64,000 nucleotides of DNA from a virus. Positions 1 to 64,000 of this stretch are shown piece after piece. Each line of letters opens with the position of its first letter. The first letter of the stretch is position 1. The notes below the pieces were generated by a model. It made no database searches. It was not told where the DNA came from and worked only from the letters and a program-made list of their open reading frames with translations. The stretch spans positions 1 to 64,000 of IMG/VR virus record IMGVR_UViG_3300022752_005266; one strand, 5' to 3'. The translations under genes were made by a program, and so were the position numbers.

Positions 1-629
1 TGTACAATGGCGGCGTAGCTTTCGAGGTCCCCATGTCCGACGAGGATTGCGCCAATGAGGCACGCCTGCTCGTAGCCCAGACGGTCCTTCGCGCCCTTCA
101 GGTCGGACCAGCAGTCGAAATGCCAGCTCTCGCTTGCGCCTTCCTTGGCTTCTTTGATCACCGGAGCCCATCCGAGCGGGATGGCGATCTCCCACAGCTT
201 GTCGAGCTGCTTATCGGCGGCGACACCGGGGAACTTCAGGCAGGAGAGGTCGATGTCGATGCTCCGGCCGGCGTTATGGCCTGACCGGCCAGGGGTGGCG
301 ACGTACGCCGCCTTCATCGTCTTCGCGTCGAACGAAGCAGATGACGGAGGCGGCTTGCCGGCGCGTACCCATGCGTCGTACTTCGCCCTGGCGATCTTCT
401 GGACCGCCACGTCACGATGCAGCTCGGTCACGCGGAAGTCGCCCCCGGCCGCCGTCACCGCATGATGCAGGGCAAGAAGCGCCTCTGCGGTGGCGGGATG
501 CGCCACGCCGGCCTTACCGAGCTTGTGCAGCGGGATGAGCGTTTCGCGCGCACCGCCTGTTCCACCAGACTTCTGGTAGCTCGACAGGATGCACGGATCG
601 ACGGGGACGAGTGCGACGGGAGCCGGCAT
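1..629 (-). CDS. M15-family peptidase endolysin (VanY/L-alanyl-D-glutamate peptidase type), partial
   Basis: The gene starts at ATG 629 and runs off the window edge, so its C-terminus is missing; 209 codons are visible. It carries the zinc-binding signature of peptidase family M15: S116-x-H118-x2-G121-x-S123-x-D125 in SGHNAGRSIDID, followed by E167-x-W-H170. In this family the two histidines and the aspartate bind zinc, and the enzyme cleaves a peptide bond in the peptidoglycan stem. It lies last in the minus-strand structural arm, directly after a small multi-spanning membrane protein, the usual lysis-cassette order. No signal peptide is seen, so release through a holin is likely. Family assignment is firm; the exact bond cleaved is not known. 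Confidence 0.9.
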   Translation of the reverse strand, partial: MPAPVALVPVDPCILSSYQKSGGTGGARETLIPLHKLGKAGVAHPATAEALLALHHAVTAAGGDFRVTELHRDVAVQKIARAKYDAWVRAGKPPPSSASFDAKTMKAAYVATPGRSGHNAGRSIDIDLSCLKFPGVAADKQLDKLWEIAIPLGWAPVIKEAKEGASESWHFDCWSDLKGAKDRLGYEQACLIGAILVGHGDLESYAAIV

Positions 630-631
630 TG

Positions 632-1096
632 TTATTCCTCTTTCGCGGACTGGGTGCCAAAGAAGTAGGCGAACACCAACATCGTCATGTCCTTAATGAA
701 GGAAAGCGTGGTGATGCGCTCTTGTTCAGTTAGAAGCTCCACATGCGGCCCAGCGACCAGCATGTCGGCCGCGTAGATGGCGACGAGGATGGCGCACATC
801 GAGGTGGCGAACGCCGTGAGGGCCGTCTGCGAGTTCTTCGCTGCGGAGAACATGCGCTGCACGCCGACCTGAATCCCCACGAGGATCGCGGCGCCGAGGA
901 TGATGGCCACGATGGTGGTGCCCGCCGAATCGTAGAGACTGGCAAACGGATGCGCCGGGGCCTCCTCCACGACTACCGTGGCCTCGGTCGGAGTCGGCGG
1001 CGCCACTTCCGGCGCAGGCGCATCAGCGGGGACGACGGCGAGAACGTCGGTGTCGAGCGTCGGCTCCACCGTTTCCAGAGGCTGCACGGGTTCCAT
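632..1096 (-). CDS. Small membrane protein, candidate holin
   Basis: The protein is 154 residues, starting at ATG 1096; an in-frame extension upstream to 1261 is a shadow of the neighbouring gene. Residues 1-55 are rich in Pro, Ala, Glu and Val. Three hydrophobic segments follow, at about 60-80, 90-112 and 132-148, and the tail is short and charged (QSAKEE). Its stop sits 2 bases before the start of the M15 peptidase gene. Size, several membrane segments and the position directly before an endolysin suggest a holin that permits endolysin release. The acidic proline-rich N-terminus is unusual for a holin, and no family was recognised, so the role is inferred from context. Confidence 0.6.
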   Translation of the reverse strand: MEPVQPLETVEPTLDTDVLAVVPADAPAPEVAPPTPTEATVVVEEAPAHPFASLYDSAGTTIVAIILGAAILVGIQVGVQRMFSAAKNSQTALTAFATSMCAILVAIYAADMLVAGPHVELLTEQERITTLSFIKDMTMLVFAYFFGTQSAKEE

Positions 1097-1097
1097 G

Positions 1098-1766
1098 TCA
1101 AACCTTCTTCTTGGCGGCCGTAGCGGCGGCCTTTTCGAGCTTCTCGATGCGCTCTTCGATCTCGTCGGCGTCGAAGCCGGCCGGAAGGCCGGCGCTCTTG
1201 GCGCTCTTGGCAGCGGCTTCGGCCTTGGCCTCGACGGCCGCGAGCTTCGCCTCCAGTTCACCGTGCTTCAAGATGCAGGGCGGCGGGCTCTGGCTGGGCG
1301 TCTGCGACTTCAGCTCCAGCTCCTTCATCTTTAGCTCGTGCGACTGCTTCGTCTGCTGGGAGTAGAACTTCCACGCCGCCCCGCCGCCCAGGACGGCGAT
1401 GGCCGCGAGCGCGATGGCCAGCGTGGAGTCCCCGCCGGCCGCGCCGACGAGGCCTTGAATCTCGCTGGCGGCGGTGGTCGGGTCGGGAGCGAGCGTCTGG
1501 GCAACGGGTTCCGGGGCGGGAGCGGGCGCAGCGGCCGGAGCTTCAGGCGCGGCGACAGGCGCTTCGGGAGCCGGAGCGGGGGCAGGAGTAGGGAGAGCAG
1601 CGGGATCCATGTGTTCTTCCTCCAGGTGAAAGCCGGCGTCGGCTTCAAAGGTGCAGTCCGCGATGCGGTACACGCCGCCTCTCGGATGCTCGATGCGCCC
1701 ACCGGGGAGCAGCACGCCTGTTTCCCCGGCGTTGAAGTAGCAGCGGTCAGGGGCTTCCGGTTCCAT
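1098..1766 (-). CDS. Pro/Ala-rich single-pass membrane protein with coiled coil; two possible starts
   Basis: With the ATG at 1766 the product is 222 residues, overlapping the preceding gene by 20 bases. A second in-frame ATG at 1610 has a much better ribosome site (GGAGGAA, 6 bases away) and would give a product lacking 52 residues. Order of parts: a short globular-looking N-terminus, a Pro/Ala repeat of about 45 residues, one hydrophobic helix (STLAIALAAIAVLGGGAAW), then a charged helical tail with heptad character (EIEERIEKLEKAAATAAKKK). It lies among lysis-region membrane proteins. A spanin-like or envelope-spanning structural role is possible but unproven. Confidence 0.6.
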   Translation of the reverse strand: MEPEAPDRCYFNAGETGVLLPGGRIEHPRGGVYRIADCTFEADAGFHLEEEHMDPAALPTPAPAPAPEAPVAAPEAPAAAPAPAPEPVAQTLAPDPTTAASEIQGLVGAAGGDSTLAIALAAIAVLGGGAAWKFYSQQTKQSHELKMKELELKSQTPSQSPPPCILKHGELEAKLAAVEAKAEAAAKSAKSAGLPAGFDADEIEERIEKLEKAAATAAKKKV

Positions 1767-2010
1767 CGCCAGCGGTGGCGGGGACGGACACGGACGTGAC
1801 GCCCTGCACCGCTTCGGCCGCGATGCGTGGGTCAACACCCTTCAGGAGCGCGACGATTCCGATGAGGAAGATCACCATCGCTACGAGCGCGCCCAGGAAC
1901 TGAACGCGAAAGACGCGCAGCTCCTTGATGACATCCGTATGCATCGTCTGAAGCGTCTGGATGAGCGCCGTTTCAAGCGGTGTCAATCCTTCCGGCAGCG
2001 GGGATGCCAT
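1747..2010 (-). CDS. Small single-pass membrane protein
   Basis: This is an 87-residue protein with one strong membrane helix at about residues 36-58 (FLGALVAMVIFLIGIVALL). An amphipathic N-terminal helix precedes it and the C-terminal tail is Ser/Thr/Gly-rich. Its ATG overlaps the stop of the upstream gene in an ATGA arrangement at 2007-2010 and 2010-2012, indicating translational coupling. It belongs to the cluster of three small membrane proteins just before the endolysin and may take part in lysis. No family was recognised. Confidence 0.65.
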   Translation of the reverse strand: MASPLPEGLTPLETALIQTLQTMHTDVIKELRVFRVQFLGALVAMVIFLIGIVALLKGVDPRIAAEAVQGVTSVSVPATAGDGTGSP

Positions 2011-2273
2011 CAGACAACCAGCGCCGCGTCGATGGAGGGCACGGCGTCGGCGGCGGCCTTCGCGGCCTGCTCCTGCTCATAGCGAATCGCCGTCTGGGCG
2101 ATGCCGGCCACGAAACCCTTTCCGATCTCGGTCACCACGTCCTGCTTCGAGGGCACGTCGGCGTCCGGCTTCGTCAGGAGGGCGGTGTACGCGGAAACGA
2201 TGCGCGCCGCGTCCGCATCCGCGAGGGTGAAAGAAACGGCAGCGCCGTCGAGCGAGAACGAGATGTCGGCCAC
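2010..2273 (-). CDS. Hypothetical protein, 87 residues
   Basis: The ATG at 2273 is preceded by a perfect AGGAGG six bases away. The product is soluble-looking, with a beta-like N-terminus (ISFSLDGAAVSFTLADADA) and an alpha-helical Ala/Gln-rich C-terminus. It sits between the fibre-like gene and the small membrane proteins and is coupled to the next gene by a stop-start overlap. No family was recognised; a virion or lysis accessory role is only suggested by context. Confidence 0.65.
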   Translation of the reverse strand: MADISFSLDGAAVSFTLADADAARIVSAYTALLTKPDADVPSKQDVVTEIGKGFVAGIAQTAIRYEQEQAAKAAADAVPSIDAALVV

Positions 2274-2281
2274 GTTGCCTC

Positions 2282-3340
2282 CTAAGGTGCGATGAGGCCC
2301 AGGCTACGCATCCGAGCGAGCAGGGCGTTGAGCTGAGCGACCACGTCCCCCGTCCCCGTGCTGTCCGCGACGGCGGCCGGCTGCGTGACGGGCGTGGTTC
2401 CGAAGAAGCCGAGCTTTTGCGTGGTCGCGGTCGCGATCTTCGTGCCGGTCGTCGTACCGACCGCAATGTTCTTAGCGTCCGCGAAGATAAACGACCCGCT
2501 GGAGTTGATGGTCAGGCAGGTAAAGCCATCGGTCTGGAACTCCATCCCGCGCCCGATCCCCGTTCCGCCCTTCTCCGTTCCAATCGTAAACGTGCTGCCG
2601 ACCCAGCCCACCTTCGCGCGTTCGTAGTTGGTCACGCCTGCGTCAGTCGTGGCGTAGATGCGGAACATCTGCGCGCTGGTGCCGTTGCGCTGCGCCAGCG
2701 TGTTGGCCGCATCACGCCGAAGCGCAAGGTCCGCCGTCGCGTTGTTGTTCGTCGCGGAGGACCACGAGAACGTCCAGTCCGACGCGAGGCGCGACTCAAG
2801 GTTCGTCGCGTTGTAGTTCTGGCCAATGATGCCGTTGACCCATACCGCGAGGTTGCTCGTGTTGGTCCCGAGGCCCGTGTTGGTGGCCCCGAGAAACGAG
2901 ATTCCCGGCGAGTTGCCTGCGACGACCGAGCCGAGCGGGAACTGAGCCTGCGAGGAGTTGAGCGTGGCGACCGACGGGATCGTCAGGTTGCCACTCTTGG
3001 CCACCGCGAACTTGCTCACCGATCCCACCTGGAGATCGAAGAGGTTCGACGCGGCGGCAGACGCCGTGTCCGTCACATTGAGCTTCAGCCCGGTGAACGT
3101 GACCGCGCCGGCGTTCCAGGTCTGCGCGAGGTCGAGCAGCGGCGCGGACGTGGTGACAGCGCCCGAAGAGATGACAAGCTGCTTTCCGACGGTCAGCTTC
3201 CCCGTCGTCTTGTCAAAGACGAGGCCGGCGTCGCCGCCAAACGCACCCGCATCGTTGAACTGGATCTGCGTGTTCGCGCCCGCGACGGACCCGCCAGTGG
3301 CCGGAGGAACCGGATACGATGTCTGTCCCGACGTCGGCAT
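2282..3340 (-). CDS. Probable tail fibre or receptor-binding structural protein
   Basis: The protein is 352 residues from ATG 3340 with AGGAG upstream. The N-terminus is Gly/Pro/Ser-rich, followed by a motif common in phage fibre and tailspike N-terminal regions, NTQIQFNDAGAFGGDAG then FDKTTGKLTVG. After this comes a long stretch of Ser/Thr/Asn/Gly-rich beta-type sequence. The C-terminus contains VAQLNALLARMRSLGLI, a helical segment seen at the ends of such proteins. It is the first of three fibre-like genes downstream of the giant virion protein. Structural assignment is reasonable; host-receptor specificity cannot be read from sequence. Confidence 0.65.
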   Translation of the reverse strand: MPTSGQTSYPVPPATGGSVAGANTQIQFNDAGAFGGDAGLVFDKTTGKLTVGKQLVISSGAVTTSAPLLDLAQTWNAGAVTFTGLKLNVTDTASAAASNLFDLQVGSVSKFAVAKSGNLTIPSVATLNSSQAQFPLGSVVAGNSPGISFLGATNTGLGTNTSNLAVWVNGIIGQNYNATNLESRLASDWTFSWSSATNNNATADLALRRDAANTLAQRNGTSAQMFRIYATTDAGVTNYERAKVGWVGSTFTIGTEKGGTGIGRGMEFQTDGFTCLTINSSGSFIFADAKNIAVGTTTGTKIATATTQKLGFFGTTPVTQPAAVADSTGTGDVVAQLNALLARMRSLGLIAP

Positions 3341-3348
3341 GGCGTCTC

Positions 3349-3765
3349 CTACCCGTTCGCGTAGACGATGAAGCGCAGCGCGTACGTGAACTGGTTGTTC
3401 GCGCCCGCGTTCGGGACGGGCATCATGTACAGCCGCCCGTTCACGTCGGCCTGCATCACGACCGGGGCGTCCGCGAGCTGCGGGTCGAAGAGATTCGCGA
3501 CCAGCGTGACCGCGCCCTGGAACTCCTGGCTGATGTCCCCGGCCGTCGTCACGCCGCTCTTCGAGAAGATGATGGGCTGAAACGAAGCCGCGCCGCCAGC
3601 GACGTGATCCATCTTGAAGCGGACCAGTCCGACCTTCACGAAGGGACGGCCGAGGTTCAGCGTGATGACCGTCGTGTTGTCGACGGTAGCCGCAGTCGTC
3701 GCGTACTGGGTCGGCGAGTTCGCGTCAACCAGCGGTATTGCGAGTACAGGGGTATTGCTCTGCAT
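3349..3765 (-). CDS. Probable minor virion protein
   Basis: The product is 138 residues with the start at 3765 (MQSNTPVLAIP); a start at 3789 is also open but has no good ribosome site. The sequence is predominantly beta-type with few charges (DNTTVITLNLGRPFVKVG), Asn/Thr/Ala-rich, ending ALRFIVYANG. This composition is typical of capsid decoration or fibre-associated proteins. It is flanked on both sides by structural genes on the same strand. No family was recognised. Confidence 0.6.
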   Translation of the reverse strand: MQSNTPVLAIPLVDANSPTQYATTAATVDNTTVITLNLGRPFVKVGLVRFKMDHVAGGAASFQPIIFSKSGVTTAGDISQEFQGAVTLVANLFDPQLADAPVVMQADVNGRLYMMPVPNAGANNQFTYALRFIVYANG

Positions 3766-3829
3766 ACGGGGGCCCTCACGGCACTGCAAGAGTACCGCGC
3801 GATGATGCAGATCGCAAGCCCGTCAGTCG

Positions 3830-4420
3830 CTAAGGCTGCCCGACGTCGAACTCCACAACGAGCTCTTCGCCCGCCGTATCCGGGTCGGTCTTGAGCGACA
3901 CGGCCAGCGTGTTGCCCGCCGCCGTCGCGATGACCTCGAACTCGACGACAGCCACAATGCTCTCGCCGGGCGCGAGCGTGATGCTCGGAAGGTTCACCAC
4001 GATCTGGTTGTCGGTGTAGATGGTGCCGATGCCGGCGTCCAGCGCGCGGGGCTTGCCCGAGCCCTTCGTGACGCCGCTGATCGACGTGATGTTGCCCGAG
4101 GTGTCCTTGCGTCGGATGTCGAGGTTGACGCGGCCCGTGGCGCCGGCCGGAGAGACGGCCGCCGTGATCCAACGAATGCGCCCGCGCACCTGCGAGGCCA
4201 TCGTGGTGGAGTAGGCGCTGCGGAGCGTGTAGTAGTTCGAGAACTTCACGCCTGCGGCGGTCGTGTCGATCGCCGTGATCGCCGTGAGCGGAACCGAGGC
4301 GCTGCGATTGACCGCGATGCTGCTGACCAACACGCCGTCGGTATACGCGGCCGTCTGGGTCGCGGTGGCGTTCGGGACGGCGTAGAAGCCGCCGCTGAAC
4401 TGAGTCACTGAATCGGGCAT
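3830..4420 (-). CDS. Probable virion protein, beta-rich
   Basis: The product is 196 residues from ATG 4420, which has AGGAG five to six bases upstream; an ATG at 4435 lacks this. The sequence is rich in Thr, Ala, Val and Ile in alternating beta-like patterns, with one segment (SQVRGRIRWITAAVSP) matching the general layout of carbohydrate-contact or decoration domains. It lies directly downstream of the giant virion protein, separated by a 69-base gap containing a small hairpin and the palindrome GATAC-G-GTATC (4436-4446). No family was recognised. Confidence 0.6.
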   Translation of the reverse strand: MPDSVTQFSGGFYAVPNATATQTAAYTDGVLVSSIAVNRSASVPLTAITAIDTTAAGVKFSNYYTLRSAYSTTMASQVRGRIRWITAAVSPAGATGRVNLDIRRKDTSGNITSISGVTKGSGKPRALDAGIGTIYTDNQIVVNLPSITLAPGESIVAVVEFEVIATAAGNTLAVSLKTDPDTAGEELVVEFDVGQP

Positions 4421-4489
4421 GACCGCTCCTGGCACGATACGGTATCACGAAGAACGCGCCGAGGCTACTTGCGTAGCCCCGACGCCGGG

Positions 4490-7400
4490 TTACATACCCT
4501 TCGTCTCGCGGAGCTTCGTCGGCTCCTCGTACTTCACGGTCCGCTGCGGCGACGTCATCGACACGTCAATGCCGAGTGCTGCCCTGCACACCCGCAGAAT
4601 CTGACCGCGAAGATTGGTGCGCTCCATCGGCTCGCGCTCCCAGCGGAGCAGCAGTGCGTTGAGCTCGCCCAAGAGCGGCGTGTTCTCAAACGCCATCGAC
4701 CACACCCCGCCTCGGACGTAGTACCGCTGGTCGCGCAGGACGCCCGCGTCAGGGTACTCCGCTTGCAGCTTGCGGATGCGCTCGATCTCCTCGGGCGGCA
4801 GCTGCTTCAGGTTCTGGCCCGTTTCATCGACGATGAACGGATCGACGTCGGCCGGCACGCGGAGGAACGTCGTGCCATACATGTCGTCGATCATCTTGCC
4901 GATGAGCGGGTGAACCACCGTCGCCGCGCGCTGCGTGATCTCGGCGGCACCGCTCACGCCGAGCGCCAGCTTCTTCGGCGGCATGGCGTCGGTGCTCATG
5001 TCCGCGAGGAGCGGCGCGAGGATCGGCGAGCGCTCCGGGTCAAAGACCGGCTCGATGACGCGCATGACCTTCACTTCGCGCGCGCCACCTTCCGTCAATG
5101 CCCCGCCCGAGAGAAGGTCGGGGGCCTGCGACGACGCGACGATGAGGGTAGCCGCCATCTGCGTGATGTGCCGCAGTCCGGTTTCAATCGACGACTCCGG
5201 CCAGAACATCTCCATGAACGAGTGGTCGTCGCCAAGAAGCGACTGATACACCTGTACGGCTTCCGTCTTCGGAAACGGTACGGCGAACCCCGCCCGCTCG
5301 CGCAGATACGACACGCGACTGACCTTGCTCGGCTTGGCCTGCGCGTACCGCGAGAGCCGCTGAATGTCGGAGAAGAGGCCCGCCTCGCGCATCCGCAGCA
5401 GCTCAGGCGACAACTCGTAGAGTCGTCCCTCCTCTACATCGCGGCCGCGGCCGAGAAGCAACATGCGCAGCGCGTGCTTCGCGTCGTCGGGTGGGTCGCC
5501 GTTGTACTGATTGTAGAACTCCGTGACGATGCTGTAGTAGCTGTCCTGGAGATTCGGCGGCATCGACTCGACGTCCATCCCGAACTCGTCGCCGACGGCG
5601 CCGTAGAGCACCTCGGTGAGAAGATCGGCGCTGCGCTCGCGCGCTCGGCGGATGCACATCATGCGGTACGCGCCCCACGGGCTGAACAGGTTGTTGAAGA
5701 CCTGCACGTTCGCGTTCTTCTGGAAGGCCCAGAAGGGGAACATGATGCCGACGAGGATGCTGCGGTCTGCCTTCGTCATCGACTGGCTGTAGTCATACAG
5801 CGCGTCGATGGTCAGGCGCGCCGCCGTACGCGGGTCGTAGCCCGCTTCCATGAGCGCCACCATGGCGCCGAGGCGCTCACGTTCGCCCCAAGCCTCGGCC
5901 GTGTCGCTGACCGTGCTCTGCCAGTCGGCAAGGAAGTTTTGAATCTTGCCGCGGAGGACGCGACCCTCGCCCGCCTTCTCCAGCGCCGCCTCTCCTTCGA
6001 TCACGTTCTTCCAACGCATCATCTCGGTGTTGATGAACAGCGCACCCTCGCGCTGAATCACGTTCGACAGCTGCCGTGTGTCGAAGCTGGCGAAGACGCC
6101 TTCCTCGACCGCGAGGTTACGGATCTCGCGGAAGCTGTACACCTTGTCGCCGGCGCGGAAGCTACCGTCGATCCCTTCGAGGATCGGGTTCACTTCAATG
6201 CGGTACTTTGCTGCGCCGAAGAGCTGACCGATGCGATTGCCGAAGAGATCGCCCTTGGCTTGAAGCGCGCGCCGCGCCCGCTCCAGAACATCGCGCGGGA
6301 TGCGCTGCTCACCGCCCGGCAGCTTCCGGGCGAGCTCCAGCGCTTGCTGCCACGCGGGGAGCACCATCAGGTCCTGCGCGATGACGCGCGTGACCGAGTT
6401 CGCAGCGATGCCCCAGCCATACGTCATCCCGGACTGGATGAAGTGATCGACCGTGTTCGCCATGAAGTAGCGCTGCCGCAGGAAGAAGCTGCCGCGCGTC
6501 ATGCGCGTCTTCATGTATCGGTACAGCGTGTTGAACGCGTCGCCGCCCGTCGAGGCTTCAAGGGGACGATACTTCACGCGGGCCAGCGCGTTCGCCATAC
6601 GCTCGCGCGCCTGCTTCGGGATGTAGTAGTCGACGCCCAGGATTCGGTCTGCGACGAAGTCTGCGTTCAGCCCATACCGATCGATGATGCGCTGAATCTC
6701 CTCGGTGTACTGGGCGGGCCACGCTTCGCCGGTGATCCAGCTCGTGAACGCCATCTTCGCCGGCTCGCTGATGCCCAGGTCGAGCTTGATCAGCGTGCGC
6801 TTCGCGACGTCCGCGGAGCCGTAGCCGCCGATGATAACGGCGAGCTGCCGCTTGGCCTGCTCGTTGTAGATCTCCCCTGCCTGCCCCAGGAACGTCTCGA
6901 CGGCGTTCCGGGAGTCGCCCTTGAACATCTTCCAGGCGCCCTTCTCGTCGTAGCCGCGGCCCGTCTTGCCGGCGATGTACGTCAGGAGCTCCACAAGCTT
7001 GAACTCGTACGGCGGACGCGCGACGTTTGGCGCGCCGACTGCGCTGGAGATGGCCTGCGCCAGTCCGATGCCGAGCTCGTCCTCTGCCTTGCCCGAAGCA
7101 TGCAGTAGCGTCTCGATCGCCTTGCCCAGGTCGTCGCGCACCTTGGCCGCTTCCTTCGTCGCCTTCGCGAACGGGATCAGATGACCGTCTGCGTCCACGC
7201 CTTCGTACCCGATCGTGGTGAGATGTTCCGTCCACTTCGGCTGGCTCAGCACGTCGGCGAGACGGCTGAGCGCGTACTGCTGTTCTTCGGGCAGGCTCTC
7301 CAGCGTACGCCGCAGCATGGTGCGGAACGACTCCATGAAGTCGTGTCCGCCCGACGTGATCGGCCGGCCGCCGAGCCGGGTGACGCGCGGGTCTCCCGAC

Positions 7401-10400
7401 AGGAATCGGTACAGTGCGTCGGACTTCCCGGACTCCAGCGCGTCGTTCACCAGCGTCACCGTGTCGCCGATGGCGTTCTCGATGACGCGCTCGCTCGTGT
7501 CGAGCGCCTTGCGCATCTCAGGCGGCATAAGGCGCACGCCCTTTTCGCGCGCAACGTCGCCGCCGAAGAAGGCCGCCGCCACCGAGCGCAGCCCGGTGCG
7601 CAGGTACGCCGGCATCCCCGTCTCGTCGCCCTGCTTCGCGAGCACGCTCCGAAGCGACTCGACCGCCGTATCCTCTTCGATCAGACCGGTCTGCTCCAGC
7701 CGCTTCCCCGCGAGGTTCAGCTTCAACCCGCGCTTCCGCGCCGCCGTCGTCATGCGCGACTTATCGAGCTCGGCCTGGGCCTCCGCCAGATCAGACGCCG
7801 TCCAGTCCTGCTTCCCAAGCACCTTGACCGGGAAGCTGATGTACGGCTTGTCGTCCGCCACCTTCTTCGCCGCCGCGGTGTCGAACTGCTTCATCAGGTC
7901 TTCGACCGACGTGCGCGGAATACCCTTGCGCTGAGCCTCTTCCGACAACTTGCGGAGGAACCCGATGTCCTCTTTTGGTCCGCCAAGAAGCTCTCGCCGC
8001 ATCACTTGCTTCAGCGACGGGAACGACTGCTCCTCCGTCTCCTGGAGCAGACGGTCGAAGACGGCCTTGACCTCGGGAGCCACCGGCTTCCCGATGACCG
8101 GGTCGGTCACGCCCTTGTAGATGTCGACCAGCACGCGCTTCAGATGCGCGAAGACCTCGGCAAGCGTCGGCGTCGGCGCCACGCCTTCCATGACGTACTG
8201 CTCGAACGCCTTGGCGAACAGCTCCTCGGCGCGTTCGACGTCGGCAGCGCTTCCGACAAACTCGCCGAACTCGTGCGTGACATTCACGCCGGACCGCCGG
8301 ATCCAGGTCGTGATGTTCTCCATGTCCTTCACGTCGAGCGCGTTGCGACGAACGATGTGCGCGGCCTCGTGGAGCACCGTCGAGGCGTCCGCGCCGTCGA
8401 AGAGCGCGATGACGGCACGCCCGTCTTCCGCCCAGCGAACCGTACCCTTGATCTGGCCGGTCGGCCCCACCTGTCGGAGAATGTTCGGGTCTTCGGTTTG
8501 ACGAGCCGCAGCTTCCGGGATACCGGAGGGCTGTGGGGGCTCCACGGACAGGTACTTTCCGCGGGCGCCGAGCGTCTCCTTCGAGACGAAAGTGCCGTTG
8601 CCGGCGAGCACTTCGTCGAGGCCGCGGATGATCGGTGCGTCAGACTTGAGCCCGAAGACGCTCTTCACCTTCTGAACGAACTCGACGAGCCACTGCTTCG
8701 CCTTGGCCGTGAGTCCCTTGTTGAAGGCGGCGAAACGGCCCGCGACGATCTCGCTGGCGTGAACGGCCCAGAACTCCGACGGGTTCAAGAACTGGTAGTA
8801 CTGGATCGGGAGCTTGCCCGAGGCGAACGCCTCGGCCACGTCCTTGTAATCGACGCCCGTGAGCATCTTCTCCAGGAACGGCCGCTGCTCGGGCGTCGCG
8901 GTCTTCAGCGTCGCCGTGAGCTGCTTCCGCCATTCCTTGCGGATGGCGTCCTGCATCGCCTCGGGCAGCATCCGCTCGGTGTGGTGCAGGATCTCGTGCG
9001 TCGCCGTCAGCTCGTCGCCCTTGTCCTTGATGAGCACGACGAGCTGCGAGGCGCGCTCGTAGAAGCCCGCCGTCATGCTGTCTTCGCCGCCCTTGCGGAC
9101 GGAGATCGCGAGCTCATCCGCGAGACGCGGGTTCTGCTGGAGGAACCAGTCCGCGAGCTCCACCCCGGCGTCGTCGAGCCGGCCGTCGGCGCGCGCCGCG
9201 AGAAGACGCGAACGCACCCAGTCCGTGCCCCGCTTCGGTCCCTGCGTCGCGCGGGCGCGTCGGATCTGTGCTTGATCGTCCAGGTCGTCGGTGATCGCCG
9301 CGACGAGCTTGAAGTACTCCTGCTCGGTGATCTTGCCGGCTTGTAGACCTTCGCCCGCCCGACGGAGTCGCTTCTGCGCGCTGACCCGGAACGTCTTGGG
9401 GATGTCCTCGTACTCGTGTCCAGTGTCGACGCCCATGATTCGCGCGATCATGACGTCGGCAATCCGCGACCGGCGCGCCCGGTCCATGTCGACCCGGAAC
9501 GCTTCGCTCTTCACGCTGATGCTGCGAGAAACCTCCGGCGCCTCGGCCTTCGGCGCCTCGGCCTTCGGGGCCGGCGCAGGCGCCTCGGCCCGCGGCCCCA
9601 GGGGCAGCGGCTGCTGCTTCCCCGCCTCTTCGGCGAGGCGCTTCTCCGCCACGTTCCGAGCCGCCTGATACTCCAGCTCTGCTGCTTCGTCCGCGACCTC
9701 CGCCGCGCGGAGCTCCTCGGTCGCCTTGGTCAGGGCCTGCGCCGCCTTCTTCTTAGCGGCGGGTGTCTTCGCTGCGTCGACCGCAGCCTGCGCGTCTTCC
9801 TGCTTCCCTCGCGCAATCTTGAGCTTGTTCTCGGCCACCTTGCGCGGCTTCTGGGCCTTCTTGACCTCGGGCGACTTGTCGATGTCCGCGTCCGCCACAC
9901 GAACCGCCGGCGCTTCGGTCGCAGCCTCGACCGCAACTTCGATCGGTGCCTTGCTCGCAGGAGGCGTCGAAGGCTCCATCTTGGAGAGAATGTTCGCCTT
10001 CGCGCGTTCGATCGTGTCATCGCCGGTGATGTCGGCGCGACGCCAGTTCACGTCCGTGGGCCGCTTCTCGTTGTGCTTCGCCACAGCGACGCGAGATTCC
10101 GCCTTCGCGTAAACCTCCGCTTCGTCGGGAGTCATTCCCCGGCGAAGCCCCCGAAGAAACGCGTCCTTGACGTAGCTCTTGAGCCATGCGTCAAACCCGG
10201 CCGCACCCACCGGCACACGACCGAACGGCGCGGTCATCTTGTCCGCCCGTGCCGCCTCTTTCTGGGCTTCCGCGTCCAAACCAGTCATCGCTGCGAAGAG
10301 GCGCTTTTTCTGCTCACTCTCCAGCGTGTCATACCACGGGATCGGCTTTGCCGCTTCGACTGGCGCTTCGACAGCCGCCGTGATAGGGGTAGGGGTAGGC

Positions 10401-13400
10401 GGTTCTGCAATAGCAGGAGTCGGAGGCTTCGGGGCTTCTGCGCGAGCAAAGGCGGCTTGCCGGCGTTCAAACGCCGCAGCGGCTTCTTCGCTGTTCTCGC
10501 CGAACTTTCGGATCGCCTCCATCCAAGCAACGTCGGCGCGAAGGATGTCGGACATCGCGTCTGCGGGCGTCAGCGTGACCGGCGCCTCGACGAAGGCCGC
10601 CTTCGCGGCGTCGAGTCGCCGGCTGAGCGCGTCCATCTGCCGGTCGATGGCGTTCGCCTCGTCCAGGTCGTCGGTTTCGAGGGCGATGTCTCGCTCACTG
10701 CGAAGACGCTCCATCTCCGCCTCAAGCTTCGCGACGTCGGGCGTCGGAGCAACGGTCGGCGCGGGAGCCTTCGGCGGCTCGGGCGTCGGGATGGCGGCCG
10801 GCACCTTCGGGGCCTCGACGACCGCCTCGGCGGCCGGCGCGGCCTCGACCGCGGCGCGCTCCGCCTTCACCTCGGCGTGAACCTGCCTGACGTCCTTCGG
10901 GTCAAGCTTGAATCCGCCGAAGAGCGGCTTGATCTTCACGCCGGGGTTGGCGCGCAGGTACTCGCGCAGCTGCGCCTTCCGGCCCTCGACCGTGTCCGCC
11001 AGGACGGGGAGCACGCCGGGGGCCGGAGCAGTCGCCTTCGGCGGAGCCGCGGCCGTCGGAGCGGCCGCCGGGGTCGGCGGAGTCACGGCTGCGGGCGGAA
11101 CCGCCGGAGGCGTCGCGGGCGCCGCCGGCTTGATCTCAGGAGCCTTGCGGATGGCCGGCTCGCCCTTGGCGACGCGAGCCTCCATCAGCTTCTCGGCTTC
11201 GGCGATGCCCTGCTCGAACGCAGCGCGCGTCGAGGTAGGCGGAAGGCTACGCGACCGCACCGGCGCGTCGCCGACACGGACGATGACGCGGAGCGGTCCG
11301 CCCTTCGTCGGCTCGTCCACGATGACGCGGGCGTCTCCGATGATGATGCCCTTTGCGACACCCGCGCCGTCGGCCGTTTCCTGGGAGAACTGCACGAGCG
11401 GCGTCGGCCGCGCCAGCGCTTCGTCAAAGAGCCTCCGCGCGTCCGCGGCCGATGCGATGTCCACCAGCGGCGTACCCACCGGGATCGGCGGCCGCATGCT
11501 GGCGAGACGCGCAGCGGCGCTCGATGCAGCCCTCGGCGTTACCGACGTCGCGGCGGCCGCAGCGGCAGGAACCGCGGCCGCAGGAGCCGCGGGGGCGGCC
11601 GGAGGAATCGGCACGCCACCGGCGCGCGCCAAGTCCTCAAGCGTGCCTCGCTCGACCCCGATGTCCCGGTAGACGTCGAACAGGTCACGCTTCTGGCGCG
11701 CCGCGACCCCCTTCGCCATGGCTTCGACGCCAGTCGCCGCCTGCACCAGATCTTCGAACTTCGCGTTCGGCAGAACCTGCCGCAGCTTGTAGAGGAACAG
11801 CGAGCCACCCGGGGAGAGGCGCACCGGCGCGCCGTCCGGCCCTCGTGCCACGACGTCGTCGAAGATGGCGACGGGCTGGACGTTGATCTTCGCTTGGTCC
11901 GCGATCTCGTCGCGGAGCAGCGCCGCAGCCAGCCCACGCGCCTCGTTGTTCTGCTCAACCGCGCGCAGCGCCCGGTCGAAGAGCGCCATGTCAGCAATCC
12001 GAATCTCGTCGATCGTCTTGCCCTTGACTCCGCTGAGCTTGCGCGCCAGCTGCGAGGGCAGCCGACTCTCGCCGGGCGTGTGCAGCGCCTGCCGCAGCGG
12101 CGCGTAGTATTCCGTGCCGTACTTCGGGCTCGCCTTCAGGTCGGCCTGGAGCGCAGCCCGAAACGCCTTCTCGTCGGTGAGCGCCAACGGCGCGCGCTTC
12201 GCCACGATGTCGGCGAGCTCATTCACCTCGTCGGCGGAAATCGTCGGGAACTTGAACTCCTTGTCCTTCGCGAGGCGCGCCCTCGCGCGGTTCAGCACGT
12301 CGCGCGTAGCGCCACGGGCGTAGAACTCGGCGTACGCGTCGGTCGACTTCGGCGCGTTGGCGAGGTAGCTCGCCTTGGCCTCGGAGATGCGCTCCAGCTG
12401 ACGCCGCGTGTTGTAGAGCTCCGAGTACGCGGTCATCGGAATGTCGCGCTTCTTGAGCTTCGCGCTGAGGATGTCCTTGCGCAACGAGGGGTGCAGCCAC
12501 GTCCGCGATTCGGCCTCGCGCGCCACCTGCTGCGAGAAGTCGCCGGGCCCGCCACCGATCAGCGCAGCGAGGTCCTCGTTGTAGATGTCGCTCTCGGGGT
12601 CGTGCATCTTGATCGCACGCGCCGCCTCGGCGTCGAACCGGTCGAGGCTGTCTGCTGCGACGGGGAGCAGATTTCGGAGCTCCGCCTCGGCCTCAATCGC
12701 CTTCTCGTACTGTCCTGCCTTGCGAGCCTCCGCGGCCACGCGCAGCAGCTCGGTCGCCTTCGGCGCAGCGACTTTGAACTTCGCCGTCCTCGCGGCGGCG
12801 CGGATGCCCTTGTACGCGACGTCTCCCGCAGCCAGCACATCCGGGAACGCCACCGAGGCCACGAACCCCGCGGCGACGACGGGCGCGCGGACGAACGCCG
12901 AGGAGCCCTCCGTCTCCTCCAGCGCGTAGTCCAGGAAGTTTGCGCCGGTCTGGACGCCCTGTGCCGCCGTTCCGCCTTCAAGCTTGCCGACGATGGCCGC
13001 CTGGGGAACGTCAATCGCGCGGAAGAGTACGCCGAGCGGCGACTCCTGGCGGAACACCGCCTGATTCTTGTTGTTGAACCCGATGAGCTCGATGTTCGGC
13101 TTCAGCGCGCCGAAGAAGCCGGGAGGCACACGCCCTTCCGTGACCTCGACATCCTGCATCGTGACCGCGGGCGTCCACTGCCCGACGGTCTTGTACGCCA
13201 TAATCTCGTTGACGGCCTGCCGACGAATCTTCGCCATGCGCTCCGTCGCATCGGGTTGCGACACCGAGATGTTCGCGCGGCGCGCGAGCTCCTCTGTACG
13301 CTGCTGAATGTAGCGCTGCGTCGCACCCGTCTCGGACCGACGCCCGTAGAGGTCGTACAACTGGACGGCGTTCTTGTCCTTCTTCAGCCCCTGCACGAGC

Positions 13401-14215
13401 AGCGCGGCCACGGTGTAGCCGTGCTCGCCCGGCTTCGAGACTTCAGGGAGCTCCGTGCTGGTCCCCGCGGCGAGGTAGCCTCGCGCGCCCAGGGCACCCG
13501 CGGCGGCGGCGCCGGCAGCCGCGCCCGCCGGCCCGCCCGCGAGCCCGCCCATCACGGCGCCAAGAGTCGCGCCGCCGGCAGCCCCGGACACGCCCTTGTC
13601 GGCGCCCGACTGCACGATTTCAATCGTGTCGCTGGCGATGCCCTGCTGGGCCTTCTCGGCCGCGTCAACGATCTTCTTGAACGCCGCCGCGCGCTCGTTG
13701 ACCGGCATGAAACCGAGCACGCCGCGCTCGCGGTTCGCCTGCGCGACCTCGTCGTAGCTGCGGCCCTTGCGCCGCGCCTCGTAGAGACTCTCCAGGTTGA
13801 CGCCCTGCGCCTCGGCAACCTTGTTGATCTGCTCGAAGGGCAGCCCGGTGCGGAGCTTATACGCCGCAACCGCGCGGTTGAACGTCGGGCCCGTCGCGAC
13901 ATCAAAGAACTGGCGGTAGTCGACGATGCGCTTCAGGTCAGGGGGCAGCTCAAACTTTTCAAGAGGAGGCGCCTTGACAGGCTCCGCGGCTTTGGTTACC
14001 GTAGGGCCAGGGGGCCGTGCGGTCTTCTTCTGCTTCGGAGCGGCAGGAGTCGTGGCGGCCGGAGCAGGTGCGGCGGGGGCCGGAGAAGGCGCGACCGGCG
14101 CGGGGGCCGCAGCGGCGGCTTCGGCCTGCTTCTTCTCGGCGGTCTGCTTCAGCTCACGCTCAAGGAAGAACTTCTGAGCGGCGAGTTGCTGGGCGGCATC
14201 GGGCTTCCCGGCCAT
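4490..14215 (-). CDS. Giant polyvalent virion protein (3,241 residues) with two HExxH motifs
   Basis: The start is ATG 14215 with AGGAG seven bases upstream. The N-terminus is Ala/Pro-rich (about 20-65). A Gly/Ala glycine-zipper stretch follows at about 206-252 and suggests membrane insertion. Further Pro/Ala linkers separate segments up to about 1250, and a charged coiled coil spans about 1450-1530. Two zinc-protease-like motifs follow: HEILHH at 1740-1745 and HEAAH at 1949-1953. Near 2826 a hydrophobic FPFWAFQKN segment resembles the C-terminal regions of giant phage polyvalent proteins. Such proteins are carried in the virion and injected with DNA in several phage groups. N4-type virion RNA polymerases are similar in length, but I do not recognise polymerase motifs here. 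The protein is probably an internal ejection protein; protease activity is inference. Confidence 0.75.
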   Translation of the reverse strand: MAGKPDAAQQLAAQKFFLERELKQTAEKKQAEAAAAAPAPVAPSPAPAAPAPAATTPAAPKQKKTARPPGPTVTKAAEPVKAPPLEKFELPPDLKRIVDYRQFFDVATGPTFNRAVAAYKLRTGLPFEQINKVAEAQGVNLESLYEARRKGRSYDEVAQANRERGVLGFMPVNERAAAFKKIVDAAEKAQQGIASDTIEIVQSGADKGVSGAAGGATLGAVMGGLAGGPAGAAAGAAAAGALGARGYLAAGTSTELPEVSKPGEHGYTVAALLVQGLKKDKNAVQLYDLYGRRSETGATQRYIQQRTEELARRANISVSQPDATERMAKIRRQAVNEIMAYKTVGQWTPAVTMQDVEVTEGRVPPGFFGALKPNIELIGFNNKNQAVFRQESPLGVLFRAIDVPQAAIVGKLEGGTAAQGVQTGANFLDYALEETEGSSAFVRAPVVAAGFVASVAFPDVLAAGDVAYKGIRAAARTAKFKVAAPKATELLRVAAEARKAGQYEKAIEAEAELRNLLPVAADSLDRFDAEAARAIKMHDPESDIYNEDLAALIGGGPGDFSQQVAREAESRTWLHPSLRKDILSAKLKKRDIPMTAYSELYNTRRQLERISEAKASYLANAPKSTDAYAEFYARGATRDVLNRARARLAKDKEFKFPTISADEVNELADIVAKRAPLALTDEKAFRAALQADLKASPKYGTEYYAPLRQALHTPGESRLPSQLARKLSGVKGKTIDEIRIADMALFDRALRAVEQNNEARGLAAALLRDEIADQAKINVQPVAIFDDVVARGPDGAPVRLSPGGSLFLYKLRQVLPNAKFEDLVQAATGVEAMAKGVAARQKRDLFDVYRDIGVERGTLEDLARAGGVPIPPAAPAAPAAAVPAAAAAATSVTPRAASSAAARLASMRPPIPVGTPLVDIASAADARRLFDEALARPTPLVQFSQETADGAGVAKGIIIGDARVIVDEPTKGGPLRVIVRVGDAPVRSRSLPPTSTRAAFEQGIAEAEKLMEARVAKGEPAIRKAPEIKPAAPATPPAVPPAAVTPPTPAAAPTAAAPPKATAPAPGVLPVLADTVEGRKAQLREYLRANPGVKIKPLFGGFKLDPKDVRQVHAEVKAERAAVEAAPAAEAVVEAPKVPAAIPTPEPPKAPAPTVAPTPDVAKLEAEMERLRSERDIALETDDLDEANAIDRQMDALSRRLDAAKAAFVEAPVTLTPADAMSDILRADVAWMEAIRKFGENSEEAAAAFERRQAAFARAEAPKPPTPAIAEPPTPTPITAAVEAPVEAAKPIPWYDTLESEQKKRLFAAMTGLDAEAQKEAARADKMTAPFGRVPVGAAGFDAWLKSYVKDAFLRGLRRGMTPDEAEVYAKAESRVAVAKHNEKRPTDVNWRRADITGDDTIERAKANILSKMEPSTPPASKAPIEVAVEAATEAPAVRVADADIDKSPEVKKAQKPRKVAENKLKIARGKQEDAQAAVDAAKTPAAKKKAAQALTKATEELRAAEVADEAAELEYQAARNVAEKRLAEEAGKQQPLPLGPRAEAPAPAPKAEAPKAEAPEVSRSISVKSEAFRVDMDRARRSRIADVMIARIMGVDTGHEYEDIPKTFRVSAQKRLRRAGEGLQAGKITEQEYFKLVAAITDDLDDQAQIRRARATQGPKRGTDWVRSRLLAARADGRLDDAGVELADWFLQQNPRLADELAISVRKGGEDSMTAGFYERASQLVVLIKDKGDELTATHEILHHTERMLPEAMQDAIRKEWRKQLTATLKTATPEQRPFLEKMLTGVDYKDVAEAFASGKLPIQYYQFLNPSEFWAVHASEIVAGRFAAFNKGLTAKAKQWLVEFVQKVKSVFGLKSDAPIIRGLDEVLAGNGTFVSKETLGARGKYLSVEPPQPSGIPEAAARQTEDPNILRQVGPTGQIKGTVRWAEDGRAVIALFDGADASTVLHEAAHIVRRNALDVKDMENITTWIRRSGVNVTHEFGEFVGSAADVERAEELFAKAFEQYVMEGVAPTPTLAEVFAHLKRVLVDIYKGVTDPVIGKPVAPEVKAVFDRLLQETEEQSFPSLKQVMRRELLGGPKEDIGFLRKLSEEAQRKGIPRTSVEDLMKQFDTAAAKKVADDKPYISFPVKVLGKQDWTASDLAEAQAELDKSRMTTAARKRGLKLNLAGKRLEQTGLIEEDTAVESLRSVLAKQGDETGMPAYLRTGLRSVAAAFFGGDVAREKGVRLMPPEMRKALDTSERVIENAIGDTVTLVNDALESGKSDALYRFLSGDPRVTRLGGRPITSGGHDFMESFRTMLRRTLESLPEEQQYALSRLADVLSQPKWTEHLTTIGYEGVDADGHLIPFAKATKEAAKVRDDLGKAIETLLHASGKAEDELGIGLAQAISSAVGAPNVARPPYEFKLVELLTYIAGKTGRGYDEKGAWKMFKGDSRNAVETFLGQAGEIYNEQAKRQLAVIIGGYGSADVAKRTLIKLDLGISEPAKMAFTSWITGEAWPAQYTEEIQRIIDRYGLNADFVADRILGVDYYIPKQARERMANALARVKYRPLEASTGGDAFNTLYRYMKTRMTRGSFFLRQRYFMANTVDHFIQSGMTYGWGIAANSVTRVIAQDLMVLPAWQQALELARKLPGGEQRIPRDVLERARRALQAKGDLFGNRIGQLFGAAKYRIEVNPILEGIDGSFRAGDKVYSFREIRNLAVEEGVFASFDTRQLSNVIQREGALFINTEMMRWKNVIEGEAALEKAGEGRVLRGKIQNFLADWQSTVSDTAEAWGERERLGAMVALMEAGYDPRTAARLTIDALYDYSQSMTKADRSILVGIMFPFWAFQKNANVQVFNNLFSPWGAYRMMCIRRARERSADLLTEVLYGAVGDEFGMDVESMPPNLQDSYYSIVTEFYNQYNGDPPDDAKHALRMLLLGRGRDVEEGRLYELSPELLRMREAGLFSDIQRLSRYAQAKPSKVSRVSYLRERAGFAVPFPKTEAVQVYQSLLGDDHSFMEMFWPESSIETGLRHITQMAATLIVASSQAPDLLSGGALTEGGAREVKVMRVIEPVFDPERSPILAPLLADMSTDAMPPKKLALGVSGAAEITQRAATVVHPLIGKMIDDMYGTTFLRVPADVDPFIVDETGQNLKQLPPEEIERIRKLQAEYPDAGVLRDQRYYVRGGVWSMAFENTPLLGELNALLLRWEREPMERTNLRGQILRVCRAALGIDVSMTSPQRTVKYEEPTKLRETKGM

Positions 14216-14314
14216 CGTGTCTCCTGGGGTCGGGGCAGCCAGAACGCGGCTGCGCCCGCACCGCATCGTAGCATGTTGACGAAGCGGTTGCAGGCGCGAG
14301 GATGTAGGAACTGA

Positions 14315-15061
14315 TTACTTCGGCGCGAACTTGTCCATCAGCTGTTCGTTGGTGCCGACGTACCCGTACTCGCGCATCTGCGCGGCAAGGTTCAGCACGT
14401 CTTGGAGCCGACGTTGCTGGTCTTCTGCCAACTTTTTGTAGTCTATCGGCGCGACTGCGCCGCTTTGAATCTTTGCTTCAAGATTTGCCTTCCCCTTGTC
14501 GTACGCGGAGATCGCTGCGGTGAAGAGCCGTCCTGCACCAATCGCTTGGTTCGCGAGCTCTTGCATCGGCTTGCGCTCCCACTCTACCGTTCGCGGTGCG
14601 ATCGTCGGGCTAACCGCCCGATCGGGGCGCGAAGAAAGTGTGCCGCCGCCCGGAGTCGGTCGCTCCCCCGCGTGTACGGTGAGCGGCTGCATCGACGGGC
14701 GACGCGTCTCTCCGGGTGCGGTCGACATCTGCACTTCGCCGATCTGGCCCGCGCGTTGGAGGTCGCGGATGCGGCCCACTGCCTCCAGCGCTTCCTTCCG
14801 CTGTTGCGCTTCTTCCATCCACGCATCGCCGCTGGCCGCCAGCATTTCCGGCGAGGCTTTCTGCTGGCGTCCCGGCGACCGGCGCTGTGCGACTGCGGCG
14901 CCCGTGGCAGCGCCAGTTGCAGCGGCGGTCGCGACCGCGGGCTTGACCGCGGATGGGGTTGCGACAGCCCCTACCGGTGCGGCGACGGCGGCAGGAAGCG
15001 CGGCGGGAGGTGGCGTCACGGCTCCGACGGCCTCGGCAAGAAGTTTCGTACGAGGGGGCAT
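14315..15061 (-). CDS. Probable internal virion protein, Pro/Ala-rich
   Basis: The product is 248 residues; ATG 15061 overlaps the stop of the 949-residue gene. The first 60 residues are Ala/Pro/Val-rich with a repeated TAAATGAATGAAV element. A helical middle follows (DAWMEEAQQRKEALEAVGRI), and the helical C-terminus (KKLAEDQQRRLQDVLNLAAQM) resembles the ends of internal virion proteins. It is cotranscribed with two other long virion candidates and lies just upstream of the giant gene, supporting a role inside the capsid or in DNA ejection. No family was recognised. Confidence 0.6.
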   Translation of the reverse strand: MPPRTKLLAEAVGAVTPPPAALPAAVAAPVGAVATPSAVKPAVATAAATGAATGAAVAQRRSPGRQQKASPEMLAASGDAWMEEAQQRKEALEAVGRIRDLQRAGQIGEVQMSTAPGETRRPSMQPLTVHAGERPTPGGGTLSSRPDRAVSPTIAPRTVEWERKPMQELANQAIGAGRLFTAAISAYDKGKANLEAKIQSGAVAPIDYKKLAEDQQRRLQDVLNLAAQMREYGYVGTNEQLMDKFAPK

Positions 15062-17910
15062 CAGGACCTCCCGAGCTGGCGGTACGTGGTGAGCTTTCCC
15101 TTCTCCGTCGGCGCGATCGGTACAAACGGCAGTGTGGGCTCTGGCCTCACTCCCGACTCACGAGCGGCCTTGTCGGCTTCTTCTTTCGCGCGGCGCTTCC
15201 GCTCCGCCTCGGCCGCGGCCTCGGCAGCTATGCGCACTTGCGCTTCCGCCGGAGACTCGACGTACGGAGTCACCATCTTTTTCGGGCCTTCTACCAGTTC
15301 GGCGGCTCGCCGCTCTGCGATGGACGTGCGGCCGGCCGAGGTCTGCGCCTGCTCCGGAACGCCCTCACCTACGCCTTCGAGGCTGGGTGACGGGATCTGC
15401 TTGTACGACGCGGTCTTCGCGGCGGCTTCCTTGGCGGACACAGGCTTCGGCTTCGGTGCGGCGGCGTTCTCGGGGAGCTCGCTTCCTACTCGCTCCTTGC
15501 GCCTTTCCTTCTCGGCGCCCACAGCGGGGGCTCCGCCAAAGCGCCTCGCCTCTTCGCGCTTTGCCTTGAGCTTCTCGAAGAGCGGCTTTCGCTCCTGCCC
15601 GGCCTGCTGGAACGTCCGCGTCTCGGTGCCCAGAACTCCCGTCTCGATGGCTGGCGTCGGCAGCGTCGGCTGCGCGACACGAACATCGCCTTCCATCGTC
15701 GACGGCACGTACGTCACGGGCGGTGCAGTCGGAGCAGGGGCTGTCGACGCGGGGCTCGTCGAGGTAGCCGCCGTCGTCGGCGCGGGCGCCGCGGGGGCCT
15801 TCGGCGCAGGCGCCGCAGGAGCCACGGGAGCCGTCGCCGCGGCCGGCGCCGTCGTCGCAGCCGGCGCCGTAGTTGCAGGCGCCGTCGCGGCTTCCTCGGC
15901 CTCGGTTTGAAGCTTGGTGGCTTCCATCGTGCCCGGTGCCGAGCCCACATCAAGGCGCCCCAGTGCTTCCCCTCGCGCCCATGCCTGGGGCGACTTCGCG
16001 GCGGCCACGTCCAGCGCAGTGACCGGAACGTCGGGCGGAGGCGGGACGGGCTTGTCGACTCCCGGAATCTTCGAGACGGCGTCGGGCGACAGCGCCTCCT
16101 TCACCAGCCGCTCGTCGCGCGCCTCGGCGCGCGCTGCCGTGGCTTCCCGCCCCAGCTGCCCGGGCAACGCCCGCGCGCCCATGGCGATGAGGTCCGGCTT
16201 CCCCTCTTCCCGGATTTCTACCTTGGCGCCGCGCGTGACGACGAACTGCCCGTTGTTCAGGCTGATGGCGCCCGTGCCGTAGCGCATCTCCGTGCCGGCG
16301 TGCATCTTGTCCCGGAAGCCCGTGACCTGGACCTCGCCAAGGTTCTTGATCTGATCGGCAGCGACCGTCCGCACCGGAGAGTTCTTGACGATGGCCGCGG
16401 CCTCTTCGGGGCTGGCCTCACCGTAGACCCCGCCCGTGGCGGCGAGATCGGCGCCCGTGAAGTAGCGCTTCACCGTACCATCGTCGTTGTACACGGCCGC
16501 GAGGCCGAGGTCCTGCGCGTTTGCGGGAACGTCTGCCCTCTCCCATCCCGACGCCGTGTACTTGAACGTCTCCCCTTCCGGCGTCTTGACGTACTGGTCA
16601 TCACCTGCCGCGAGGAAGCGGTACCCGGACGGGGTCGTGCCTGCTTCGGCGAGCCGCTTCTTGTAGTCTTCCGGAGAGAGGACCGTCTTCCCGTCCGTGT
16701 CGATGGCGTACTGGCCGTTCGCGAGCTTGTACTCCGTGAGGATGCGCTCCCGGAGCGCCGGGTCCGTCGCCGTGACCGTCACCAACTGACCCGAGCCGCG
16801 ACCCGCGAGGAACGGCCCCTGGCGGTTCGGATGCTTCAGCTGAAAGGCGAAGCGGGCCAGCGCCCGGATGTCGTCCTTGCCGGCCGTGTAGTAGACTTTC
16901 CCGTTCTCATCGACACGGGCCATGCCCAGGTTGTCGAACCCGTTGTCCTTCGCCCACGCTTGAAAGTCGGGGTTCGCGATGACGCGGCCGACCTTGCCGT
17001 GCGCGCCTTCCTGCCCCGGCGTGACCGCGAGCCGATGCGCGTCTTCGGCGCGCTTCAGCAGTCCCTGGTACTGCGAGTCCATCGCGCGCAGGTCTTCCAG
17101 CCGCTGGCTGAGCTGCTCGGGCGTCTCGGTCGCCATCGACTTGATCACTTCCTGCGCCTCGGCAGACGCCTTCTGCGCCTCTTCGAGCAGCGTCGGATCT
17201 ACGTTCGCGCTGGCGGAGATCTTGTCTCGCGCGACAATCAGCGCATCGTTGGCCTTCTTCAACATCTTGACGGTGTTCGTGATCTCGACGTCCTTCTGCT
17301 GCGCCTCCTGCACGAACGAACGAATGCGATTCTTCAACTCGGTCGTGCCGCCGGCGCGCTCGGCCACGGCATTCGCATCGACGTCGCTTAGGTTCTTGCC
17401 GCCCATCGTCAGGCTCACGAGCTGCGCCGCGAGCGGGACTGACTCCGGCTCGTTGCCTACCGCGCGGGCGCCCTTGTTCGTCAGCGTGCGGAACAGCGTC
17501 TCCCACGCGCCCGAAACGTCGTTACGATCGAGCGCCGCGCGCGCATCGGTGAAGTACTCTTCACGAAACTTCGACCGCTGCCCGGCGATGCGGGTCATGT
17601 TGTCGTTGATGTTGTTGATGCGGTCCGTCATGAGCTTCGCGGTCGTGCGGCTGTCTTTGCCCTGCGTCTCCGCCAGCTTCGCGTGGTAGCTCTGCGCCTG
17701 CGCGACCTGCTTCAGCATGGCGCTGATCATCGCCGTGTCGCGCTTCAGCTGTTCGAGGTTCTTGGACTTCGCGTAGTCCGCCGCCGCCTTGTCGAACAGA
17801 TACGCGACCTTCATCTGGTCGGCGTCCGTCGTCGGGAGCTTGTCGTTCCAGATGCCGAACGCCTGCTGATACGCGTCGTAGAAGCTACCGTATCCAGAAG
17901 TATCTGCCAT
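15061..17910 (-). CDS. Probable large internal virion protein, coiled-coil
   Basis: The product is 949 residues with AGGAG before ATG 17910. Residues 1-330 are strongly helical and charged, with heptad-like runs and repeated Gln/Lys/Glu. A mixed alpha/beta centre follows (about 330-640), then a Pro/Ala/Thr linker from about 660 to 740, then a basic, repeat-poor C-terminus. This layout resembles the second-largest internal core protein of podoviruses. The ATGA overlap with the downstream 248-residue gene implies coupling. No catalytic motif was seen. It may assemble with the giant protein into an internal core. Confidence 0.65.
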   Translation of the reverse strand: MADTSGYGSFYDAYQQAFGIWNDKLPTTDADQMKVAYLFDKAAADYAKSKNLEQLKRDTAMISAMLKQVAQAQSYHAKLAETQGKDSRTTAKLMTDRINNINDNMTRIAGQRSKFREEYFTDARAALDRNDVSGAWETLFRTLTNKGARAVGNEPESVPLAAQLVSLTMGGKNLSDVDANAVAERAGGTTELKNRIRSFVQEAQQKDVEITNTVKMLKKANDALIVARDKISASANVDPTLLEEAQKASAEAQEVIKSMATETPEQLSQRLEDLRAMDSQYQGLLKRAEDAHRLAVTPGQEGAHGKVGRVIANPDFQAWAKDNGFDNLGMARVDENGKVYYTAGKDDIRALARFAFQLKHPNRQGPFLAGRGSGQLVTVTATDPALRERILTEYKLANGQYAIDTDGKTVLSPEDYKKRLAEAGTTPSGYRFLAAGDDQYVKTPEGETFKYTASGWERADVPANAQDLGLAAVYNDDGTVKRYFTGADLAATGGVYGEASPEEAAAIVKNSPVRTVAADQIKNLGEVQVTGFRDKMHAGTEMRYGTGAISLNNGQFVVTRGAKVEIREEGKPDLIAMGARALPGQLGREATAARAEARDERLVKEALSPDAVSKIPGVDKPVPPPPDVPVTALDVAAAKSPQAWARGEALGRLDVGSAPGTMEATKLQTEAEEAATAPATTAPAATTAPAAATAPVAPAAPAPKAPAAPAPTTAATSTSPASTAPAPTAPPVTYVPSTMEGDVRVAQPTLPTPAIETGVLGTETRTFQQAGQERKPLFEKLKAKREEARRFGGAPAVGAEKERRKERVGSELPENAAAPKPKPVSAKEAAAKTASYKQIPSPSLEGVGEGVPEQAQTSAGRTSIAERRAAELVEGPKKMVTPYVESPAEAQVRIAAEAAAEAERKRRAKEEADKAARESGVRPEPTLPFVPIAPTEKGKLTTYRQLGRS

Positions 17911-17922
17911 GGTATCTCCTAC

Positions 17923-18543
17923 TTAGGGCTGCTGAACAAGGGTACCCGGCGCGACCGTCATGCCCGCCTGCCGCATGTATTCTTCCTGGCCGATCTGGCC
18001 GAGCTGGTACGCGCGAAGCGCCTTCTCAAGCGGAAGGTCCTTCGCCGCCGCGAGCGTCGTGCCCACCACACCCTGCGCGATCTGCGCGCCCGTCTGACGC
18101 GCCTCGGCTCGCTTGTTCTCCACGCGGCGCATGATGTCGGCGAAGCGCTGCTGTGCCTTCTGCTGCGACAGCTCATCAACCTTGCCGGCGTACTGAGCCA
18201 TCGCTTCTTGCTGGCCGGCCGTCGTCTGCCCAAGCGCCTTCTGCTGAGCGCCGGAGCGACCGAAGCCGCCCTGGGCCGCGGCGGAGCGCCGAAGGTCGGC
18301 CTCCGCCCCCGCCGTCTGCGCCTGAAGCGAACGCTGCGCCCCCGCGAGCATGGTGCGCTTCTCGGCCTCGCTGAGGCCGAGTTGCCCGCGCTCCATCGCG
18401 GAGATGTCCTTCTTGAGCTGCTTCCGGTACGCGCGCGCCGCCGGGTCAACCGCGGACGCGATGGCCTGACCGGCCGCGCCGACAAGGCCCATGCCCGCGC
18501 CCGTTCCGAGCCCCGTCAATGTGGCGGCGATGCCTGGAAGCAT
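17923..18543 (-). CDS. Probable internal virion protein with N-terminal glycine zipper
   Basis: The product is 206 residues from ATG 18543, with GAGGTGAAGA just upstream. The N-terminus is a Gly/Ala-rich hydrophobic stretch (GLGTGAGMGLVGAAGQAIAS), a pattern found in podoviral ejection proteins and able to insert into membranes. The rest is a long Gln/Ala/Arg-rich helix, typical of core proteins. It is the first gene after a strong promoter-like site (18561-18589) and heads the group of internal virion genes. The role is inferred from sequence character and position. Confidence 0.65.
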   Translation of the reverse strand: MLPGIAATLTGLGTGAGMGLVGAAGQAIASAVDPAARAYRKQLKKDISAMERGQLGLSEAEKRTMLAGAQRSLQAQTAGAEADLRRSAAAQGGFGRSGAQQKALGQTTAGQQEAMAQYAGKVDELSQQKAQQRFADIMRRVENKRAEARQTGAQIAQGVVGTTLAAAKDLPLEKALRAYQLGQIGQEEYMRQAGMTVAPGTLVQQP

Positions 18544-18560
18544 TCTTCACCTCGACCGCG

Positions 18561-18589
18561 AGTATATCGCATGGCGCGCACGCGGTCGA
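18561..18589 (-). promoter_or_regulatory. Promoter-like site inside a 9-bp inverted repeat
   Basis: On the minus strand TCGACC (18589-18584) is separated by 17 bases from TATACT (18566-18561). The -10 is enclosed by a perfect inverted repeat, TCGACCGCG at 18552-18560 and CGCGGTCGA at 18581-18589, whose outer arm contains the -35. It would transcribe the internal virion genes starting at 18543. The repeat may be an operator or a hairpin in the upstream transcript. Confidence 0.55.
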
Positions 18590-18593
18590 CGGG

Positions 18594-19367
18594 TTACCTG
18601 AACATCACGCAGCGTACGCTTCGGGTTCCGAGTGTGACGCGTTGGTGCAGCGTTCCTGCTACTTCATCGGTGGGCCCGTACGTCGGCGAGATCCAGTTTC
18701 CCGGCATGATTACGTCGAGCGACAACTTCGTGTCCTGATCGACCGGGGGTTGAATATAGACCTTCACGGCGACGTCGTGGAAGCCCTTCGACACGTTCTT
18801 CTGGAGATGCGTGAAGTCGTACCAGTTCGCAGAAACCGCCTCGGCGTTTGCCGTTTCAGAAATCGTCGAACTGACGCGCGCGGACACGGGAGGCTGTCTC
18901 CGCATCGCCGGAAACTCGGTCCCGTCCACGTAAACTCGAAACACGACGTCTGGCGTGTACGCCGCTCCCCCTGCGGTTTCTTTCGCCGTGACCGCGGGTC
19001 GAAACGCCGCGAGGAAGAAGCTCCACTCCCAGACGAGCGCGTCTACATCAAACGGGATGTAGGCGCGGTGGCAGAGGCCCCCGATCGCCACGTAGTTACC
19101 GTCTACATCGAGCAGCGTCCCGAACCCGTTGCTATAGATGTCCATCGGGGTCGTCAAACTGTCCTGCCGCGCACGCACGGCTTCCTCCGCCATGACGTGG
19201 TCGGCGCGCACCTGGAACGCTGCGTCCAGGTTCACCTGCTGGAGCCCGCCGTTCGGCTCGGACAGAATGCCCTTGCCGGCGACCGTCGAGTAGATGTTCG
19301 CGTTGTGGCCCGTGACATTGAGTGTCGTACCGTCCGGGTACGTCGTTGACGGTGTGATCGTTGCCAT
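18594..19367 (-). CDS. Probable virion structural protein
   Basis: The product is 257 residues with ATG 19367 overlapping the upstream stop. The N-terminus (TYPDGTTLNVTGHNANIYS) is of a type common in phage tail and fibre proteins. The remainder is beta-rich with few charged runs. It lies between the 562-residue structural gene and the internal virion genes on the same transcript. No conserved domain was recognised; a tail or base accessory role is inferred. Confidence 0.6.
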   Translation of the reverse strand: MATITPSTTYPDGTTLNVTGHNANIYSTVAGKGILSEPNGGLQQVNLDAAFQVRADHVMAEEAVRARQDSLTTPMDIYSNGFGTLLDVDGNYVAIGGLCHRAYIPFDVDALVWEWSFFLAAFRPAVTAKETAGGAAYTPDVVFRVYVDGTEFPAMRRQPPVSARVSSTISETANAEAVSANWYDFTHLQKNVSKGFHDVAVKVYIQPPVDQDTKLSLDVIMPGNWISPTYGPTDEVAGTLHQRVTLGTRSVRCVMFR

Positions 19368-21055
19368 CAGTTCCTCATCCCGAGCAGGACCATACTACCG
19401 CGATTGATGACGAACTCGTTCTGCTGCGTGCCGGGGTCAAGATCTGGATACGAGGTCGTCCCATTTTCTACCGCGTTCATTACGGCGCCAAACACACCGA
19501 TGTCGATGTTGGCGATCGGCACGTTGAACTGAAGCTCCGCGAGCAGCTGAACTTCGGCGAACTCGTACGGGGCACGATCTACAATCCACGCGAATGAGTT
19601 GACCATCGCGGTTGATTCTTGAAGAGGTACCCACCCCGCGTCGCCGGACCCTGTCAGTCGCCACATCAGGCGAAACACGGCGAACCCGCCGCAATAATCT
19701 GAGCTGGCGCTGAGCGAGTAGTCAAACGCGCCGAACGACGCGGCCCCAGACGACATGGTGTACTCGCCACCGTAGATGTTCACGACTTCGACATTCGCCG
19801 TCACCAGAATCCGCACCGGTTCCGCGACGCTGATGTTTTCGATGATGAGCTCGGTCGAGGGGCTGCCTCCGATCAAAGCCCAGCCGACTGCGGGAGCGCC
19901 GCTGTAATGCGTCGAGGCGATCGAGCTGCTCGTGAACCCTGGGTAGACGTTGTTGAACTTCTCCGGCGTCGGGAACACGGCGCGCACCGTGTCTCGAAGG
20001 CGCAACGCTTTCGGAAGGTGGTAGTGCATCAACGCACCGCGTGCGAGGTTGCCCTCTTGTACGTCGTTGTACGCGACGATGAGCGGTTGGATTCGCTGCA
20101 CGTACATCGTCGAGTTCGCGACAGGCTCTTCTTCTTCGAACCCAGGCGTCGTCACGTCGGCCCCGGTCACGCTGGAGACAGGGAAGCTCTTCAGCTCCGT
20201 GACGATGACTTGCCGGCTGAAGATGTAAACGTTGTCTTCTTCCGTGTAGATCGGCGATACGTCTTCCAGCTGCCGCGGAACGCGGCGTACGACAATCTCG
20301 ACCGTGTGGTCGCCCGGTTGTACGGGCACGCACGCGCTGATGCGCACCGGCCCCGTAGCCGGACCGATGGCGCAGATCTGCCGCCCCTTGATGTCTTGCG
20401 GTCCCGGCAGCACTGTGTTTACCGTCGGGTCGTCGGGGTCAGACAGCCGCTGCTGCGTCGGCTTGAACGGAAACGATGCGGTGTACGGTACGTTGTCGAT
20501 CCCAGTGATTGTGTCGGCGAGCACCGTACCGTCTACTCGAAGAGCGAAGTGCAGATTCACGGGTTGCGTGTCGGCGCCATTCGCGTGCTGTGCGCCCCAG
20601 ATAGGCGTCGTCGTATACAGCTGCTGGTAGAACCCGTACCAGAGGAACTGCGCGAACGCATGAACCCAGAGCACGGAGACGCCGGTGCTGAGATTGACGA
20701 TGGCGGCCGTTCCGTCGAACTCGGTGATTGCCTGCCACTCAAACGTATTCTGGACGAGGTATGCGTCTTCATTCAGAGTACCCGACGCCGGAATCGTCTC
20801 GTCCGGCGAGCCTGTCCATGGCTCCACGCTCGTCGCCGGGTGCGTGTCGCCGAACGGCACTGCGACGCGGTAGACAAACGTCTCCGTCACGGCTGCCGGG
20901 TCCACCGCCACGGTCGAGGCAATCGCGTCGTCGAAGTTGTGGGCGTTGAGCCGACCGCTGATGCGGTCCGCGGCGGGCGCGAAGTCTTCCGTCAGCGGCA
21001 CCGGGTCAAGAACGCTGGCCGTGCGGAGTACGCGCTTCGGGAAGAGATAGCTCAT
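19367..21055 (-). CDS. Probable tail or virion structural protein, 562 residues
   Basis: This is a beta-rich protein with many Thr, Val, Asp and Pro residues and no membrane helices or catalytic motifs. Its ATG overlaps the stop of the 696-residue gene at 21052-21055, and its stop overlaps the next start, so translation is coupled through three structural genes. Size and position next to a stabilisation/nozzle-like protein fit a tail component. No family was recognised. Confidence 0.6.
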   Translation of the reverse strand: MSYLFPKRVLRTASVLDPVPLTEDFAPAADRISGRLNAHNFDDAIASTVAVDPAAVTETFVYRVAVPFGDTHPATSVEPWTGSPDETIPASGTLNEDAYLVQNTFEWQAITEFDGTAAIVNLSTGVSVLWVHAFAQFLWYGFYQQLYTTTPIWGAQHANGADTQPVNLHFALRVDGTVLADTITGIDNVPYTASFPFKPTQQRLSDPDDPTVNTVLPGPQDIKGRQICAIGPATGPVRISACVPVQPGDHTVEIVVRRVPRQLEDVSPIYTEEDNVYIFSRQVIVTELKSFPVSSVTGADVTTPGFEEEEPVANSTMYVQRIQPLIVAYNDVQEGNLARGALMHYHLPKALRLRDTVRAVFPTPEKFNNVYPGFTSSSIASTHYSGAPAVGWALIGGSPSTELIIENISVAEPVRILVTANVEVVNIYGGEYTMSSGAASFGAFDYSLSASSDYCGGFAVFRLMWRLTGSGDAGWVPLQESTAMVNSFAWIVDRAPYEFAEVQLLAELQFNVPIANIDIGVFGAVMNAVENGTTSYPDLDPGTQQNEFVINRGSMVLLGMRN

Positions 21056-23142
21056 CGGTCAGCTCGCAGCGGCACGCGGCCGCGGACGTTGCCGAGACTG
21101 GCGGCGCTCTGGTCGAACGCGAAGGCTGCCAGCTCGACGTGGTTGGGGTAATCCACCTGGATCTCGAAGGCCCAGCTGTTGGCGTTCTCCAGACCGACCG
21201 GCACCATGCGCCAGAAGAGACGTGGCCGATGCGTCTTCGCCTCGCCAAGAATCGCATCGCCCGCGATGTCCGTTACGATTCGGCTACCGTCGTCAACGCC
21301 GATCGCGAGAACGTCGGTCATCTCGATGACCGGGTCCCAGGAGCCGTTCCGGTAGAACCGGATCGTAAACGTCGTGTTGCTACCGTCGACCATGCCGAGG
21401 TACAGCGACCGCACATGCACCGGCGACATGCCCGTCGCGTCGGCGTAGATCCAGCTCGACCGATAGAACGCCGACCGAGCCGGCGGCTCGAACGCCAACG
21501 ACTCGTGGTCGGCGACGAACACATTCTTGTGAATGACAGTAACTGGCCCTTCTTCACCTGCTTCTGTCGTCGTATAGGTACCCGCGAAGAGCACGTACTG
21601 CCGGTAGTCGTCGGTCTGGCAGATGTCCTCGATCGTCATGTCGAGCTCGACGCGCCGCCAGTTCGTGCCGTCGTACGCGAGCATGCGGGTGTTGCGATGC
21701 TTCCCGGCCAGCGGCACCGCGCAGCGATACTCTTGGCTACGCGGCTCGACGACAGCAACGGCCTTGCGGTACCGGGACGGATTCAGGTCCGTCCGCATCA
21801 TCGAGTGAATCGGAACACTGACCTTCGTGATGCGACGGTTCACGTCCATCGTGTAGAACCCGTCGCGCGCCAGCCAGATGAGCTGCCCGCTCGCCAATGC
21901 CTTGATGCTTCGAGGGGCCGCGCAGCCGACGCCTTGCGCCACCGGAGCGGCGACCTCGAAGTTGCTGATGTCGTACACCGCGTTCTCGGTGAACGCGAAC
22001 AAGTAGCCCGCGTGCGAGGCCACCGCCGTGACCTCGGCACCGCCGGTGTCGGGGTAGATGTACTCGTCGGCCGGCAGCGTGCCCGGGAAGCCCGGAGAGC
22101 TCCGCCGAACGATGCCCGGGTCGGCCGGCGTGTTCGCGATGATGAGGCAGCCCTGGTGCGCGCACATCGTGCGGAACGTCGGCATCGCGACTGTCGGCTC
22201 CAGCGGCCGACCCAGGTCGGCGTCAGAGCGACGGTCGCCGAAGACGGAAAGATCGCGGCCCGGCAGCCGCACCAGAAACCGGTGAATCGTGCTCGCGCGC
22301 CGCGTATCCGGAGTGCGATACACATGCGTTGCCACGGTGTGGTCCGGGCCGATCCCCGTAAGCCGAAGAAGAAACTGCCGCGTCAGATCATCGATCGTCG
22401 CGCCGGTCTGGTCGTCTCCGTCGTTGATCACGATCGGATCCGCCTGAATCGTACGAATCGACACAACCATCGACGTCGGAGACGGCGCCGACAGGTTGCC
22501 GTAGATGTCTTCGTACTGAACGACGTAGGACCACGCGCCGTCGAGAATCGCGCCCGACGTACCATTGAGCACGTCGCCCGGCGTACCGATGTCACCTCGC
22601 CACGAGTAGCCCGCCGCGTTCGGGTAGAAGTGCTGCTTGTCGAGGTACTGAGCAGGCCCGTACACCGAAGGCGCGCTCGGAGTCTGCGAGAACCCGAGCG
22701 GATGAACCGCGCCGTGGGCGTCGATGACGAGCGGAATGTCGATGCCGTTCGTCCAGATGATCTTGTCGTTCAAGACGAGGAACTGGTCGGGGTAGGTCGG
22801 GCGCGTATCCGACGTCAACCCGCTGTAGATCTCCTCCCAGTTCCTCGCCCAGCCCGCGTGCCGGTAGAGCTTCGTCCCCGACCGGACGAGCAGCACGTCC
22901 GCCGTACCACCCATCAGCGACGCGTGGAAGATGCCGTGCATCTCCCCGAAGACCGAAGCGGGGTCGAATGGGCCCCGCTTCGGCTCATAGATGGTGGGCC
23001 CCTCCACCGTCGCCAACGTGTTGTCCAGCGACGCCTCGAAGTTGACGATCTTCTGTGCCAGCTGACCCGGCGCATAGTTCGTCTGCATCTCCCCCGGAGG
23101 GATGATGAACTGCTTCATCTGCTGGTTATCGGGGCCCGCCAT
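21052..23142 (-). CDS. Probable tail nozzle or stabilisation protein
   Basis: The product is 696 residues. It contains repeated beta-propeller-like segments, for example VLNDKIIWTNGIDIPLVID, GYLFAFTENAVYDIS and SGQLIWLARDGFYTMD, spaced 60-100 residues apart. This layout is known for podoviral tail-nozzle and DNA-stabilisation proteins, which close the tail tube. Its genome position, after the connector-like gene and before fibre genes, agrees. The assignment rests on repeat pattern and context, not on a recognised domain signature. Confidence 0.6.
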   Translation of the reverse strand: MAGPDNQQMKQFIIPPGEMQTNYAPGQLAQKIVNFEASLDNTLATVEGPTIYEPKRGPFDPASVFGEMHGIFHASLMGGTADVLLVRSGTKLYRHAGWARNWEEIYSGLTSDTRPTYPDQFLVLNDKIIWTNGIDIPLVIDAHGAVHPLGFSQTPSAPSVYGPAQYLDKQHFYPNAAGYSWRGDIGTPGDVLNGTSGAILDGAWSYVVQYEDIYGNLSAPSPTSMVVSIRTIQADPIVINDGDDQTGATIDDLTRQFLLRLTGIGPDHTVATHVYRTPDTRRASTIHRFLVRLPGRDLSVFGDRRSDADLGRPLEPTVAMPTFRTMCAHQGCLIIANTPADPGIVRRSSPGFPGTLPADEYIYPDTGGAEVTAVASHAGYLFAFTENAVYDISNFEVAAPVAQGVGCAAPRSIKALASGQLIWLARDGFYTMDVNRRITKVSVPIHSMMRTDLNPSRYRKAVAVVEPRSQEYRCAVPLAGKHRNTRMLAYDGTNWRRVELDMTIEDICQTDDYRQYVLFAGTYTTTEAGEEGPVTVIHKNVFVADHESLAFEPPARSAFYRSSWIYADATGMSPVHVRSLYLGMVDGSNTTFTIRFYRNGSWDPVIEMTDVLAIGVDDGSRIVTDIAGDAILGEAKTHRPRLFWRMVPVGLENANSWAFEIQVDYPNHVELAAFAFDQSAASLGNVRGRVPLRADR

Positions 23143-23145
23143 GCG

Positions 23146-23598
23146 CTACACCTGGGGAGTGGGCAACGTAACCGTCGGCAGCTTCGTCGCGGCGCGCTTC
23201 CGGGTCATCGCGTTGGTGATGTCGGCAGCGTCGGCGACAAGGAACTCGTCCTTGTGCTCGGGCGCCTTGGCAGCGGCAGCGGCAGCCGCCTTCGCCGCCG
23301 CGGCGGCGCGCTCCTCTTCGAGCTTGGCCTTCTCCTCGGGGGAATACCAGTTCGCGTTCACCTCATCGAAGATGTAGGTGGCGGGGCGCCAGTCGTGGAT
23401 GTTGCGGTGCTCGCGGTCGCAGCCGACGAACTCGATGCCGTTCTTGGTCATGAGCGTCGCCTGCCAGAGCGCCGTGCCGCCGGGCCGGGTGCTGTACTGG
23501 ATCGACAGCACCATCGACTCCTCTTCAGAGCCGTTGAGGTTGCGTCGAACGAAGATGTCGCCGAGCTGCGGGCGGGGGAACGCGGTGGTCAGTGCCAT
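23146..23598 (-). CDS. Small structural-region protein with Ala-rich helix
   Basis: The product is 150 residues from ATG 23598 (MALTTAFPRPQLG), preceded by GAGGAG; the longer upstream frame is not coding. The N-terminal half is beta-type and contains GDIFVRRNLNGSEEESMVLS. A charged Ala-rich helix follows (EEKAKLEEERAAAAAKAAAA), then a basic tail. It sits between the connector-like and nozzle-like genes. A head-tail joining accessory role is possible. Confidence 0.6.
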   Translation of the reverse strand: MALTTAFPRPQLGDIFVRRNLNGSEEESMVLSIQYSTRPGGTALWQATLMTKNGIEFVGCDREHRNIHDWRPATYIFDEVNANWYSPEEKAKLEEERAAAAAKAAAAAAAKAPEHKDEFLVADAADITNAMTRKRAATKLPTVTLPTPQV

Positions 23599-23639
23599 GA
23601 TAGACTCCTCGGGTTGCCATGTAGGTATAACACGAGAAG

Positions 23640-25130
23640 TCAGATCGTGTTGCGGTAGCGCCCGTAGCGGAAGCGGATCTGGTAGCCGGTGATGGAGACA
23701 GGCTCGACGACCCCGCCCGGATTCGCGTAGCGCTTCCGGAAGTGTCGACAGAGCTCGTTGTAGCGAGCCGCGTGCTGATTCGCACCGGTCTGGTCCGCGC
23801 CGTCCATCAAGCACATGTAGTGCAGGCAGAGCTCGATGTACGCCAGCACGGCGTCCCGCTGAATCGGAACGGTGTCCTGGTCATCCTTGAGCGCCTTCGG
23901 CAGCCGCTGCACGCGCAGGTCCAGCTCGTAGCGCTGGTCCTGGTGCGGATAGACCTTGTAGGCGAAGTAGCCCGTGCTGTGCTTCAGCTCGCGCTGGTAG
24001 TCGGGGATGGTCGAGCCATCCCAGATGTACGTGCCGGCCGTCGGCTCGACTTCATCGAGAAGGTAGTACTTCCCGTTCGTCTCGACACGATCGAACCCGG
24101 CGCCGTAGGGGGTCGCCGTACGCACCGCGGTCCGCGCCACGTAGATACGCAGCCGCATGCCGCTGCGGCTGTAACGCAGCGTCGAGGGCTCGCCGAAGTC
24201 CATCATGGCGTCGATGTTCGTGCCCGTGATGAGGATGGCGCGGCCCGGGTCAGCGGCGTGGTTGATCGAGGCGCTGATCGGCGACGGTGCGCTCTCCCAG
24301 AGCGGATCGCGAATCCCGCCCGGCGCCGACTGCCACTCCAGGTCGCGACGCCCCCACACGTAGGTGTAGACGAACGTGAACGTGCCTTCCCATTCCGGGC
24401 CGAGCCAGGGGTAGTCTTTCTCGTCGAGCTCGACCGTCGGCGCCGTCGTCGGGGCCGGAATCTGGAACTGGCGGCTGCGCCACATGCGGAACGGGCGGCC
24501 CATGTCGTTGCCGCGGAAGTCCGTCATGTCCTGCCGATACGCACCGCCGGTGTCGATCGCCCAGATCTGCTGCCGCGTTTCGTCAAAGATTCTTGCCGGT
24601 TCCAGCACACGAGTTACGTCGTCAGTGACGAAGAACTCTGGCTGGTGCATCCGGAACTCGAAGATGGTTCCTGCGGGGGACACGACGTCCCATGGCCGGT
24701 CGATGCTGACGTAGTACTCCAGCACGCCGCCGGTGAGCTGGGACCAGAACTCGCGCGACTGGCGCCGGTGAAGCTGGCCAGTGGCGTCTACGATCTCGAA
24801 GTGCATCAGCCCGTCGTAGGTACCCGTGATGTCGGGGAGCCACAGCGCACCCGTCGTGAGGGGCAGGCCGTTCTCGGTGACGAACTTGAACACCTTGGGG
24901 TCGGGCATCGGAGCCAGTCGCGCCTTGACGTCGGCGTCCGTGCCCACGATGTCCTTGTAGAGGACGACGTGTTCGTCGTCGGGGACAACAGCTTCGGGGA
25001 CGTCGCCCGAGATGCGGTCCAGCGCAGCATTCATCGCCTGCCGGACGCGCGTATCGAGCGACGACCCCGTGCTGTCCCAGGCCCGAAAGTCAAAGAGGCG
25101 AGCACGGAGTGCACCGAGAGATGTATCCAT
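23640..25130 (-). CDS. Probable head-tail connector or adaptor protein
   Basis: The product is 496 residues from ATG 25130. The helical N-terminus (RVRQAMNAALDRISGDVPEA) resembles gatekeeper/adaptor proteins that attach below the portal. A long beta-rich body follows with many Tyr/Trp/Asp residues. The C-terminus is helical with Cys-containing YIELCLHYMCLMDGADQTGA, followed by a basic end. Placed right after the capsid and decoration genes and before the tail genes, it fits the connector position. No named family was recognised with certainty. Confidence 0.55.
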   Translation of the reverse strand: MDTSLGALRARLFDFRAWDSTGSSLDTRVRQAMNAALDRISGDVPEAVVPDDEHVVLYKDIVGTDADVKARLAPMPDPKVFKFVTENGLPLTTGALWLPDITGTYDGLMHFEIVDATGQLHRRQSREFWSQLTGGVLEYYVSIDRPWDVVSPAGTIFEFRMHQPEFFVTDDVTRVLEPARIFDETRQQIWAIDTGGAYRQDMTDFRGNDMGRPFRMWRSRQFQIPAPTTAPTVELDEKDYPWLGPEWEGTFTFVYTYVWGRRDLEWQSAPGGIRDPLWESAPSPISASINHAADPGRAILITGTNIDAMMDFGEPSTLRYSRSGMRLRIYVARTAVRTATPYGAGFDRVETNGKYYLLDEVEPTAGTYIWDGSTIPDYQRELKHSTGYFAYKVYPHQDQRYELDLRVQRLPKALKDDQDTVPIQRDAVLAYIELCLHYMCLMDGADQTGANQHAARYNELCRHFRKRYANPGGVVEPVSITGYQIRFRYGRYRNTI

Positions 25131-25166
25131 GCTCGCCTCCTATCCGTTCAGACCGAGGTTGCTACG

Positions 25167-25706
25167 TTATCGGACGTTCACGTAGCAGGTCGCGAGCGCC
25201 GCGGCGGCCGCGGACGTGTGGGCGTAGCCGATGGTCGTGTCGAACTTCTGCGCCGCGCCGAGCACCGAGTTGTCCATCGCGGCGCCGGCCGTGACGGTGT
25301 CCACCACGATGGAGACGTCCTGCGTGATGGCGCCGGCACCGGCAAGAACCGAGCCGATGCCCTTCTTCAGAACCCAGCCGTAGGGACCGGAGGTGACCAC
25401 ACCCGAGGAGGTGGTGGTCGTGGTGCCGGGGATGACGTGCTGCGCGAAGCCGACGACCTTCACCGAGGGGGTAGCCGCGGCGACCGTCTTGATCGTGGTG
25501 CCGAGCGAGGTGGTGGCGAGCTTGGCGCCGAGCACCTGACCGGCGACGTAGTCCGCGCCGGTGCTGTTGTACACGAACACCCACACCTGATCGCCGACAC
25601 CCGACTGAGCGCCGAGCACGAGGCGCTCGGTGCCGAGGGGGTAGACAGCGGAGCCGTAGGTAACGGTGATGTCATCACCAAAGACCTGATTGTTCGCGAA
25701 AGACAT
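25167..25706 (-). CDS. Probable capsid decoration protein
   Basis: The product is 179 residues, low in charge and rich in Val, Thr, Gly and Ala in beta-type patterns. It contains GDQVWVFVYNSTGADYVAGQ and a Thr repeat (PGTTTTTSSGVV). ATG 25706 has a good AGGAG site. It lies directly downstream of the major capsid gene, where decoration or head-fibre proteins are usual. The 178-residue protein encoded at 35578 has similar composition. Confidence 0.6.
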   Translation of the reverse strand: MSFANNQVFGDDITVTYGSAVYPLGTERLVLGAQSGVGDQVWVFVYNSTGADYVAGQVLGAKLATTSLGTTIKTVAAATPSVKVVGFAQHVIPGTTTTTSSGVVTSGPYGWVLKKGIGSVLAGAGAITQDVSIVVDTVTAGAAMDNSVLGAAQKFDTTIGYAHTSAAAAALATCYVNVR

Positions 25707-25748
25707 GGGAGAATCTCCTTATCTGTGGAAGTTGAGTACCGACTACCC

Positions 25749-26801
25749 TTAGAGGGCGCCGCCGGAGACGCAGCCCTGGGCCGGGGTCTTCGTGCAGATG
25801 AGGTTGCCCTGCATCGAGAAGATCGCGGTCACGACGTCCTGGTCACCGACGCGCTCGGTGAACGGGGTGATGGACGGGGCCTCCATGAGGGGCATCTCAA
25901 GGAAGTCGGTGTTGAGGATGTAGGTGGCGCCGGTGGTGGCCGGAGCCGCGAGCATATCGGCCCGGTTGAGGTCGATGGAGCTGTACACCTTCGCCACGCC
26001 GAGGTCGAGGCCGAGCATGTTGCTCTTCTCGGTCTTGTCCTCAACCAGCGTCACGCGGACGAGGGAGAGGCGGGAGTCCTCGAAGTTGGTGTAGGTGTCG
26101 TCGTCCATGACCACGAGGTCGGGGCCCTTGCCCATGCCGCCCGCGTAGTGCGCGCACTGACGGTAGGTCTTCCGGAGGGTCGGCAGACCGTCGGTGGCCC
26201 AGGCAGTGATGCCGTTGTACTGGTTGAAGTGCGAGTAGCTGGTGCTCTTCGCCACGTCCTGGGTGACCTGGGTCTGAGAGGTGGTCGCCTGGAACTCCAG
26301 GAGGCCGTTGGTCACGCCCGTGCCGGAGCCGGAGGTGAAGTTACCGTTCAGGCTCAGGAAGCCGGCGAGGTCAGCGGTCTGGAACACGAGGCTACGGGAG
26401 GAGCCGGTGAGGAGGAACTTGTTCAGGTCCGCCTTGGCGCCTTCGAGGGTGGTCTGGGGGTACTCCTCGATGAGCCGGATCACAGCGAGCTTGCCGCTGT
26501 TGAAGAGGAGCTCCTTCTTGGGGATGTTGATCGCCGCGACGATGCGGTGCGGCTCCACGCGGTACCGCTTGGTCTGCTGACGGCGGGTCATGTTGAGGAG
26601 CTCGTCGCCGACGAACACGCCAACGCCGCGGGCGGGGGCGCCACCGGCGAAGGAGCGCTCGATGATCGAGCCGCCCTCAGAGGGCATACGCGCCTTGCTC
26701 ATGAGCGCGTCGAGGAGCTCGTTGGAGCGGATGAAGGAGTTGATGAGGGGGCCGCGGAGGTCCGCGAACGTGGTGTTCAGGATTTCGGTAGAGATCGCCA
26801 T
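25749..26801 (-). CDS. Major capsid protein (HK97-fold type)
   Basis: The product is 350 residues from ATG 26801 (MAISTEILNTTFADLRGP), which has TGGAG six bases away; an ATG at 26813 lacks a ribosome site. Sequence features match phage major capsid proteins. The N-terminal arm contains RGPLINSFIRSNELLDAL. The central region has the spine-helix-like ATDGLPTLRKTYRQCAHYAG followed by PDLVVMDDDTYTNF. The C-terminal part, with ATYILNTDFLEMPLM and FSMQGNLICTKTPAQG, is typical of HK97-fold capsids. It is unusual that this gene is on the strand opposite to terminase, portal and the likely scaffold. Confidence 0.85.
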   Translation of the reverse strand: MAISTEILNTTFADLRGPLINSFIRSNELLDALMSKARMPSEGGSIIERSFAGGAPARGVGVFVGDELLNMTRRQQTKRYRVEPHRIVAAINIPKKELLFNSGKLAVIRLIEEYPQTTLEGAKADLNKFLLTGSSRSLVFQTADLAGFLSLNGNFTSGSGTGVTNGLLEFQATTSQTQVTQDVAKSTSYSHFNQYNGITAWATDGLPTLRKTYRQCAHYAGGMGKGPDLVVMDDDTYTNFEDSRLSLVRVTLVEDKTEKSNMLGLDLGVAKVYSSIDLNRADMLAAPATTGATYILNTDFLEMPLMEAPSITPFTERVGDQDVVTAIFSMQGNLICTKTPAQGCVSGGAL

Positions 26802-26953
26802 TGGAAACTCCATAGCCGGCAAGGCAGACGCGCAAGCGACTCCGACCGGCCGGGTCGAAGGAACAGTTGAAGTTCTGGGAGCTGCGCCTGCCCGCTCACT
26901 GTGGCTACGGACCCTGACGGGCTACCCGAACCGACACCGAGGGGTGCATGACA

Positions 26954-26982
26954 AGAATACCGCTATGGGTATTCTCGTGCAA
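26954..26982 (-). promoter_or_regulatory. Possible capsid-gene promoter overlapping a hairpin
   Basis: In the 236-base spacer before the capsid gene, TTGCAC (26982-26977) lies 17 bases from TATTCT (26959-26954) on the minus strand. The -10 is also one arm of a perfect 8-bp inverted repeat, AGAATACC at 26954-26961 and GGTATTCT at 26968-26975. The -35 match is weak (three of six). The site may be a promoter with operator or an RNA hairpin upstream of the capsid gene. Confidence 0.35.
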
Positions 26983-27037
26983 GGGGTTGCAGAAGATTTA
27001 TTTCACGTTAGGGGAACGGGGTGAGCGGGTCTGCTTG

Positions 27038-27460
27038 CTAACGGTCCGCGCCTTCGTGCAAGCCGTGGCGTGCGAACTGCTCTCCCTTCTGCGACGCCTC
27101 GCGCTTCTTTCGGGTCGCCGCTGCGAGCTTCGCCATGCCGCTGGAGGACGAGCGGAGCTTCTCGATGGCGCGCTTCGGTGCGTAGACCTCGCCGGTGGCC
27201 TTCGGCCCCTGCACGCTGGGCTTGCCGGATGGCGTCGTCCACTTCTGCTTCGTCCAGCGCTTGAGACTCTTCTGCGCGCTGGAGGGGCTGGACTTGTACT
27301 TGCCGCCGGCCTTCTTGTATTCCTGGGCGACCATCTGCGCCTTGCGGGCAGACCACTGGCCGGGCTTGCCGCCTTTGCCGCCCGCAAGGACGCGCTTCTT
27401 GATGCGCTCGCGGAGCTCGGGGTTGCTGTAGACCTGCTTCAGCGCACCACGACGATCCAT
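27038..27460 (-). CDS. Small basic protein resembling the DUF5872 family
   Basis: The product is 140 residues from ATG 27460, overlapping the preceding stop as TGATG. It is strongly basic. The central segment, SLKRWTKQKWTTPSGKPS followed by GEVYAPKRAIEKL, matches the W-x2-QKW-x-T-x-SGKPS layout I associate with the DUF5872 family found in large DNA viruses and phages. Biochemical function is unknown. It lies upstream of the capsid gene among small head-region proteins. The family name is from memory and is moderately certain. Confidence 0.65.
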   Translation of the reverse strand: MDRRGALKQVYSNPELRERIKKRVLAGGKGGKPGQWSARKAQMVAQEYKKAGGKYKSSPSSAQKSLKRWTKQKWTTPSGKPSVQGPKATGEVYAPKRAIEKLRSSSSGMAKLAAATRKKREASQKGEQFARHGLHEGADR

Positions 27461-27846
27461 CACTTCCCTCGCTTGTCGGCCGCCTCCATCTGGCGGACCA
27501 CCTTGTTCGCCCAGGCACGACCCGCGGCACCGCCCCAGAGGAGGCCCGCGACGTAGCCCTTGTCTTCCTTCGGGCTCTTGCCGGCGTCGAGCTGATAGTC
27601 GCTGGCGTGGCGGTCGAAGTACGCCTTCATCCGCTTCACGGTCGACGGGCTCATCGTCGCACCGGCCTTCAGGTCAGACGCGCGCTGCACGCCAGAGCCG
27701 ATGCCCTGCGCTGAGGCCTGCTTCACGTCGAGGCCCGCTTTCTGGGACTTCGACTGCTGACGGCGCAGGAGCAGCCCGCGCGCCGCTGCGGCAGACACGG
27801 AGCTGGGCGGCTTGAACGAAATGTGGCCATACTTTCCCTCAGCCAC
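27460..27846 (-). CDS. Conserved small head-region protein, GTG start
   Basis: The product is 128 residues, starting at GTG 27846. It has a layout I recall from phage head-gene regions: QRASDLKAGATMSPSTVKRM, then FDRH, then GYVAGLLWGGAAGRAWANKV. Such proteins have a helical fold and unknown function and often sit near prohead genes. It overlaps the upstream 42-codon gene by 8 bases and the downstream gene by the TGATG, so it is translated from a coupled string. Confidence 0.65.
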   Translation of the reverse strand: MAEGKYGHISFKPPSSVSAAAARGLLLRRQQSKSQKAGLDVKQASAQGIGSGVQRASDLKAGATMSPSTVKRMKAYFDRHASDYQLDAGKSPKEDKGYVAGLLWGGAAGRAWANKVVRQMEAADKRGK

Positions 27847-27967
27847 GAGCGGCCTTCTTCATGCGATTGAGCACGAGCTGCTTGATCATCTCGCGGCGCG
27901 CGCCGGAGGGTTCCTTCGCCGCCTTCAGATCGGGGCGCGTCGTGTTCTGAACGTCGGTGCCAATCAT
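27839..27967 (-). CDS. Short hypothetical protein, 42 residues
   Basis: The ATG at 27967 overlaps the stop of the upstream gene (ATGA), and the stop at 27839 lies within the next gene's start region. The product is basic and helical (SGARREMIKQLVLNRMKKAA). An AAGGGG lies before the start. Without it there would be a 118-base gap in an otherwise tightly packed run, which supports it being real. No family was recognised. Confidence 0.6.
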   Translation of the reverse strand: MIGTDVQNTTRPDLKAAKEPSGARREMIKQLVLNRMKKAARG

Positions 27968-28323
27968 CGCTGCCCCTTGTTCTGCATGACGAGACTTCGC
28001 AAAGCGTCTCGCCGATTCGGCGAGCTCAGCAACGAAGACTGGTCCAGCAGCGAAGGCGTAGAAGTTGAAGACGAGGCGGGCGCTCCTGTGCTCTGCGGCG
28101 AAAAGACTGCCGGCGCGATAGCGCGTGGCGCAGACGACGAGCCCCGAGACGTAGGTAGCGTCGTCGGTCGACCCGCGGCTGCCTGCTTCGCGAGGTAGGC
28201 GGTCATCGCCGCCTTATTTCGCTGCTCAGAAGCCAGCATATTCTGATACGACTTGTCGAACTTCGCCTCCTCGGCTGACGTGTCGCTCAAGCCAAAAGGG
28301 TCGTTCTTCGGATCGATCGGCAT
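27964..28323 (-). CDS. Hypothetical head-region protein, 119 residues
   Basis: The start is ATG 28323 (MPIDPKNDPFGLSDTS); the upstream extension is a shadow. The N-terminal half is charged and helical (EEAKFDKSYQNMLASEQRNK). The C-terminal half is Ser/Pro/Thr-rich and looks disordered. The 4-base ATGA overlap with the next gene indicates coupling. No family was recognised; scaffold or head accessory roles are possible. Confidence 0.6.
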   Translation of the reverse strand: MPIDPKNDPFGLSDTSAEEAKFDKSYQNMLASEQRNKAAMTAYLAKQAAAGRPTTLPTSRGSSSAPRAIAPAVFSPQSTGAPASSSTSTPSLLDQSSLLSSPNRRDALRSLVMQNKGQR

Positions 28324-28325
28324 GG

Positions 28326-28544
28326 CTACTTCTTCATCTCGCCGAGGGTGCGGGCGAGCACGACCTGCTTCAGCAGCGTGCGCTTTGCCGAAGAGAGCTT
28401 CTTGTCTCCCTCCGCTTCCTTCTTGAGCTGGGCTTCCTTGGCAGCGAGCTTCTCCTTCGGGATCGTCTCGCCTTCCTTCACGCCCATCTTCTCGCGAAGA
28501 GCGCCGGGCTTCTTGATCGCGCCCTGAATCCACTTCTCGGCCAT
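28326..28544 (-). CDS. Small basic helical protein (MAEKWIQ family)
   Basis: The product is 72 residues from ATG 28544, with GGAGGG seven bases upstream. Its start, EKWIQGAIKKPGALREKMGV, followed by KEGETIPKEKLA, is a pattern I recall from short phage proteins of unknown function. It is very rich in Lys and Glu. It is the first minus-strand gene after the divergent intergenic region facing the terminase gene. Confidence 0.7.
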   Translation of the reverse strand: MAEKWIQGAIKKPGALREKMGVKEGETIPKEKLAAKEAQLKKEAEGDKKLSSAKRTLLKQVVLARTLGEMKK

Positions 28545-28594
28545 GTCGCCCTCCGCCCCATACCGTGTTAGCATAGCTGCAGGAGCAGTCTACC

Positions 28595-30247
28595 GTGAGT
28601 GCGCCGTCAAGTCTACCAGGAGGCGCGAAGATCGCGCAGGTACCGGGCCTTCACATGGGCAAGGTGCAGGCGCTCTTCAGTACGCCGTGGGCGTTCGTCT
28701 CGATGTGCCAGATCGTCCGTGAAGACGAGAGCATCGGCTACCTCGAACCGACGAACATCCAGATGAAGTTCTTGCAGGCCTGCGCGGACCATCGCTGGGT
28801 GCTCTGCGACAAGTTCCGGCAGGCCAAGATCACCACGCCGTCCGTCATGTTGCTCCTGCGGGACTGCATGTACTTGGAAGGCGTGAAGGGTGTCCTCATC
28901 GCCGAGCGCCAAGATACGGCAGAAGACATCTTCGAGCGCATCCTCTTCGCCTACAAGCACCTGCCGGAGGACGTGAAGGTGCCGGTCGAGTCGGGCCGCA
29001 AGCCGGGCACGACCCAGATTCACTTCATCCACGGTGGCGGCATCAAGGTGCTGACGGCAGGCGGGCGTTCCCCCGCCGTCGGCCGCTCCATCGACCGTCT
29101 GCTCATCACCGAGTTCGGTGAGGCGCAGTGGCAGCGGAAGGCGGCCGCCAACATCTTCCCCGCGGTGAACAAGCGCCAGAACGCGCGCGTCATCTTGGAG
29201 TCGACGCCGGGTTCGGCGGGTAGCCACCACGAGACGATGTGGCACAACGCGCTGGAGGGCAAGGGCCGCTTTCACCCCGTGTTCCTGGAGTGGTGGCTCG
29301 ACCCGAGCTGTCGTTCCGACCCGGCCGGGTTGAAGCCCACCGACGTCGAGATCGAGTACATGAAGCGCCATCCTGGGATGGACCTTCACAACCTCGCGTT
29401 CCGTCGGCTGTCGCTCCAGACCGAGATGGGCAACGACGAGCGACTCTTCACATCGAAGTACCCGAGCGACCCGTACGACGGCTGGCTCGGAAGCGGCTCG
29501 CCGGTCATGCCGATCGATGTGCTGAAGACGTCGCTGCTCACGGCAATCGTGCCGCCGGAGCCGATGCCGAAGGGCGCGAGCCTGCTGGAGAAGCCGATCA
29601 AGGGTCGGCCCTACCTCGTCTGCGCCGACCCGGCGGGCTTCGGCAGCGTCGGCGACAACAGCGCCGTGACGGTGTGGGACACCATCGACCGCCGCGAGGT
29701 CGCGGTCTGGGAAGGCCGCGAGGACCCAGGTCGGTTCTCGGAGCGGCTGCTCAACCTCCAGCGGTATTACAACCAAGCCCTGCTGGCGGTCGAGTCGAAC
29801 GCCGCGGCGTGTATCGCCATGCTGAAGGACAAGGGCGCGCGCAACCTGCTCTGGACGGACCGCAACCATCCGGGCTGGTACGCGACCGAGAAGCGCGTTC
29901 AGGAAGGCGAGGCGCGCCTCGTTCGCATGCTGCGGGACGAAGAACTGACCATCCGGTCGAAACCGCTTCTCCATCAGCTCATCAACTACGACGGCGACCG
30001 CACGAAACGCTCCGCGAACAAGGACGGGACGACGCACCACTTTGACTTGGCGCGCACCGCCGTCATGGCCGCGGACATCTTGAGCCGTCGTCGATTCACC
30101 TCGGACGAGGCGCCGATGCAGCAAACGCAGGATTTCCCGTCTTCGGACGGGCCCCGCGTTACGATTGCTGACCTCGACCGCTTCAAGCACAATGAGCGCG
30201 CAGCGGCGCGGAATCCTTTCAAGCCGATCGCTCGGGAGTGGACATGA
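28595..30247 (+). CDS. terL: Terminase large subunit
   Basis: The product is 550 residues from GTG 28595 with AGGAG nine bases upstream. The ATPase domain has a variant Walker A, KFRQAKITT (73-81, Lys78), Walker B LLITEFGEA (169-177), and the coupling motif LESTPGS (201-207). The nuclease domain has Asp345 in LVCADPAGFGS, Glu400 in LLAVESN and Asp484 in HHFDLARTA, which together form the expected RNase H-like metal site. The enzyme cuts and packages phage DNA through the portal. The start of the next gene overlaps its stop. The small subunit candidate lies 19 kb away on the other strand. Confidence 0.95.
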   Translation: MSAPSSLPGGAKIAQVPGLHMGKVQALFSTPWAFVSMCQIVREDESIGYLEPTNIQMKFLQACADHRWVLCDKFRQAKITTPSVMLLLRDCMYLEGVKGVLIAERQDTAEDIFERILFAYKHLPEDVKVPVESGRKPGTTQIHFIHGGGIKVLTAGGRSPAVGRSIDRLLITEFGEAQWQRKAAANIFPAVNKRQNARVILESTPGSAGSHHETMWHNALEGKGRFHPVFLEWWLDPSCRSDPAGLKPTDVEIEYMKRHPGMDLHNLAFRRLSLQTEMGNDERLFTSKYPSDPYDGWLGSGSPVMPIDVLKTSLLTAIVPPEPMPKGASLLEKPIKGRPYLVCADPAGFGSVGDNSAVTVWDTIDRREVAVWEGREDPGRFSERLLNLQRYYNQALLAVESNAAACIAMLKDKGARNLLWTDRNHPGWYATEKRVQEGEARLVRMLRDEELTIRSKPLLHQLINYDGDRTKRSANKDGTTHHFDLARTAVMAADILSRRRFTSDEAPMQQTQDFPSSDGPRVTIADLDRFKHNERAAARNPFKPIAREWT

Positions 30248-31989
30248 ATCTCGGACAGCTGATTGACCGTCACCGCCGCTACTACGAGCGCGTCGAGAAG
30301 AAGAACTTCGACAAGGCCCGCCGGTACTACCGCGGCGAGTTCTACGTCTCGCGAAACGACGTGAACCTTGCGGACGGCTCCATCCCGTCGTTCCTCTGCT
30401 CGAAAAACATGATCTACGCCATCGCCGACACGGCGATCAGCGCGCTGCTCGGGCCGAACCCGAAGGTCGCCGCGAACCCGCGCAACCAGCAGAGCCAGGG
30501 CGCCATTCCGCTCGTCAACGGCCTCCTGGAGTACACGTTCGACGCGAACAAGATGCGGCGTCGTGCCGCTACGGCGCTCATCGACGCAGTGCTCTGCAAG
30601 CGCGGCGTGTTCAAGACGGGCTGGAACGTGGCGGCCGACCAGCCGCTCGTTCGCGTCCTGGAGCCCGGTGCGGTCTTCTTCGACCAGACGGTGCGCGATC
30701 CGGACGACATCCGCTACTGGCTCGAAGCTGCGGTCATCCCCTACACCGAGTTCAAGCGGCGCGTGCAGAGCGGCGCGTACCGGTCATCGAAACTGGAGGA
30801 CGTGACTCCGGACCGGTATCCGAAGTGGATCACCGACAACTACAAGAACACCGAAGGCGCCCAGCTCCGCGATGCGTTCGAGTGGGTCACGGTGTGGGAG
30901 TACTACGACCGTGAGTCGAACAAGGTCACGCACTACGTGAAGCAGGCCGATGCGGTCGTGTTCGAGCAGGAGCTCGACTATGTGCCGTACTCGATGTTCT
31001 CGCTGAACCAGTCAGCGGTCGATTGCATGGGCCTCTCCGAGGTCCAGCTCGTCCTGAATCAGCAGGAGACGATCAACGACCTGCTCACGCACATGAAGCA
31101 GATCGTTTACCTCATGATTCCTCGCATTCTTTTCAACAGCGAGTTGATCACCGAGGAAGATCTGAATAAGGCTGTAGAAGCAGCCGCGGGGTCGTTCGTC
31201 CCGGTCAGCCCGACGAACGCCGAGGGCCTTCGCACGCTCTCGACGCTGTTCTACGAGATGCCGCTGCCGCAGGTGCCGGTGGGCGTCGAGAACTTCATCG
31301 CCCGGCAGGAGAGCGACGCGGCGTTCATCTCGGCGCTTGCCGAGGCGGCGCGCGGGCAGGTGGCCGGGGCCCGGACCGCGACGGAGATGGCGATCATCGA
31401 CGCGCAGATGCGAACCCGTCTCGCGACGCGCGAGGGGCACATCAACGGCGCGCTCGAAGACGTGGCGGAGAAGTGCTTCTACCTGTCGAAGAAGTACATG
31501 AAGGAGCCGAAGCTCGTCCAGGTGTCGGGCCATGAGGGATGGAGCGAGGTGTCGCTTGCCGACATCCGGGACGTCGACGTGAACTTCTCGATGGTGTCGT
31601 ACAACCCCATCCGCCAGAACCCGTCGGTGCTCTCCGAGACGCTGCTCAAGCTGTTCCCGATCCTGGCCCAGGACCAGAACATCAACAAGCGCGCGCTCCT
31701 GGAGGAGCTCGTCACCGGCGTCGGGCTGTCGACGCGCCTCCTCGTTCCGAAGGAAGAGGTCGAGGCGCAGGAGCAGGCGGCCCAGCAGATGATGATGGCC
31801 CAGATGATGGGCGCCGCGGGTGGTGGTCTGCCGGGCGCGGGCGGTCCTCCGCCGGGTGCCGAGGGTGGCATGCCCCCCGGCGCGCCGCCGGCCGAAGTTC
31901 CCTCCGTGGGCGCCACCGAGGCGGCAACGCAGAACGTGCCGTCTGACGTCATGGCGGCCATGGGCCCCACCCCCGTCCCTGTTGCGTAG
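30244..31989 (+). CDS. Portal protein
   Basis: The product is 581 residues from ATG 30244 (MNLGQLIDRHRRYYERV), in an ATGA overlap with the terminase stop and with GGGAG upstream; GTG 30238 is an alternative. Features typical of portals are present: SLNQSAVDCMGLSEVQLVLN and NQQETINDLLTHMKQ in the stem-entry region, and a Gln/Met/Gly/Pro-rich flexible C-terminus. The gene follows terminase directly, the standard order. The portal forms the dodecameric ring through which DNA passes. Confidence 0.9.
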   Translation: MNLGQLIDRHRRYYERVEKKNFDKARRYYRGEFYVSRNDVNLADGSIPSFLCSKNMIYAIADTAISALLGPNPKVAANPRNQQSQGAIPLVNGLLEYTFDANKMRRRAATALIDAVLCKRGVFKTGWNVAADQPLVRVLEPGAVFFDQTVRDPDDIRYWLEAAVIPYTEFKRRVQSGAYRSSKLEDVTPDRYPKWITDNYKNTEGAQLRDAFEWVTVWEYYDRESNKVTHYVKQADAVVFEQELDYVPYSMFSLNQSAVDCMGLSEVQLVLNQQETINDLLTHMKQIVYLMIPRILFNSELITEEDLNKAVEAAAGSFVPVSPTNAEGLRTLSTLFYEMPLPQVPVGVENFIARQESDAAFISALAEAARGQVAGARTATEMAIIDAQMRTRLATREGHINGALEDVAEKCFYLSKKYMKEPKLVQVSGHEGWSEVSLADIRDVDVNFSMVSYNPIRQNPSVLSETLLKLFPILAQDQNINKRALLEELVTGVGLSTRLLVPKEEVEAQEQAAQQMMMAQMMGAAGGGLPGAGGPPPGAEGGMPPGAPPAEVPSVGATEAATQNVPSDVMAAMGPTPVPVA

Positions 31990-31997
31990 GAAAGACC

Positions 31998-32447
31998 ATG
32001 CCGATTCACGACATCCGCTGCCTTGAGTGCGACCACATCGAGTCCGACGTCTTCGTTGTCGTCGGTCAGCTGCCGCCCTGCGATCTTTGCGGCTACCCGA
32101 CGAAGATCGACTGGAGCCATGGCAAGGGCCCGGCGGTCCGCGGCCAGGGTTACGGCTCCTTCACGCCGATCGACATGGGCGTGCTCGGCAAGGCGGAGAC
32201 GAAGGAAGACTACGACCGCGCCGTGTCGGTCATCCAGCAGCGCTTCCCCGGCCACCGCATCGAGCTGGAGAGCGAGTCGAAGTCGAAGAAGCAGGAGCGC
32301 ATCGACGCGATTCGCCAGCGCTCCTACGAGGTGAAGAAGCAGCGGGGTCTGACCGAGAACGAACTCCGCCAGCGCTCCAACGAGGCGGTCGCCGAGAAGG
32401 AAGGCAAGGCGACGAAGATCATGTCGAAGCCCGCGGTGTCGGCATGA
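31998..32447 (+). CDS. Zinc-ribbon protein (FmdB-like N-terminus)
   Basis: The product is 149 residues. The N-terminus MPIHDIRCLECDHIE and the later CDLCGYP form a C-x2-C ... C-x2-C zinc ribbon resembling the FmdB family. A Gly-rich segment follows (GKGPAVRGQGYGSF), then a long charged helix (residues about 85-140). Such short zinc-ribbon proteins are common between portal and scaffold genes in phages. Function is unknown; a nucleic-acid or assembly role is possible. Confidence 0.7.
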   Translation: MPIHDIRCLECDHIESDVFVVVGQLPPCDLCGYPTKIDWSHGKGPAVRGQGYGSFTPIDMGVLGKAETKEDYDRAVSVIQQRFPGHRIELESESKSKKQERIDAIRQRSYEVKKQRGLTENELRQRSNEAVAEKEGKATKIMSKPAVSA

Positions 32448-32680
32448 GGGTCGACGTCGAGACGGCCCGTCGCCGCGCCGAAGGTCGGCACCGCCAGATT
32501 CGCATCGTCGGCGCGTTCGGTACGCAAGACATGTCGGTGCTGGAGGACCGGATGACCGGTGAACGGCGCCGCGTGCCGAACAAGTGGCTGCTCCTCGCGC
32601 AGTCCCCAGCCGTGGCGTTCGAGATGGCGCCGGCCGGTCCTGGTTTCGAGGACGAAGCGCCTGCCCCTGATGAAGAGTAG
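32444..32680 (+). CDS. Hypothetical protein, 78 residues
   Basis: The ATG at 32444 overlaps the previous stop (ATGA). The N-terminal part is basic (ETARRRAEGRHRQIRIVGAF), the middle hydrophobic (NKWLLLAQSPAVAFEMAP) and the C-terminus acidic (EDEAPAPDEE). It is followed by a 62-base spacer with an imperfect inverted repeat (AACCGGG ... CCCGGTT). No family was recognised. Confidence 0.65.
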   Translation: MRVDVETARRRAEGRHRQIRIVGAFGTQDMSVLEDRMTGERRRVPNKWLLLAQSPAVAFEMAPAGPGFEDEAPAPDEE

Positions 32681-32742
32681 CGAACCGGGTCGCGACTCTT
32701 TCTCTACCTTCCCGGTTTCATCAAACCACGTTAGGAGATACC

Positions 32743-33237
32743 ATGGCCGAGATGACTGACATGAAGATGCCGCCGGGCGGCATCGTGCCCCGCCGCGACG
32801 TCAAGCCGCTTGCTGATCAGATCGATGCGATTCTGAGCGGTGCGCCGGGCGCCGAGGGTGTGGGTACGCCGGTCGAGGGCGCGCCGAAGGAGCCGGAAGG
32901 CGGGCCCCGTGCCTCGATGACCGCCGGTGAGGCGGAGCGCGAGATCGAGGAGTCGCCGACCGACGTGAGCATCATCGCCGAGACGCTCGGCGTGTCGATG
33001 GAGAAGGCGCAGGCCCTCTACGACGCCGCGATGATGATGCCGAAGTTCGAGGGCAAGAGCCCCGCCGAGGTGGCTGACATGCTGGAGAAGGACATGAACC
33101 TTCGCATGCAGCTGGAGAAGAACATGGGCGCCAGCGAGGATTCGATGGCCCGGAAGGCGATGGCGGCGGAGGGCATGAAGGCTCCCGCGGCTGCGCCTCC
33201 CCCGATGGAGCCGACGCCCGCTGGGGCCAAGAAGTAG
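32743..33237 (+). CDS. Probable assembly protein, Met/Ala/Glu-rich
   Basis: The product is 164 residues with AGGAG before ATG 32743. The N-terminal third is Pro/Gly-rich, the middle helical and acidic (TAGEAEREIEESPTDVSI), with repeated Met residues (MMMPKFEGKS). The C-terminus is disordered Pro/Ala. The gene lies between portal and the coiled-coil candidate scaffold, and its composition fits an assembly cofactor. No family was recognised. Confidence 0.6.
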   Translation: MAEMTDMKMPPGGIVPRRDVKPLADQIDAILSGAPGAEGVGTPVEGAPKEPEGGPRASMTAGEAEREIEESPTDVSIIAETLGVSMEKAQALYDAAMMMPKFEGKSPAEVADMLEKDMNLRMQLEKNMGASEDSMARKAMAAEGMKAPAAAPPPMEPTPAGAKK

Positions 33238-33249
33238 CCAGGAGGTAGG

Positions 33250-34128
33250 ATGTTCGAGCCCGCGAATGAAGAAGAAGCTGAAACCACGGAAACCGAAGAG
33301 TCCATCGAGTCGATGGACGCCGGCCCGGTCGAGGAAGCACCTGCGGTCTTCGACTGGAATGGAGAGCTGGACGCCCTTTCGAAGGCGGACTGGTTCGGGC
33401 GCGTCGGCGACGAGGGACTGCGGAACACTCTCGTTCGCGGGTTCGAGTCCAAGTACCGGAACTTCGAACGCGGCTTCACCAAGGCGTTCCAGGACACGGC
33501 TGCCCGACGCAAGGAGATCGAGCGTCGGGAAGCCAAGCTCCGCGAAGACGAGATGCGCATCCAGCGCTGGATGACCGGCGACGCCGATCCGATGGCGGAG
33601 AAGCAGCGCGAGATCGACCAGCTCAAGGCGGCGCACGACGCCGCCCTGGAGACGCTGCGCAACGAGTACGAGCAGGCGCAGCGCCGAGCCGCAGACGAGT
33701 GGACCGGCAAGTACGGCTCGGCCGAGCGGGAGCGCGACGAGCTCCGTCAGCGGCTGGAGTCGTTCGAGTACGAGGCCAAGCAGGCCGAGGAGCGCCAGAT
33801 TGAGCAGGCCGTCACCGAGGTGGAGGACTGGCTCAAGAGCGAGGCGGCGGATGTCTACGACAACGACGACGCCTTCTACGCCTTCACGGTGCTTTGCACC
33901 GGCGGCCTCGACCCCGAGGACGCCGTCACGATGGTCCGCGCCAAGTTCGGACCGCCGCCGCCTCCGGAGCCGGAGCCCGTGCCCGAGGCGATGAACCTGA
34001 TGAACCTCGGCCCGAGCCGTGGCACCGGCACGACGCAGATGGAGAACCGCTCCTACAAGGAGATCATGGACTCCATGCGCCGCGCTGCCCAGGCCGACGA
34101 GTCGCAGTTCTACAATCCTCGCCGTTGA
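33250..34128 (+). CDS. Probable capsid scaffolding protein
   Basis: The product is 292 residues. The N-terminus is extremely acidic (EEEAETTETEESIESMD), and a long charged coiled coil covers about residues 70-195. A short folded region follows, then a Pro/Glu linker (PPPPPEPEPVPEA), and the C-terminus is basic-helical (YKEIMDSMRRAAQ). Acidic coiled-coil proteins with a helical C-terminus, encoded just after the portal, are usually scaffolds. Here the capsid gene it would serve is on the opposite strand, 7 kb away. The stop codon lies within the -35 of a following promoter. Confidence 0.7.
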   Translation: MFEPANEEEAETTETEESIESMDAGPVEEAPAVFDWNGELDALSKADWFGRVGDEGLRNTLVRGFESKYRNFERGFTKAFQDTAARRKEIERREAKLREDEMRIQRWMTGDADPMAEKQREIDQLKAAHDAALETLRNEYEQAQRRAADEWTGKYGSAERERDELRQRLESFEYEAKQAEERQIEQAVTEVEDWLKSEAADVYDNDDAFYAFTVLCTGGLDPEDAVTMVRAKFGPPPPPEPEPVPEAMNLMNLGPSRGTGTTQMENRSYKEIMDSMRRAAQADESQFYNPRR

Positions 34129-34153
34129 CAGGCCGGCGTCTCTACGGTACAAT
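34125..34153 (+). promoter_or_regulatory. Strong sigma70-type promoter
   Basis: TTGACA (34125-34130) is followed after exactly 17 bases by TACAAT (34148-34153), the closest match to the sigma70 consensus in the window. The TGA stop of the scaffold gene is inside the -35. Transcription would begin near 34160 and meet an intrinsic terminator at 34204-34234 before any gene, so it appears to drive a short RNA. Confidence 0.8.
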
Positions 34154-34159
34154 CCGTTC

Positions 34160-34235
34160 GGGCCAGATGCGGGTTTCTGGTCCGGGGTTGGTGTAGGGTT
34201 TAACAGCCGGGAGGGGCGACTCTCCCGGCTGTTTC
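34160..34235 (+). ncRNA. Candidate small non-coding RNA, about 75 nt
   Basis: This is bounded by the promoter at 34125-34153 and an intrinsic terminator. A transcript starting near 34160 begins with a hairpin: GGGCCAGA (34160-34167) pairs with TCTGGTCC (34176-34183) with one G-U pair. A 20-nt G/U-rich single strand follows, then the 10-bp terminator hairpin. There is no open reading frame with a ribosome site. A packaging RNA or a regulatory RNA are both possible; the function is unknown. Confidence 0.6.
34204..34234 (+). terminator. Intrinsic terminator
   Basis: CAGCCGGGAG (34204-34213) pairs perfectly with CTCCCGGCTG (34222-34231), loop of eight, followed by TTT. It ends the short RNA and may also act on the convergent minus-strand gene ending at 34240, since TTAAA follows on that strand. 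Confidence 0.8.
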
Positions 34236-34239
34236 ACTT

Positions 34240-34398
34240 CTACTTGCCGCCGATCTTGACCTTGACCTTGACGACCGGCTTCTTCTCCAGCTTGGAGGGG
34301 TCGACCTTGCCGCGCTTGTCGGGGATGCCGTTCATCTCCTTCTGCGCGTCGATCGTGTCCTTCTTCAGGCGGCTGAGGATGTCGTAGTAGTCCATCAT
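34240..34398 (-). CDS. Small basic protein, 52 residues
   Basis: The start is ATG 34398 (MMDYYDILSRLKKDTIDAQ) with AAGGAG seven bases upstream; an adjacent ATG at 34395 is equally open. The C-terminus alternates Lys/Val (PVVKVKVKIGGK). It lies three bases after the transglycosylase gene on the same strand. No family was recognised; the tight spacing and good ribosome site support it. Confidence 0.65.
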   Translation of the reverse strand: MMDYYDILSRLKKDTIDAQKEMNGIPDKRGKVDPSKLEKKPVVKVKVKIGGK

Positions 34399-34401
34399 GG
34401 C

Positions 34402-35034
34402 TCACTCCTTCGAGGGGATGCTCTGCCGGAGCTTCTCGGTGGGGTTCACCGTTTCGAAGAAGCGCGCGGTGTTCTCCCCGCGATTAAGCTTCTCCTGCAT
34501 GATGCTCATCAGGGCCGCGTACTCCCGGGCCTTTGGCCCGAACGGAGACGGCTGCTGGCTGTGGCCACGAAGATTCGTCTCGCCGCTGTGGTACGCGACA
34601 CCCAGAACCGGGTAATCCTCGCCGAACTTCTTCTTCATGTCGCGAAGGTACTCGGCCGCGCCGCGGATGGAGTCCTCGACGCTGTCCGGATTGATCTTGT
34701 AGGCCTTCTGAACAAGCGACCTGACCTGCGCGATGCCCTTTGCGCCCTTGTCGGACGACACATACTCGCCCGGCGTCGTGTTTCCGCGCTGCTCGACGGC
34801 GATGACCGCCATCAGCAGCTTCGGGTCGATGCCCGCCATGTCCGCGTACTTGCGGATGAACCCCTCGTTCGGCTTGACGTGCAACTCCATCGCGCGGTCG
34901 AGGTTGGCTTCTTCGCCCTTCACCGTGTCGTCCTGGCGGAAGTCCTGCACTTCGCGCATGACGCGGTCGGCGGCCATCGCCTGACGCTTCGCGGCGGAGA
35001 TCGGCGGCTCTTCGGTAGTCTTCTTGTCGGCCAT
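34402..35034 (-). CDS. Lytic transglycosylase-like protein (SLT domain)
   Basis: The product is 210 residues. The central part follows the SLT/lysozyme fold: IDPKLLMAVIAVEQRG with the probable catalytic Glu81, then SSDKGAKGIAQV (94-104) in place of the family's S-x2-GA-x-G-x2-Q, then SIRGAAEYLRDM and VLGVAYHSG. Such enzymes cleave the glycan strand of peptidoglycan without hydrolysis. In phages this type is often virion-associated and acts during DNA entry. The N-terminal 50 residues are charged and helical. No signal peptide is present. Confidence 0.8.
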   Translation of the reverse strand: MADKKTTEEPPISAAKRQAMAADRVMREVQDFRQDDTVKGEEANLDRAMELHVKPNEGFIRKYADMAGIDPKLLMAVIAVEQRGNTTPGEYVSSDKGAKGIAQVRSLVQKAYKINPDSVEDSIRGAAEYLRDMKKKFGEDYPVLGVAYHSGETNLRGHSQQPSPFGPKAREYAALMSIMQEKLNRGENTARFFETVNPTEKLRQSIPSKE

Positions 35035-35035
35035 G

Positions 35036-35470
35036 TCAGTACTTCATCGGCTTGGACTTGAGGAACGCTGGGACGGGCTTCTTCGCTTTCGGGGCGTCGA
35101 GCTTCATGAGCGGCTCTTCTTCGGTCGGCTCCTCGGCGTGCCCCGACTCGGGGTTGAACTTGAGGTAGTCATGCACCGAGTCGAGGTAGCTGTCGCAGAC
35201 GGTGATCTTCTGCTTCACCCACTCCGGAAGCTCGCAGCCCTCGCTCATGTCGTGGATGGACTGCGCCTTGGACGCGATGGATCGCAGGTTGCCCTGCACC
35301 ATGGTGACGCCCTCGTCTTCGTCCTCAGCGTCGTAGCTACCGGCCTCGCCGCCGTTGTCGAACATGCCGCCCTTCGGCATCTCGGCGTCCATCGGACCCA
35401 TCGCCATGCCCTCGGACTCGCCCATCGGGTCGAAGAACCCGCTGGGGCCCGCGGCCTTCTTCTTCGCCAT
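35036..35470 (-). CDS. Probable small virion protein
   Basis: The product is 144 residues from ATG 35470 (MAKKKAAGPSGFFDP). An in-frame ATG at 35497 has a GAGG site and is an alternative start. The N-terminal half is Gly/Met/Asp-rich. Near residue 80 is LRSIASKAQSIHDMSEGCEL then PEWVKQKITVCDSYL, a layout I know from small phage head proteins (helical, with PEWV-x-x-KI). The C-terminus is basic (KKPVPAFLKSKPMKY). Function is unknown. Confidence 0.65.
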   Translation of the reverse strand: MAKKKAAGPSGFFDPMGESEGMAMGPMDAEMPKGGMFDNGGEAGSYDAEDEDEGVTMVQGNLRSIASKAQSIHDMSEGCELPEWVKQKITVCDSYLDSVHDYLKFNPESGHAEEPTEEEPLMKLDAPKAKKPVPAFLKSKPMKY

Positions 35471-35577
35471 GATCAAAATCGTCGCGGGTCCGTGCATGAA
35501 AGCCTCGATTCTGGTGTATGCTACCATCGCCATGAAGTGTCTGCAATCACGCGGCACTGGAATCTTGGAGGTTGGTC

Positions 35578-36114
35578 ATGGCTGCATATGGTTGGATCAC
35601 TCGTAAGTTCATTCGTTACGGCGAAGTCATCACGGAGCACCTCGCTACTTCGTCCGTCACCTCGGCGAAGCTCGCCTCGGGTGCGGTCGGTGCGACCGCC
35701 ATCGCCAGCGGCTCGATCGCGGGCGCGAAGATCGCGAACGTGGCGACCGCCACGGGCGCCGGTACTCCGACGGCGGTGACGCCGGGTGTCCCGGTTGTCG
35801 TGGCGCTCAACATCACGGACGCGGGGTCCTCCGCGGTTTTCGACTTCACCATGCCGTTCAAGTGCAAGGTGATCGACGCGTACATCATTCAGGTGGGCGC
35901 GGGTAACGCCGGTAACGCGGTCGTCATCAAGAACGCCGCAGGGACCGCCATCTCCAGCAGCATGAACAACGCTGCGGACAAGGCCCTCACGCGCACCACG
36001 AGCATCGACACGGCGAACAGCACCATCGCTGCCGCTGCGGTGCTGAAGGTGGACGTGACGCGTGTTGCCGGCGCCAACGTGAACGTGTACGTCACGGTCA
36101 TTCCGATCGCCTAA
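35578..36114 (+). CDS. Probable virion decoration protein
   Basis: The product is 178 residues from ATG 35578, with GGAGG six bases upstream. The N-terminal third repeats TSAKLASGAVGATAIASGSI-type units, which resemble trimeric fibre linkers. The remainder is beta-type with Asn, Val, Thr and Ile and almost no long charged stretches. It stands alone on the plus strand between two minus-strand genes and is followed by a strong terminator, so it is probably transcribed from its own promoter in 35471-35577. I see only a weak -10 there (TATGCT, 35517). Confidence 0.6.
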   Translation: MAAYGWITRKFIRYGEVITEHLATSSVTSAKLASGAVGATAIASGSIAGAKIANVATATGAGTPTAVTPGVPVVVALNITDAGSSAVFDFTMPFKCKVIDAYIIQVGAGNAGNAVVIKNAAGTAISSSMNNAADKALTRTTSIDTANSTIAAAAVLKVDVTRVAGANVNVYVTVIPIA

Positions 36115-36128
36115 ACGGCGATGCGGTG

Positions 36129-36168
36129 AGGCCTGCCGGGGTTTCGTGCCTCGGCAGGCCTTCTTTCC
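36129..36168 (+). terminator. Intrinsic terminator
   Basis: AGGCCTGCCG (36129-36138) pairs perfectly with CGGCAGGCCT (36152-36161), followed by TCTTTCCTT. It ends the single-gene transcript of the decoration-like protein and faces the convergent gene ending at 36169. Confidence 0.85.
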
Positions 36169-37074
36169 TTAGCTGTTGGCCCACTTCGTCGGGACGACGT
36201 GCCCCGGACCCCACGGCGTGGTCTGGACGGCGATGCGACGGCCGCTCTTGTCGGCCCCTGGGAAGGCCGCGAGGTCCTGAAGACGCTTCTCGGGGCACCA
36301 ATAGAAGTAAATCGGGGTGCCATCGACCATTCCCCAGTACCGGAACCAGCCATTTTGGCTGTAATAGTCGTGCAGAACCGCCTCCGGGACCGGGATCTTG
36401 TCGCTCGGGCTGCATTTCGTCCAGCCTTCGGGCGTTTCGTACACGTCGGCGTCCGGATCGGGCGTCGGAATGACGTCTTCGGGGCCCGGATCGGCCGATT
36501 TCGCCGCGATTTCGGGCTTTCCGGCGCCGTTTTTGGTCGAATGCGCCCGCTGAAGCGCGTCCAGACCCCGGATCAAGGCCATCCGACCCACCGTTTCCGC
36601 CGAAACTTCGACGCCCAGCTCCTTGACATGCGGGAGCGCCTTGATAGTAGGAATAAGCGCCTCGATCTGTGCCTGAATATCTGGTTCGAGCGTGAGCACG
36701 AGCATGCTCTTGGCGGCCGGCCCGCTCTTTGTGACGGTCCAACCGCGCACATCGGCCAGTTTCGCCGGCTCGGGCGGCGCGATGGGCAGGTTCCAGCGCG
36801 ACGTTTCGTCCAGTTCGACGCGCGACGATGCCTTCTCGGGCAAAGAATGGGTGGCCTGCGCGTCAGCGCGGGCCGCCCATTCTTTGAGCTGGCTCATGCC
36901 GGTGGGCCCGACGCCCGGAATCGCGGAACCCCGCGCACTCGTGGTTGCAGAGGGGGGTGCGTCAGCGCCCCCCTCTCCGGCCAGGAGCGCGTGGATGTCG
37001 GTGTCGGTCGTGATTCCCGCGTTCAGCAGGGAGTTGCGGAGTCGTAAGGGCAAGGGCAGATCGCGGACGTGCAT
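36169..37074 (-). CDS. Protein with N-terminal helix-hairpin-helix domain like RNA polymerase alpha-CTD
   Basis: The product is 301 residues from ATG 37074 with GGAGG upstream. Residues 4-33 (DLPLPLRLRNSLLNAGITT, then DIHALL) and 51-68 (AIPGVGPTGMSQLKEWA) follow the alpha-CTD pattern of two helix-hairpin-helix units, with an Ala/Ser insert between them. The middle is helical (about 130-190), and a Trp/Tyr-rich C-terminal region ends in WANS. In bacteria this fold binds upstream promoter DNA and activators. A phage protein with it could modulate host RNA polymerase or bind DNA. Only the fold match was seen; the effect on transcription is inference. Confidence 0.5.
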   Translation of the reverse strand: MHVRDLPLPLRLRNSLLNAGITTDTDIHALLAGEGGADAPPSATTSARGSAIPGVGPTGMSQLKEWAARADAQATHSLPEKASSRVELDETSRWNLPIAPPEPAKLADVRGWTVTKSGPAAKSMLVLTLEPDIQAQIEALIPTIKALPHVKELGVEVSAETVGRMALIRGLDALQRAHSTKNGAGKPEIAAKSADPGPEDVIPTPDPDADVYETPEGWTKCSPSDKIPVPEAVLHDYYSQNGWFRYWGMVDGTPIYFYWCPEKRLQDLAAFPGADKSGRRIAVQTTPWGPGHVVPTKWANS

Positions 37075-37856
37075 GGGACCTCCGCGGCGACCATAACGCG
37101 GTGGTATGGTGATTGGCGAGAATCGTGGCGATATTTCTGGGAAAGTGGCGTGGGTCCCTCAACCGTAGCGGTATGGGTGGGGGGATTTTTGCGTGCGTCA
37201 GAAAGAGCGCTCCCAGAATGGGGTCCCCATTGTGTTTCCGGCGGGTGTGGTGCCTTGCCTCGATGTTGTTGTTGATTCGGCGTTGTCTCTTCGACAACGC
37301 TGTCTGCCCCGCGAGGCTCCGGCGGTCGGGGCAGCCGAGGGCGGCTGCCGCGGTGGGGTGGGCGGGCGGACGGCGGCGGGCGGTCCGTCCCAGCGCGGCG
37401 CCGCGGCGGAGGAGCGCTCGGCGCGGCGGGCCGTCGTGGTCCGTCGTGCCCGCCAACCGGCGGGGAGGAGCGGCGGCTCACCGGGCGACCGTCACGGCCC
37501 GCCGGTTCCCCCGCGACTCCCGCCGCGGCTGCGCCGCAGCGCTCCCCGCGGGGTCAGGGTAGACGCCGCGGCGGCGGAGCGGCGGCGCGCCCCGTGCCCT
37601 TGACGGCGGATCGCGCGTAGCCGCACTGGGAAGCGCTACAGGACACGTCAACCACGGGGGTATACCTACCCCTTGCCTACCCCGTCCGCGTGCCTTCCAG
37701 CGTGTTTTGCAGGTTCAAGGCCGATTCTTCGAGGCGCCGATCTCGAGGTGGGGGCGCCGCGGCGTGGAGCTTGACGGGTCGACCGCCCCGGTATAGCTTG
37801 ACGGTGCGGGGTCCGATCCCCCGCTGTTCCCTCACTCAAGCAACGGAGTCTCCACC
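37075..37856 (+). other. Long GC-rich non-coding spacer
   Basis: This is 782 bases without a credible gene. It contains an AACCGTAGCGGTA palindrome-like site (37161-37173), the palindrome AATGGGG-T-CCCCATT (37217-37231) and an 8-bp hairpin GCGTTGTC/GACAACGC (37280-37300). Very GC-rich low-complexity DNA follows (37310-37590), then TAGCCGCACTGGGAAGCG (37618-37635), which recurs at 41192, and the palindrome GGTATACC near 37658. The downstream end holds the promoter-like site and hairpin before the gene at 37857. Confidence 0.7.
37771..37803 (+). promoter_or_regulatory. TTGACG...CGGTA regulatory site, tandem
   Basis: TTGACG (37771-37776) is followed by ACCG-CCC-CGGT (37782-37792) running into TATAGC, then a second TTGACG (37798-37803). 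The same arrangement occurs at 39825. The -35 to TATAGC distance is only 15, so the true -10 may instead be TAGCTT at spacing 17. A hairpin GCGGGG/CCCCGC (37806-37824) follows before the gene. Confidence 0.5.
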
Positions 37857-38207
37857 ATGGCCACCGCTTCCTTTCATCCCCTCTCGTTCGCCGATGACAC
37901 CCTGTGGGACGCCGCGGAGAAGCTCGCCGAGCGTGCGGACGCGGCCGATCGCGCCGCGCGGCGCTGCGAGGACCGCGCGCGGTCGATCGCGGGCGCCGAT
38001 CCGCGCGGAACGGACGACGCGGCCGAATGGCTCGCCGCGGCCCGGGAGCACACGCGCGCCGCGGCCCTGTACCTCGACGCCGCGGCCCTGTTCCGCGAGA
38101 ACGGCCACCCGTGCCTCGGTGGGAACCACGCCGCATGCGCGGAGGAGTCGCTCCGCGACGCGGCCCGCGCCGCCGGGGTCCACGCGTCACTGACAACCAC
38201 GCGGTAG
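37857..38207 (+). CDS. Hypothetical helical protein, 116 residues
   Basis: The ATG at 37857 follows GCAACGGAGTCT, the ribosome site shared by several genes here. The product is Ala/Arg-rich and alpha-helical. Residues about 40-75 share spaced identities with the 77-residue protein at 38517 (RA, DP, D, W and R in register), suggesting distant paralogy. It is the first gene of the accessory run. No family was recognised. Confidence 0.6.
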   Translation: MATASFHPLSFADDTLWDAAEKLAERADAADRAARRCEDRARSIAGADPRGTDDAAEWLAAAREHTRAAALYLDAAALFRENGHPCLGGNHAACAEESLRDAARAAGVHASLTTTR

Positions 38208-38211
38208 CCGC

Positions 38212-38310
38212 CCCGCATCCCCCCGCGAGGGGGGATGCCGCTCCGAGCCCCGTACCGCGGGGCTCCGACCGGCATCCCGCCGGAACCCAAGCAACGGAGT
38301 CTCAATCATG
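38212..38310 (+). repeat. 99-bp direct repeat, copy 1 (5' leader with competing hairpins)
   Basis: This is identical to 38754-38852 and ends exactly with the ATG of the next gene. Hairpin A pairs GCATCCCCCC with GGGGGGATGC around a GCGA tetraloop (38215-38238). An alternative outer stem pairs GGGATGCCG (38232-38240) with CGGCATCCC (38270-38278) around an inner hairpin GAGCCCCG/CGGGGCTC (38245-38265). The two structures share bases and cannot both form. The ribosome site GGAGTCT lies in the last 20 bases. Confidence 0.85.
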
Positions 38311-38520
38311 CCTGCTGCCACCCCCACCACGATCATCGCGTGGGATCCTGAATGGGAGGAGTACACCGTCAAGCGCGGCCGCGCGTCGCACCATACCGAC
38401 GCGTACGACGACGCGGTGCAAACCGCGGCCGTCATGGCCAACGGCGGCGCGATCGTCGACCGCGTGCCGAAGGCGCGCCGGCGCCTCCCGGCATGGCTCG
38501 CGGTCGGAGGTGCGAAGTGA
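38308..38520 (+). CDS. Hypothetical protein, 70 residues
   Basis: This is the first gene of the first repeat module; its ATG is the end of the 99-bp repeat. The N-terminus (TTIIAWDPEWEEYTVKRG) looks beta-type, followed by a helix and a basic segment (PKARRRLPAWLAVGGAK). The last five residues, VGGAK, are encoded by a junction sequence shared with the gene ending at 39185 (VGGAE). Its stop overlaps the next GTG start. No family was recognised. Confidence 0.6.
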   Translation: MPAATPTTIIAWDPEWEEYTVKRGRASHHTDAYDDAVQTAAVMANGGAIVDRVPKARRRLPAWLAVGGAK

Positions 38521-38750
38521 CCGCGGTCGACCCGTCGCACGTCGACGCGTGTCTCAACTACGCCCGCCGCGCGGAGCGGGATGCGCGCAACTACGATCGG
38601 CGCGCCGCGCACTTCGCGGCGATCGACCCCGACGCCTACGCCGACCTGATCGCGTGGCGCCGCGACGGCGCCCGGTATCACCGCCGGTGGGCGGGCTTTT
38701 GGCGCCGGTGGGCGCGCACCGGGCGCCAACCCCGCCTACCGGTCGAGTAA
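38517..38750 (+). CDS. Hypothetical helical protein, 77 residues, GTG start
   Basis: GTG 38517 overlaps the previous stop (GTGA), with GGAGG six bases upstream. The product is Arg/Ala/Trp-rich and helical (DGARYHRRWAGFWRRWARTG) and strongly basic. It shares spaced identities with the 116-residue protein at 37857. It is the second gene of the first repeat module. DNA or RNA binding is possible from its charge but not shown. Confidence 0.6.
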   Translation: MTAVDPSHVDACLNYARRAERDARNYDRRAAHFAAIDPDAYADLIAWRRDGARYHRRWAGFWRRWARTGRQPRLPVE

Positions 38751-38753
38751 CCG

Positions 38754-38852
38754 CCCGCATCCCCCCGCGAGGGGGGATGCCGCTCCGAGCCCCGTACCGC
38801 GGGGCTCCGACCGGCATCCCGCCGGAACCCAAGCAACGGAGTCTCAATCATG
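38754..38852 (+). repeat. 99-bp direct repeat, copy 2
   Basis: This is an exact copy of 38212-38310, shifted by 542 bases, with the same alternative hairpins and the same ribosome site, again ending in the ATG of the next gene. Identity over non-coding sequence with different downstream coding sequence suggests recent duplication or recombination at the leader. Confidence 0.85.
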
Positions 38853-39185
38853 CGTTCCCCTGACAACCGCCGCCGCGAGATCGCGCGGTTCCCGATCCCC
38901 GGCACCGACGTGGTGACCGTCGTGACCGTGTCCTACCCCTCGATCAACGGACTGCGCCGCGTCTACTCGGTAAGCGCGCAGCCTACGACGTTCGAGTCGT
39001 GGGATCACGGCACGATCGCCCGCTACGTCCCGTCGGAAGGCTACCGGACGGTGATCGGAGAGGCGCCGCGCTACTCGGCGCGCACGCTCGACACCTACGC
39101 GGCGGACCCGGAAGTGCTCGCGATCGGGCGGCGCATGCACGCGCGGATCCTCGCGGACCGCGGGATCGTCGGAGGTGCGGAGTGA
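38850..39185 (+). CDS. Hypothetical protein, 111 residues
   Basis: This is the first gene of the second repeat module. The N-terminal half is beta-type (FPIPGTDVVTVVTVSYPS), the middle contains PTTFESWDHGTIARYVPSEG, and the C-terminus is helical, ending VGGAE. Its stop overlaps a GTG start through the same GGAGGTGCG-(A/G)-AGTGACCGCG junction seen at 38505-38524. No family was recognised. Confidence 0.6.
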   Translation: MRSPDNRRREIARFPIPGTDVVTVVTVSYPSINGLRRVYSVSAQPTTFESWDHGTIARYVPSEGYRTVIGEAPRYSARTLDTYAADPEVLAIGRRMHARILADRGIVGGAE

Positions 39186-39454
39186 CCGCGCGCCCGGTGC
39201 GGATCGACACCGACGCGCGGAGCGGGAAGCGCTCCGCCGTAGCGGCCGCGTGGCGCCGGATCGAAGCGCTCCGCGTCCGCGGCTACACCGTCGACGCGGA
39301 CGGGCGGTGGACCTACGTTGCGATCGACGACTGGATCGGCGCGCGCAACGGCTACCCGTGGCGCCGTCAACCGGTTGACGGCCCGGTCGATCACGCGCGT
39401 GAGATGGCGCTATGCCGGTACGTCGCGATCGGCGGACACTTTCCGCCCGTGTAG
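39182..39454 (+). CDS. Hypothetical protein, 90 residues, GTG start
   Basis: GTG 39182 is translationally coupled to the previous gene. The product has a basic helical segment (SGKRSAVAAAWRRIEALRVR), then GYTVDADGRWTYVAIDDW, and ends in VAIGGHFPPV. It is the second gene of the second repeat module and is followed by a hairpin resembling a terminator (39481-39512). No family was recognised. Confidence 0.6.
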   Translation: MTARPVRIDTDARSGKRSAVAAAWRRIEALRVRGYTVDADGRWTYVAIDDWIGARNGYPWRRQPVDGPVDHAREMALCRYVAIGGHFPPV

Positions 39455-39480
39455 CGCTCCGCCCCGCTCCGCCCGCCTTG

Positions 39481-39512
39481 ACGGCCCGCCCGGTAACCCC
39501 GCGGCGGGCCGT
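39481..39512 (+). terminator. Terminator-like hairpin
   Basis: ACGGCCCGCC (39481-39490) pairs perfectly with GGCGGGCCGT (39503-39512), loop of 12, followed by TCGCGTT. There is no long U run. A similar hairpin followed by TTCGCGTTT is found at 41150-41183, so the pair may be the terminators of the two gene groups. Confidence 0.5.
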
Positions 39513-39683
39513 TCGCGTTGGGGCGCCGCGGCCCCGTAGCGCGCGCCGGCGGGGCCGCGCGCAGCGCGCTCCGTGTCCGGCGGTCCGGCGGCGCCTCCCT
39601 TGTGTCCGGGGTCCGGGGAAGGGGTACGGGTCCGGCGGGCCGGCGGCGCGTCCGGTGTCCGGCCGGCGGGGCCTCCCTGCGTC

Positions 39684-39810
39684 ACGCGTCCGGCGGACCG
39701 GCGGACCGGGCGACCGGCGGACCGGCGGACCGGACCGGGCGACCGGCGGACCGGCGGACCGGACCGGCGGACCGGACCGGCGCCGCCCGGGCGAACCGGG
39801 CCGGCGGACC
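39684..39810 (+). repeat. Low-complexity GACCGGCG tandem array
   Basis: About 125 bases consist of degenerate 8-9-base units (CGGCGGACCGG, GGGCGACCGG). Composition is nearly pure C/G with regularly spaced A. It lies just upstream of the regulatory site at 39825. Similar GTCCGGCGG units flank it and recur at 41215-41350. Confidence 0.8.
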
Positions 39811-39824
39811 GATCGCGAGCGCGC

Positions 39825-39868
39825 TTGACGGTCGAACCGCGCCGGTATAGCTTGACCATGCCGGTATC
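39825..39868 (+). promoter_or_regulatory. TTGACG...CGGTA regulatory site, tandem
   Basis: TTGACG (39825-39830), then ACCG-CGC-CGGT (39836-39846) running into TATAG, then TTGACC and a second CCGGTATCC (to 39868). The layout is nearly the same as at 37771. It precedes the gene at 39893 by about 25 bases. Confidence 0.5.
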
Positions 39869-39892
39869 CTTTCCCGGCGCAACGGAGTCTGA

Positions 39893-40708
39893 ATGTCCCT
39901 CTCGATCGCGGCCCTTCCTTCGGGCTATGTCCTCTACCGCGGCCCCTCTCGCTTCACCGGTGAGCCGATCGTCATCGTCGCGACCGGTATCAAGCGCAAG
40001 TCTGGCAACGTAAAGACGGGCTATCTGGTCCAGACGTGGATCCTTCCGATCGGCGCGGACGGCGCCGCTATCCTCCCGCACGTCGCGGTCCGGACCGGCG
40101 CCGCGCGTTGCGTATGCGGGCGCTGCCCGCTCCTCGGGAACGGCTGCTATGTGCGGCTCGACACCGCGCCGCGTGCCGTTGCGGACGCGTTCAACCGCGG
40201 CCGGTACCCGGACGCGTCGCCCGAAACGGTCGGCGCGATCGTCGCGGCGCACGTGCGCGCCGGCCGGATCGACGGCTTCCGGATCGGATCGTGGGGTGAC
40301 GGCGCCGCGGCGCCGGCGGATACCTGGGCTCCGATCGTGTCCGCGGTCCGCGCCGCGGGTGGGGTGACGCCCGGCTACACGCATGCATGGACGGAGCGCT
40401 ACGCTACGCGGCCGGAAGCGGTCGCGAGCGCGGACGCCTACGGCTTCCTCATGGCAAGCGCGCACGGCCCCGCGGATCGGCTCCGGGCGCGCGCCGCCGG
40501 CTTCCGGGCGTTTACGCTCCTCGCGAAGGAAGAGCGTGTTCCCGGCGCGTTCCTGTGCCCCGCGACCGAGGAAACGGACTACCGTAAGACGTGCGGCGCG
40601 TGCGGCGCGTGCGACGGAAAGCGCGGCGCCGACGACCGGCGCGCCGACCCGGTGATCGTCGTGCACGGTGCCGCTTCGAAGCGTGCCGCCGCTACCCTGA
40701 CCGCCTAA
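39893..40708 (+). CDS. Conserved phage protein with cysteine clusters, unknown function
   Basis: The product is 271 residues from ATG 39893 with CAACGGAGTCT upstream. The N-terminal part (YVLYRGPSRFTGEPIVIVAT, then GNVKTGYLVQTWIL) and ARCVCGRCPLLGNGCYVRLD follow a layout I recall from a phage family. In that family a C-x-C-x2-C-x5-C cluster precedes a conserved core. A second cluster, KTCGACGACDGKRG, lies near the C-terminus. GSWGD and WTERYATRPEA sit between. The cysteines suggest metal binding. I do not know the enzyme activity. Confidence 0.65.
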   Translation: MSLSIAALPSGYVLYRGPSRFTGEPIVIVATGIKRKSGNVKTGYLVQTWILPIGADGAAILPHVAVRTGAARCVCGRCPLLGNGCYVRLDTAPRAVADAFNRGRYPDASPETVGAIVAAHVRAGRIDGFRIGSWGDGAAAPADTWAPIVSAVRAAGGVTPGYTHAWTERYATRPEAVASADAYGFLMASAHGPADRLRARAAGFRAFTLLAKEERVPGAFLCPATEETDYRKTCGACGACDGKRGADDRRADPVIVVHGAASKRAAATLTA

Positions 40709-40733
40709 CTGACTAAACCACGGAGGTATTCCT

Positions 40734-41048
40734 ATGTCCCCTTTCCAGAAGACCACGATCGAGATCGTCACCGTCGACGGCCGCGAACCCGTCCCCGGCT
40801 ACACCGTCCGCGCCTGCCCGGCGATCGCCGTCACCCGGCGCGCGGCGAACCACCCGTGGACCCTCACCCACGTCCCGACCGGCCGGACGATGTCCCGCAC
40901 GTTCCCGAAGCTCGGCGACGCCAAGCGGACCGCGGCCGCCGTCGCGGAGCTCCTTGCCGGGGTCGACCTGACGACCGACGACCCGGCGGAGGTGGCCGGC
41001 CGGATCATGGCCGTTCCCGGGGCCCGGGCCGCGCTTTTCTACCGGTAG
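40734..41048 (+). CDS. Hypothetical protein, 104 residues
   Basis: The ATG at 40734 follows ACGGAGG. The product has a beta-type N-terminus (TTIEIVTVDGREPVPGYTV), a basic centre and a helical C-terminal half (AAAVAELLAGVDLTTDDPAE). It is followed directly by a 16-bp perfect hairpin (41058-41095). No family was recognised. Confidence 0.6.
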   Translation: MSPFQKTTIEIVTVDGREPVPGYTVRACPAIAVTRRAANHPWTLTHVPTGRTMSRTFPKLGDAKRTAAAVAELLAGVDLTTDDPAEVAGRIMAVPGARAALFYR

Positions 41049-41057
41049 GCCGGAACC

Positions 41058-41095
41058 CCGTATCGTTACGGAGCCTACGCTCCGTAACGATACGG
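41058..41095 (+). other. Perfect 16-bp hairpin after the 104-residue gene
   Basis: CCGTATCGTTACGGAG (41058-41073) pairs without mismatch with CTCCGTAACGATACGG (41080-41095), loop CCTACG. No U run follows, so it is not a standard intrinsic terminator; it may protect the 3' end of the mRNA or be a protein-binding palindrome. Confidence 0.75.
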
Positions 41096-41149
41096 ACCGG
41101 CGCGCGCACCGTCGCCTTCCGTTCTTTCTGACCTGTCAACGCTCCGACG

Positions 41150-41183
41150 CGCCTCCGGCCCGCTTTCCCGCGGTCCGGGGGCG
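41150..41183 (+). terminator. Terminator-like hairpin
   Basis: CGCCTCCGGCCCGC (41150-41163) pairs with GCGGTCCGGGGGCG (41170-41183), 13 of 14 positions including one G-T, loop TTTCCC, followed by TTCGCGTTTA. It lies about 100 bases after the gene ending at 41048. Confidence 0.55.
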
Positions 41184-41767
41184 TTCGCGTTTAGGCGCGC
41201 TGGGAAGCGATATGAGCCGTCCGGCCGGCGACCCTATGCCTACCCCCTACCGGCCCCCCTGCCTTGCCTTACAGCGCGTCCGGCGGGCCTTCCTGCGCGT
41301 CCGGCGGGCGCCTACCCCGGCGTCCGGCGGCCCGGCGTCCGGCTATCCGGGCCGGCGGGTTGCCCTTCCGGGCGCGCCTCCGGCGGAAGTCCGGTTCGAA
41401 CGCCGACTTTCCGGGATGCCGGCGGGCCGGCGGTCGAACCGGCGCCACGAAGCCGCGGACCGCCTCCCGGCGGGCGTCCGGCTTTCCCGGCGTTCGACCG
41501 GCGAAAGTTGCGATCGGCATACTGAACATCTGTGGTGTCAAATATTGAGCATTTCGCGAAAAACCCAGGTTAAACGCCGGTTATTCCTGACCCCGGGGAG
41601 GGTACCTTCTCGACCGTAACGCAAACGGCTAACGATCTTCAGCACATACAGACCCCGGTAGTACTCCGATCTACTTTGTCGTTCCCCTACCACGATCCTC
41701 TCCTCGCTCTGATCCCGTGGGGCCTATTCGCGTTTTTCGCGTCAAGTAGACCCCCCTGCGGACAGGT

Positions 41768-41933
41768 GTAACGCTCTGACCCCCTCTACAATGCCGACGG
41801 GGACGGCATCGTAGCGTTACGTCCCTTGTAACGCCGATTATTCCGCAGCCCTTCGGCGGATTATCGGCGTTCGTTCGTTCGGGATTCAGCGGTTCGGCGA
41901 TTGTCCCCGTGTAACGTCAACAATCGCCGAGCC
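41768..41933. other. Cluster of three long inverted repeats; candidate origin or structured RNA
   Basis: (1) GTAACGCT (41768-41775) and AGCGTTAC (41813-41820) enclose CTAC-A-ATGCCG / CGGCAT-C-GTAG. (2) AACGCCGAT (41830-41838) pairs with ATCGGCGTT (41863-41871), extended by ATTCCGC/GCGGATT with one mismatch and a bulge. (3) GGTTCGGCGATTGT (41891-41904) pairs with ACAATCGCCGAGCC (41920-41933), 14 bp with one G-T. GGCGAT-type units recur between them and again at 41945. No coding frame crosses them. Confidence 0.7.
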
Positions 41934-42027
41934 GTCGGGGTGGTCGGCGATAACGCAGGCTCGAGGCGGACAATCTCGAGGTTGACGGGTGGCCGAACGG
42001 AAAGATGCAGAATCTTACCGCTAAGGG

Positions 42028-42057
42028 TTGACGGGTGGCGGGGCGCCGCGGTAGTAC
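42028..42057 (+). promoter_or_regulatory. Promoter-like TTGACG...CGGTA site
   Basis: TTGACG (42028-42033) is 18 bases from TAGTAC (42052-42057); CGGTA is at 42049-42053. The preceding 14 bases GGTTGACGGGTGGC are repeated 46 bases upstream (41981), and TACCG lies at 42016. It precedes the four-gene operon starting at 42107. Confidence 0.5.
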
Positions 42058-42106
42058 TCTCTCACCGGCAGCCAGTGAGGCGGCCGGCTTCACCCACGGA
42101 GTCAAC

Positions 42107-42451
42107 GTGACCCCCTGCCCCTTCTCTCTCGACGACCTCGACCACGAGGCCACGACCTTCCCCGGCTACGTCGACCGCGGCGACGACCTGAGCCGCCTGC
42201 TCGCCCGGCTCCACGACGCGTGGCGCAACGGCGACGACAACGCCGCGGTGACCGCCTCGGCGCTGCTGGCCTACGCTCGGGCGCTCCGCCTCGAAGCGGT
42301 GGCGCTCGACGAGGCGCGGCGCGAGCAGGACCGCATCCGCGAGGCCTACGGCGCGGCGCGCTGGACGTGCCACAACTACGTGTACATGCCCGGCCTCACC
42401 GACGCCGAACGCGACGAGGCGGCGCAGCTGTTCAACGACGAGGTGGAGTGA
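42107..42451 (+). CDS. Hypothetical protein, 114 residues, GTG start
   Basis: GTG 42107 has ACGGAG upstream; an ATG at 42035 would place the promoter-like site within the gene and is rejected. The product is acidic and helical (LDEARREQDRIREAYGAARW), and ends ERDEAAQLFNDEVE. It is the first of four coupled genes. No family was recognised. Confidence 0.6.
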   Translation: MTPCPFSLDDLDHEATTFPGYVDRGDDLSRLLARLHDAWRNGDDNAAVTASALLAYARALRLEAVALDEARREQDRIREAYGAARWTCHNYVYMPGLTDAERDEAAQLFNDEVE

Positions 42452-42597
42452 TGCGCGCCCGCCTCGCCGTGGCGGCCGGTATCGCCGCCGGTCTTCTCGC
42501 GGCCGTCGTGGCCCACCTCGGCGGCGTGTTCGCCGCCGACCTCGTGGGCTGGGCGGTCGGCTTCTCCACCTTCTTCTCCCTGCGGGGTGTCAAGTGA
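42451..42597 (+). CDS. Small membrane protein, 48 residues
   Basis: ATG 42451 overlaps the preceding stop as TGATG, with GGTGGAG upstream. The protein is almost entirely hydrophobic: residues 3-25 (AVAAGIAAGLLAAVVAHL) and 27-45 (FAADLVGWAVGFSTFFSL) can each span the membrane. Its stop overlaps the next GTG. A membrane-directed early function such as superinfection exclusion is possible; nothing specific was recognised. Confidence 0.65.
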   Translation: MRARLAVAAGIAAGLLAAVVAHLGGVFAADLVGWAVGFSTFFSLRGVK

Positions 42598-42920
42598 CCG
42601 ATCTGGACCTGCTCGGCGCCGAGCTTGCGGCGCTGCTGAACGACGACGGCAACGGGGGCGACCTCGGCTACGCCGAGCACCTCGGCGACGGGGTGCTCGA
42701 CTCCGGGTGGAGTCGGCGCCGGCTCGATACGAAGCTGCGCGGCGAAGTGCGCATCCTGATCGAGGTGGACGGCGACACGCCGACGGCGGTCGTGGCCACG
42801 CTCTGGTACGACGAGGCGGGCGAGCCCGTCGAGGACGAGTGCCACGCCGAGGGGCTCGCCCTCGGCGACGTGGCCGGCATCCGCGCGGCGGTCGACGCCG
42901 CCCTCGGGGGTGCGCGATGA
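42594..42920 (+). CDS. Hypothetical acidic protein, 108 residues
   Basis: GTG 42594 is coupled by a GTGA overlap. The product is very acidic, with a helical start (LDLLGAELAALLNDDGNG), a beta-type middle (EVRILIEVDGDTPTAVVATL) and LWYDEAGEPVEDECH. Acidic small phage proteins of this size often act as inhibitors or DNA mimics, but there is no direct evidence here. Confidence 0.6.
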   Translation: MTDLDLLGAELAALLNDDGNGGDLGYAEHLGDGVLDSGWSRRRLDTKLRGEVRILIEVDGDTPTAVVATLWYDEAGEPVEDECHAEGLALGDVAGIRAAVDAALGGAR

Positions 42921-43231
42921 CCCGGCGGCAGTGGTCGTGCGGCTACACCGCCGCCGGGATGCGCGTCCACCTCGACCTCCGCCGGGACGGCGACGCGGGC
43001 ACGTTCACCCTGTGGTGCCGGGACGGCGACGAGGCCTACCGCGCCGGCTGCTGGGACTTCACCGATCAGCACGAGGAACTCGGCGCCGCGTTCGACGCGC
43101 AGGTGGCGATCGAGGTGCTGCTCCGGGGCGGCGAGGTGGACGAGCCGCCGCGCTGGTTCCCCGCCGCCGTGCTCGGCCTGCACGCGCTGGCCGACCCGAT
43201 CCGCGACGAGCCCGGTGCCCTCGGCGCGTAG
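42917..43231 (+). CDS. Hypothetical protein, 104 residues
   Basis: ATG 42917 overlaps the preceding stop (ATGA). The sequence contains QWSCGYTAAGMRVHLDLRRD, then AGTFTLWCRDGDEAYRAGCW and WDFTDQHEELGAAF; three cysteines are not in a recognised metal motif. It is the last gene of the 42.1-43.2 kb string. No family was recognised. Confidence 0.6.
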   Translation: MTRRQWSCGYTAAGMRVHLDLRRDGDAGTFTLWCRDGDEAYRAGCWDFTDQHEELGAAFDAQVAIEVLLRGGEVDEPPRWFPAAVLGLHALADPIRDEPGALGA

Positions 43232-43290
43232 CGCGCTGCTCTCCCGGCGGGACGGTCCTACCCCGTCTCGCCGGCTGCCGATAATCTTTC

Positions 43291-43319
43291 TTGACGCCGT
43301 CCTACCGGGGCGGTAAGTG
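43291..43319 (+). promoter_or_regulatory. Promoter-like site with perfect TACCG-GGG-CGGTA palindrome
   Basis: TTGACG (43291-43296) is 17 bases from TAAGTG (43314-43319). The spacer contains TACCG (43303-43307), GGG, and CGGTA (43311-43315), a perfect 5-bp dyad overlapping the -10. It precedes the gene at 43370. Confidence 0.55.
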
Positions 43320-43369
43320 TTTCTCACCGGCTGCCCGTGAGCCGGCCAACCCCGCACTCTGGAGTCAGC

Positions 43370-43624
43370 ATGCTCCCCAGCTGGATCGTCAACCCTGTCG
43401 ACGCCGAAACGGCGATCGAGATCACCCTCCTCGTCAGCCCTATGATCGACTTCTCGCAGGTGGAGGACAGCCGCGACGTGTCGGCCTACATCGGCGCGAT
43501 GGTCGGGGCGTTCCAGTCGAAGCACCGCGACGCCGACTGGAACTGCGAGGACTACCTCTCCGCGATCGAAAGCTTCGTCGCCGCCTACATCGCCGCCGAC
43601 CCCGTCCACTTCATCCGCGCCTAA
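43370..43624 (+). CDS. Hypothetical protein, 84 residues
   Basis: ATG 43370 (MLPSWIVNPVDAETAIEIT) has CTGGAGTC upstream, the same ribosome site as the next gene. The product is helical and acidic with aromatic residues (DADWNCEDYLSAIESFVAAY). No family was recognised. Confidence 0.6.
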   Translation: MLPSWIVNPVDAETAIEITLLVSPMIDFSQVEDSRDVSAYIGAMVGAFQSKHRDADWNCEDYLSAIESFVAAYIAADPVHFIRA

Positions 43625-43653
43625 GCGCATCACCCCCACCCTCTGGAGTCAAC

Positions 43654-45087
43654 ATGAACGCCGACCTCAACACCAACGCCGCCCCCCTCGCCCGCTGGAC
43701 CCGCCCCGACGGCTCGACCGTCGAGGGCCCCGCGCAGGACCTCATGCGCGACTACGCCGCGGCCGGCTTCGCCGGGCGCCTCGTGGCGGTCGACGCCGCG
43801 CCGGCCCCGGTCGCCGCTCCCGCGCCGGCCCTGCGCCCCGGTGTCGACGTCGACCCCGAGGCCGAGCGCCGGATCAAGGCGGCCGAGGCCTTCCTCTCCG
43901 CGCGCGGCTTCGCCCCGCCGCCGCCGTGGTTCGCGGCCGGCACGGAGATGCTCCCCGAGGGGCGCGCCACGTTCCGCGGGCTCGCCCGCCGGCACGAGGA
44001 GCAGCCCGCCTTCCGGGACGCGGCGGGCGCCGTCATCAGCCAGATCAAGGCCGAGCGCCGGAGCGACGTCCAGCTGGGCGACGCGCGTGCGCTGCGCCTG
44101 CTGCCCGACGGCACGCTCACCCGGGGCAAGGCGCCGATCGCGCTGGAGCCGCTCGCGCTCAAGGGCCTGATCTCGCGCTTCCCCAAGGCCTTCCCCGGCG
44201 CGTGGTCGTTCCTCTCCCTGCTCGACCCGGCGGCCCGGGCCGAGGCCGTCAACGCGCAGCTGTCCCGGCTGGGCGAGTGGTACGACGACGACGGCCGCAA
44301 CCTCCGGCTGCGCCTGCGCAACCTCGACGGGCGGTGGCAGGCGTTCGCGGCGGTGTCCCCGAGCTACATGCCCATGGACGCCGACAAGGTGCTGGGCGCC
44401 TACGTCGAGACGCTCGACGGGCTCGGCCTGCCCGACCCGCGCGGCGTCGTGGCGTACAACGGTGAGACGACCGACGTCACGATCCGCGCGACGTGGCACG
44501 CCCCCCAGAGCTTCCGCCCGAGCGTCGGCGACGTGTTCGAGTCCGGGATCGTCGGCCGCTCGAACGACGCGGGCGGCGGCGCCCACACCGGCGGGAACAC
44601 GTTCGTCCGCGTGCGCTGCATCAACTGCACGACGCTCGACTTCGGCGATGACGCGTTCCGCCGCGTGCACAAGGGCAGCCGCACGCAGGACCTCACCGCG
44701 GTCGGCCTGCGCCGCATCCAGCAGGACGTCGCCGGCCTCGTGAACCAGAGCGGCGAGGCCGCGCGGTACTTCCTCGACTCGTGGGGCGTGCTCCGCGAGA
44801 CGTCGATCCGCGACGTGTCGATCGGCGGCAAGAAGCACGCCGACCCGAAAGACGCGCTCCGCGCCCTCGTGAAGAGCGGCGAGCTCGACGCCGACGTGGC
44901 GCGCGACACCATGGTCGAGGCGCTTCTCCGCGGGTACGACGCCGAGCCCGGCGACACCCTGGCCGACGTGTTCAACGCGGTGACGCGCGCCGCGCACGAG
45001 GGGCTCCTCGACGAGATCCAGCGCTGGCGCGTCGAGCGCGCCGCCGGGGCCCTGCTCCCCGTGCTGGTCCAGCGCGCCGAGGCGTAG
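43654..45087 (+). CDS. DUF932-like phage protein, 477 residues
   Basis: ATG 43654 (MNADLNTNAAPLARWTRPDG) follows CTGGAGTC. After a Pro/Ala linker (about 45-70), the centre contains GDARALRLLPDGTLTRGKAP and the probable catalytic or binding core. GGAHTGGNTFVRVRCINCTT (about residues 305-330) resembles the region of DUF932 proteins in which an RVVCxNT motif follows a conserved G-rich segment. DUF932 proteins are widespread in phages and plasmids; their function is not established. A helical C-terminus of about 120 residues follows. The N-terminal 60 residues are unlike typical members. Confidence 0.6.
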   Translation: MNADLNTNAAPLARWTRPDGSTVEGPAQDLMRDYAAAGFAGRLVAVDAAPAPVAAPAPALRPGVDVDPEAERRIKAAEAFLSARGFAPPPPWFAAGTEMLPEGRATFRGLARRHEEQPAFRDAAGAVISQIKAERRSDVQLGDARALRLLPDGTLTRGKAPIALEPLALKGLISRFPKAFPGAWSFLSLLDPAARAEAVNAQLSRLGEWYDDDGRNLRLRLRNLDGRWQAFAAVSPSYMPMDADKVLGAYVETLDGLGLPDPRGVVAYNGETTDVTIRATWHAPQSFRPSVGDVFESGIVGRSNDAGGGAHTGGNTFVRVRCINCTTLDFGDDAFRRVHKGSRTQDLTAVGLRRIQQDVAGLVNQSGEAARYFLDSWGVLRETSIRDVSIGGKKHADPKDALRALVKSGELDADVARDTMVEALLRGYDAEPGDTLADVFNAVTRAAHEGLLDEIQRWRVERAAGALLPVLVQRAEA

Positions 45088-45163
45088 GCCGCTGCGCGGG
45101 GAGGCCTCGCCCTCCCCGCCCTGCGCGCCTGCCGGGGTCCGACCCCCCGGCGCCGAGGCGCGC

Positions 45164-45223
45164 AGAATAGCCGGCCTCCGCGGGCTTTCTCCGTTGACTC
45201 GCCAGTCGACGGCCGGCTATTCT
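45164..45223 (+). other. Long nested inverted repeat, terminator-like
   Basis: AGAATAGCCGGCC (45164-45176) and GGCCGGCTATTCT (45211-45223) form a perfect 13-bp stem. Inside it, CCGTTGACT/AGTCGACGG forms a second 9-bp hairpin with loop CGCC, leaving a one-sided TCCGCGGGCTTTCT bulge. It lies between the DUF932-like gene and the next promoter, suggesting a terminator, though no U run follows. Confidence 0.65.
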
Positions 45224-45230
45224 CCGCACC

Positions 45231-45259
45231 TCGACATACCGCTCCGGTATCGCTATACT
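45231..45259 (+). promoter_or_regulatory. Promoter with perfect TACCG-CTC-CGGTA operator-like palindrome
   Basis: TCGACA (45231-45236) is 17 bases from TATACT (45254-45259). The spacer contains the 5-bp dyad TACCG (45237-45241) and CGGTA (45245-45249) around CTC. The dyad adjoins the -35, a normal operator position. It drives the gene string beginning at 45283. Confidence 0.65.
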
Positions 45260-45282
45260 CCCCCGACCCCGAGGACCTCACC

Positions 45283-45627
45283 ATGAACGACCGCGCTTTC
45301 GGCGCCGCCCTCGACGCCTACCATGACCGCCTCTTCTCGCGCGCCTACGACGGCGACGACCCCGAGCGCCTCCTCGCCGACGAGGCGGCCGCCGTCCTGG
45401 CGGGCGCCGGCTACGCCGTCGAGGACGTCCGCGATGACGGCTTCCTCGTCCGCGTGGGCGACCACGTCGTCTGCGTTTCCGAGGACGAGGATCACCCGCG
45501 CCGCTGGGAGGTGTCCACGTCCACCCGGCTGTACGCGCAGCGCCTCGGCCGCATCAGCCGCCACCTCGACGGTGACGTGCTCGGCGACTTCCGGCGCGCC
45601 ACCCGCTCTCTGACCAGCAGCCAGTAA
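45283..45627 (+). CDS. Hypothetical acidic protein, 114 residues
   Basis: ATG 45283 follows GAGGACC. The N-terminal half is helical and acidic (RLLADEAAAVLAGAGY). The middle is beta-type (DDGFLVRVGDHVVCVSEDED) and the C-terminus basic-helical (LYAQRLGRISRHLDGDV). It is the first gene after the promoter at 45231. No family was recognised. Confidence 0.6.
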   Translation: MNDRAFGAALDAYHDRLFSRAYDGDDPERLLADEAAAVLAGAGYAVEDVRDDGFLVRVGDHVVCVSEDEDHPRRWEVSTSTRLYAQRLGRISRHLDGDVLGDFRRATRSLTSSQ

Positions 45628-45641
45628 GAAGGAGTCTCCCG

Positions 45642-46022
45642 ATGCTTCCCCTCCCCTCCCCGCAGCACCGCATCCTCTCCGCCATCGTGGGCGTGGCGCA
45701 CGAGCTCCACCTCGACGCCACGCTCGACTCCGACGGTAGCCGACTCGGCGGTACGATCTACTTCTACCCGGCGGGCCTGTTCGACGCCGTGGCCTCGCTC
45801 GCGTACGAGGTGTGCGCCGACGGCGCCCTGCAGCTGAACCTGTACGACGACGACGGCCGCAGCGTCGACGTTCTGGGCGACGACACGCGCACCGGCCGCA
45901 CCTACGTCGAGATCACCCCCGAGAACGGGCAGCAGGCCGTCGAGGCGGTCTGCAGCCGGCTCGCCGAGATCGTCGGCGTGGACCCGCATATCTACGCAGG
46001 CCCCCTTCGCCCCCGAACCTAA
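45642..46022 (+). CDS. Hypothetical protein, 126 residues
   Basis: ATG 45642 has AAGGAGTC upstream. It combines helical and beta-type segments (HELHLDATLDSDGSRLGGT, ALQLNLYDDDGRSVDVLGDD) and ends in PHIYAGPLRPRT. It is acidic. No family was recognised. Confidence 0.6.
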   Translation: MLPLPSPQHRILSAIVGVAHELHLDATLDSDGSRLGGTIYFYPAGLFDAVASLAYEVCADGALQLNLYDDDGRSVDVLGDDTRTGRTYVEITPENGQQAVEAVCSRLAEIVGVDPHIYAGPLRPRT

Positions 46023-46037
46023 CGAGGAGTTACGACA

Positions 46038-46301
46038 ATGTCCAGCACCGTATCGAAGTATCGACCCCCCATCCGCACGCGCTCCGGCACCCGGATCGAA
46101 CGCGCGTGGGCGTACATCCGCGTGGCGCAGACGACCGAGAACGCGAACGACTTCCTGGGCGCGCTCGCCGGCGCGATCGAGTCGTCCGACGGCCTGTTCT
46201 TCTCCGACCGGCGCATGGTCCTCGACCGCGTGTTCGAGATCCAGCGCGAGCGCGGGCCGCGCCTCGTGCCTGAGCAGCTGGCCGGAGCGTTCGAAGAATG
46301 A
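46038..46301 (+). CDS. Hypothetical protein, 87 residues
   Basis: ATG 46038 has GAGGAG upstream. The N-terminus is basic (SKYRPPIRTRSGTRIERA), followed by helices (NDFLGALAGAIESSDGLFF, RRMVLDRVFEIQRER). Its stop overlaps the next ATG. No family was recognised. Confidence 0.6.
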   Translation: MSSTVSKYRPPIRTRSGTRIERAWAYIRVAQTTENANDFLGALAGAIESSDGLFFSDRRMVLDRVFEIQRERGPRLVPEQLAGAFEE

Positions 46302-46417
46302 GCGCCGCCGTCTGCCTCGGAGCCTGCATTGTCCTGCTCGGCGGGGCATATGCGATCGTCCTCTTCTACGCGTTCACTTCCCCGAAAGCCTCACACGGAT
46401 GGGATGACAATGACTAA
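46298..46417 (+). CDS. Tiny membrane protein, 39 residues
   Basis: ATG 46298 overlaps the preceding stop (ATGA). Residues 4-27 (AVCLGACIVLLGGAYAIVLF) form one membrane helix, followed by a short polar tail ending HGWDDND. The stop overlaps the following gene by 14 bases. Too short for homology recognition by eye; the stop-start coupling and clean helix support it. Confidence 0.55.
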   Translation: MSAAVCLGACIVLLGGAYAIVLFYAFTSPKASHGWDDND

Positions 46418-46862
46418 GACCCGCCAGCCTGCCGCCCTCACGCTCACCGTCACCGACTCACACGCGGCGGTCACGCTCGCCGCACCGGGGGCGCCCGGCG
46501 TCTCCGTCTCCCGCACCGGCGAGGACGAGCGCACCGCCATCGCCGCCTCGCTCCGCGGCCTCGCGGACACGCTCGAAGCCAACCGGCGCGAGGAGCGCCG
46601 AGCCGGCGAGACGACCTGGGTACGCATGTCCATCCTCGTGGACGTTGAGGTGTCGGTTGCCGAGGCCGCCCGGATGCGCGTCTGCGAGGAGCGCGTCAAC
46701 CGTGGCAGCGTCGACGTCGGCGCCATCGCGGCCGCCGAGGAGTCGCTCCGGATCGCGACGGGCTGGATGGCCACGGCGCTCCACGACAACGACGCGCGCC
46801 GCTGGATCGCGTTCGACTGGTCGCCGGTGGACGAGTGCTTCGACGCGATGGAGGACCAGTGA
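46404..46862 (+). CDS. Hypothetical protein, 152 residues
   Basis: ATG 46404 (MTMTKTRQPAALTLTVTD) gives 152 residues; ATG 46410 is also open. The first third is beta-type (SHAAVTLAAPGAPGVSVS). The rest is helical and acidic, with EERVNRGSVDVGAIAAAEES and WIAFDWSPVDECFDAMEDQ. No family was recognised. Confidence 0.6.
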   Translation: MTMTKTRQPAALTLTVTDSHAAVTLAAPGAPGVSVSRTGEDERTAIAASLRGLADTLEANRREERRAGETTWVRMSILVDVEVSVAEAARMRVCEERVNRGSVDVGAIAAAEESLRIATGWMATALHDNDARRWIAFDWSPVDECFDAMEDQ

Positions 46863-47287
46863 GCACGACGTTCTGGTGCCCGGACGCGCCGACGATGCGC
46901 GTGCCCTGCCCCTACTGCGAAGCAGAGGGGAAGCGCTGCGACAGCTACTGCCGCGGCTACGATGAGATGAGCCTCGCCCCCGAGGTGAACCTCTCCAGCG
47001 GACACGCCGCGCTCCAGTTGGCCGTGCTCGGCGTCGAGCACGAGGGCGAGCCCTACGGCAAGCTGACCGGCAGCCAGCTATCCGATCTGCTCCAGCGGGC
47101 GATGTTCGTCCTCGCCACGGGCAAGCTGGCCGAACTGGTCGAGGCGCCGAGCGAGAGCACCGGCCCGCTCGGTTGCCGGGTGGTCAGCCTCGGCCTTTCC
47201 TGCGAGCGGTTGACGAGCACGATGGAGCGGCTCGTCGACCTGTTCGACTACGCCGCCCGCAACCGGCTCGCCGTCCACTACGGTTAG
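46859..47287 (+). CDS. Cysteine-rich N-terminal (zinc-finger-like) hypothetical protein
   Basis: The product is 142 residues from GTG 46859 (GTGA overlap). Cysteines lie in FWCPDAPTMRVPCPYCEAEG, followed by KRCDSYCRGYDE. The C-x8-C-x2-C ... C-x3-C spacing suggests one or two zinc sites. A helical body follows. Its stop converges with the minus-strand small terminase gene, overlapping by four bases (47284-47287). Function is unknown. Confidence 0.6.
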   Translation: MSTTFWCPDAPTMRVPCPYCEAEGKRCDSYCRGYDEMSLAPEVNLSSGHAALQLAVLGVEHEGEPYGKLTGSQLSDLLQRAMFVLATGKLAELVEAPSESTGPLGCRVVSLGLSCERLTSTMERLVDLFDYAARNRLAVHYG

Positions 47288-47856
47288 CCGGAGGAGCGCC
47301 CCGCCGCGACGATACGCGCGAGGCGCTCGTCGAAGTCCACGTCGACACGGATGGCCGTCTCCTGCACAGAGGCGGCCTTCGTCGCGACCTCCACGAGGCC
47401 GCACCGATCGAGGATCAGCTCGGCCGCCTTGAGCCGATCCTTGGGAGTGGTGGCCTCGTCCTGCATCAGGACCACGAGCGTGCCGATGGCCTCGTTCGCG
47501 GCGTCTTCGAGCTCCTGGCCGAGCGTGCGCCGGCGAAGCTCGCGGCCCCGCTCGATCGCTCCCTTGATGGCCGGCTCCTCCGCCCAGCCCCACACGATGT
47601 GCGGGCGCAGGCGGAGCTTCCGGCTCACCTCGCGCACCGTGTAGCCGGCGCTCAGCAGCTGGACGGCGACGGCCCGGCACTCCGGGTCGTTCGCGAACGC
47701 CGTCTGCTGGGCGAGCATCTCCACGACCTCGGCCTCGGCCGCGGCCTCGACGCGAACTGCGCGGGCCGGCGCAGCCGGCGGGGAGAACGAAGGCGCGATG
47801 GTCCCGAGTCCGGGGGGAGTAGGGACGACGACGCGAGGGGTTTCGGATTCCGCCAT
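47284..47856 (-). CDS. terS: Probable terminase small subunit
   Basis: The product is 190 residues from ATG 47856, with GGAGG six bases upstream; upstream ATGs at 47874 and 47877 lack a site. After a Pro/Ala/Val-rich N-terminus, a helix-turn-helix spans LLSAGYTVREVSRKLRLRPH, then IVWGWAEEPAIKGAIERG. Next comes the helical oligomerisation region, with ATTPKDRLKAAELILDRCG, a pattern typical of TerS proteins. TerS recognises packaging sites and regulates the large subunit. It lies 19 kb from terL and on the opposite strand, which is unusual. Confidence 0.7.
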   Translation of the reverse strand: MAESETPRVVVPTPPGLGTIAPSFSPPAAPARAVRVEAAAEAEVVEMLAQQTAFANDPECRAVAVQLLSAGYTVREVSRKLRLRPHIVWGWAEEPAIKGAIERGRELRRRTLGQELEDAANEAIGTLVVLMQDEATTPKDRLKAAELILDRCGLVEVATKAASVQETAIRVDVDFDERLARIVAAGRSSG

Positions 47857-47877
47857 GGAAGCCTCCGCCCCCATCAT

Positions 47878-47891
47878 AACCGGAGCGTCAA
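47878..47891 (-). promoter_or_regulatory. TTGACG-N4-CGGT regulatory site before terS
   Basis: On the minus strand TTGACG (47891-47886) is followed by CTCCGGTTAT. The TGA within it is the stop codon of the 163-residue gene. At spacing 17 there is only the ribosome site, so this copy has no clear -10 and may be an operator rather than a promoter. Confidence 0.45.
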
Positions 47892-48379
47892 GGCTTGCGG
47901 GCGCGAGCGTTCCGGCGGGCGACCCGGCTCACCGTCCGGTGGGCGTGGAGCGCGCAGAAGGTACCGCGCGCACCGGGCACCACGAACGCGCCTTCGTTCC
48001 GGCACTGGAGCTTGGTCGTCGGCTCGATGAAGTAGCCGCACGGGTACTTCTTCCCGTCCTTCGAGACGCGGCGGCTGACCGTCTCGGGCAGCACGTCCAC
48101 GTACCAGGGCGGCCGCTCGTTCGTGCGGTCCACGAGGCGCGACTCCATCATCTGGATCATCCGGCGGGCGCCTTCGCCCTCGTGCTCGCGGAGCACCTCG
48201 ATGGCCGCCTCGACGTGGCGCACCGTGACCGGCCGCCCGAGCAGCACGAGTCCGGCGAGCACGGCGAGCGCGTCGCCCTCCCGGCGTTGCCAGAAGAGCG
48301 CGAGCTCGCCGAGCCGCTTGCCGATGCGGACCTCGTAGTGCGCCGGGAGCTTAGGCTTCGAGGACATCGTCGAGGACAT
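47888..48379 (-). CDS. Hypothetical protein with C-terminal cysteine motif
   Basis: The product is 163 residues from ATG 48379; ATG 48367 is also open. A helical N-terminal half contains RRMIQMMESRLVDRTNERP. The C-terminal part has YPCGYFIEPTTKLQCRNEG and RGTFCALHAHRTVSRVARR; with C, C, C and two H this may form a zinc site and a basic tail. It overlaps the end of the ATPase gene by 29 bases. No family was recognised. Confidence 0.55.
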   Translation of the reverse strand: MSSTMSSKPKLPAHYEVRIGKRLGELALFWQRREGDALAVLAGLVLLGRPVTVRHVEAAIEVLREHEGEGARRMIQMMESRLVDRTNERPPWYVDVLPETVSRRVSKDGKKYPCGYFIEPTTKLQCRNEGAFVVPGARGTFCALHAHRTVSRVARRNARARKP

Positions 48380-50492
48380 GATTATCCACCGCCATGCGGG
48401 AGATCTGGTACACGCGGATCGGCGCCCCGTTGATCCGGGCCACCGTCGTCCGGGTCCGGCTCACCTTGCCCTCGGCGGCACCGGTGCGCTCCGTTGCCAC
48501 GATCCAGCCACGCTCCGTCCAGCGGTCCACGATCTCGTCGATCTGGAACCCTTGCGCTTCCAGCACCTCGCGCAGCGTCGAGGGCAGGATGGCGATGAAC
48601 CGCCAGTCGTCGCTGTTCTCCCAGGCGCCGGCCCAGCCCTTGCTCGGGATAGCCGGGCTGCCGCTGTGCAACGTCTCGTGCCGTCCCCAGAAGCGGCTCT
48701 GGTTCGCCGAGCACCACGACACCGTCTCGATGAACGCAGCGTGCGGACGGTCGCGCTCGACCTCCAGTCGGTGCAGCGCGTCGACCGCGAACGCCATCGG
48801 GTCCTCGTCCGGCAGCGGCACGCCGAGGTGGTGGATGATGGTCGACACGACATGCAGCGTGGCGAGGTTGCCACTGTGACGGCGGGACACGGCCGTCTTC
48901 GCGAAGCCGGCGTACTGGTCCTTCGTCTCCTTCCAGATGCGGCGAAGCTCGCCGTGCTGGTCCTGCATCCCGATCAGGTACTCCAAGATCTTCCGGCCGA
49001 GGTGGCCGTGGTTGTGGAGGATGCCGGTCGTGACCTCTTCCGCCGCTGGTCCACCGACCGCCATGTCCGAGCCCATCGGCTTCCCCATCAGCGACAGGAC
49101 GCGCGCACGGGTGCCGCCGTCCTGCGAGAAGGACGTGGCCGCGGCCTCACCGGAGGTGAGCATCACCGTGCGCCACGACGCCGTCTGGCGCGTTCCGTCC
49201 GGGGCGCCGCGGCCTCGGCCCTGCCCGTTCGCGAAGTCGTAGATGACGTCGCGCACGACACGGGAGTCCTTCGCCCGCTTCGTCTCGTCGAGAATCACCG
49301 GCAGGTTGCAGAGGAACCCGCAGAGCCGCTCGATGAAGACCTTCGTGCTGTCCCACGAGTACATCGCCGTCGGCGTGTTGTCGGAGGGCCGCCCCCACAC
49401 CGAGGCCGCAACGCGCAGCGCCGTGGTCTTCCCGCTCGACGTCTCGCCGTTGAAGTCGACGACGAACGACGGCGCGTTGAACACCTCCAGGAACGGCGCC
49501 GCTGCGCTGGCGTAGAGCGCGAGCCACATCGGCGTGAACGGCCGCATGGCCTCCATCGCTTCGAGCCATTCCTCCCACGTTCCGGAGGTGCGCCAGCCCT
49601 CGCGGACGCTCTCCAGCCCGAGCGGCGGGGTGAGCTCCACACCTTCGTCCGAGGTGGACATGGTGTAGAAGATCTCCGGCAGGAGGAATCCCTTCACCCC
49701 GTTCTGGTCAATCCAGCCCATCCGGCTGGCCGACTGCGCCGCCGTGAGGCGGTGCATGTTCTCCGCCTCGAACTCGGCGAGCCAGTCGATCAGCGCGCCG
49801 GCAGAGTTGGACGTGACCGGCACCTCGATGTCGGCGAGGCCGATGAGCTTCTGGCTGGAGAGGCAGACGCCGCGGTCCACCGCGCGCATCGTCCATCCGG
49901 CGGGGGTCCGCCACATGAGCAGCCGCTTCGCCGTGCCGGTGAGCACGTCGTGCGTCCGGCCGATGAAGAAGATCGGCGCGGTCGCCACGCGCGTCGTCGA
50001 GCTGGACCCATCCGCCAGGACGTTCAGCTTGAACACACCCGTCGGGTCGACGAGGTAGCCGCGCGGAACCCGCAGCGAGTCGAGGTGTCCCGGCTCGATG
50101 AGCGCAGGCGGCGGCGCACCTGCCCCCAGCGCCGTGCCGAGGGAGATGAGCGAGTTGTCCTGCACCACCCCGATAACCCGGTCCAGCGACGCACGCCGCC
50201 GCTCGATGACGAGCCGCTTCAGCGCCGAGCGCAGCGCCTTCGCGCGCGTGACCTGCCCCGGCAACATCTCGATGACGGCGAGCATGCTGGAGACGGACGC
50301 CTCGTCCGCGAGCCACGCATCGGCGATGTTCGACAGCGCGTCCGCGCGTTGGATGGCGGCCCACGCCGCGAGGTGGTTGGCCTTCTCGGTCGACGAGAGC
50401 TGGTTCTGCAACACCCGCAGCAGGTCCAGCCCCTGCGATACGGTATCCGGCTTATCGACTTCTTCTGCTGTCTCGTCGAGAGGTTCATTCAT
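48351..50492 (-). CDS. DUF927-type ATPase, probable replication primase/helicase-like protein
   Basis: The product is 713 residues from ATG 50492 (MNEPLDETAEEVDKPD); the longer upstream frame is a shadow. The C-terminal half contains Walker A GETSSGKTT (349-357) in DFNGETSSGKTTALRVAASV and Walker B VILDETKRAKD near 398. I associate this context with the DUF927 family (superfamily II-like, phage and plasmid primase C-terminus). A further winged segment at the C-terminus could bind DNA (RWTERGWIVATERTGA). It lies in the replication cluster and probably supports DNA unwinding or loading. Primase chemistry itself was not seen in the N-terminal half. Confidence 0.7.
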   Translation of the reverse strand: MNEPLDETAEEVDKPDTVSQGLDLLRVLQNQLSSTEKANHLAAWAAIQRADALSNIADAWLADEASVSSMLAVIEMLPGQVTRAKALRSALKRLVIERRRASLDRVIGVVQDNSLISLGTALGAGAPPPALIEPGHLDSLRVPRGYLVDPTGVFKLNVLADGSSSTTRVATAPIFFIGRTHDVLTGTAKRLLMWRTPAGWTMRAVDRGVCLSSQKLIGLADIEVPVTSNSAGALIDWLAEFEAENMHRLTAAQSASRMGWIDQNGVKGFLLPEIFYTMSTSDEGVELTPPLGLESVREGWRTSGTWEEWLEAMEAMRPFTPMWLALYASAAAPFLEVFNAPSFVVDFNGETSSGKTTALRVAASVWGRPSDNTPTAMYSWDSTKVFIERLCGFLCNLPVILDETKRAKDSRVVRDVIYDFANGQGRGRGAPDGTRQTASWRTVMLTSGEAAATSFSQDGGTRARVLSLMGKPMGSDMAVGGPAAEEVTTGILHNHGHLGRKILEYLIGMQDQHGELRRIWKETKDQYAGFAKTAVSRRHSGNLATLHVVSTIIHHLGVPLPDEDPMAFAVDALHRLEVERDRPHAAFIETVSWCSANQSRFWGRHETLHSGSPAIPSKGWAGAWENSDDWRFIAILPSTLREVLEAQGFQIDEIVDRWTERGWIVATERTGAAEGKVSRTRTTVARINGAPIRVYQISRMAVDNHVLDDVLEA

Positions 50493-51240
50493 GGCGGCGG
50501 GCTCGGGGGTAGAGGTTGCCTCGGGGCGCGACGAAGCCCTCGTCCCGGAGTCGGACGATGGCGGTATTGATCGTCGAGCGATTGTAGCGGAGCTTCGGTT
50601 CCAACGAACGTAGCGTTTCGCAGGGAGCCCCGGAAGACCACGCATCCACCACGGCGCACAGCACCTGATGGTGAGACTTCCAGGAGTTCCGGACGAGGTC
50701 CGCCTCGACGAGGCCGCGGCCCGTTGGCACGATGCCGTTCGCCAAGACACCACGGCGCCGGAGCTCCGCTGTATACAGCCTTACATCTCGCTCAGAAAGT
50801 TTGAGCGCATCCGCCACGTCGAGGATAGTGGACGCCTGTCCCCGGCCTGCGCGGCGGCGGACGAAGAAGGAGATACGGAACAGGGTCGCCCCGTCGAACG
50901 CGCGAGACTCGCCACCCTGCGGCGGCTCCGGAGTGACGCGAGGGTAGGGCACCTCGGCGCGCTCGCAGTACCGCACCAGCCGCATGTAGAGCCGGCGGGT
51001 CGACGTCGGGCCCGGCGCCTCGCCGAGCGCCTCGGCGATCTCCGGGAACTCCATGCCGGCCTTCCGCATCTCGTAGAGGCGGGGGCCGACGGTGTCGGCA
51101 GCGGCGCGCAGCCGCTTGTTGATGTTGCTCGCCGAGCAGCCCAGCGCTGCGGCGACCTGCTTCTGCGTCTGACCGGCAGCCAGCAAGGCGCGCACGTTGG
51201 CGATCTCGGCCTCCGTCCACGAATACCCGCGGCTTTTCAT
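50485..51240 (-). CDS. DNA-binding protein with two helix-turn-helix regions
   Basis: The product is 251 residues from ATG 51240 (MKSRGYSWTEAEIANVRA) with GGAGG upstream. N-terminal HTH: LLAAGQTQKQVAAALGCSAS then INKRLR. A second winged-helix unit: ILDVADALKLSERDVRLYTA then ELRRRGVL, and a third possible repeat near residues 215-240 (SLEPKLRYNRSTINTAIVRL). It overlaps the ATPase gene start by 8 bases, so the two are coupled. It is a candidate replication initiator, or the regulator that binds the dispersed TTGACG...CGGTA sites. No family name was recognised. Confidence 0.6.
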   Translation of the reverse strand: MKSRGYSWTEAEIANVRALLAAGQTQKQVAAALGCSASNINKRLRAAADTVGPRLYEMRKAGMEFPEIAEALGEAPGPTSTRRLYMRLVRYCERAEVPYPRVTPEPPQGGESRAFDGATLFRISFFVRRRAGRGQASTILDVADALKLSERDVRLYTAELRRRGVLANGIVPTGRGLVEADLVRNSWKSHHQVLCAVVDAWSSGAPCETLRSLEPKLRYNRSTINTAIVRLRDEGFVAPRGNLYPRARRHE

Positions 51241-51518
51241 TCTTCCTCCAGGTGCGAACGCACTTCGTTGATGGCGCGGATGTTGAGGCGGATGAACGCG
51301 CGCAGCGCCACGAGTGCCGCGGCTCGGCGTTCCCGGTGGGCGTCCTTGAGCGCGCGCTCGATCATCGCCGCGGTCATCTCGGGGAACGCTGCGGCGTCCC
51401 CGTTGTCGAGCCAATCGAAGTACTCGGTGTCTTCGAGCGCGGTGAAGAGGATCTCCACGAGGCTCTCGACTTGATCTTCGTTGAACTGGCAGTCGTCCAG
51501 CGTCCAGGGCTTCTCCAT
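51237..51518 (-). CDS. Hypothetical acidic protein, 93 residues
   Basis: ATG 51518 (MEKPWTLDDCQFNEDQVES) has AGGAG upstream. The product is acidic-helical in the first half (EILFTALEDTEYFDWLDNGD) and helical with Arg/Ala runs in the second (KDAHRERRAAALVALRAF). It overlaps the next gene's ATG by four bases (51237-51240). No family was recognised. Confidence 0.6.
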   Translation of the reverse strand: MEKPWTLDDCQFNEDQVESLVEILFTALEDTEYFDWLDNGDAAAFPEMTAAMIERALKDAHRERRAAALVALRAFIRLNIRAINEVRSHLEEE

Positions 51519-51520
51519 GA

Positions 51521-53335
51521 CTACTCCTGCGCGGCTACGCCGTTGGCGATGATCTGCGACGCGCTCTCGCGCGTCATCTGGGCGATGGCGGCGTCGGTGT
51601 ACCCGAGCGCCTTGAGCATCGCGCCCATCGTCGGGCTGGGCACGAACACCTTGAACGTGGGCTTGGCCGCCTCGACGATGCTGGGCTCGACCTCGACCGG
51701 CTCGGCGTCGGTCGCCCCGAGCTCGATGACCGTCCAGCCGGCGGGCACCTTCTTCGGCTTCGTCGGCGTGCCGATGACGACCTGCCCCTCGAACTTGCCC
51801 CAGGCCGACAGGACGTGGGTGAGGGTGTTCGCATCCCAGCCGCGGTCCTCCGGCATCACGAGCACCGGCTGGTGCGCGTGCGCCGCTTGGCTGATCGCCA
51901 TGGCGATGGCGCACGTCACCGTCGCCCACTCCGCACCGGAGAGCGCGGCCCGGAGCTTCTTGCCCGTCAGCAGGCCGAGGCGGAACACCTCCTTCTCGTT
52001 CTCGGTGAACTGCATCCCGAAGGTCCAGTTGGTCGGGAGGTAGGCCTGCACCCGCGCGACGAACGCCGCGGCCACTCGCTTGAGAAGCTCGGCGACGATG
52101 TCCTCCAGCGACCCCTTCATGTCCTTGTAGGTCGTGCTCTCCCGCGCCATCTCGGCCGCGGTGTCGCGCGCCTTCTTCAGGCTTGCCCACCGGTCGGCGA
52201 GGTTCCGGAGCCGGAGGTACTCCTCCTGCGCCGCCTGCGCCTGCGCTTCGAGCGCCTCGGCATCAATCTCCAGCATCTCCTTCAGCGTCTCCAGCTCGAC
52301 CAGCGCTTCGTTCAGCTGCGTGTGCAGCGTGACGAGGTCGACGCTCGGCGTCACGGGAGGGGCCACCATCGCGGCGGCCTGCTGCTGGTAGAACGCACCG
52401 CACATCTCGATGTGCGCCTTGCCCACCGGGCTGGAGCAGAGCGGGCAGCTGTCGACGCCACGCTCGACGGCGAAGCTCGCCGCGTACGCCATCGACTCGT
52501 AGAACTTCCGCTCGAACGTGTTCGGCTGCGGCGCAGGCGCAACGGCCGGCGCGTTGACCTTCTCCCCCAGGCTCCGTACTTTCAACAGCAGCGCCTCCTC
52601 GCGGCGCCGCGCATCCTGTACGGCGGACAGCCGGTTGCCGAGCAGGGTCATCTGCCACTTGGCGCCGTTGATGTCTTCCTCGGTGGGGCAGGCGTCGAGG
52701 TCGTCCGTCAGCGAGGTGAGCAGCGACTCGGCGCCGGCCGCCTCCTTCGAGGCCTCCCGCTGCCGCTTGCCGACGTACTCCAGCGTCGCGAGCAGCGCGT
52801 CGACCGGGGCCATCTTGCGGCCCACGGCGGCGCTGATGTCCTCGAACTTGCTCCGGTAGACGCCGGGCACCATCTCCAGCACGTCGCCCATCGTGACGTC
52901 GGTGGCGGCCCAGGCGAGGAACGCCTTGCGCGCCGTGGCCGGGCTGCCTTCGAGCACGTCCCGCACCTGCTGCAACGGCAGCATCGCCGGCGCGCCGGTG
53001 TCGTGCGCGGGCCGCCCGCCGTCCTTCGCGGTGAAGACGTAGTCGTCGCCGGTCGAGGTGCGTGCGTGGATGCTCAGCCGCTCCGCGCTGACCATGCTCA
53101 TGAGCAGGCCGCTGTCCTTCACGCCGGTGCGCCCGACGAGATCGTCGGCGCTGCCGACCAGCGCGAGCTGAAGGCTCTGCTGGATGGCGCTCTTGCCCGA
53201 GCCGTTCGGCCCGACGATCAGCGTCTTCGGTCCGAGCTCGACGTTCTTCGGCTTTCCGTCGGGCGTCTTGAGGTTCGTGGTGATGCGTTCGACGTAGGGG
53301 TACGTCGCGGCGGCGGCAGTCTTCTTGGGGGGCAT
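51521..53335 (-). CDS. Rad50/SbcC/SMC-like ATPase
   Basis: The product is 604 residues from ATG 53335. Walker A GPNGSGKS (42-49) lies near the N-terminus. A coiled-coil arm contains the Rad50-type zinc hook CPLC near 296-299 (SCPLCSSPVGKAHIE). An ABC signature-like LSGAEWATVT is found at about 464, and a Walker B-like QPVLVMPEDRG at about 486. This order is diagnostic for the Rad50/SbcC/RecF superfamily. No SbcD-like nuclease is seen next to it. It probably acts in phage DNA recombination or repair. The arm is short compared with cellular SbcC. A C-terminal extension of about 90 residues follows the ATPase. Confidence 0.85.
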   Translation of the reverse strand: MPPKKTAAAATYPYVERITTNLKTPDGKPKNVELGPKTLIVGPNGSGKSAIQQSLQLALVGSADDLVGRTGVKDSGLLMSMVSAERLSIHARTSTGDDYVFTAKDGGRPAHDTGAPAMLPLQQVRDVLEGSPATARKAFLAWAATDVTMGDVLEMVPGVYRSKFEDISAAVGRKMAPVDALLATLEYVGKRQREASKEAAGAESLLTSLTDDLDACPTEEDINGAKWQMTLLGNRLSAVQDARRREEALLLKVRSLGEKVNAPAVAPAPQPNTFERKFYESMAYAASFAVERGVDSCPLCSSPVGKAHIEMCGAFYQQQAAAMVAPPVTPSVDLVTLHTQLNEALVELETLKEMLEIDAEALEAQAQAAQEEYLRLRNLADRWASLKKARDTAAEMARESTTYKDMKGSLEDIVAELLKRVAAAFVARVQAYLPTNWTFGMQFTENEKEVFRLGLLTGKKLRAALSGAEWATVTCAIAMAISQAAHAHQPVLVMPEDRGWDANTLTHVLSAWGKFEGQVVIGTPTKPKKVPAGWTVIELGATDAEPVEVEPSIVEAAKPTFKVFVPSPTMGAMLKALGYTDAAIAQMTRESASQIIANGVAAQE

Positions 53336-53379
53336 CGGGTTCTCCGTGGCGGCGAGCACAGTCTCGACCGCACATCCCC

Positions 53380-53409
53380 CTCTTAGTGTACTTGTACCGG
53401 AACGTCAAG
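53380..53409 (-). promoter_or_regulatory. TTGACG...CGGTA promoter-like site
   Basis: On the minus strand TTGACG (53408-53403), then TTCCGGTAC, and at spacing 17 TAAGAG (53385-53380). The TGA is the stop of the 134-residue gene ending at 53405. It lies directly before the Rad50-like gene starting at 53335. Confidence 0.5.
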
Positions 53410-53809
53410 TGTGGAACACTAACATTCCGGTGTCTTGCCACCCGTCACTGCCGGTGTCGATTACATCGACGATGGCGCGCACCTCGTTCGTCTCGGGGTC
53501 CCATGCGACGGCAGGCTTCTGCGCGTTGATGAACCCGCGGATCAGCGCCTGCGTCGCCGAACCCACGGCCGGCAGGTCGAAGTGCGCCACGGGCACGACG
53601 ATGACGGAGAACAGCGGCGCGCCGTCCCAGGACTCGGCGAACGGCACATCACGCACCCAGTGGTTCCAGCCACCGAGCGCCCGGCTGCGCTTCAAGTAGT
53701 CGTCTCGTCCGGCGACGACGGTGGCCTGCCACACCGTCGAGACGTGCTCGACCCAGCTGTCGATGACGTCGTCCGGCACCGCCTTGGCGTGCGCGAGGAA
53801 GATGCTCAT
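53405..53809 (-). CDS. Hypothetical protein, 134 residues
   Basis: ATG 53809 (MSIFLAHAKAVPDDVIDSW) has GGGGAGG upstream. The product mixes helices and strands: HAKAVPDDVIDSWVEH, LFSVIVVPVAHFDLPAVG, QALIRGFINAQKPAVAWD, ending TGMLVFHT. The arrangement SIFLAHAKAVPDD resembles small nucleotide-sugar or NAD-binding folds only faintly. No family was recognised. Confidence 0.6.
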   Translation of the reverse strand: MSIFLAHAKAVPDDVIDSWVEHVSTVWQATVVAGRDDYLKRSRALGGWNHWVRDVPFAESWDGAPLFSVIVVPVAHFDLPAVGSATQALIRGFINAQKPAVAWDPETNEVRAIVDVIDTGSDGWQDTGMLVFHT

Positions 53810-53811
53810 GG

Positions 53812-54030
53812 CTACCTCCCCAGGATGGCGGCTGTGCCGCGAAACGGCGCCGAGAACGGCGTCGGTGGAAGGCGCACGGGGTTGTCGCACGTATCGCAGA
53901 CACGCACGGATCCCCATGGGATCGTCGTCAACGACGTAACCTCCTCGTAGAGTGGCGTCTCGCAGATCGTGCATTCAATGTCGAGCGACCGCGTCTTCAC
54001 GCGCACCGCACGGGGAACTCCGGGCCTCAT
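53812..54030 (-). CDS. Small zinc-finger protein, 72 residues
   Basis: ATG 54030 (MRPGVPRAVRVKTRS) has GGGAG upstream and overlaps the preceding stop. Two C-x2-C pairs, IECTICETPLYEE and RVCDTCDNPVRL, 27 residues apart, form a probable zinc ribbon. Function is unknown; such proteins occur among small early genes. Confidence 0.6.
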   Translation of the reverse strand: MRPGVPRAVRVKTRSLDIECTICETPLYEEVTSLTTIPWGSVRVCDTCDNPVRLPPTPFSAPFRGTAAILGR

Positions 54031-54575
54031 GCTTTCTCCCAGTAGACTGTCGACCCACGTCGATAGTGCTGCAAGTTTTCTCGAGCTTCTTCCGTCGTAA
54101 AGTGCGCGTCTCGAAACGTCAGGTAGTTGTTCGGCACCAGCGCGAACTGACCAGCATCCAGCAGCACGAGGTTCAACGGCTTGTGCTCTTGCGGGTAACG
54201 AGAGAACCCGTCTGCCCAGTCCACGACAAGACCCGTGTGTCTGCCCGCGGCCTCGATGGGCTCGTGTACCGCGCACGACAGCCCGTGTAGGTAGCGTGAG
54301 GACCAGACCACCGTGTCGGCGCCCATCGCCCCCCACGGCATGAGCTGCTCGGCCGAGAAGCGGAAGTCCGACGTGAACGACAGGGCGTGCAGCGGAAGAC
54401 CGCTCCAGTTCGCGCCGGATTCCAGCAACACATGGCACAGCAGCACCTGGGATTCGCGCGCGTAGACACCGTGCCAGATGCCGGGCGTCACTCCGACCGG
54501 CATGGTCGGGCCGAGAAAGCGATTGTCCACGTTCACGTAGATGTGATGCGGCAAGTTCGCATGAGGGCTGCTCAT
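54027..54575 (-). CDS. Hypothetical protein, 182 residues
   Basis: The product is of mixed alpha/beta type with many His, Trp and Tyr residues (HANLPHHIYVNVDNRF, GIWHGVYARESQVLLCHVLL, EHKPLNLVLLDAGQFALV). The C-terminus is helical (FTTEEARENLQHYRRG). It is coupled at both ends by four-base overlaps. No family was recognised; it could be an enzyme, but no catalytic motif is obvious. Confidence 0.6.
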   Translation of the reverse strand: MSSPHANLPHHIYVNVDNRFLGPTMPVGVTPGIWHGVYARESQVLLCHVLLESGANWSGLPLHALSFTSDFRFSAEQLMPWGAMGADTVVWSSRYLHGLSCAVHEPIEAAGRHTGLVVDWADGFSRYPQEHKPLNLVLLDAGQFALVPNNYLTFRDAHFTTEEARENLQHYRRGSTVYWEKA

Positions 54576-54772
54576 TTCCGATCTCGAACAGCGCGGCGCA
54601 TCTGCTTGTTCTCCTCGCGTACCGTCTCAAGGTAGGCAAGACCCTCGCGCAGAAGCGTTTGCACTTCGTCCTCCGACGCTTCCGATCGGTTCTTCACGCG
54701 CCACGCCAGACGGCGCATGACGCGCTGCGCCTTGTCGATGGCGGGACACGTCCACCCAGGAACCTCGGTCAT
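54572..54772 (-). CDS. Hypothetical helical protein, 66 residues
   Basis: The product is basic and helical (AIDKAQRVMRRLAWRVKNRS, DEVQTLLREGLAYLETVREE), ending in NKQMRRAVRDRK. It overlaps both neighbours by four bases. No family was recognised. Confidence 0.55.
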   Translation of the reverse strand: MTEVPGWTCPAIDKAQRVMRRLAWRVKNRSEASEDEVQTLLREGLAYLETVREENKQMRRAVRDRK

Positions 54773-55029
54773 GGCTCCCCCTCGCGGCGGTGCTCGCCTC
54801 GTTCGATGCAGTCCGCCGCGTCCAGCAGCGCGGCGCTCTCACGTTGCTGCCCACACAGTCGGCAGTCCTGCGCTGCGTCGAGCAGCCACGCCACCACGGC
54901 GGCGCGCTCCCCGCGCAGGCGCTTGTTCTCGGCGCGCAGCCGCGCAATCTTGGCGTGCAGCTCGGTGTTCTCGCGCTCAGCATCGCGCCAAGCAGACAGC
55001 CGTGCTTCTGCGAGTTCCGCATCGGTCAT
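54769..55029 (-). CDS. Hypothetical coiled-coil protein, 86 residues
   Basis: ATG 55029 (MTDAELAEARLSAWRDAERE) overlaps the DUF3310 stop. Residues 10-50 form a leucine/asparagine heptad coiled coil (ELHAKIARLRAENKRLRGER). A CRLCGQQ pair and one more cysteine follow. No family was recognised. Confidence 0.6.
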   Translation of the reverse strand: MTDAELAEARLSAWRDAERENTELHAKIARLRAENKRLRGERAAVVAWLLDAAQDCRLCGQQRESAALLDAADCIERGEHRREGEP

Positions 55030-55295
55030 CGCTCCTCCTGCTGCCGGATGCGGCGTTCGATTTCGAAGTCGAGGTACTCGCGCGCCTTTTCCAAGTCCCC
55101 GAGCAGCGTGTTCTTGTCCTTCTTCCCCGCGCGACAGATGTACTTCACCACGTTGCCGAGGTTGAAGTTCAAGTCCCACGCTTCGATCACCTTGATCGCC
55201 TCGTAGGGGTTCTCCGCACCGCCGTAGTGCGCGGGGTGATGGGTCGCTTCACGGGCGGCGAGGCCGGCGAGGCCGTCGTGTTCGTGGTGACTCAT
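55026..55295 (-). CDS. DUF3310 protein
   Basis: The product is 89 residues. The sequence THHPAHYGGAENPYEAIKVI followed by EAWDLNFNLGNVVKYICRAG, GKKDKN and DLEKAREYLDFEI is the DUF3310 signature (HPxHY, GNxxKY, R-GxK, DLxKAxxYL). This family is widespread in phages and sometimes annotated as nucleotide kinase-like; its activity is not established. It follows the promoter-like site at 55378 and a 19-codon leader ORF, and it heads the small-gene string down to 53405. Confidence 0.9.
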   Translation of the reverse strand: MSHHEHDGLAGLAAREATHHPAHYGGAENPYEAIKVIEAWDLNFNLGNVVKYICRAGKKDKNTLLGDLEKAREYLDFEIERRIRQQEER

Positions 55296-55351
55296 GGCCA
55301 GTTCAGGACGCGCCGAGCCAGCGCGCAGATGAGCTCGATCAGGAAGTTCAT
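55292..55351 (-). CDS. Possible 19-residue leader peptide
   Basis: The frame from ATG 55351 encodes MNFLIELICALARRVLNWP and ends in a stop overlapping the DUF3310 start (ATGA at 55292-55295). A GAGG lies upstream. The peptide is hydrophobic and amphipathic. It begins about 20 bases after the predicted transcription start, so it could be a coupled leader or a small membrane-active peptide. Very short, hence uncertain. Confidence 0.4.
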   Translation of the reverse strand: MNFLIELICALARRVLNWP

Positions 55352-55377
55352 GGGGGCCTCGGAGTGACGCTGAATAA

Positions 55378-55406
55378 TCTGTATCAGCGCCTTACCGCAG
55401 CGTCAA
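55378..55406 (-). promoter_or_regulatory. TTGACG...CGGTA promoter
   Basis: On the minus strand TTGACG (55406-55401) is 17 bases from TACAGA (55383-55378), with CTGCGGTAA immediately after the -35. The -35 contains the TGA stop of the DNA polymerase gene (55403-55405). It drives the leader ORF and DUF3310 string. Confidence 0.65.
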
Positions 55407-58240
55407 GCTTCCTTGAGGTTCCTTCCGACGCTCGCCTCAGCGGTCAGCGGGACTTCCCAGCCAGGAACGCGCACGGTCATGCACTCCTCGACCTGCTTCC
55501 GGTACGCCTCCAGCTCGGCCGGTAGGGCCTCGCCCTTCTTCGGCTTCCAGCTCGCCAGTCCCGGCGGCGCCTCGATCTCGATGGCGATGGAGTCGTGGCA
55601 CTGGTGGATGAGGCCCGTCCGCTTGCCGAGGTTCCACGGGAACGCATGAATGAGCGTCTGCTCGGCGAGCCGCATGATGCTCGTCTCGGCGGCGAGGATG
55701 GGGAAGTTGACCACCTCGTTCTTCTTGCCGTCGGAGAGGCCACCCGAGCGGCGACCGAGCACCGGCTCCTCCATGAAGCCCTGATGCCGATACACCGACA
55801 GCATTGTCTCCCAGGCCGTCATCCACTCCGGCTCGTTCTTGAGCCACGTCTCGTGGAAGTGACGCACCTCCTTCGAGGTCATGTGCAGGTACGGCATCTC
55901 GCCGTTGTCCGACTCGGTCGACGTGAGCACCTGCCAGACCGTCAGCGGGTCTGCCCAGTAGATTGAGGCGTAGCGGAACGTCTTCATGACGTCGCGCATC
56001 GCCTTCGCCATGCCGCCGTTCGGCTTCTTGTAGAGGCTGAAGCCGTCCGTCCCCCAGCCGTCGGCGCTCTTGAACTTGTCGCCGAACACCTGATACGCGA
56101 GCGTGTTGTGCGGGTCCTTCCCCTCGCTGAAGCATTCGAGCAGGAGCGGGATGCGCCAGTAGTTCGCCGTGATGCGAAGGTGCGCTTGGTCGAGGTCGGC
56201 GCCGACGAGCAGGTGCCCCGGCTCCGCGGCGAAGAGCGTCTTGAGCTTGCCCTGCCCCTTGCGGCTGCCGATGTTCTGGAGGTTCGGGCCGGACGATGAC
56301 AGCCGGCCCGGCGCTGTGACGTGAGCGTTCCAGGTGGAGCGCACCCGCCCGTCCGCATGCCAGATGACGCCCTTCTTCGGGTCGTGCGCGGCGAGGTTCA
56401 ACGGGAGCAGCACGGTGCCCAGGATCTTGTTCTTCTCGCGCCGGTACAGGCGAAGCTCGCGGATGAACGCTTCCTGATCGGGGGATAGCCGGCCGCCTGC
56501 GAGGTGGCCGCGCAGCACCTTGTCGCCGGTGCCGGGCATCCCGGACATCGTGTAGAAGTCGCGCGCCTCCATGTTCGGCGGGATGCCGAGCTTCCACTCT
56601 TCGTAGAGCAGGTCGCGGATCTGATCGGCGCTGCCGGGCGCGATGCCCGCCGTCTCGCCGTCGCCCTCGTCGTTCGCGCCCGCGCTCTTAAGGTCGAGCT
56701 TTCCGACGCCCGCCGCTACGGCGAGCTCCGACAGCCGCTTCTCTCGCTTCACGACCGAGGCCCGCGTCTCCATCTCCATCTGGAAGCGCGCCTCCTGGTC
56801 GACGTAGACGCCAATCTTGTGGAGGTTGACGCACATGTCCTGCGTCGCGTGGTCGACCTCGTGCAGGTCCCAGCGACGGCTTTCCCAGCCCACCGGGCGC
56901 AGCGCCTCGGGCAGGTCCCGGAACGCACCGGCTATCTCCGCCGCGTCCATCAGCGGCACCACGATGCGCGCGTTGACCGCCGAGTCGGTGCAGTTGTACG
57001 CGAGCCGGTCCCAGTCGTCGACGTTGCCGAAGGCGAGGCTCTCGCCCTTCTCCGTCGTCTCCCAGCGGTCGACGTCGGTGAGCACCGAGCCCACGACCTT
57101 CAGCCCCTTCGGAAGCTCCGGCGCCCGGAACCGCGCTGCGAAGAGCGTGTCGATGATCGGCATCGGTGTGACGCCGAGCCACTGCTCGACGACCTGCCGG
57201 TCGTAGTACCCGGCGTTGTGCCCGACCTTCACCTTCGACGTGTCGAGGAAGAAGTGGCGCAGGATGTCGAGGATGCGCGCCTCGTCGGCGGCGTCGTAGT
57301 ACCGCGTGAACCCGTCGCCGCTCAGGATGTTGAGCCCCATCACCTCGCAGCGCGTCGCTTCCTCTTGGCCGGGCCGCAGCGCGCGCCCCGCGGCGTTGAG
57401 GTCCGGGTGCGCGATGGCGATGGAGCGCACCGCGCACACCAGCGACTCGATGCCGTCCGTCTCCAAGTCGTAGGCCCAGAAGGGCGCGGGCCGCGCCAGG
57501 AACGCTTCCAGCTCGTCCGGCGTCGGGTTGAAGGTACGGACCGGCTCGGTCCATCGAAGCGCCCCAGAGAACCAGCGGAGGGCCTTCCCGAGGTCCGCAT
57601 GTAGGACGTGGCGCCAACCCGGCGAGCGCTGCACGAAGCTCGGATGCAGGATGGGGAACACCTTGCGCACCGCGCCGTCGGGGATCGCCTCGCCCGCGAG
57701 CGGCGTCTCCAGCAGCGCGCCATAGCTCTCGTTCACCCAGACCGGCCCGCCCCGCAGCGAGAAGATGGACTGTGCCTTGCCGGTGAGCGAGTTGGCCGCG
57801 ACTCGGCCCATCGCAACGATGTTCTCGTAGCGGTCGGCTTCAGCCAGTAGACGGGGCCTACAGCATGTGATAGGGTCCGGGATGCCGGGCAGGCCCTGCG
57901 CGAGAAGGCGCCGGTTCTCCTTGTCGAGCGACTTGTTGAGCTTCTCCCAGGCGTTCTGCTGCGTGCCGGCCGAGCATGCGACGACGTGCGTGAGGTCGAT
58001 GTCGGTGCGCTTGAAGCCGACGGCGAGGAGCGCGTTGTTCCACTCGGCGCCGGACCGACCGGAGAGGGGCCGCCCGTTGTTGGCGTCCTCGACGTGCGGC
58101 ATCTCGGCGACGGCGAGGATGGTCGCGCCGGCGTGCTTCTCCGGCGGGACGGGCTGCCAGTGACCGTCGCGATACTCGCCCTTCGGGCCGAGGGGACACT
58201 CGTTGCAGCGGGCGCCGCAGGTGCGGGGATCGTAGCTCAT
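55403..58240 (-). CDS. Uracil-DNA glycosylase/family A DNA polymerase fusion
   Basis: The product is 945 residues. The N-terminal domain (1-230) resembles a Fe-S family 4 uracil-DNA glycosylase: C8, C12 and C15, ILAVAEMPHVED (41-52), NGRPLSGRSG (55-64), C89, CC126-127 and LHPS (198-201). A 3'-5' exonuclease follows, with D258/E260, N342/D347 and Y415/D419. The polymerase has GRLSSSGPNLQNI (645-657), motif A ADLDQAHLR (681-689), R749/K753 and Y761 in motif B, and H882-D883 in motif C. In motif C the usual Glu is Ser884, and Tyr761 is followed by Trp instead of Gly. Position 757, matching the dNTP-discriminating Phe, is Tyr. A glycosylase-polymerase fusion is known in phage SPO1. It is the replicative polymerase. 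Confidence 0.9.
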   Translation of the reverse strand: MSYDPRTCGARCNECPLGPKGEYRDGHWQPVPPEKHAGATILAVAEMPHVEDANNGRPLSGRSGAEWNNALLAVGFKRTDIDLTHVVACSAGTQQNAWEKLNKSLDKENRRLLAQGLPGIPDPITCCRPRLLAEADRYENIVAMGRVAANSLTGKAQSIFSLRGGPVWVNESYGALLETPLAGEAIPDGAVRKVFPILHPSFVQRSPGWRHVLHADLGKALRWFSGALRWTEPVRTFNPTPDELEAFLARPAPFWAYDLETDGIESLVCAVRSIAIAHPDLNAAGRALRPGQEEATRCEVMGLNILSGDGFTRYYDAADEARILDILRHFFLDTSKVKVGHNAGYYDRQVVEQWLGVTPMPIIDTLFAARFRAPELPKGLKVVGSVLTDVDRWETTEKGESLAFGNVDDWDRLAYNCTDSAVNARIVVPLMDAAEIAGAFRDLPEALRPVGWESRRWDLHEVDHATQDMCVNLHKIGVYVDQEARFQMEMETRASVVKREKRLSELAVAAGVGKLDLKSAGANDEGDGETAGIAPGSADQIRDLLYEEWKLGIPPNMEARDFYTMSGMPGTGDKVLRGHLAGGRLSPDQEAFIRELRLYRREKNKILGTVLLPLNLAAHDPKKGVIWHADGRVRSTWNAHVTAPGRLSSSGPNLQNIGSRKGQGKLKTLFAAEPGHLLVGADLDQAHLRITANYWRIPLLLECFSEGKDPHNTLAYQVFGDKFKSADGWGTDGFSLYKKPNGGMAKAMRDVMKTFRYASIYWADPLTVWQVLTSTESDNGEMPYLHMTSKEVRHFHETWLKNEPEWMTAWETMLSVYRHQGFMEEPVLGRRSGGLSDGKKNEVVNFPILAAETSIMRLAEQTLIHAFPWNLGKRTGLIHQCHDSIAIEIEAPPGLASWKPKKGEALPAELEAYRKQVEECMTVRVPGWEVPLTAEASVGRNLKEA

Positions 58241-58254
58241 ACTCCGGGCGTAAC

Positions 58255-58268
58255 TTGACGCCGTGGTA
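58255..58268 (+). promoter_or_regulatory. TTGACG...GGTA site in reversed orientation
   Basis: TTGACG (58255-58260) followed by CCGTGGTA reads on the plus strand, although both neighbouring genes are on the minus strand. It lies 15 bases upstream of the polymerase start. In this orientation it cannot be that gene's -35, so it is more likely an operator copy. Confidence 0.4.
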
Positions 58269-58279
58269 TGCGCCAGCCG

Positions 58280-58909
58280 TCAGCGGCGGAAGTCGGCGTC
58301 CTCGTCCTTGTCTTCGTCACGATCGACCGTGCTGTTCAACCGAGCCGCCAGCGCGCGCATCTTCTCCGGGTTGGCAGTCAGGTCGCGCATCTCCTTCGCC
58401 AGCGCCGTGTCCTGCGTCTCGTTGGCGTAGTCGCGGAGCGCGTCTTGTGCGGCGTTGATGCCGACGTCGTAACTGATGTTGCGGGCCGCCGGCCCGTACG
58501 CCTTCGCCGTCTGAAGCGCGCGGCCCGCGCTGGACTTCGACAGCAGGATCTGCGGCGGCGGCTGATTCAGTCGCTGCGACGTGGCGGCTTCCAGTAGCCC
58601 CAGCGCGACCTTGGCCGCGCCCTCCTTCGTGCGCCCCTGCCGGGCGTCGGTGAGGCCCTCGGCGACGTACATCCCCGCGCTCAACGCACCCGCGCCGAGA
58701 GCCGCCGTGCCGGCGATCGGCGCACCCGCGACAGACGCGACACCGAGCCCGATCGCCCCGAGCCCCGCGTAGTCGCCGACGGACCGGAGGAGCTTTTGCG
58801 TCTCCGCCTCGATCGTCGGGGGCAGTTTCAGGCTGGGGCTCGCCGCTGCGTTGTCCTGCAGCGCGCGCCGCATCCCGTCCTTTCGCTCGAAGTAGTCGTC
58901 GGTCGGCAT
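58280..58909 (-). CDS. Protein with Gly/Ala hydrophobic stretch, possibly membrane-associated
   Basis: The product is 209 residues from ATG 58909. Residues 48-82 are Gly/Ala-rich and hydrophobic (GLGAIGLGVASVAGAPIAGT), a glycine zipper that may insert into membrane. Helical and charged segments follow, and the C-terminus is acidic (DRDEDKDEDADFRR). It is resident between polymerase and methylase, unlike the other glycine-zipper proteins, which are structural. The ATG lies six bases after a -10, so a leaderless transcript is possible. Confidence 0.55.
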   Translation of the reverse strand: MPTDDYFERKDGMRRALQDNAAASPSLKLPPTIEAETQKLLRSVGDYAGLGAIGLGVASVAGAPIAGTAALGAGALSAGMYVAEGLTDARQGRTKEGAAKVALGLLEAATSQRLNQPPPQILLSKSSAGRALQTAKAYGPAARNISYDVGINAAQDALRDYANETQDTALAKEMRDLTANPEKMRALAARLNSTVDRDEDKDEDADFRR

Positions 58910-58915
58910 CGTCCG

Positions 58916-58925
58916 ACTATATCAC
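58916..58925 (-). promoter_or_regulatory. Extended -10 promoter, possible leaderless start
   Basis: On the minus strand GTGATATAGT contains TG-A-TATAGT, an extended -10. Six bases (CGGACG) separate it from the ATG of the 209-residue gene, so transcription would start at or next to the start codon. No good -35 is present. Confidence 0.45.
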
Positions 58926-59347
58926 TTCGCTGGATAGAACACGACGACGGCGCTCGGGAACGGCGCGCTGTTGGTCGCGGTCCCGAACCTCAAGCGGCCG
59001 CGGATGAACGTGACCTTGCCCTTTGCCGCGTAGTCGTGCCACCACGCGGTATCGGTACGCGCCGGGACGAGGCAGACCACCGTGGCGCCCTTGAGGCTCT
59101 CCTCGTACGCCTTCTGCATCCAGCGCCCGATCTCACGGCCGTAGGGCGGATTCATCCAGCACCGGTTCGGAGCCCATTCCTGGAAGAGTCCGTTGTCCTG
59201 CTCGCTGAAGTAGCGCCAGCACTTCGCGTTCTGCGCATCCGCGCACACGTCCAGCTCGAACCGGAAGTGTGCGTCCCACTCGTCGAAGAACGCCTGCGGC
59301 GTCGCCCACTGGTCGGTCGCCGACGAGAACATGACATCGGTGTTCAT
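58922..59347 (-). CDS. DNA N6-adenine methyltransferase, Dam-like phage type
   Basis: The product is 141 residues, the size of the phage Dam family. It has the family's N-terminal WATPQAFFDEWDAHFRFELD, then CADAQNAKCWRYFS, and the catalytic-type NPPYG motif at 66-70. It then has VVCLVPARTDTAWWHDY, matching the following conserved segment. It methylates adenine using S-adenosylmethionine, probably to protect phage DNA from restriction. It is preceded by two tandem TGACG...CGGTA sites that touch the start codon region. Confidence 0.85.
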   Translation of the reverse strand: MNTDVMFSSATDQWATPQAFFDEWDAHFRFELDVCADAQNAKCWRYFSEQDNGLFQEWAPNRCWMNPPYGREIGRWMQKAYEESLKGATVVCLVPARTDTAWWHDYAAKGKVTFIRGRLRFGTATNSAPFPSAVVVFYPAK

Positions 59348-59363
59348 GACGCTCCCGTATCTC

Positions 59364-59399
59364 TACCGGGGCGTCATGGCAACTCTACCGCAGCGTCAT
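59364..59399 (-). promoter_or_regulatory. Two tandem TGACG...CGGTA operator-like sites before the methylase
   Basis: On the minus strand ATGACG-CTGCGGTAGAG (59399-59386 region) and ATGACG-CCCCGGTAGAG (59377-59364 region) lie 22 bases apart, two helical turns. A third partial match, TGACG-CTCCCGTA, reads in the other direction over the ATG of the methylase (59346-59359). No -10 is found at spacing 17, so these are more likely protein-binding sites. Confidence 0.55.
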
Positions 59400-59408
59400 G
59401 CCAAGCGC

Positions 59409-59576
59409 CTACTTCTTGGCAGCGGCGTCGGATTCCCGCGCCTTGTGCTTGAGGCTCTGAAGGTACTTGTAGTAGTCGCCCTTCTCCTCGACACCGGGCG
59501 GCGGGCCCTTCTTGTGGTCGAGCGGCGCAGGCTTGATCTGCTGCGGGACAGGTGCGTTGAGAGGCTTCGCCGCCAT
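59409..59576 (-). CDS. Hypothetical protein, 55 residues
   Basis: ATG 59576 has GTAGGAG upstream. The sequence is Pro/Lys-rich: MAAKPLNAPVPQQIKPAPLD, then GDYYKYLQSLKHKARESDAA. It looks partly disordered with one short helix. No family was recognised; good ribosome site and spacing support it. Confidence 0.6.
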   Translation of the reverse strand: MAAKPLNAPVPQQIKPAPLDHKKGPPPGVEEKGDYYKYLQSLKHKARESDAAAKK

Positions 59577-59584
59577 GGGAGCTC

Positions 59585-59746
59585 CTACTTCTTCTGGTTC
59601 TTCAGCGCCTTGGCGACGCCCGGCAGCTCGGGTGGAATCACCCGCGGCTGCACGCCGAAGCGGCTCAGATTCTCCATGTCCTCCTTGCGAGCAGACGCAC
59701 GCATCTGCTCCAGGAGGCTGTGGTAGTTCTGCTCCGCCGTCGCCAT
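59585..59746 (-). CDS. Hypothetical protein, 53 residues
   Basis: ATG 59746 begins MATAEQNYHSLLEQMRASAR and the protein ends LPGVAKALKNQKK. It starts two bases before the stop codon of the ferritin-like gene. It has a helical N-terminal half and a basic tail. No family was recognised. Confidence 0.6.
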   Translation of the reverse strand: MATAEQNYHSLLEQMRASARKEDMENLSRFGVQPRVIPPELPGVAKALKNQKK

Positions 59747-59747
59747 G

Positions 59748-60185
59748 CTACATCTTCGCCGGGCCGGCGGAGTAGCGCTGCTTCAGCAGGTAGATGTCGG
59801 TGAGGTGCTTCGTCGACAGCCCCGAGAGGAAGTTCGACAGGCCGCCCGGGTATGGACAGTCGCTGCCCTCGACCGCGGCGTTCGCCTTCTCGGCGAGGTC
59901 CATGATCATCTCGGCGATGGCGAGCGGGCTCTGGCCGCGCGCGACACTGTTGATCTTCTCGGACGCCGCAGCCCAGGCCTTGATCGGGTCGAGTTTGTCG
60001 GCCCCGTAGTGCCCGGCGATGATCTCCGCGAGGCCATCAATGTCCTCCGGCATCGCGCCGTAGAGGCGAGCGAAGAGCTCGTGGTCGCCATTGAACGGCT
60101 GGCCCTTGGCCTGCCAGTGAAGCGTCCAGTAGAGGTGGTGCGCTGCGCGAAGACCGGCCCAGAGCTCAAGGAGAACAGGAAGCAT
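59748..60185 (-). CDS. Dps/ferritin-like helical protein (DUF5856-like)
   Basis: The product is 145 residues from ATG 60185. The first helices read AAHHLYWTLHWQAKGQPFNG, then DHELFARLYGAMPEDIDGLA, an arrangement like Dps and the phage family I recall as DUF5856, where His and Asp/Glu from the first two helices can bind metal. Later helices include EKINSVARGQSPLAIAEMIM. It lies immediately downstream of the strong promoter at 60206. Metal binding is inferred. Confidence 0.6.
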   Translation of the reverse strand: MLPVLLELWAGLRAAHHLYWTLHWQAKGQPFNGDHELFARLYGAMPEDIDGLAEIIAGHYGADKLDPIKAWAAASEKINSVARGQSPLAIAEMIMDLAEKANAAVEGSDCPYPGGLSNFLSGLSTKHLTDIYLLKQRYSAGPAKM

Positions 60186-60205
60186 GACCGCCTCAGAACA
60201 GCACG

Positions 60206-60234
60206 AGTATATCAAGCATTATCCAAAACGTAAA
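60206..60234 (-). promoter_or_regulatory. Strong promoter upstream of the small-gene and methylase string
   Basis: On the minus strand TTTACG (60234-60229) is 17 bases from TATACT (60211-60206). The -35 overlaps the U run of the preceding terminator. It would transcribe the ferritin-like gene and the two small genes after it. Confidence 0.7.
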
Positions 60235-60267
60235 CGCCCCGCCAAGCCGTGAGGCCTGACGGGGCGT
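60234..60267 (-). terminator. Intrinsic terminator
   Basis: ACGCCCCG (minus strand, 60267-60260) pairs with CGGGGCGT (60241-60234), followed by TTACGTTTT. It closes the transcript containing the ssDNA-binding-like gene. Confidence 0.75.
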
Positions 60268-60283
60268 CGCAGAGCTCTACGGC

Positions 60284-60901
60284 TTAGCGGGTGACGCCGA
60301 CCGAGGGCGGGGGCGGAAGCCGGAGGCCGCCGGCCGGAGCCGGAGCGACCGCCTGCACCGGGGCGCCGACCACCGCCGAGGGGGCGGCGGGGATAGCGCC
60401 CGGAACCACCGGCGCGCTGGTGCGCACCGCACCGGCCGCGTCGCGCGACACGGGCTTGGTGCCGGAGGCCACCGCCTTCTCGTACTGCTCCTTCGTGAGG
60501 AACTTGTTGATGCGGGCGTAGCTGCCCTGGACGCCCTGCTGGCCGGGGACGAACTCGACGTACGCCTTGCGGCCGCCGTTCGTCGCCGACACGAACCACG
60601 CATCGCTGATCTCGCCGCCCTCGATCTCCTCGTTCGTGAAGCCGAAGGAGGCGAGGATGGTCTTCAGCGCCGCGATGCGGCCCTTGAAGGACTTCTCGGG
60701 GAGGCCGTCCACCGGGAGGTGAACGAACTCAAACATCTTGAACCCGTTCGGGAACTCGACGTGGAAGCGGCGGGCATCGGCCTTGTCACCGGCCTTCTGC
60801 TCGACCTGGAGGCCGGACACCTCGTAGTAGCCGGCTTCGGGCTGGGAGGAACCGAGGGTGGACACGCCCTTGAAGTGGGCGCCATTGATGTTGAACGACA
60901 T
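60284..60901 (-). CDS. Possible single-stranded DNA-binding protein
   Basis: The product is 205 residues. An OB-like beta-rich region (EAGYYEVSGLQVEQKAGDKA and RRFHVEFPNGFKMFEFVHLP, residues 22-70) is followed by a helical part. A second beta unit follows (NGGRKAYVEFVPGQQGVQGS), with YARINKFLT after it. The C-terminus is long, Pro/Ala/Val-rich and disordered. The arrangement resembles DUF669-type phage SSBs but lacks an acidic C-terminal tip. Its place next to RecA-like, nuclease and helicase genes supports recombination or replication. Assignment is tentative. Confidence 0.5.
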   Translation of the reverse strand: MSFNINGAHFKGVSTLGSSQPEAGYYEVSGLQVEQKAGDKADARRFHVEFPNGFKMFEFVHLPVDGLPEKSFKGRIAALKTILASFGFTNEEIEGGEISDAWFVSATNGGRKAYVEFVPGQQGVQGSYARINKFLTKEQYEKAVASGTKPVSRDAAGAVRTSAPVVPGAIPAAPSAVVGAPVQAVAPAPAGGLRLPPPPSVGVTR

Positions 60902-60921
60902 GATGAACTCCGGGGTTGTGG

Positions 60922-61929
60922 TCAGTTGAGAGGGGCAGAGACAGAGCTATTGGTCGGGGGCGGCACAGGCACACCGTTCCCCTTCTTCGGCTCTTCCTTT
61001 GGCGTCAGGTCGAAGAGGTTCCTCGCCTTCCGCTTCCGGAACGTAGCGCGGGCAATACCGTCCTGGCAAGCCCACCGAAGATGAATCTGCTGCGTTCCGT
61101 CGGAGAACCGAGGATGCTCCACAGAAATCTTCTTGATCGAGCCGGGGACGTCGCCGGACTCGACAATGAGATCGGCGAGCTCGTCGGCGACGTCGTCCTG
61201 CCATTCGAGGCCCGGCACGCGAGCGAGCGCGTAGCCGCCCGCCGACGCGCGCAGGATCTCACGCAGGTTCCCCGGCGTCTTCGCCCAGCACACACCCGTG
61301 CGGTCGCCCGTCACCCACTCGGGGTTCGTGGGATCGCAGAAGTACACGCCAGGGAACCACGGGTCGGGGTAGGTCGAGTCGACCATCGCGCGCACGTTGA
61401 TGTCGCACCAGGACGGCAACGTCTCCACCTGATTGCGGCTCGGCACGTTCGGGCCGCCGGGGCAGAAGAACCCGTCGGCGTTGGTGCCGGGCATGCGCTC
61501 ATGGAACGTGAACGCCAGATGGACGCCCATGTGCCGCGCCAGACCCGAGAGCATGAGGAGGTACTTGTTCAACTGCTGAAAGGCGTAGAACTTGTCCTTC
61601 TTGCCGCTCTTGCCCGCCGGTGCTTCTTCGTTCCAGACCATCATGCTGCGGTCGCAGATGTGGCTGGCGTCGTCGATCACGATGGCGCCGTACTGCTTCG
61701 CCATCCCGGTGCGGCTGACGTAGTCGAGCAGGCCGACCAGCTCGGGCAACGTCTGCGGCGGTTCGGGATGCACGGCCGGCGTGAATCCAAGTTCATTCTG
61801 CGCAACGAGGGTGATGGCACTCGGCACCCCGATGCACAGCGCAGTCGGGAAGGCCGCGAGCACATCGCTCGTCTTCTTCTTCTTCGGTTTACCGTAGACC
61901 GTCACCATGACGGTCGGATTGTCGGACAT
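60922..61929 (-). CDS. RecA-core/AAA-type ATPase with degenerate Walker A
   Basis: The product is 335 residues from ATG 61929 (MSDNPTVMVTVYGKPKKKKT). The P-loop position reads YGKPKKKKTSDVL, which keeps Gly and Lys-Thr but lacks the central Gly-x-Gly. Walker B is YGAIVIDDASHI. A beta-strand and sensor-like AFTFHERMPGTN follows. The layout matches phage annealing or recombination ATPases of the Sak4/RecA-core type (P-loop, then FPTALCIGVPSAI). Position beside a nuclease, helicase and SSB-like protein supports recombination. Whether it binds ATP with this P-loop is uncertain. Confidence 0.65.
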   Translation of the reverse strand: MSDNPTVMVTVYGKPKKKKTSDVLAAFPTALCIGVPSAITLVAQNELGFTPAVHPEPPQTLPELVGLLDYVSRTGMAKQYGAIVIDDASHICDRSMMVWNEEAPAGKSGKKDKFYAFQQLNKYLLMLSGLARHMGVHLAFTFHERMPGTNADGFFCPGGPNVPSRNQVETLPSWCDINVRAMVDSTYPDPWFPGVYFCDPTNPEWVTGDRTGVCWAKTPGNLREILRASAGGYALARVPGLEWQDDVADELADLIVESGDVPGSIKKISVEHPRFSDGTQQIHLRWACQDGIARATFRKRKARNLFDLTPKEEPKKGNGVPVPPPTNSSVSAPLN

Positions 61930-61993
61930 GTGGTGGTACTCCGGTCCTGGGTCGACCTCGCCGCGCGGACCGCGACACGGCGAGGCCATTCCC

Positions 61994-62977
61994 TCACGCC
62001 CGCGGGCCGAGGGAACAAAGGTTGAGCCCGGCACAGGCTCCATACCGTCCATAGCACGAGAGCTCATTCTGCGCCTTCGGCCACTCCCACGGATTCTGCG
62101 TGAGGTCCAGCTGCGCGATCTGATGCTCGGCCCACCAGAGCCACTGCGCGAAGTGCGCGTCTCGGTGCGGCGTGGAAGGAACCTGCTCGCGCGCGACGAC
62201 GCCGGGCTGGGTAGAGCTGATGAGGTTCAGGGTCAGCCCGCCAAACGCTTCGCCGTAGAGCTGGCGTCCCATGATGCGGAACGCGGCGAACCCGCCGTCG
62301 ATGGCGTAGGCCGAAGCGCTGCTCTTCGCGTTCACAGACGCCTGATGTTTATGGTCCCAAATGTAGTAGCGTCCTGATCTATCCCGCGTTACGAGATCGA
62401 TGCGGCGAGTGAGCGTGATGGGACGCCCGTGCTCTGCGTGGTCCGGCATGCACAGCGGTGTCACCTCGATGCTGGCACCGTCGAGGCTCCGCCACTCGCC
62501 GCCTACCTCCTCCCCGACCCACAGCCCGAACTGGTCGCGCAGCTTTCCCAGCACCGCCGTGACGGGCGCCTCCACCGCGATGACGTCGCCGGGCGACTCG
62601 GGGAACTTCGCCAGATAGGCGTGGAACACTTTCAGCATCTGCGGCAGGAGCTCGGAGCTGCCGTACTTGTCGCACCACGCCGCAGCAGCGTCCTCGGGCT
62701 CCAGGAAGACCGAGGGGTCGGTGTAGAGGGCCTCGTCGACCACGACACCCTGCGGCTGCGCCGCGCCCCAGATGGCGTGCAGGTGCGCCTGCAACGTGTG
62801 ACCGATGCTGCCCTTCGCCAGCGCCTCGATCGGCGGAGACAGGTCGGGCGCGCCGCCCTCCTCGGGCGACAGGTCGCGCAGCCGGTACAGGTACGCGAAG
62901 AGCTGGGGGCACTTCGCGAAGTTGCCGATGCGGCTCCAGCCGCGGCTCGACTTGCCCGCATCAATGAGCATCTTCAT
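61994..62977 (-). CDS. PD-(D/E)XK nuclease with Fe-S cluster cysteines (RecB/Cas4-like)
   Basis: The product is 327 residues. WSRIGNFAKCPQLFAYLY contains C23. His60 lies in GSIGHTLQ, Glu136 in AVEAPVT, then RRIDLVT (Asp194) and YYIWDHK (Asp208, Lys210) form the PD-(D/E)XK active site. Three cysteines at the end (C308, C314, C321, in SCYGRYGACAGLNLC) with C23 match the four-cysteine Fe-S cluster of RecB-like and Cas4 nucleases. It probably processes DNA ends in recombination with the adjacent helicase. The downstream start overlaps the helicase stop. Confidence 0.85.
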   Translation of the reverse strand: MKMLIDAGKSSRGWSRIGNFAKCPQLFAYLYRLRDLSPEEGGAPDLSPPIEALAKGSIGHTLQAHLHAIWGAAQPQGVVVDEALYTDPSVFLEPEDAAAAWCDKYGSSELLPQMLKVFHAYLAKFPESPGDVIAVEAPVTAVLGKLRDQFGLWVGEEVGGEWRSLDGASIEVTPLCMPDHAEHGRPITLTRRIDLVTRDRSGRYYIWDHKHQASVNAKSSASAYAIDGGFAAFRIMGRQLYGEAFGGLTLNLISSTQPGVVAREQVPSTPHRDAHFAQWLWWAEHQIAQLDLTQNPWEWPKAQNELSCYGRYGACAGLNLCSLGPRA

Positions 62978-64000
62978 TCGCCGTCATCCTCTGCGTCGAA
63001 GACAACGAGCTTCGACACGACGTCATCCACGATGGCTTCACGGTCTTCCATGCCGAGCAGCTTCTCGCCCATGCCGACAAGCTCGTCGGCGGCAAGGAAC
63101 TGCTCGATGGGACCGAACTTGTCGGTCAAGATCTCGACGACCCGTTCATCGTAGGTCGAAGAGGCGACGACGACCTTCAGCAGCGTGGCCCGCCCACCAT
63201 GCCGGTCGAACCGGCCACGCCACTGAAGGAAGTCACCGGGCTTCCAGGGGAGCATCGCGAAGATGGCAAGGTCCGCCGTCTGCATACCGTCGACCGCGAT
63301 TCCGAAGGCCTGCCCCGTACCGATGAGACAGCAAGGGCCTGCGCTATTCCGAAACCCGTCGATCATGTCGTTGCGCTCGGACTCGCTTACGCCGCCGTGC
63401 CCAACCCAGACGACCGCACCATCTACGCCCTCGCCGGAGGAGACGGCCTTGCGGATCGCCTCGCCCCAGCGCTCTGCTTCCCGGCGGCGTGCAGTGAACA
63501 CGATGACCTTGCCGCCACCCTTCAGCCCCTCAAGGGCCTCCGCAACGACATAGCCACGCTTTCGGCTGCACGCCTCCGCGAGACGCGCCTCGATGAGACG
63601 TTCTCGCGCCGGCACATCCTCATACTCCCCGCGGGCCTGCCGTGCAAGCTGTTTGATAGCTTGATCGAAAGTTTGTGCGTCGTCGTAGCGCTCGGCCTTG
63701 TCCTGCGCGGACACCGGCAGGTAGACGACCTGAACGCGCGTCGGTGGCAGGCTGGAGTGGCTCTCGCTGTAGGGCACCTCGTGCGTGAAGAACGAGCACC
63801 GGGCCCGAAGCTCCTCGATGTTGCTGCTGCCCTTGTCGTCGAGGCCGCCGTAGGGGTTCGTCACGGCGTCGCAGTACCGCGAGGCGAAGTTGCGGTAGCT
63901 GTGGGCGAACCCGCCCGGCGTGAGCAGGTCCAGCTGCGACCAGAGCCGCCGCGGGCGCCCGTCGTCCAGCGGCGTCGCCGTGAGGCCCACGCGCAGCTGG
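62974..64000 (-). CDS. SNF2-like helicase, 5' end outside window
   Basis: The reading frame is open to the window edge and therefore lacks its N-terminus. The first visible residues include QLRVGLTATPLDD, matching SNF2/DEAD motif III. The C-terminal lobe contains VIVFTARRREAERWGEAI (motif IV) and GTGQAFGIAVDGMQTADLAI (motif V). The arginine-finger motif VI is QWRGRFDRHGG. It is overlapped by four bases with the nuclease gene, suggesting a helicase-nuclease pair. Function in replication or recombination is inferred. Confidence 0.85.
   Translation of the reverse strand, partial: QLRVGLTATPLDDGRPRRLWSQLDLLTPGGFAHSYRNFASRYCDAVTNPYGGLDDKGSSNIEELRARCSFFTHEVPYSESHSSLPPTRVQVVYLPVSAQDKAERYDDAQTFDQAIKQLARQARGEYEDVPARERLIEARLAEACSRKRGYVVAEALEGLKGGGKVIVFTARRREAERWGEAIRKAVSSGEGVDGAVVWVGHGGVSESERNDMIDGFRNSAGPCCLIGTGQAFGIAVDGMQTADLAIFAMLPWKPGDFLQWRGRFDRHGGRATLLKVVVASSTYDERVVEILTDKFGPIEQFLAADELVGMGEKLLGMEDREAIVDDVVSKLVVFDAEDDGE

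Follow-up and report, generated by a model that had tools for sequence, protein, structure and literature searches.

The stretch of DNA analysed here (64,000 nucleotides; hereafter the window) covers positions 1 to 64,000 of IMG/VR record IMGVR_UViG_3300022752_005266, which extends beyond position 64,000. The record is a linear fragment from an uncultivated phage, of a lineage known here solely from metagenome-derived records, and its relatives' records may be incomplete too. A megablast search against 50,697 phage records gave zero matches and polA had only distant matches among phage records (<60% identity); hence there is no annotated relative to lean on. Nor was a close polA relative present among 84,980 bacterial and archaeal genomes, which held two distant ones (25-31% identity). 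Scanning viral contigs for an exact 15-mer gave 85 stretches, too mixed in kind to serve as a test. Relatives were compared in 68 loci (22 close, 46 far).

Predicted operators and promoters at the locus

A mirror-symmetric site occurs in about a dozen copies over promoters of this phage, and also in its relatives. The sites and associated features, with all promoters and operators predicted from the letters of the record, are as follows.

37161..37173, minus strand: operator TACCG-CTA-CGGTT upstream of gene 36169-37074; a dyad with a 3-bp centre (gap-3) also precedes the orthologs in G003, G004 and G006
37771..37799, plus strand: promoter TTGACG-N17-TAGCTT of gene 37857-38207, with operator GACCG-CCC-CGGTA in the spacer (37781-37793)
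39479..39510, plus strand: terminator-like hairpin (fold -32.6 kcal/mol) right after a stop codon
39825..39853, plus strand: promoter TTGACG-N17-TAGCTT of gene 39893-40708 (phrog_2554), with operator AACCG-CGC-CGGTA in the spacer (39835-39847)
43291..43319, plus strand: promoter TTGACG-N17-TAAGTG, with operator TACCG-GGG-CGGTA (43303-43315)
45231..45259, plus strand: promoter TCGACA-N17-TATACT of gene 45283-45627, with operator TACCG-CTC-CGGTA (45237-45249; site sequence TACCGCTCCGGTA)
47878..47890, minus strand: operator TGACG-CTC-CGGTT abutting TATGAT, gene 47284-47856; same element in L013, L015, L061 and L064
53395..53408, minus strand: operator/-35 TTGACG-TTC-CGGTA with TAAGAG at N17, SbcC-like gene 51521-53335
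55393..55406, minus strand: operator/-35 TTGACG-CTG-CGGTA with TACAGA at N17 (site sequence TTGACGCTGCGGTAAGG), after the PolA stop; promoter of an operon starting near 55351
58255..58268, plus strand: tentative operator TGACG-CCG-TGGTA, inverted, just upstream of the PolA start (13.8 bits by position weight matrix)
59364..59376, minus strand: operator TGACG-CCC-CGGTA within the TTGCCA-N17-TACGGG spacer; gene 58922-59347, Dam-like methylase
59386..59398, minus strand: second tandem operator TGACG-CTG-CGGTA, 22 bp upstream of the 59364 operator
62974..64000, minus strand: in-window part of a helicase gene (whole gene 62974-64905 of the record; Helicase_C match)
64943-64956 of the record, beyond the window: helicase promoter operator TTGACG-CTG-CGGTA, divergent from the XRE gene
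65027-65347 of the record, just past the window end, divergent from the helicase gene: proposed regulator, XRE/HTH_3, 106 residues

All sequences listed in a first-pass annotation of this DNA are present in the record, although that list omitted 37161-37173 and, beyond the window, 64943-64955. The next gene after the 43291 promoter is 43654-45087, whose ortholog in G006 has TACCGCCACGGTA upstream. For the distant homolog of gene 39893-40708 in G006, one analysis gave an upstream gap-3 dyad, while another placed the start differently.

Several other candidates are weak or were set aside. Position 39478 was rejected as an operator, as it falls at the strong hairpin listed above, directly past a stop codon, and 42028 is weak, with a single half-site only. 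The sites at 58255 and 14276 (TGACG-AAG-CGGTT) are dyad-like and weak. Both are oriented against the adjacent gene, and for neither was conservation found in relatives. The 13-mer of 58255 recurs in the SbcC-gene promoter region of G002, and a strict dyad was found upstream of PolA in 0 of 44 cases among relatives; for the intergenic 14276 a single relative aligned, not at the start. Two gap-3 matches, 39375 within a coding sequence and 414 in DNA that looks coding, were taken as chance, and the N9 match at 28591-28610 belongs to a conserved divergent structural promoter of different layout.

A 13-bp dyad with a fixed centre

The element is a 13-bp dyad, (TGACG or NACCG)-N3-CGGT(A/T), with a centre that is always 3 bp and an extended consensus of CTTGACG-NNN-CGGTAAG; the half-sites TGACG and ACCG are interchangeable on either side. 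The first-pass annotation had described TTGACG and CGGTA separated by 2-18 bases, a pattern that does occur eight times against 0.47 expected. Gap controls nevertheless refute a variable spacing: the window has eight TGACG-N3-CGGT sites and no more than four for any other gap between 0 and 24, while TTGACG-N3-CGGTA occurs 40 times in the 68 relatives' loci and each other gap from 0 to 21 no more than twice. The ACCG-N3-CGGT dyad noted in the same annotation is indeed present, but it is the same element as the TTGACG form rather than a separate one. At 37771, 39825 and 43291 (12- to 14-base gap) and at 45231, the dyad ACCG-N3-CGGTA lies within the promoter spacer, so TTGACG (TCGACA at 45231) is merely the -35 box there. 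A variable-gap motif picked by eye was in this way resolved into a fixed dyad and a -35 box.

Elsewhere the TTGACG half-site itself doubles as the -35 box of a sigma70-type promoter (TTGACG-N17-TANNNT), whereas in the ACCG form the dyad sits in the spacer; overall, dyads coincide with the -35, the spacer or the -10. Of 60 sites, 22 have a TANNNT -10 at N17, and spacings of 10 to 29 other than 17 each account for eight at most; the promoter columns give the consensus TTGACR and TANNNT. Dyads are present at the operons of the helicase, SbcC-like, Dam, post-polA and island genes, and also in the interval that separates the helicase operon from the XRE gene.

The placement of the sites is equally restricted. 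The record has ten TTGACG/ACCG-N3-CGGT(A/T) sites, and every one is in regulatory DNA (15.9% of the record); across six genomes 18 of 19 TTGACG-N3-CGGT(A/T) sites are placed likewise (15-19% of sequence). The weight-matrix scan suggested in the first-pass annotation, here with a matrix trained on relatives only, gave seven record sites at 14 bits or more (0.45 expected). Gap-3 dyads lie upstream of operon-leading genes in 67 of 105 cases among the relatives, compared with 0 of 169 control genes. Strict dyads are found in only 19 of 40 distinct upstream regions of SbcC-like orthologs, in close and far relatives, and gap-3 dyads in 11 of 12 for the Dam-like methylase; the site after the polA stop (55393) is kept in L010, L013, L015, L016, L019, L056, L061 and L064. 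The constant spacing, the location between genes, the -10 at N17 and the recurrence at orthologous junctions all agree with the earlier suggestion of a phage regulon combining promoter and operator, and a regulon of promoters plus predicted operators is well supported.

A candidate XRE-family regulator

The 106-residue protein encoded just past the window matches HTH_3 (PF01381) with 28.9 bits (curated cut-off 23), and each of 14 records has just this one HTH_3 match. The L013 ortholog of the protein was modelled by AF2 as an all-helical HTH_3 fold of five helices (pLDDT 90.7), and the Foldseek neighbours of the model in the PDB are XRE proteins of a generic kind (best E 0.02). Upstream of the XRE gene, 28 of 30 distinct regions (families) contain gap-3 dyads, 39 in total, compared with four at twelve other gaps; a held-out set of 28 regions gave 26, compared with five. 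Only imperfect dyads were seen in 2 of the 30 and 9 of the 28 regions. In far relatives, TACCG-TAA-CGGT overlies the -10 of the XRE promoter. From these patterns, the sites are very probably operators of a single small XRE-family protein (Cro/CI-like helix-turn-helix) encoded by the phage.

That the sites are mere phage sigma70 promoters, with a TTGACR -35 and a preferred spacer but no dedicated binding protein, would account for the -10 at N17 in many sites and for the consensus columns. This is most improbable, because the dyad is retained where the TGACG half is off the -35 position (the Dam promoters and 47878-47890) and even without any TTGACG, as in the spacer dyads and over the -10 in far relatives. 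It is also very unlikely that the binder is a different protein, be it the 251-residue helix-turn-helix protein (50485-51240), the 47284-47856 product or a host regulator. The first of these, proposed in the first-pass annotation, does have HTH domain matches, but its homologs are confined to the close loci (11 of 22, compared with 0 of 46 far ones). Far relatives nevertheless keep the dyad, and 30 of their 46 loci contain the neighbouring D5-like helicase. No gap-3 dyad precedes the gene of the 251-residue protein (0 of 8), which was rejected on its distribution and its missing operator. Homologs of the 47284 gene are present among close as well as far relatives; its product has a weak HTH match under the Pfam cut-off, and a predicted operator lies upstream. 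Against any such binder, the XRE gene is flanked by predicted operators in nearly all families and encodes the only HTH_3 match in 14 of 14 records.

The XRE protein could instead be the master immunity repressor of a temperate phage, silencing all operons in a plasmid-like or integrated prophage, as operators are dispersed over many operons with P1 C1 (PMC8546580) and L5-type repressors (PMC9283540). We consider this unlikely: Phage_integrase, Resolvase and AAA_31 (ParA) had no match in 14 records (possibly fragments), the bacterial and archaeal genomes searched held no close polA relative, and the protein has one short HTH domain without a protease-like C-terminal domain. With none of these lysogeny functions in the 14 records, a Cro-like timing repressor would fit better. 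An activator or dual regulator, turning operons on while accumulating like the C proteins of restriction-modification systems, is suggested by the controllers C.BclI, C.EcoT38I and C.Esp1396I among the nearest solved folds. It is quite unlikely, however, given that the Foldseek matches are generic and that the operators overlap the -35, spacer or -10, positions usually blocking polymerase. Activation from some operator registers is possible.

As a repressor, the XRE protein would bind the dyad as a dimer and block RNA polymerase, an effect we deduce from the geometry. It would thereby curb its own production and switch off or time early/middle operons, including DNA-replication genes; in the class A form, operator half-site and -35 hexamer would be fused in the same bases (TTGACG). 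We tentatively suggest that a widespread uncultivated non-lysogenic lineage may be timed by one 100-residue Cro-like autorepressor acting at about ten dispersed operators, with one half-site and the -35 hexamer combined, the same bases setting both repressor recognition and promoter strength. This would be the first predicted regulatory circuit for this uncultivated phage group, comprising an operator, a regulator and a set of target operons. The dyad can be recognised in relatives whose polymerases are about 58% identical, and could therefore serve for studying operator-regulator co-evolution and predicting transcription units in dark-matter phages.

Comparison with known phage regulons

In lambda-type phages (lambda, P22, 434), the operators lie at divergent promoters around the regulator gene. 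Their CI and Cro share with the present system pseudo-palindromic operators (about 17 bp), XRE/HTH_3-type proteins and overlap with the core promoter. However, those operators are clustered at two promoters rather than dispersed over about ten, and are served by a CI/Cro pair, whereas here each genome has a single HTH_3 match and no lysogeny genes were seen. A lambda-like switch of two opposing XRE regulators at a shared array was rejected on the same single match per record.

The repressor of Streptomyces phage phiC31 acts at conserved inverted repeats dispersed at early promoters. Dispersed inverted-repeat operators are thus common to both systems, which differ in protein family and sequence. 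In L5, a cluster A mycobacteriophage, CTTGAC is part of both the binding site and the -35 box. Its operators and stoperators resemble the present sites in this overlap and in being dispersed in promoters and short intergenic spaces. The L5 sites are asymmetric and orientation-dependent, and the protein that binds them is a monomer of 183 residues containing two DNA-binding domains (PMC9283540). An L5-type stoperator system, considered for the common CTTGAC(A), was rejected, since in place of asymmetric 13-bp sites we find a dyad and a short, 106-residue single-HTH protein. The P1 C1 regulon is alike in having a single phage protein and many dispersed operators, 22 over the genome (PMC8546580), but the P1 operator is an asymmetric 17-mer, ATTGCTCTAATAAATTT (PMC8546580), and not a dyad with a 3-bp centre. 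As in dispersed-operator regulons of the P1, phiC31 and L5 kind, the same predicted operator stands at many promoters and is conserved in relatives, making this an undescribed example of a circuit type that is already known.

A dyad with a fixed three-base centre

The first-pass annotation had described TTGACG and CGGTA halves dispersed at gaps of 2-18 bases. The motif is not a chance observation, since the window holds eight matches to TTGACG-N2-18-CGGTA against 0.47 expected, but its gap is not variable: when the matches are split by gap, N3 is the commonest (eight TGACG-N3-CGGT in the window, at most four at any other gap). The record is 66,010 bp long, the window being its bases 1-64000, and a further perfect site lies past the window end at 64943-64955 (coordinates above 64000 are record coordinates).

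A polA-based scan gave 68 loci from relatives, 22 close (~76-91% identity) and 46 far (~56-68%). These contain 40 TTGACG-N3-CGGTA sites in 25 loci, with at most two for each other gap from 0 to 21, and the looser TTGAC-N4-CGGTA yields 57 sites in 40 loci. Aligned, the relatives' sites give the consensus C-TTGAC-(G/A)-N-T-(G/C)-CGGTA-(A/G)-G, and T and A are enriched at the very position where a -10 would be expected to start. Among 60 distinct sites, 22 have TANNNT at spacer 17 and at most eight have it at any other spacer of 10-29. When a matrix derived only from the relatives is run on the record, seven sites reach at least 14 bits, versus 0.45 in simulated sequence.

CTTGACG-N3-CGGTAAG is an imperfect palindrome of half-sites CTTGACG and CTTACCG. 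The ACCG-N3-CGGT dyads already noticed at 37771, 39825, 43291 and 45231 are present and represent this palindrome too, ACCG being the half-site on either side. At these four sites, the dyad lies between the -35 (TTGACG or TCGACA) and the -10 at spacing 17, and TTGACG is therefore a promoter box outside the operator; at the remaining sites, the TTGACG half-site doubles as the -35. Three placements away from the -35 show that the dyad is more than mere promoter sequence: at the Dam gene the whole dyad sits within the spacer, 6 bp downstream of the -35 (TTGCCA/TTGACT), at 47878-47890 it adjoins TATGAT, and in far relatives TACCG-TAA-CGGT lies on the -10 of the promoter of XRE, the proposed regulator. 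The 3-bp centre is invariably kept in the variants that relatives use: TTGCCG-N3-CGGTA in some, TGACG-GGA-CGTCA or TGACA-GGG-TGTCA in others.

Most of the sites first listed stand, three are weak, and others were added:

37771, 39825, 43291, 45231, 47886, 53403, 55401, 59364, 59386: supported
42028: weak, one half-site
58255: weak, TGACG-CCG-TGGTA, inverted; this 13-mer recurs at the SbcC-gene promoter region of a relative, G002
14276: weak
37161-37173: operator dyad, added, supported
within 64943-64975: helicase-side operator TTGACG-CTG-CGGTA with TACGCT at N17, added, supported
within 64943-64975: divergent XRE promoter TTGACG-N17-TAGCAT with variant TGACG-GCG-TGGTT, added, supported

The listed site at 39478 was rejected as an operator, being a -32.6 kcal/mol hairpin. 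Intergenic 39600-39800 carries dense tandem repeats of CCGGCGGACCGG type. A degenerate half-operator may be present at 28575-28610, in divergent structural promoters that are conserved across five other genomes (CATACCGTGTTAGCATAG rightward, GGTAGACTTGACGG...CGGTAGACT leftward). Another conserved element, CACCATACCAC(C/A)GCGTTATG at 37074-37110, directly upstream of gene 36169-37074, occurs in the record and G002, with a close variant in another relative (G004), and is similar to a variant dyad, TACCA-N3-CGTTA.

Placement and conservation at gene starts

Codon-usage gene calls in six genomes place 18 of the 19 TTGACG-N3-CGGT(A/T) sites in non-coding or start-proximal DNA, which makes up 15-19% of the sequence. 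The same is true of 9/17 ACCG-N3-CGGT(A/T) sites, versus 3/63 for ten other gaps (0-10), and of all ten sites of the record. Across relatives, the gap-3 dyad lies upstream of:

XRE gene: 24 of 30, within 150 bp
helicase gene (62974-64905): 5 of 5
Dam-like gene (58922-59347): 11 of 12
SbcC-like gene (51521-53335): 19 of 40
gene 47284-47856: 4 of 13
gene 36169-37074: 4 of 5

It is absent from all 169 control upstreams (PDDEXK, RecA/Sak4-like, g60284, PolA, D5-like helicase, the 251-residue helix-turn-helix gene and g47888). Fisher's p for lead versus control upstreams (~7e-37) is indicative only, because the upstreams, although de-duplicated, share descent and the lead genes were picked for having a site in the record.

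The PolA-family DNA polymerase (55403-58240) has an N-terminal uracil-DNA-glycosylase-like domain (PF03167, 39.6 bits), kept in relatives as judged by length. In four loci (L016, 10001-13759; L056, 10001-13945; L018; L020) the polA match is ~0.9-1.1 kb longer, which suggests an intein or intron. A Proteobacteria MAG includes a 57-kb contig with a distant polA relative (31% identity; L177, 10001-12259); this may be phage sequence that was binned together with host DNA, and may hint at the host range.

The window also contains a plus-strand island of small genes (37600-47300; 71% GC, GGAGTC-type ribosome sites). For most of these genes the relatives' polA loci contain no homolog, but homologs of gene 43654-45087 and of the phrog_2554 gene (39893-40708) occur in some of the relatives' long records. 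The 3258-residue protein at 4490-14266 has a single, weak PHROG match (phrog_9880, unknown function), and no RNA polymerase domain was found in it in Pfam.

A candidate regulator

XRE, encoded beyond the window (65027-65347), has 106 residues and an HTH_3 (XRE) domain that scores above the Pfam cut-off; HTH_3 has exactly one match in each of 14 records. Its gene diverges from the helicase operon, with head-to-head sites at fixed spacing between them (GTCAAG-GAAAG-TTGACG in the record), and has homologs in 13 of the close and 28 of the far polA loci. Thirty distinct XRE upstreams hold 39 gap-3 dyads (28 regions) versus four at twelve other gaps; 28 further upstreams, from a separate scan with the pattern fixed beforehand, hold 26 (19 regions) versus five. 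AlphaFold2 confidently models an ortholog as five helices (pLDDT 90.7); its structural neighbours in the PDB are XRE proteins, C.BclI and HigA among them, but at E-values of only 0.02 or worse. The binder proposed earlier, the 251-residue protein at 50485-51240, fares poorly: its homologs occur in none of the 46 far loci, though the adjacent D5-like helicase gene is in 30.

We propose that an XRE dimer would bind the dyad and block sigma70 promoters, that of its own gene among them, and that rising XRE would thereby hold early/middle operons low or shut them off. Candidate targets are the plus-strand island and the helicase, SbcC-like, Dam and post-polA genes. A Cro-like role in timing seems likelier than one as an immunity repressor: 14 records, which may be fragments, yielded no integrase, serine recombinase or ParA-like protein, and a search of 84,980 genomes of bacteria and archaea turned up no close polA relative.

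Comparison with known regulons

A search of the phage collection yielded no annotated relative of this lineage. The C1 repressor of phage P1 has 22 operators, whose 17-bp consensus is asymmetric (PMC8546580); L5-type repressors are monomers with two DNA-binding domains that bind more than 20 asymmetric 13-mers (PMC9283540). The operators here are likewise dispersed, yet neither of two defining features tested for an L5-type system was found, and that system was rejected. They are symmetric, as in lambda-type systems, with a single short XRE protein as the predicted binder. Dispersed-operator phage regulons are already known, and this is probably one more, in an uncultivated lineage.
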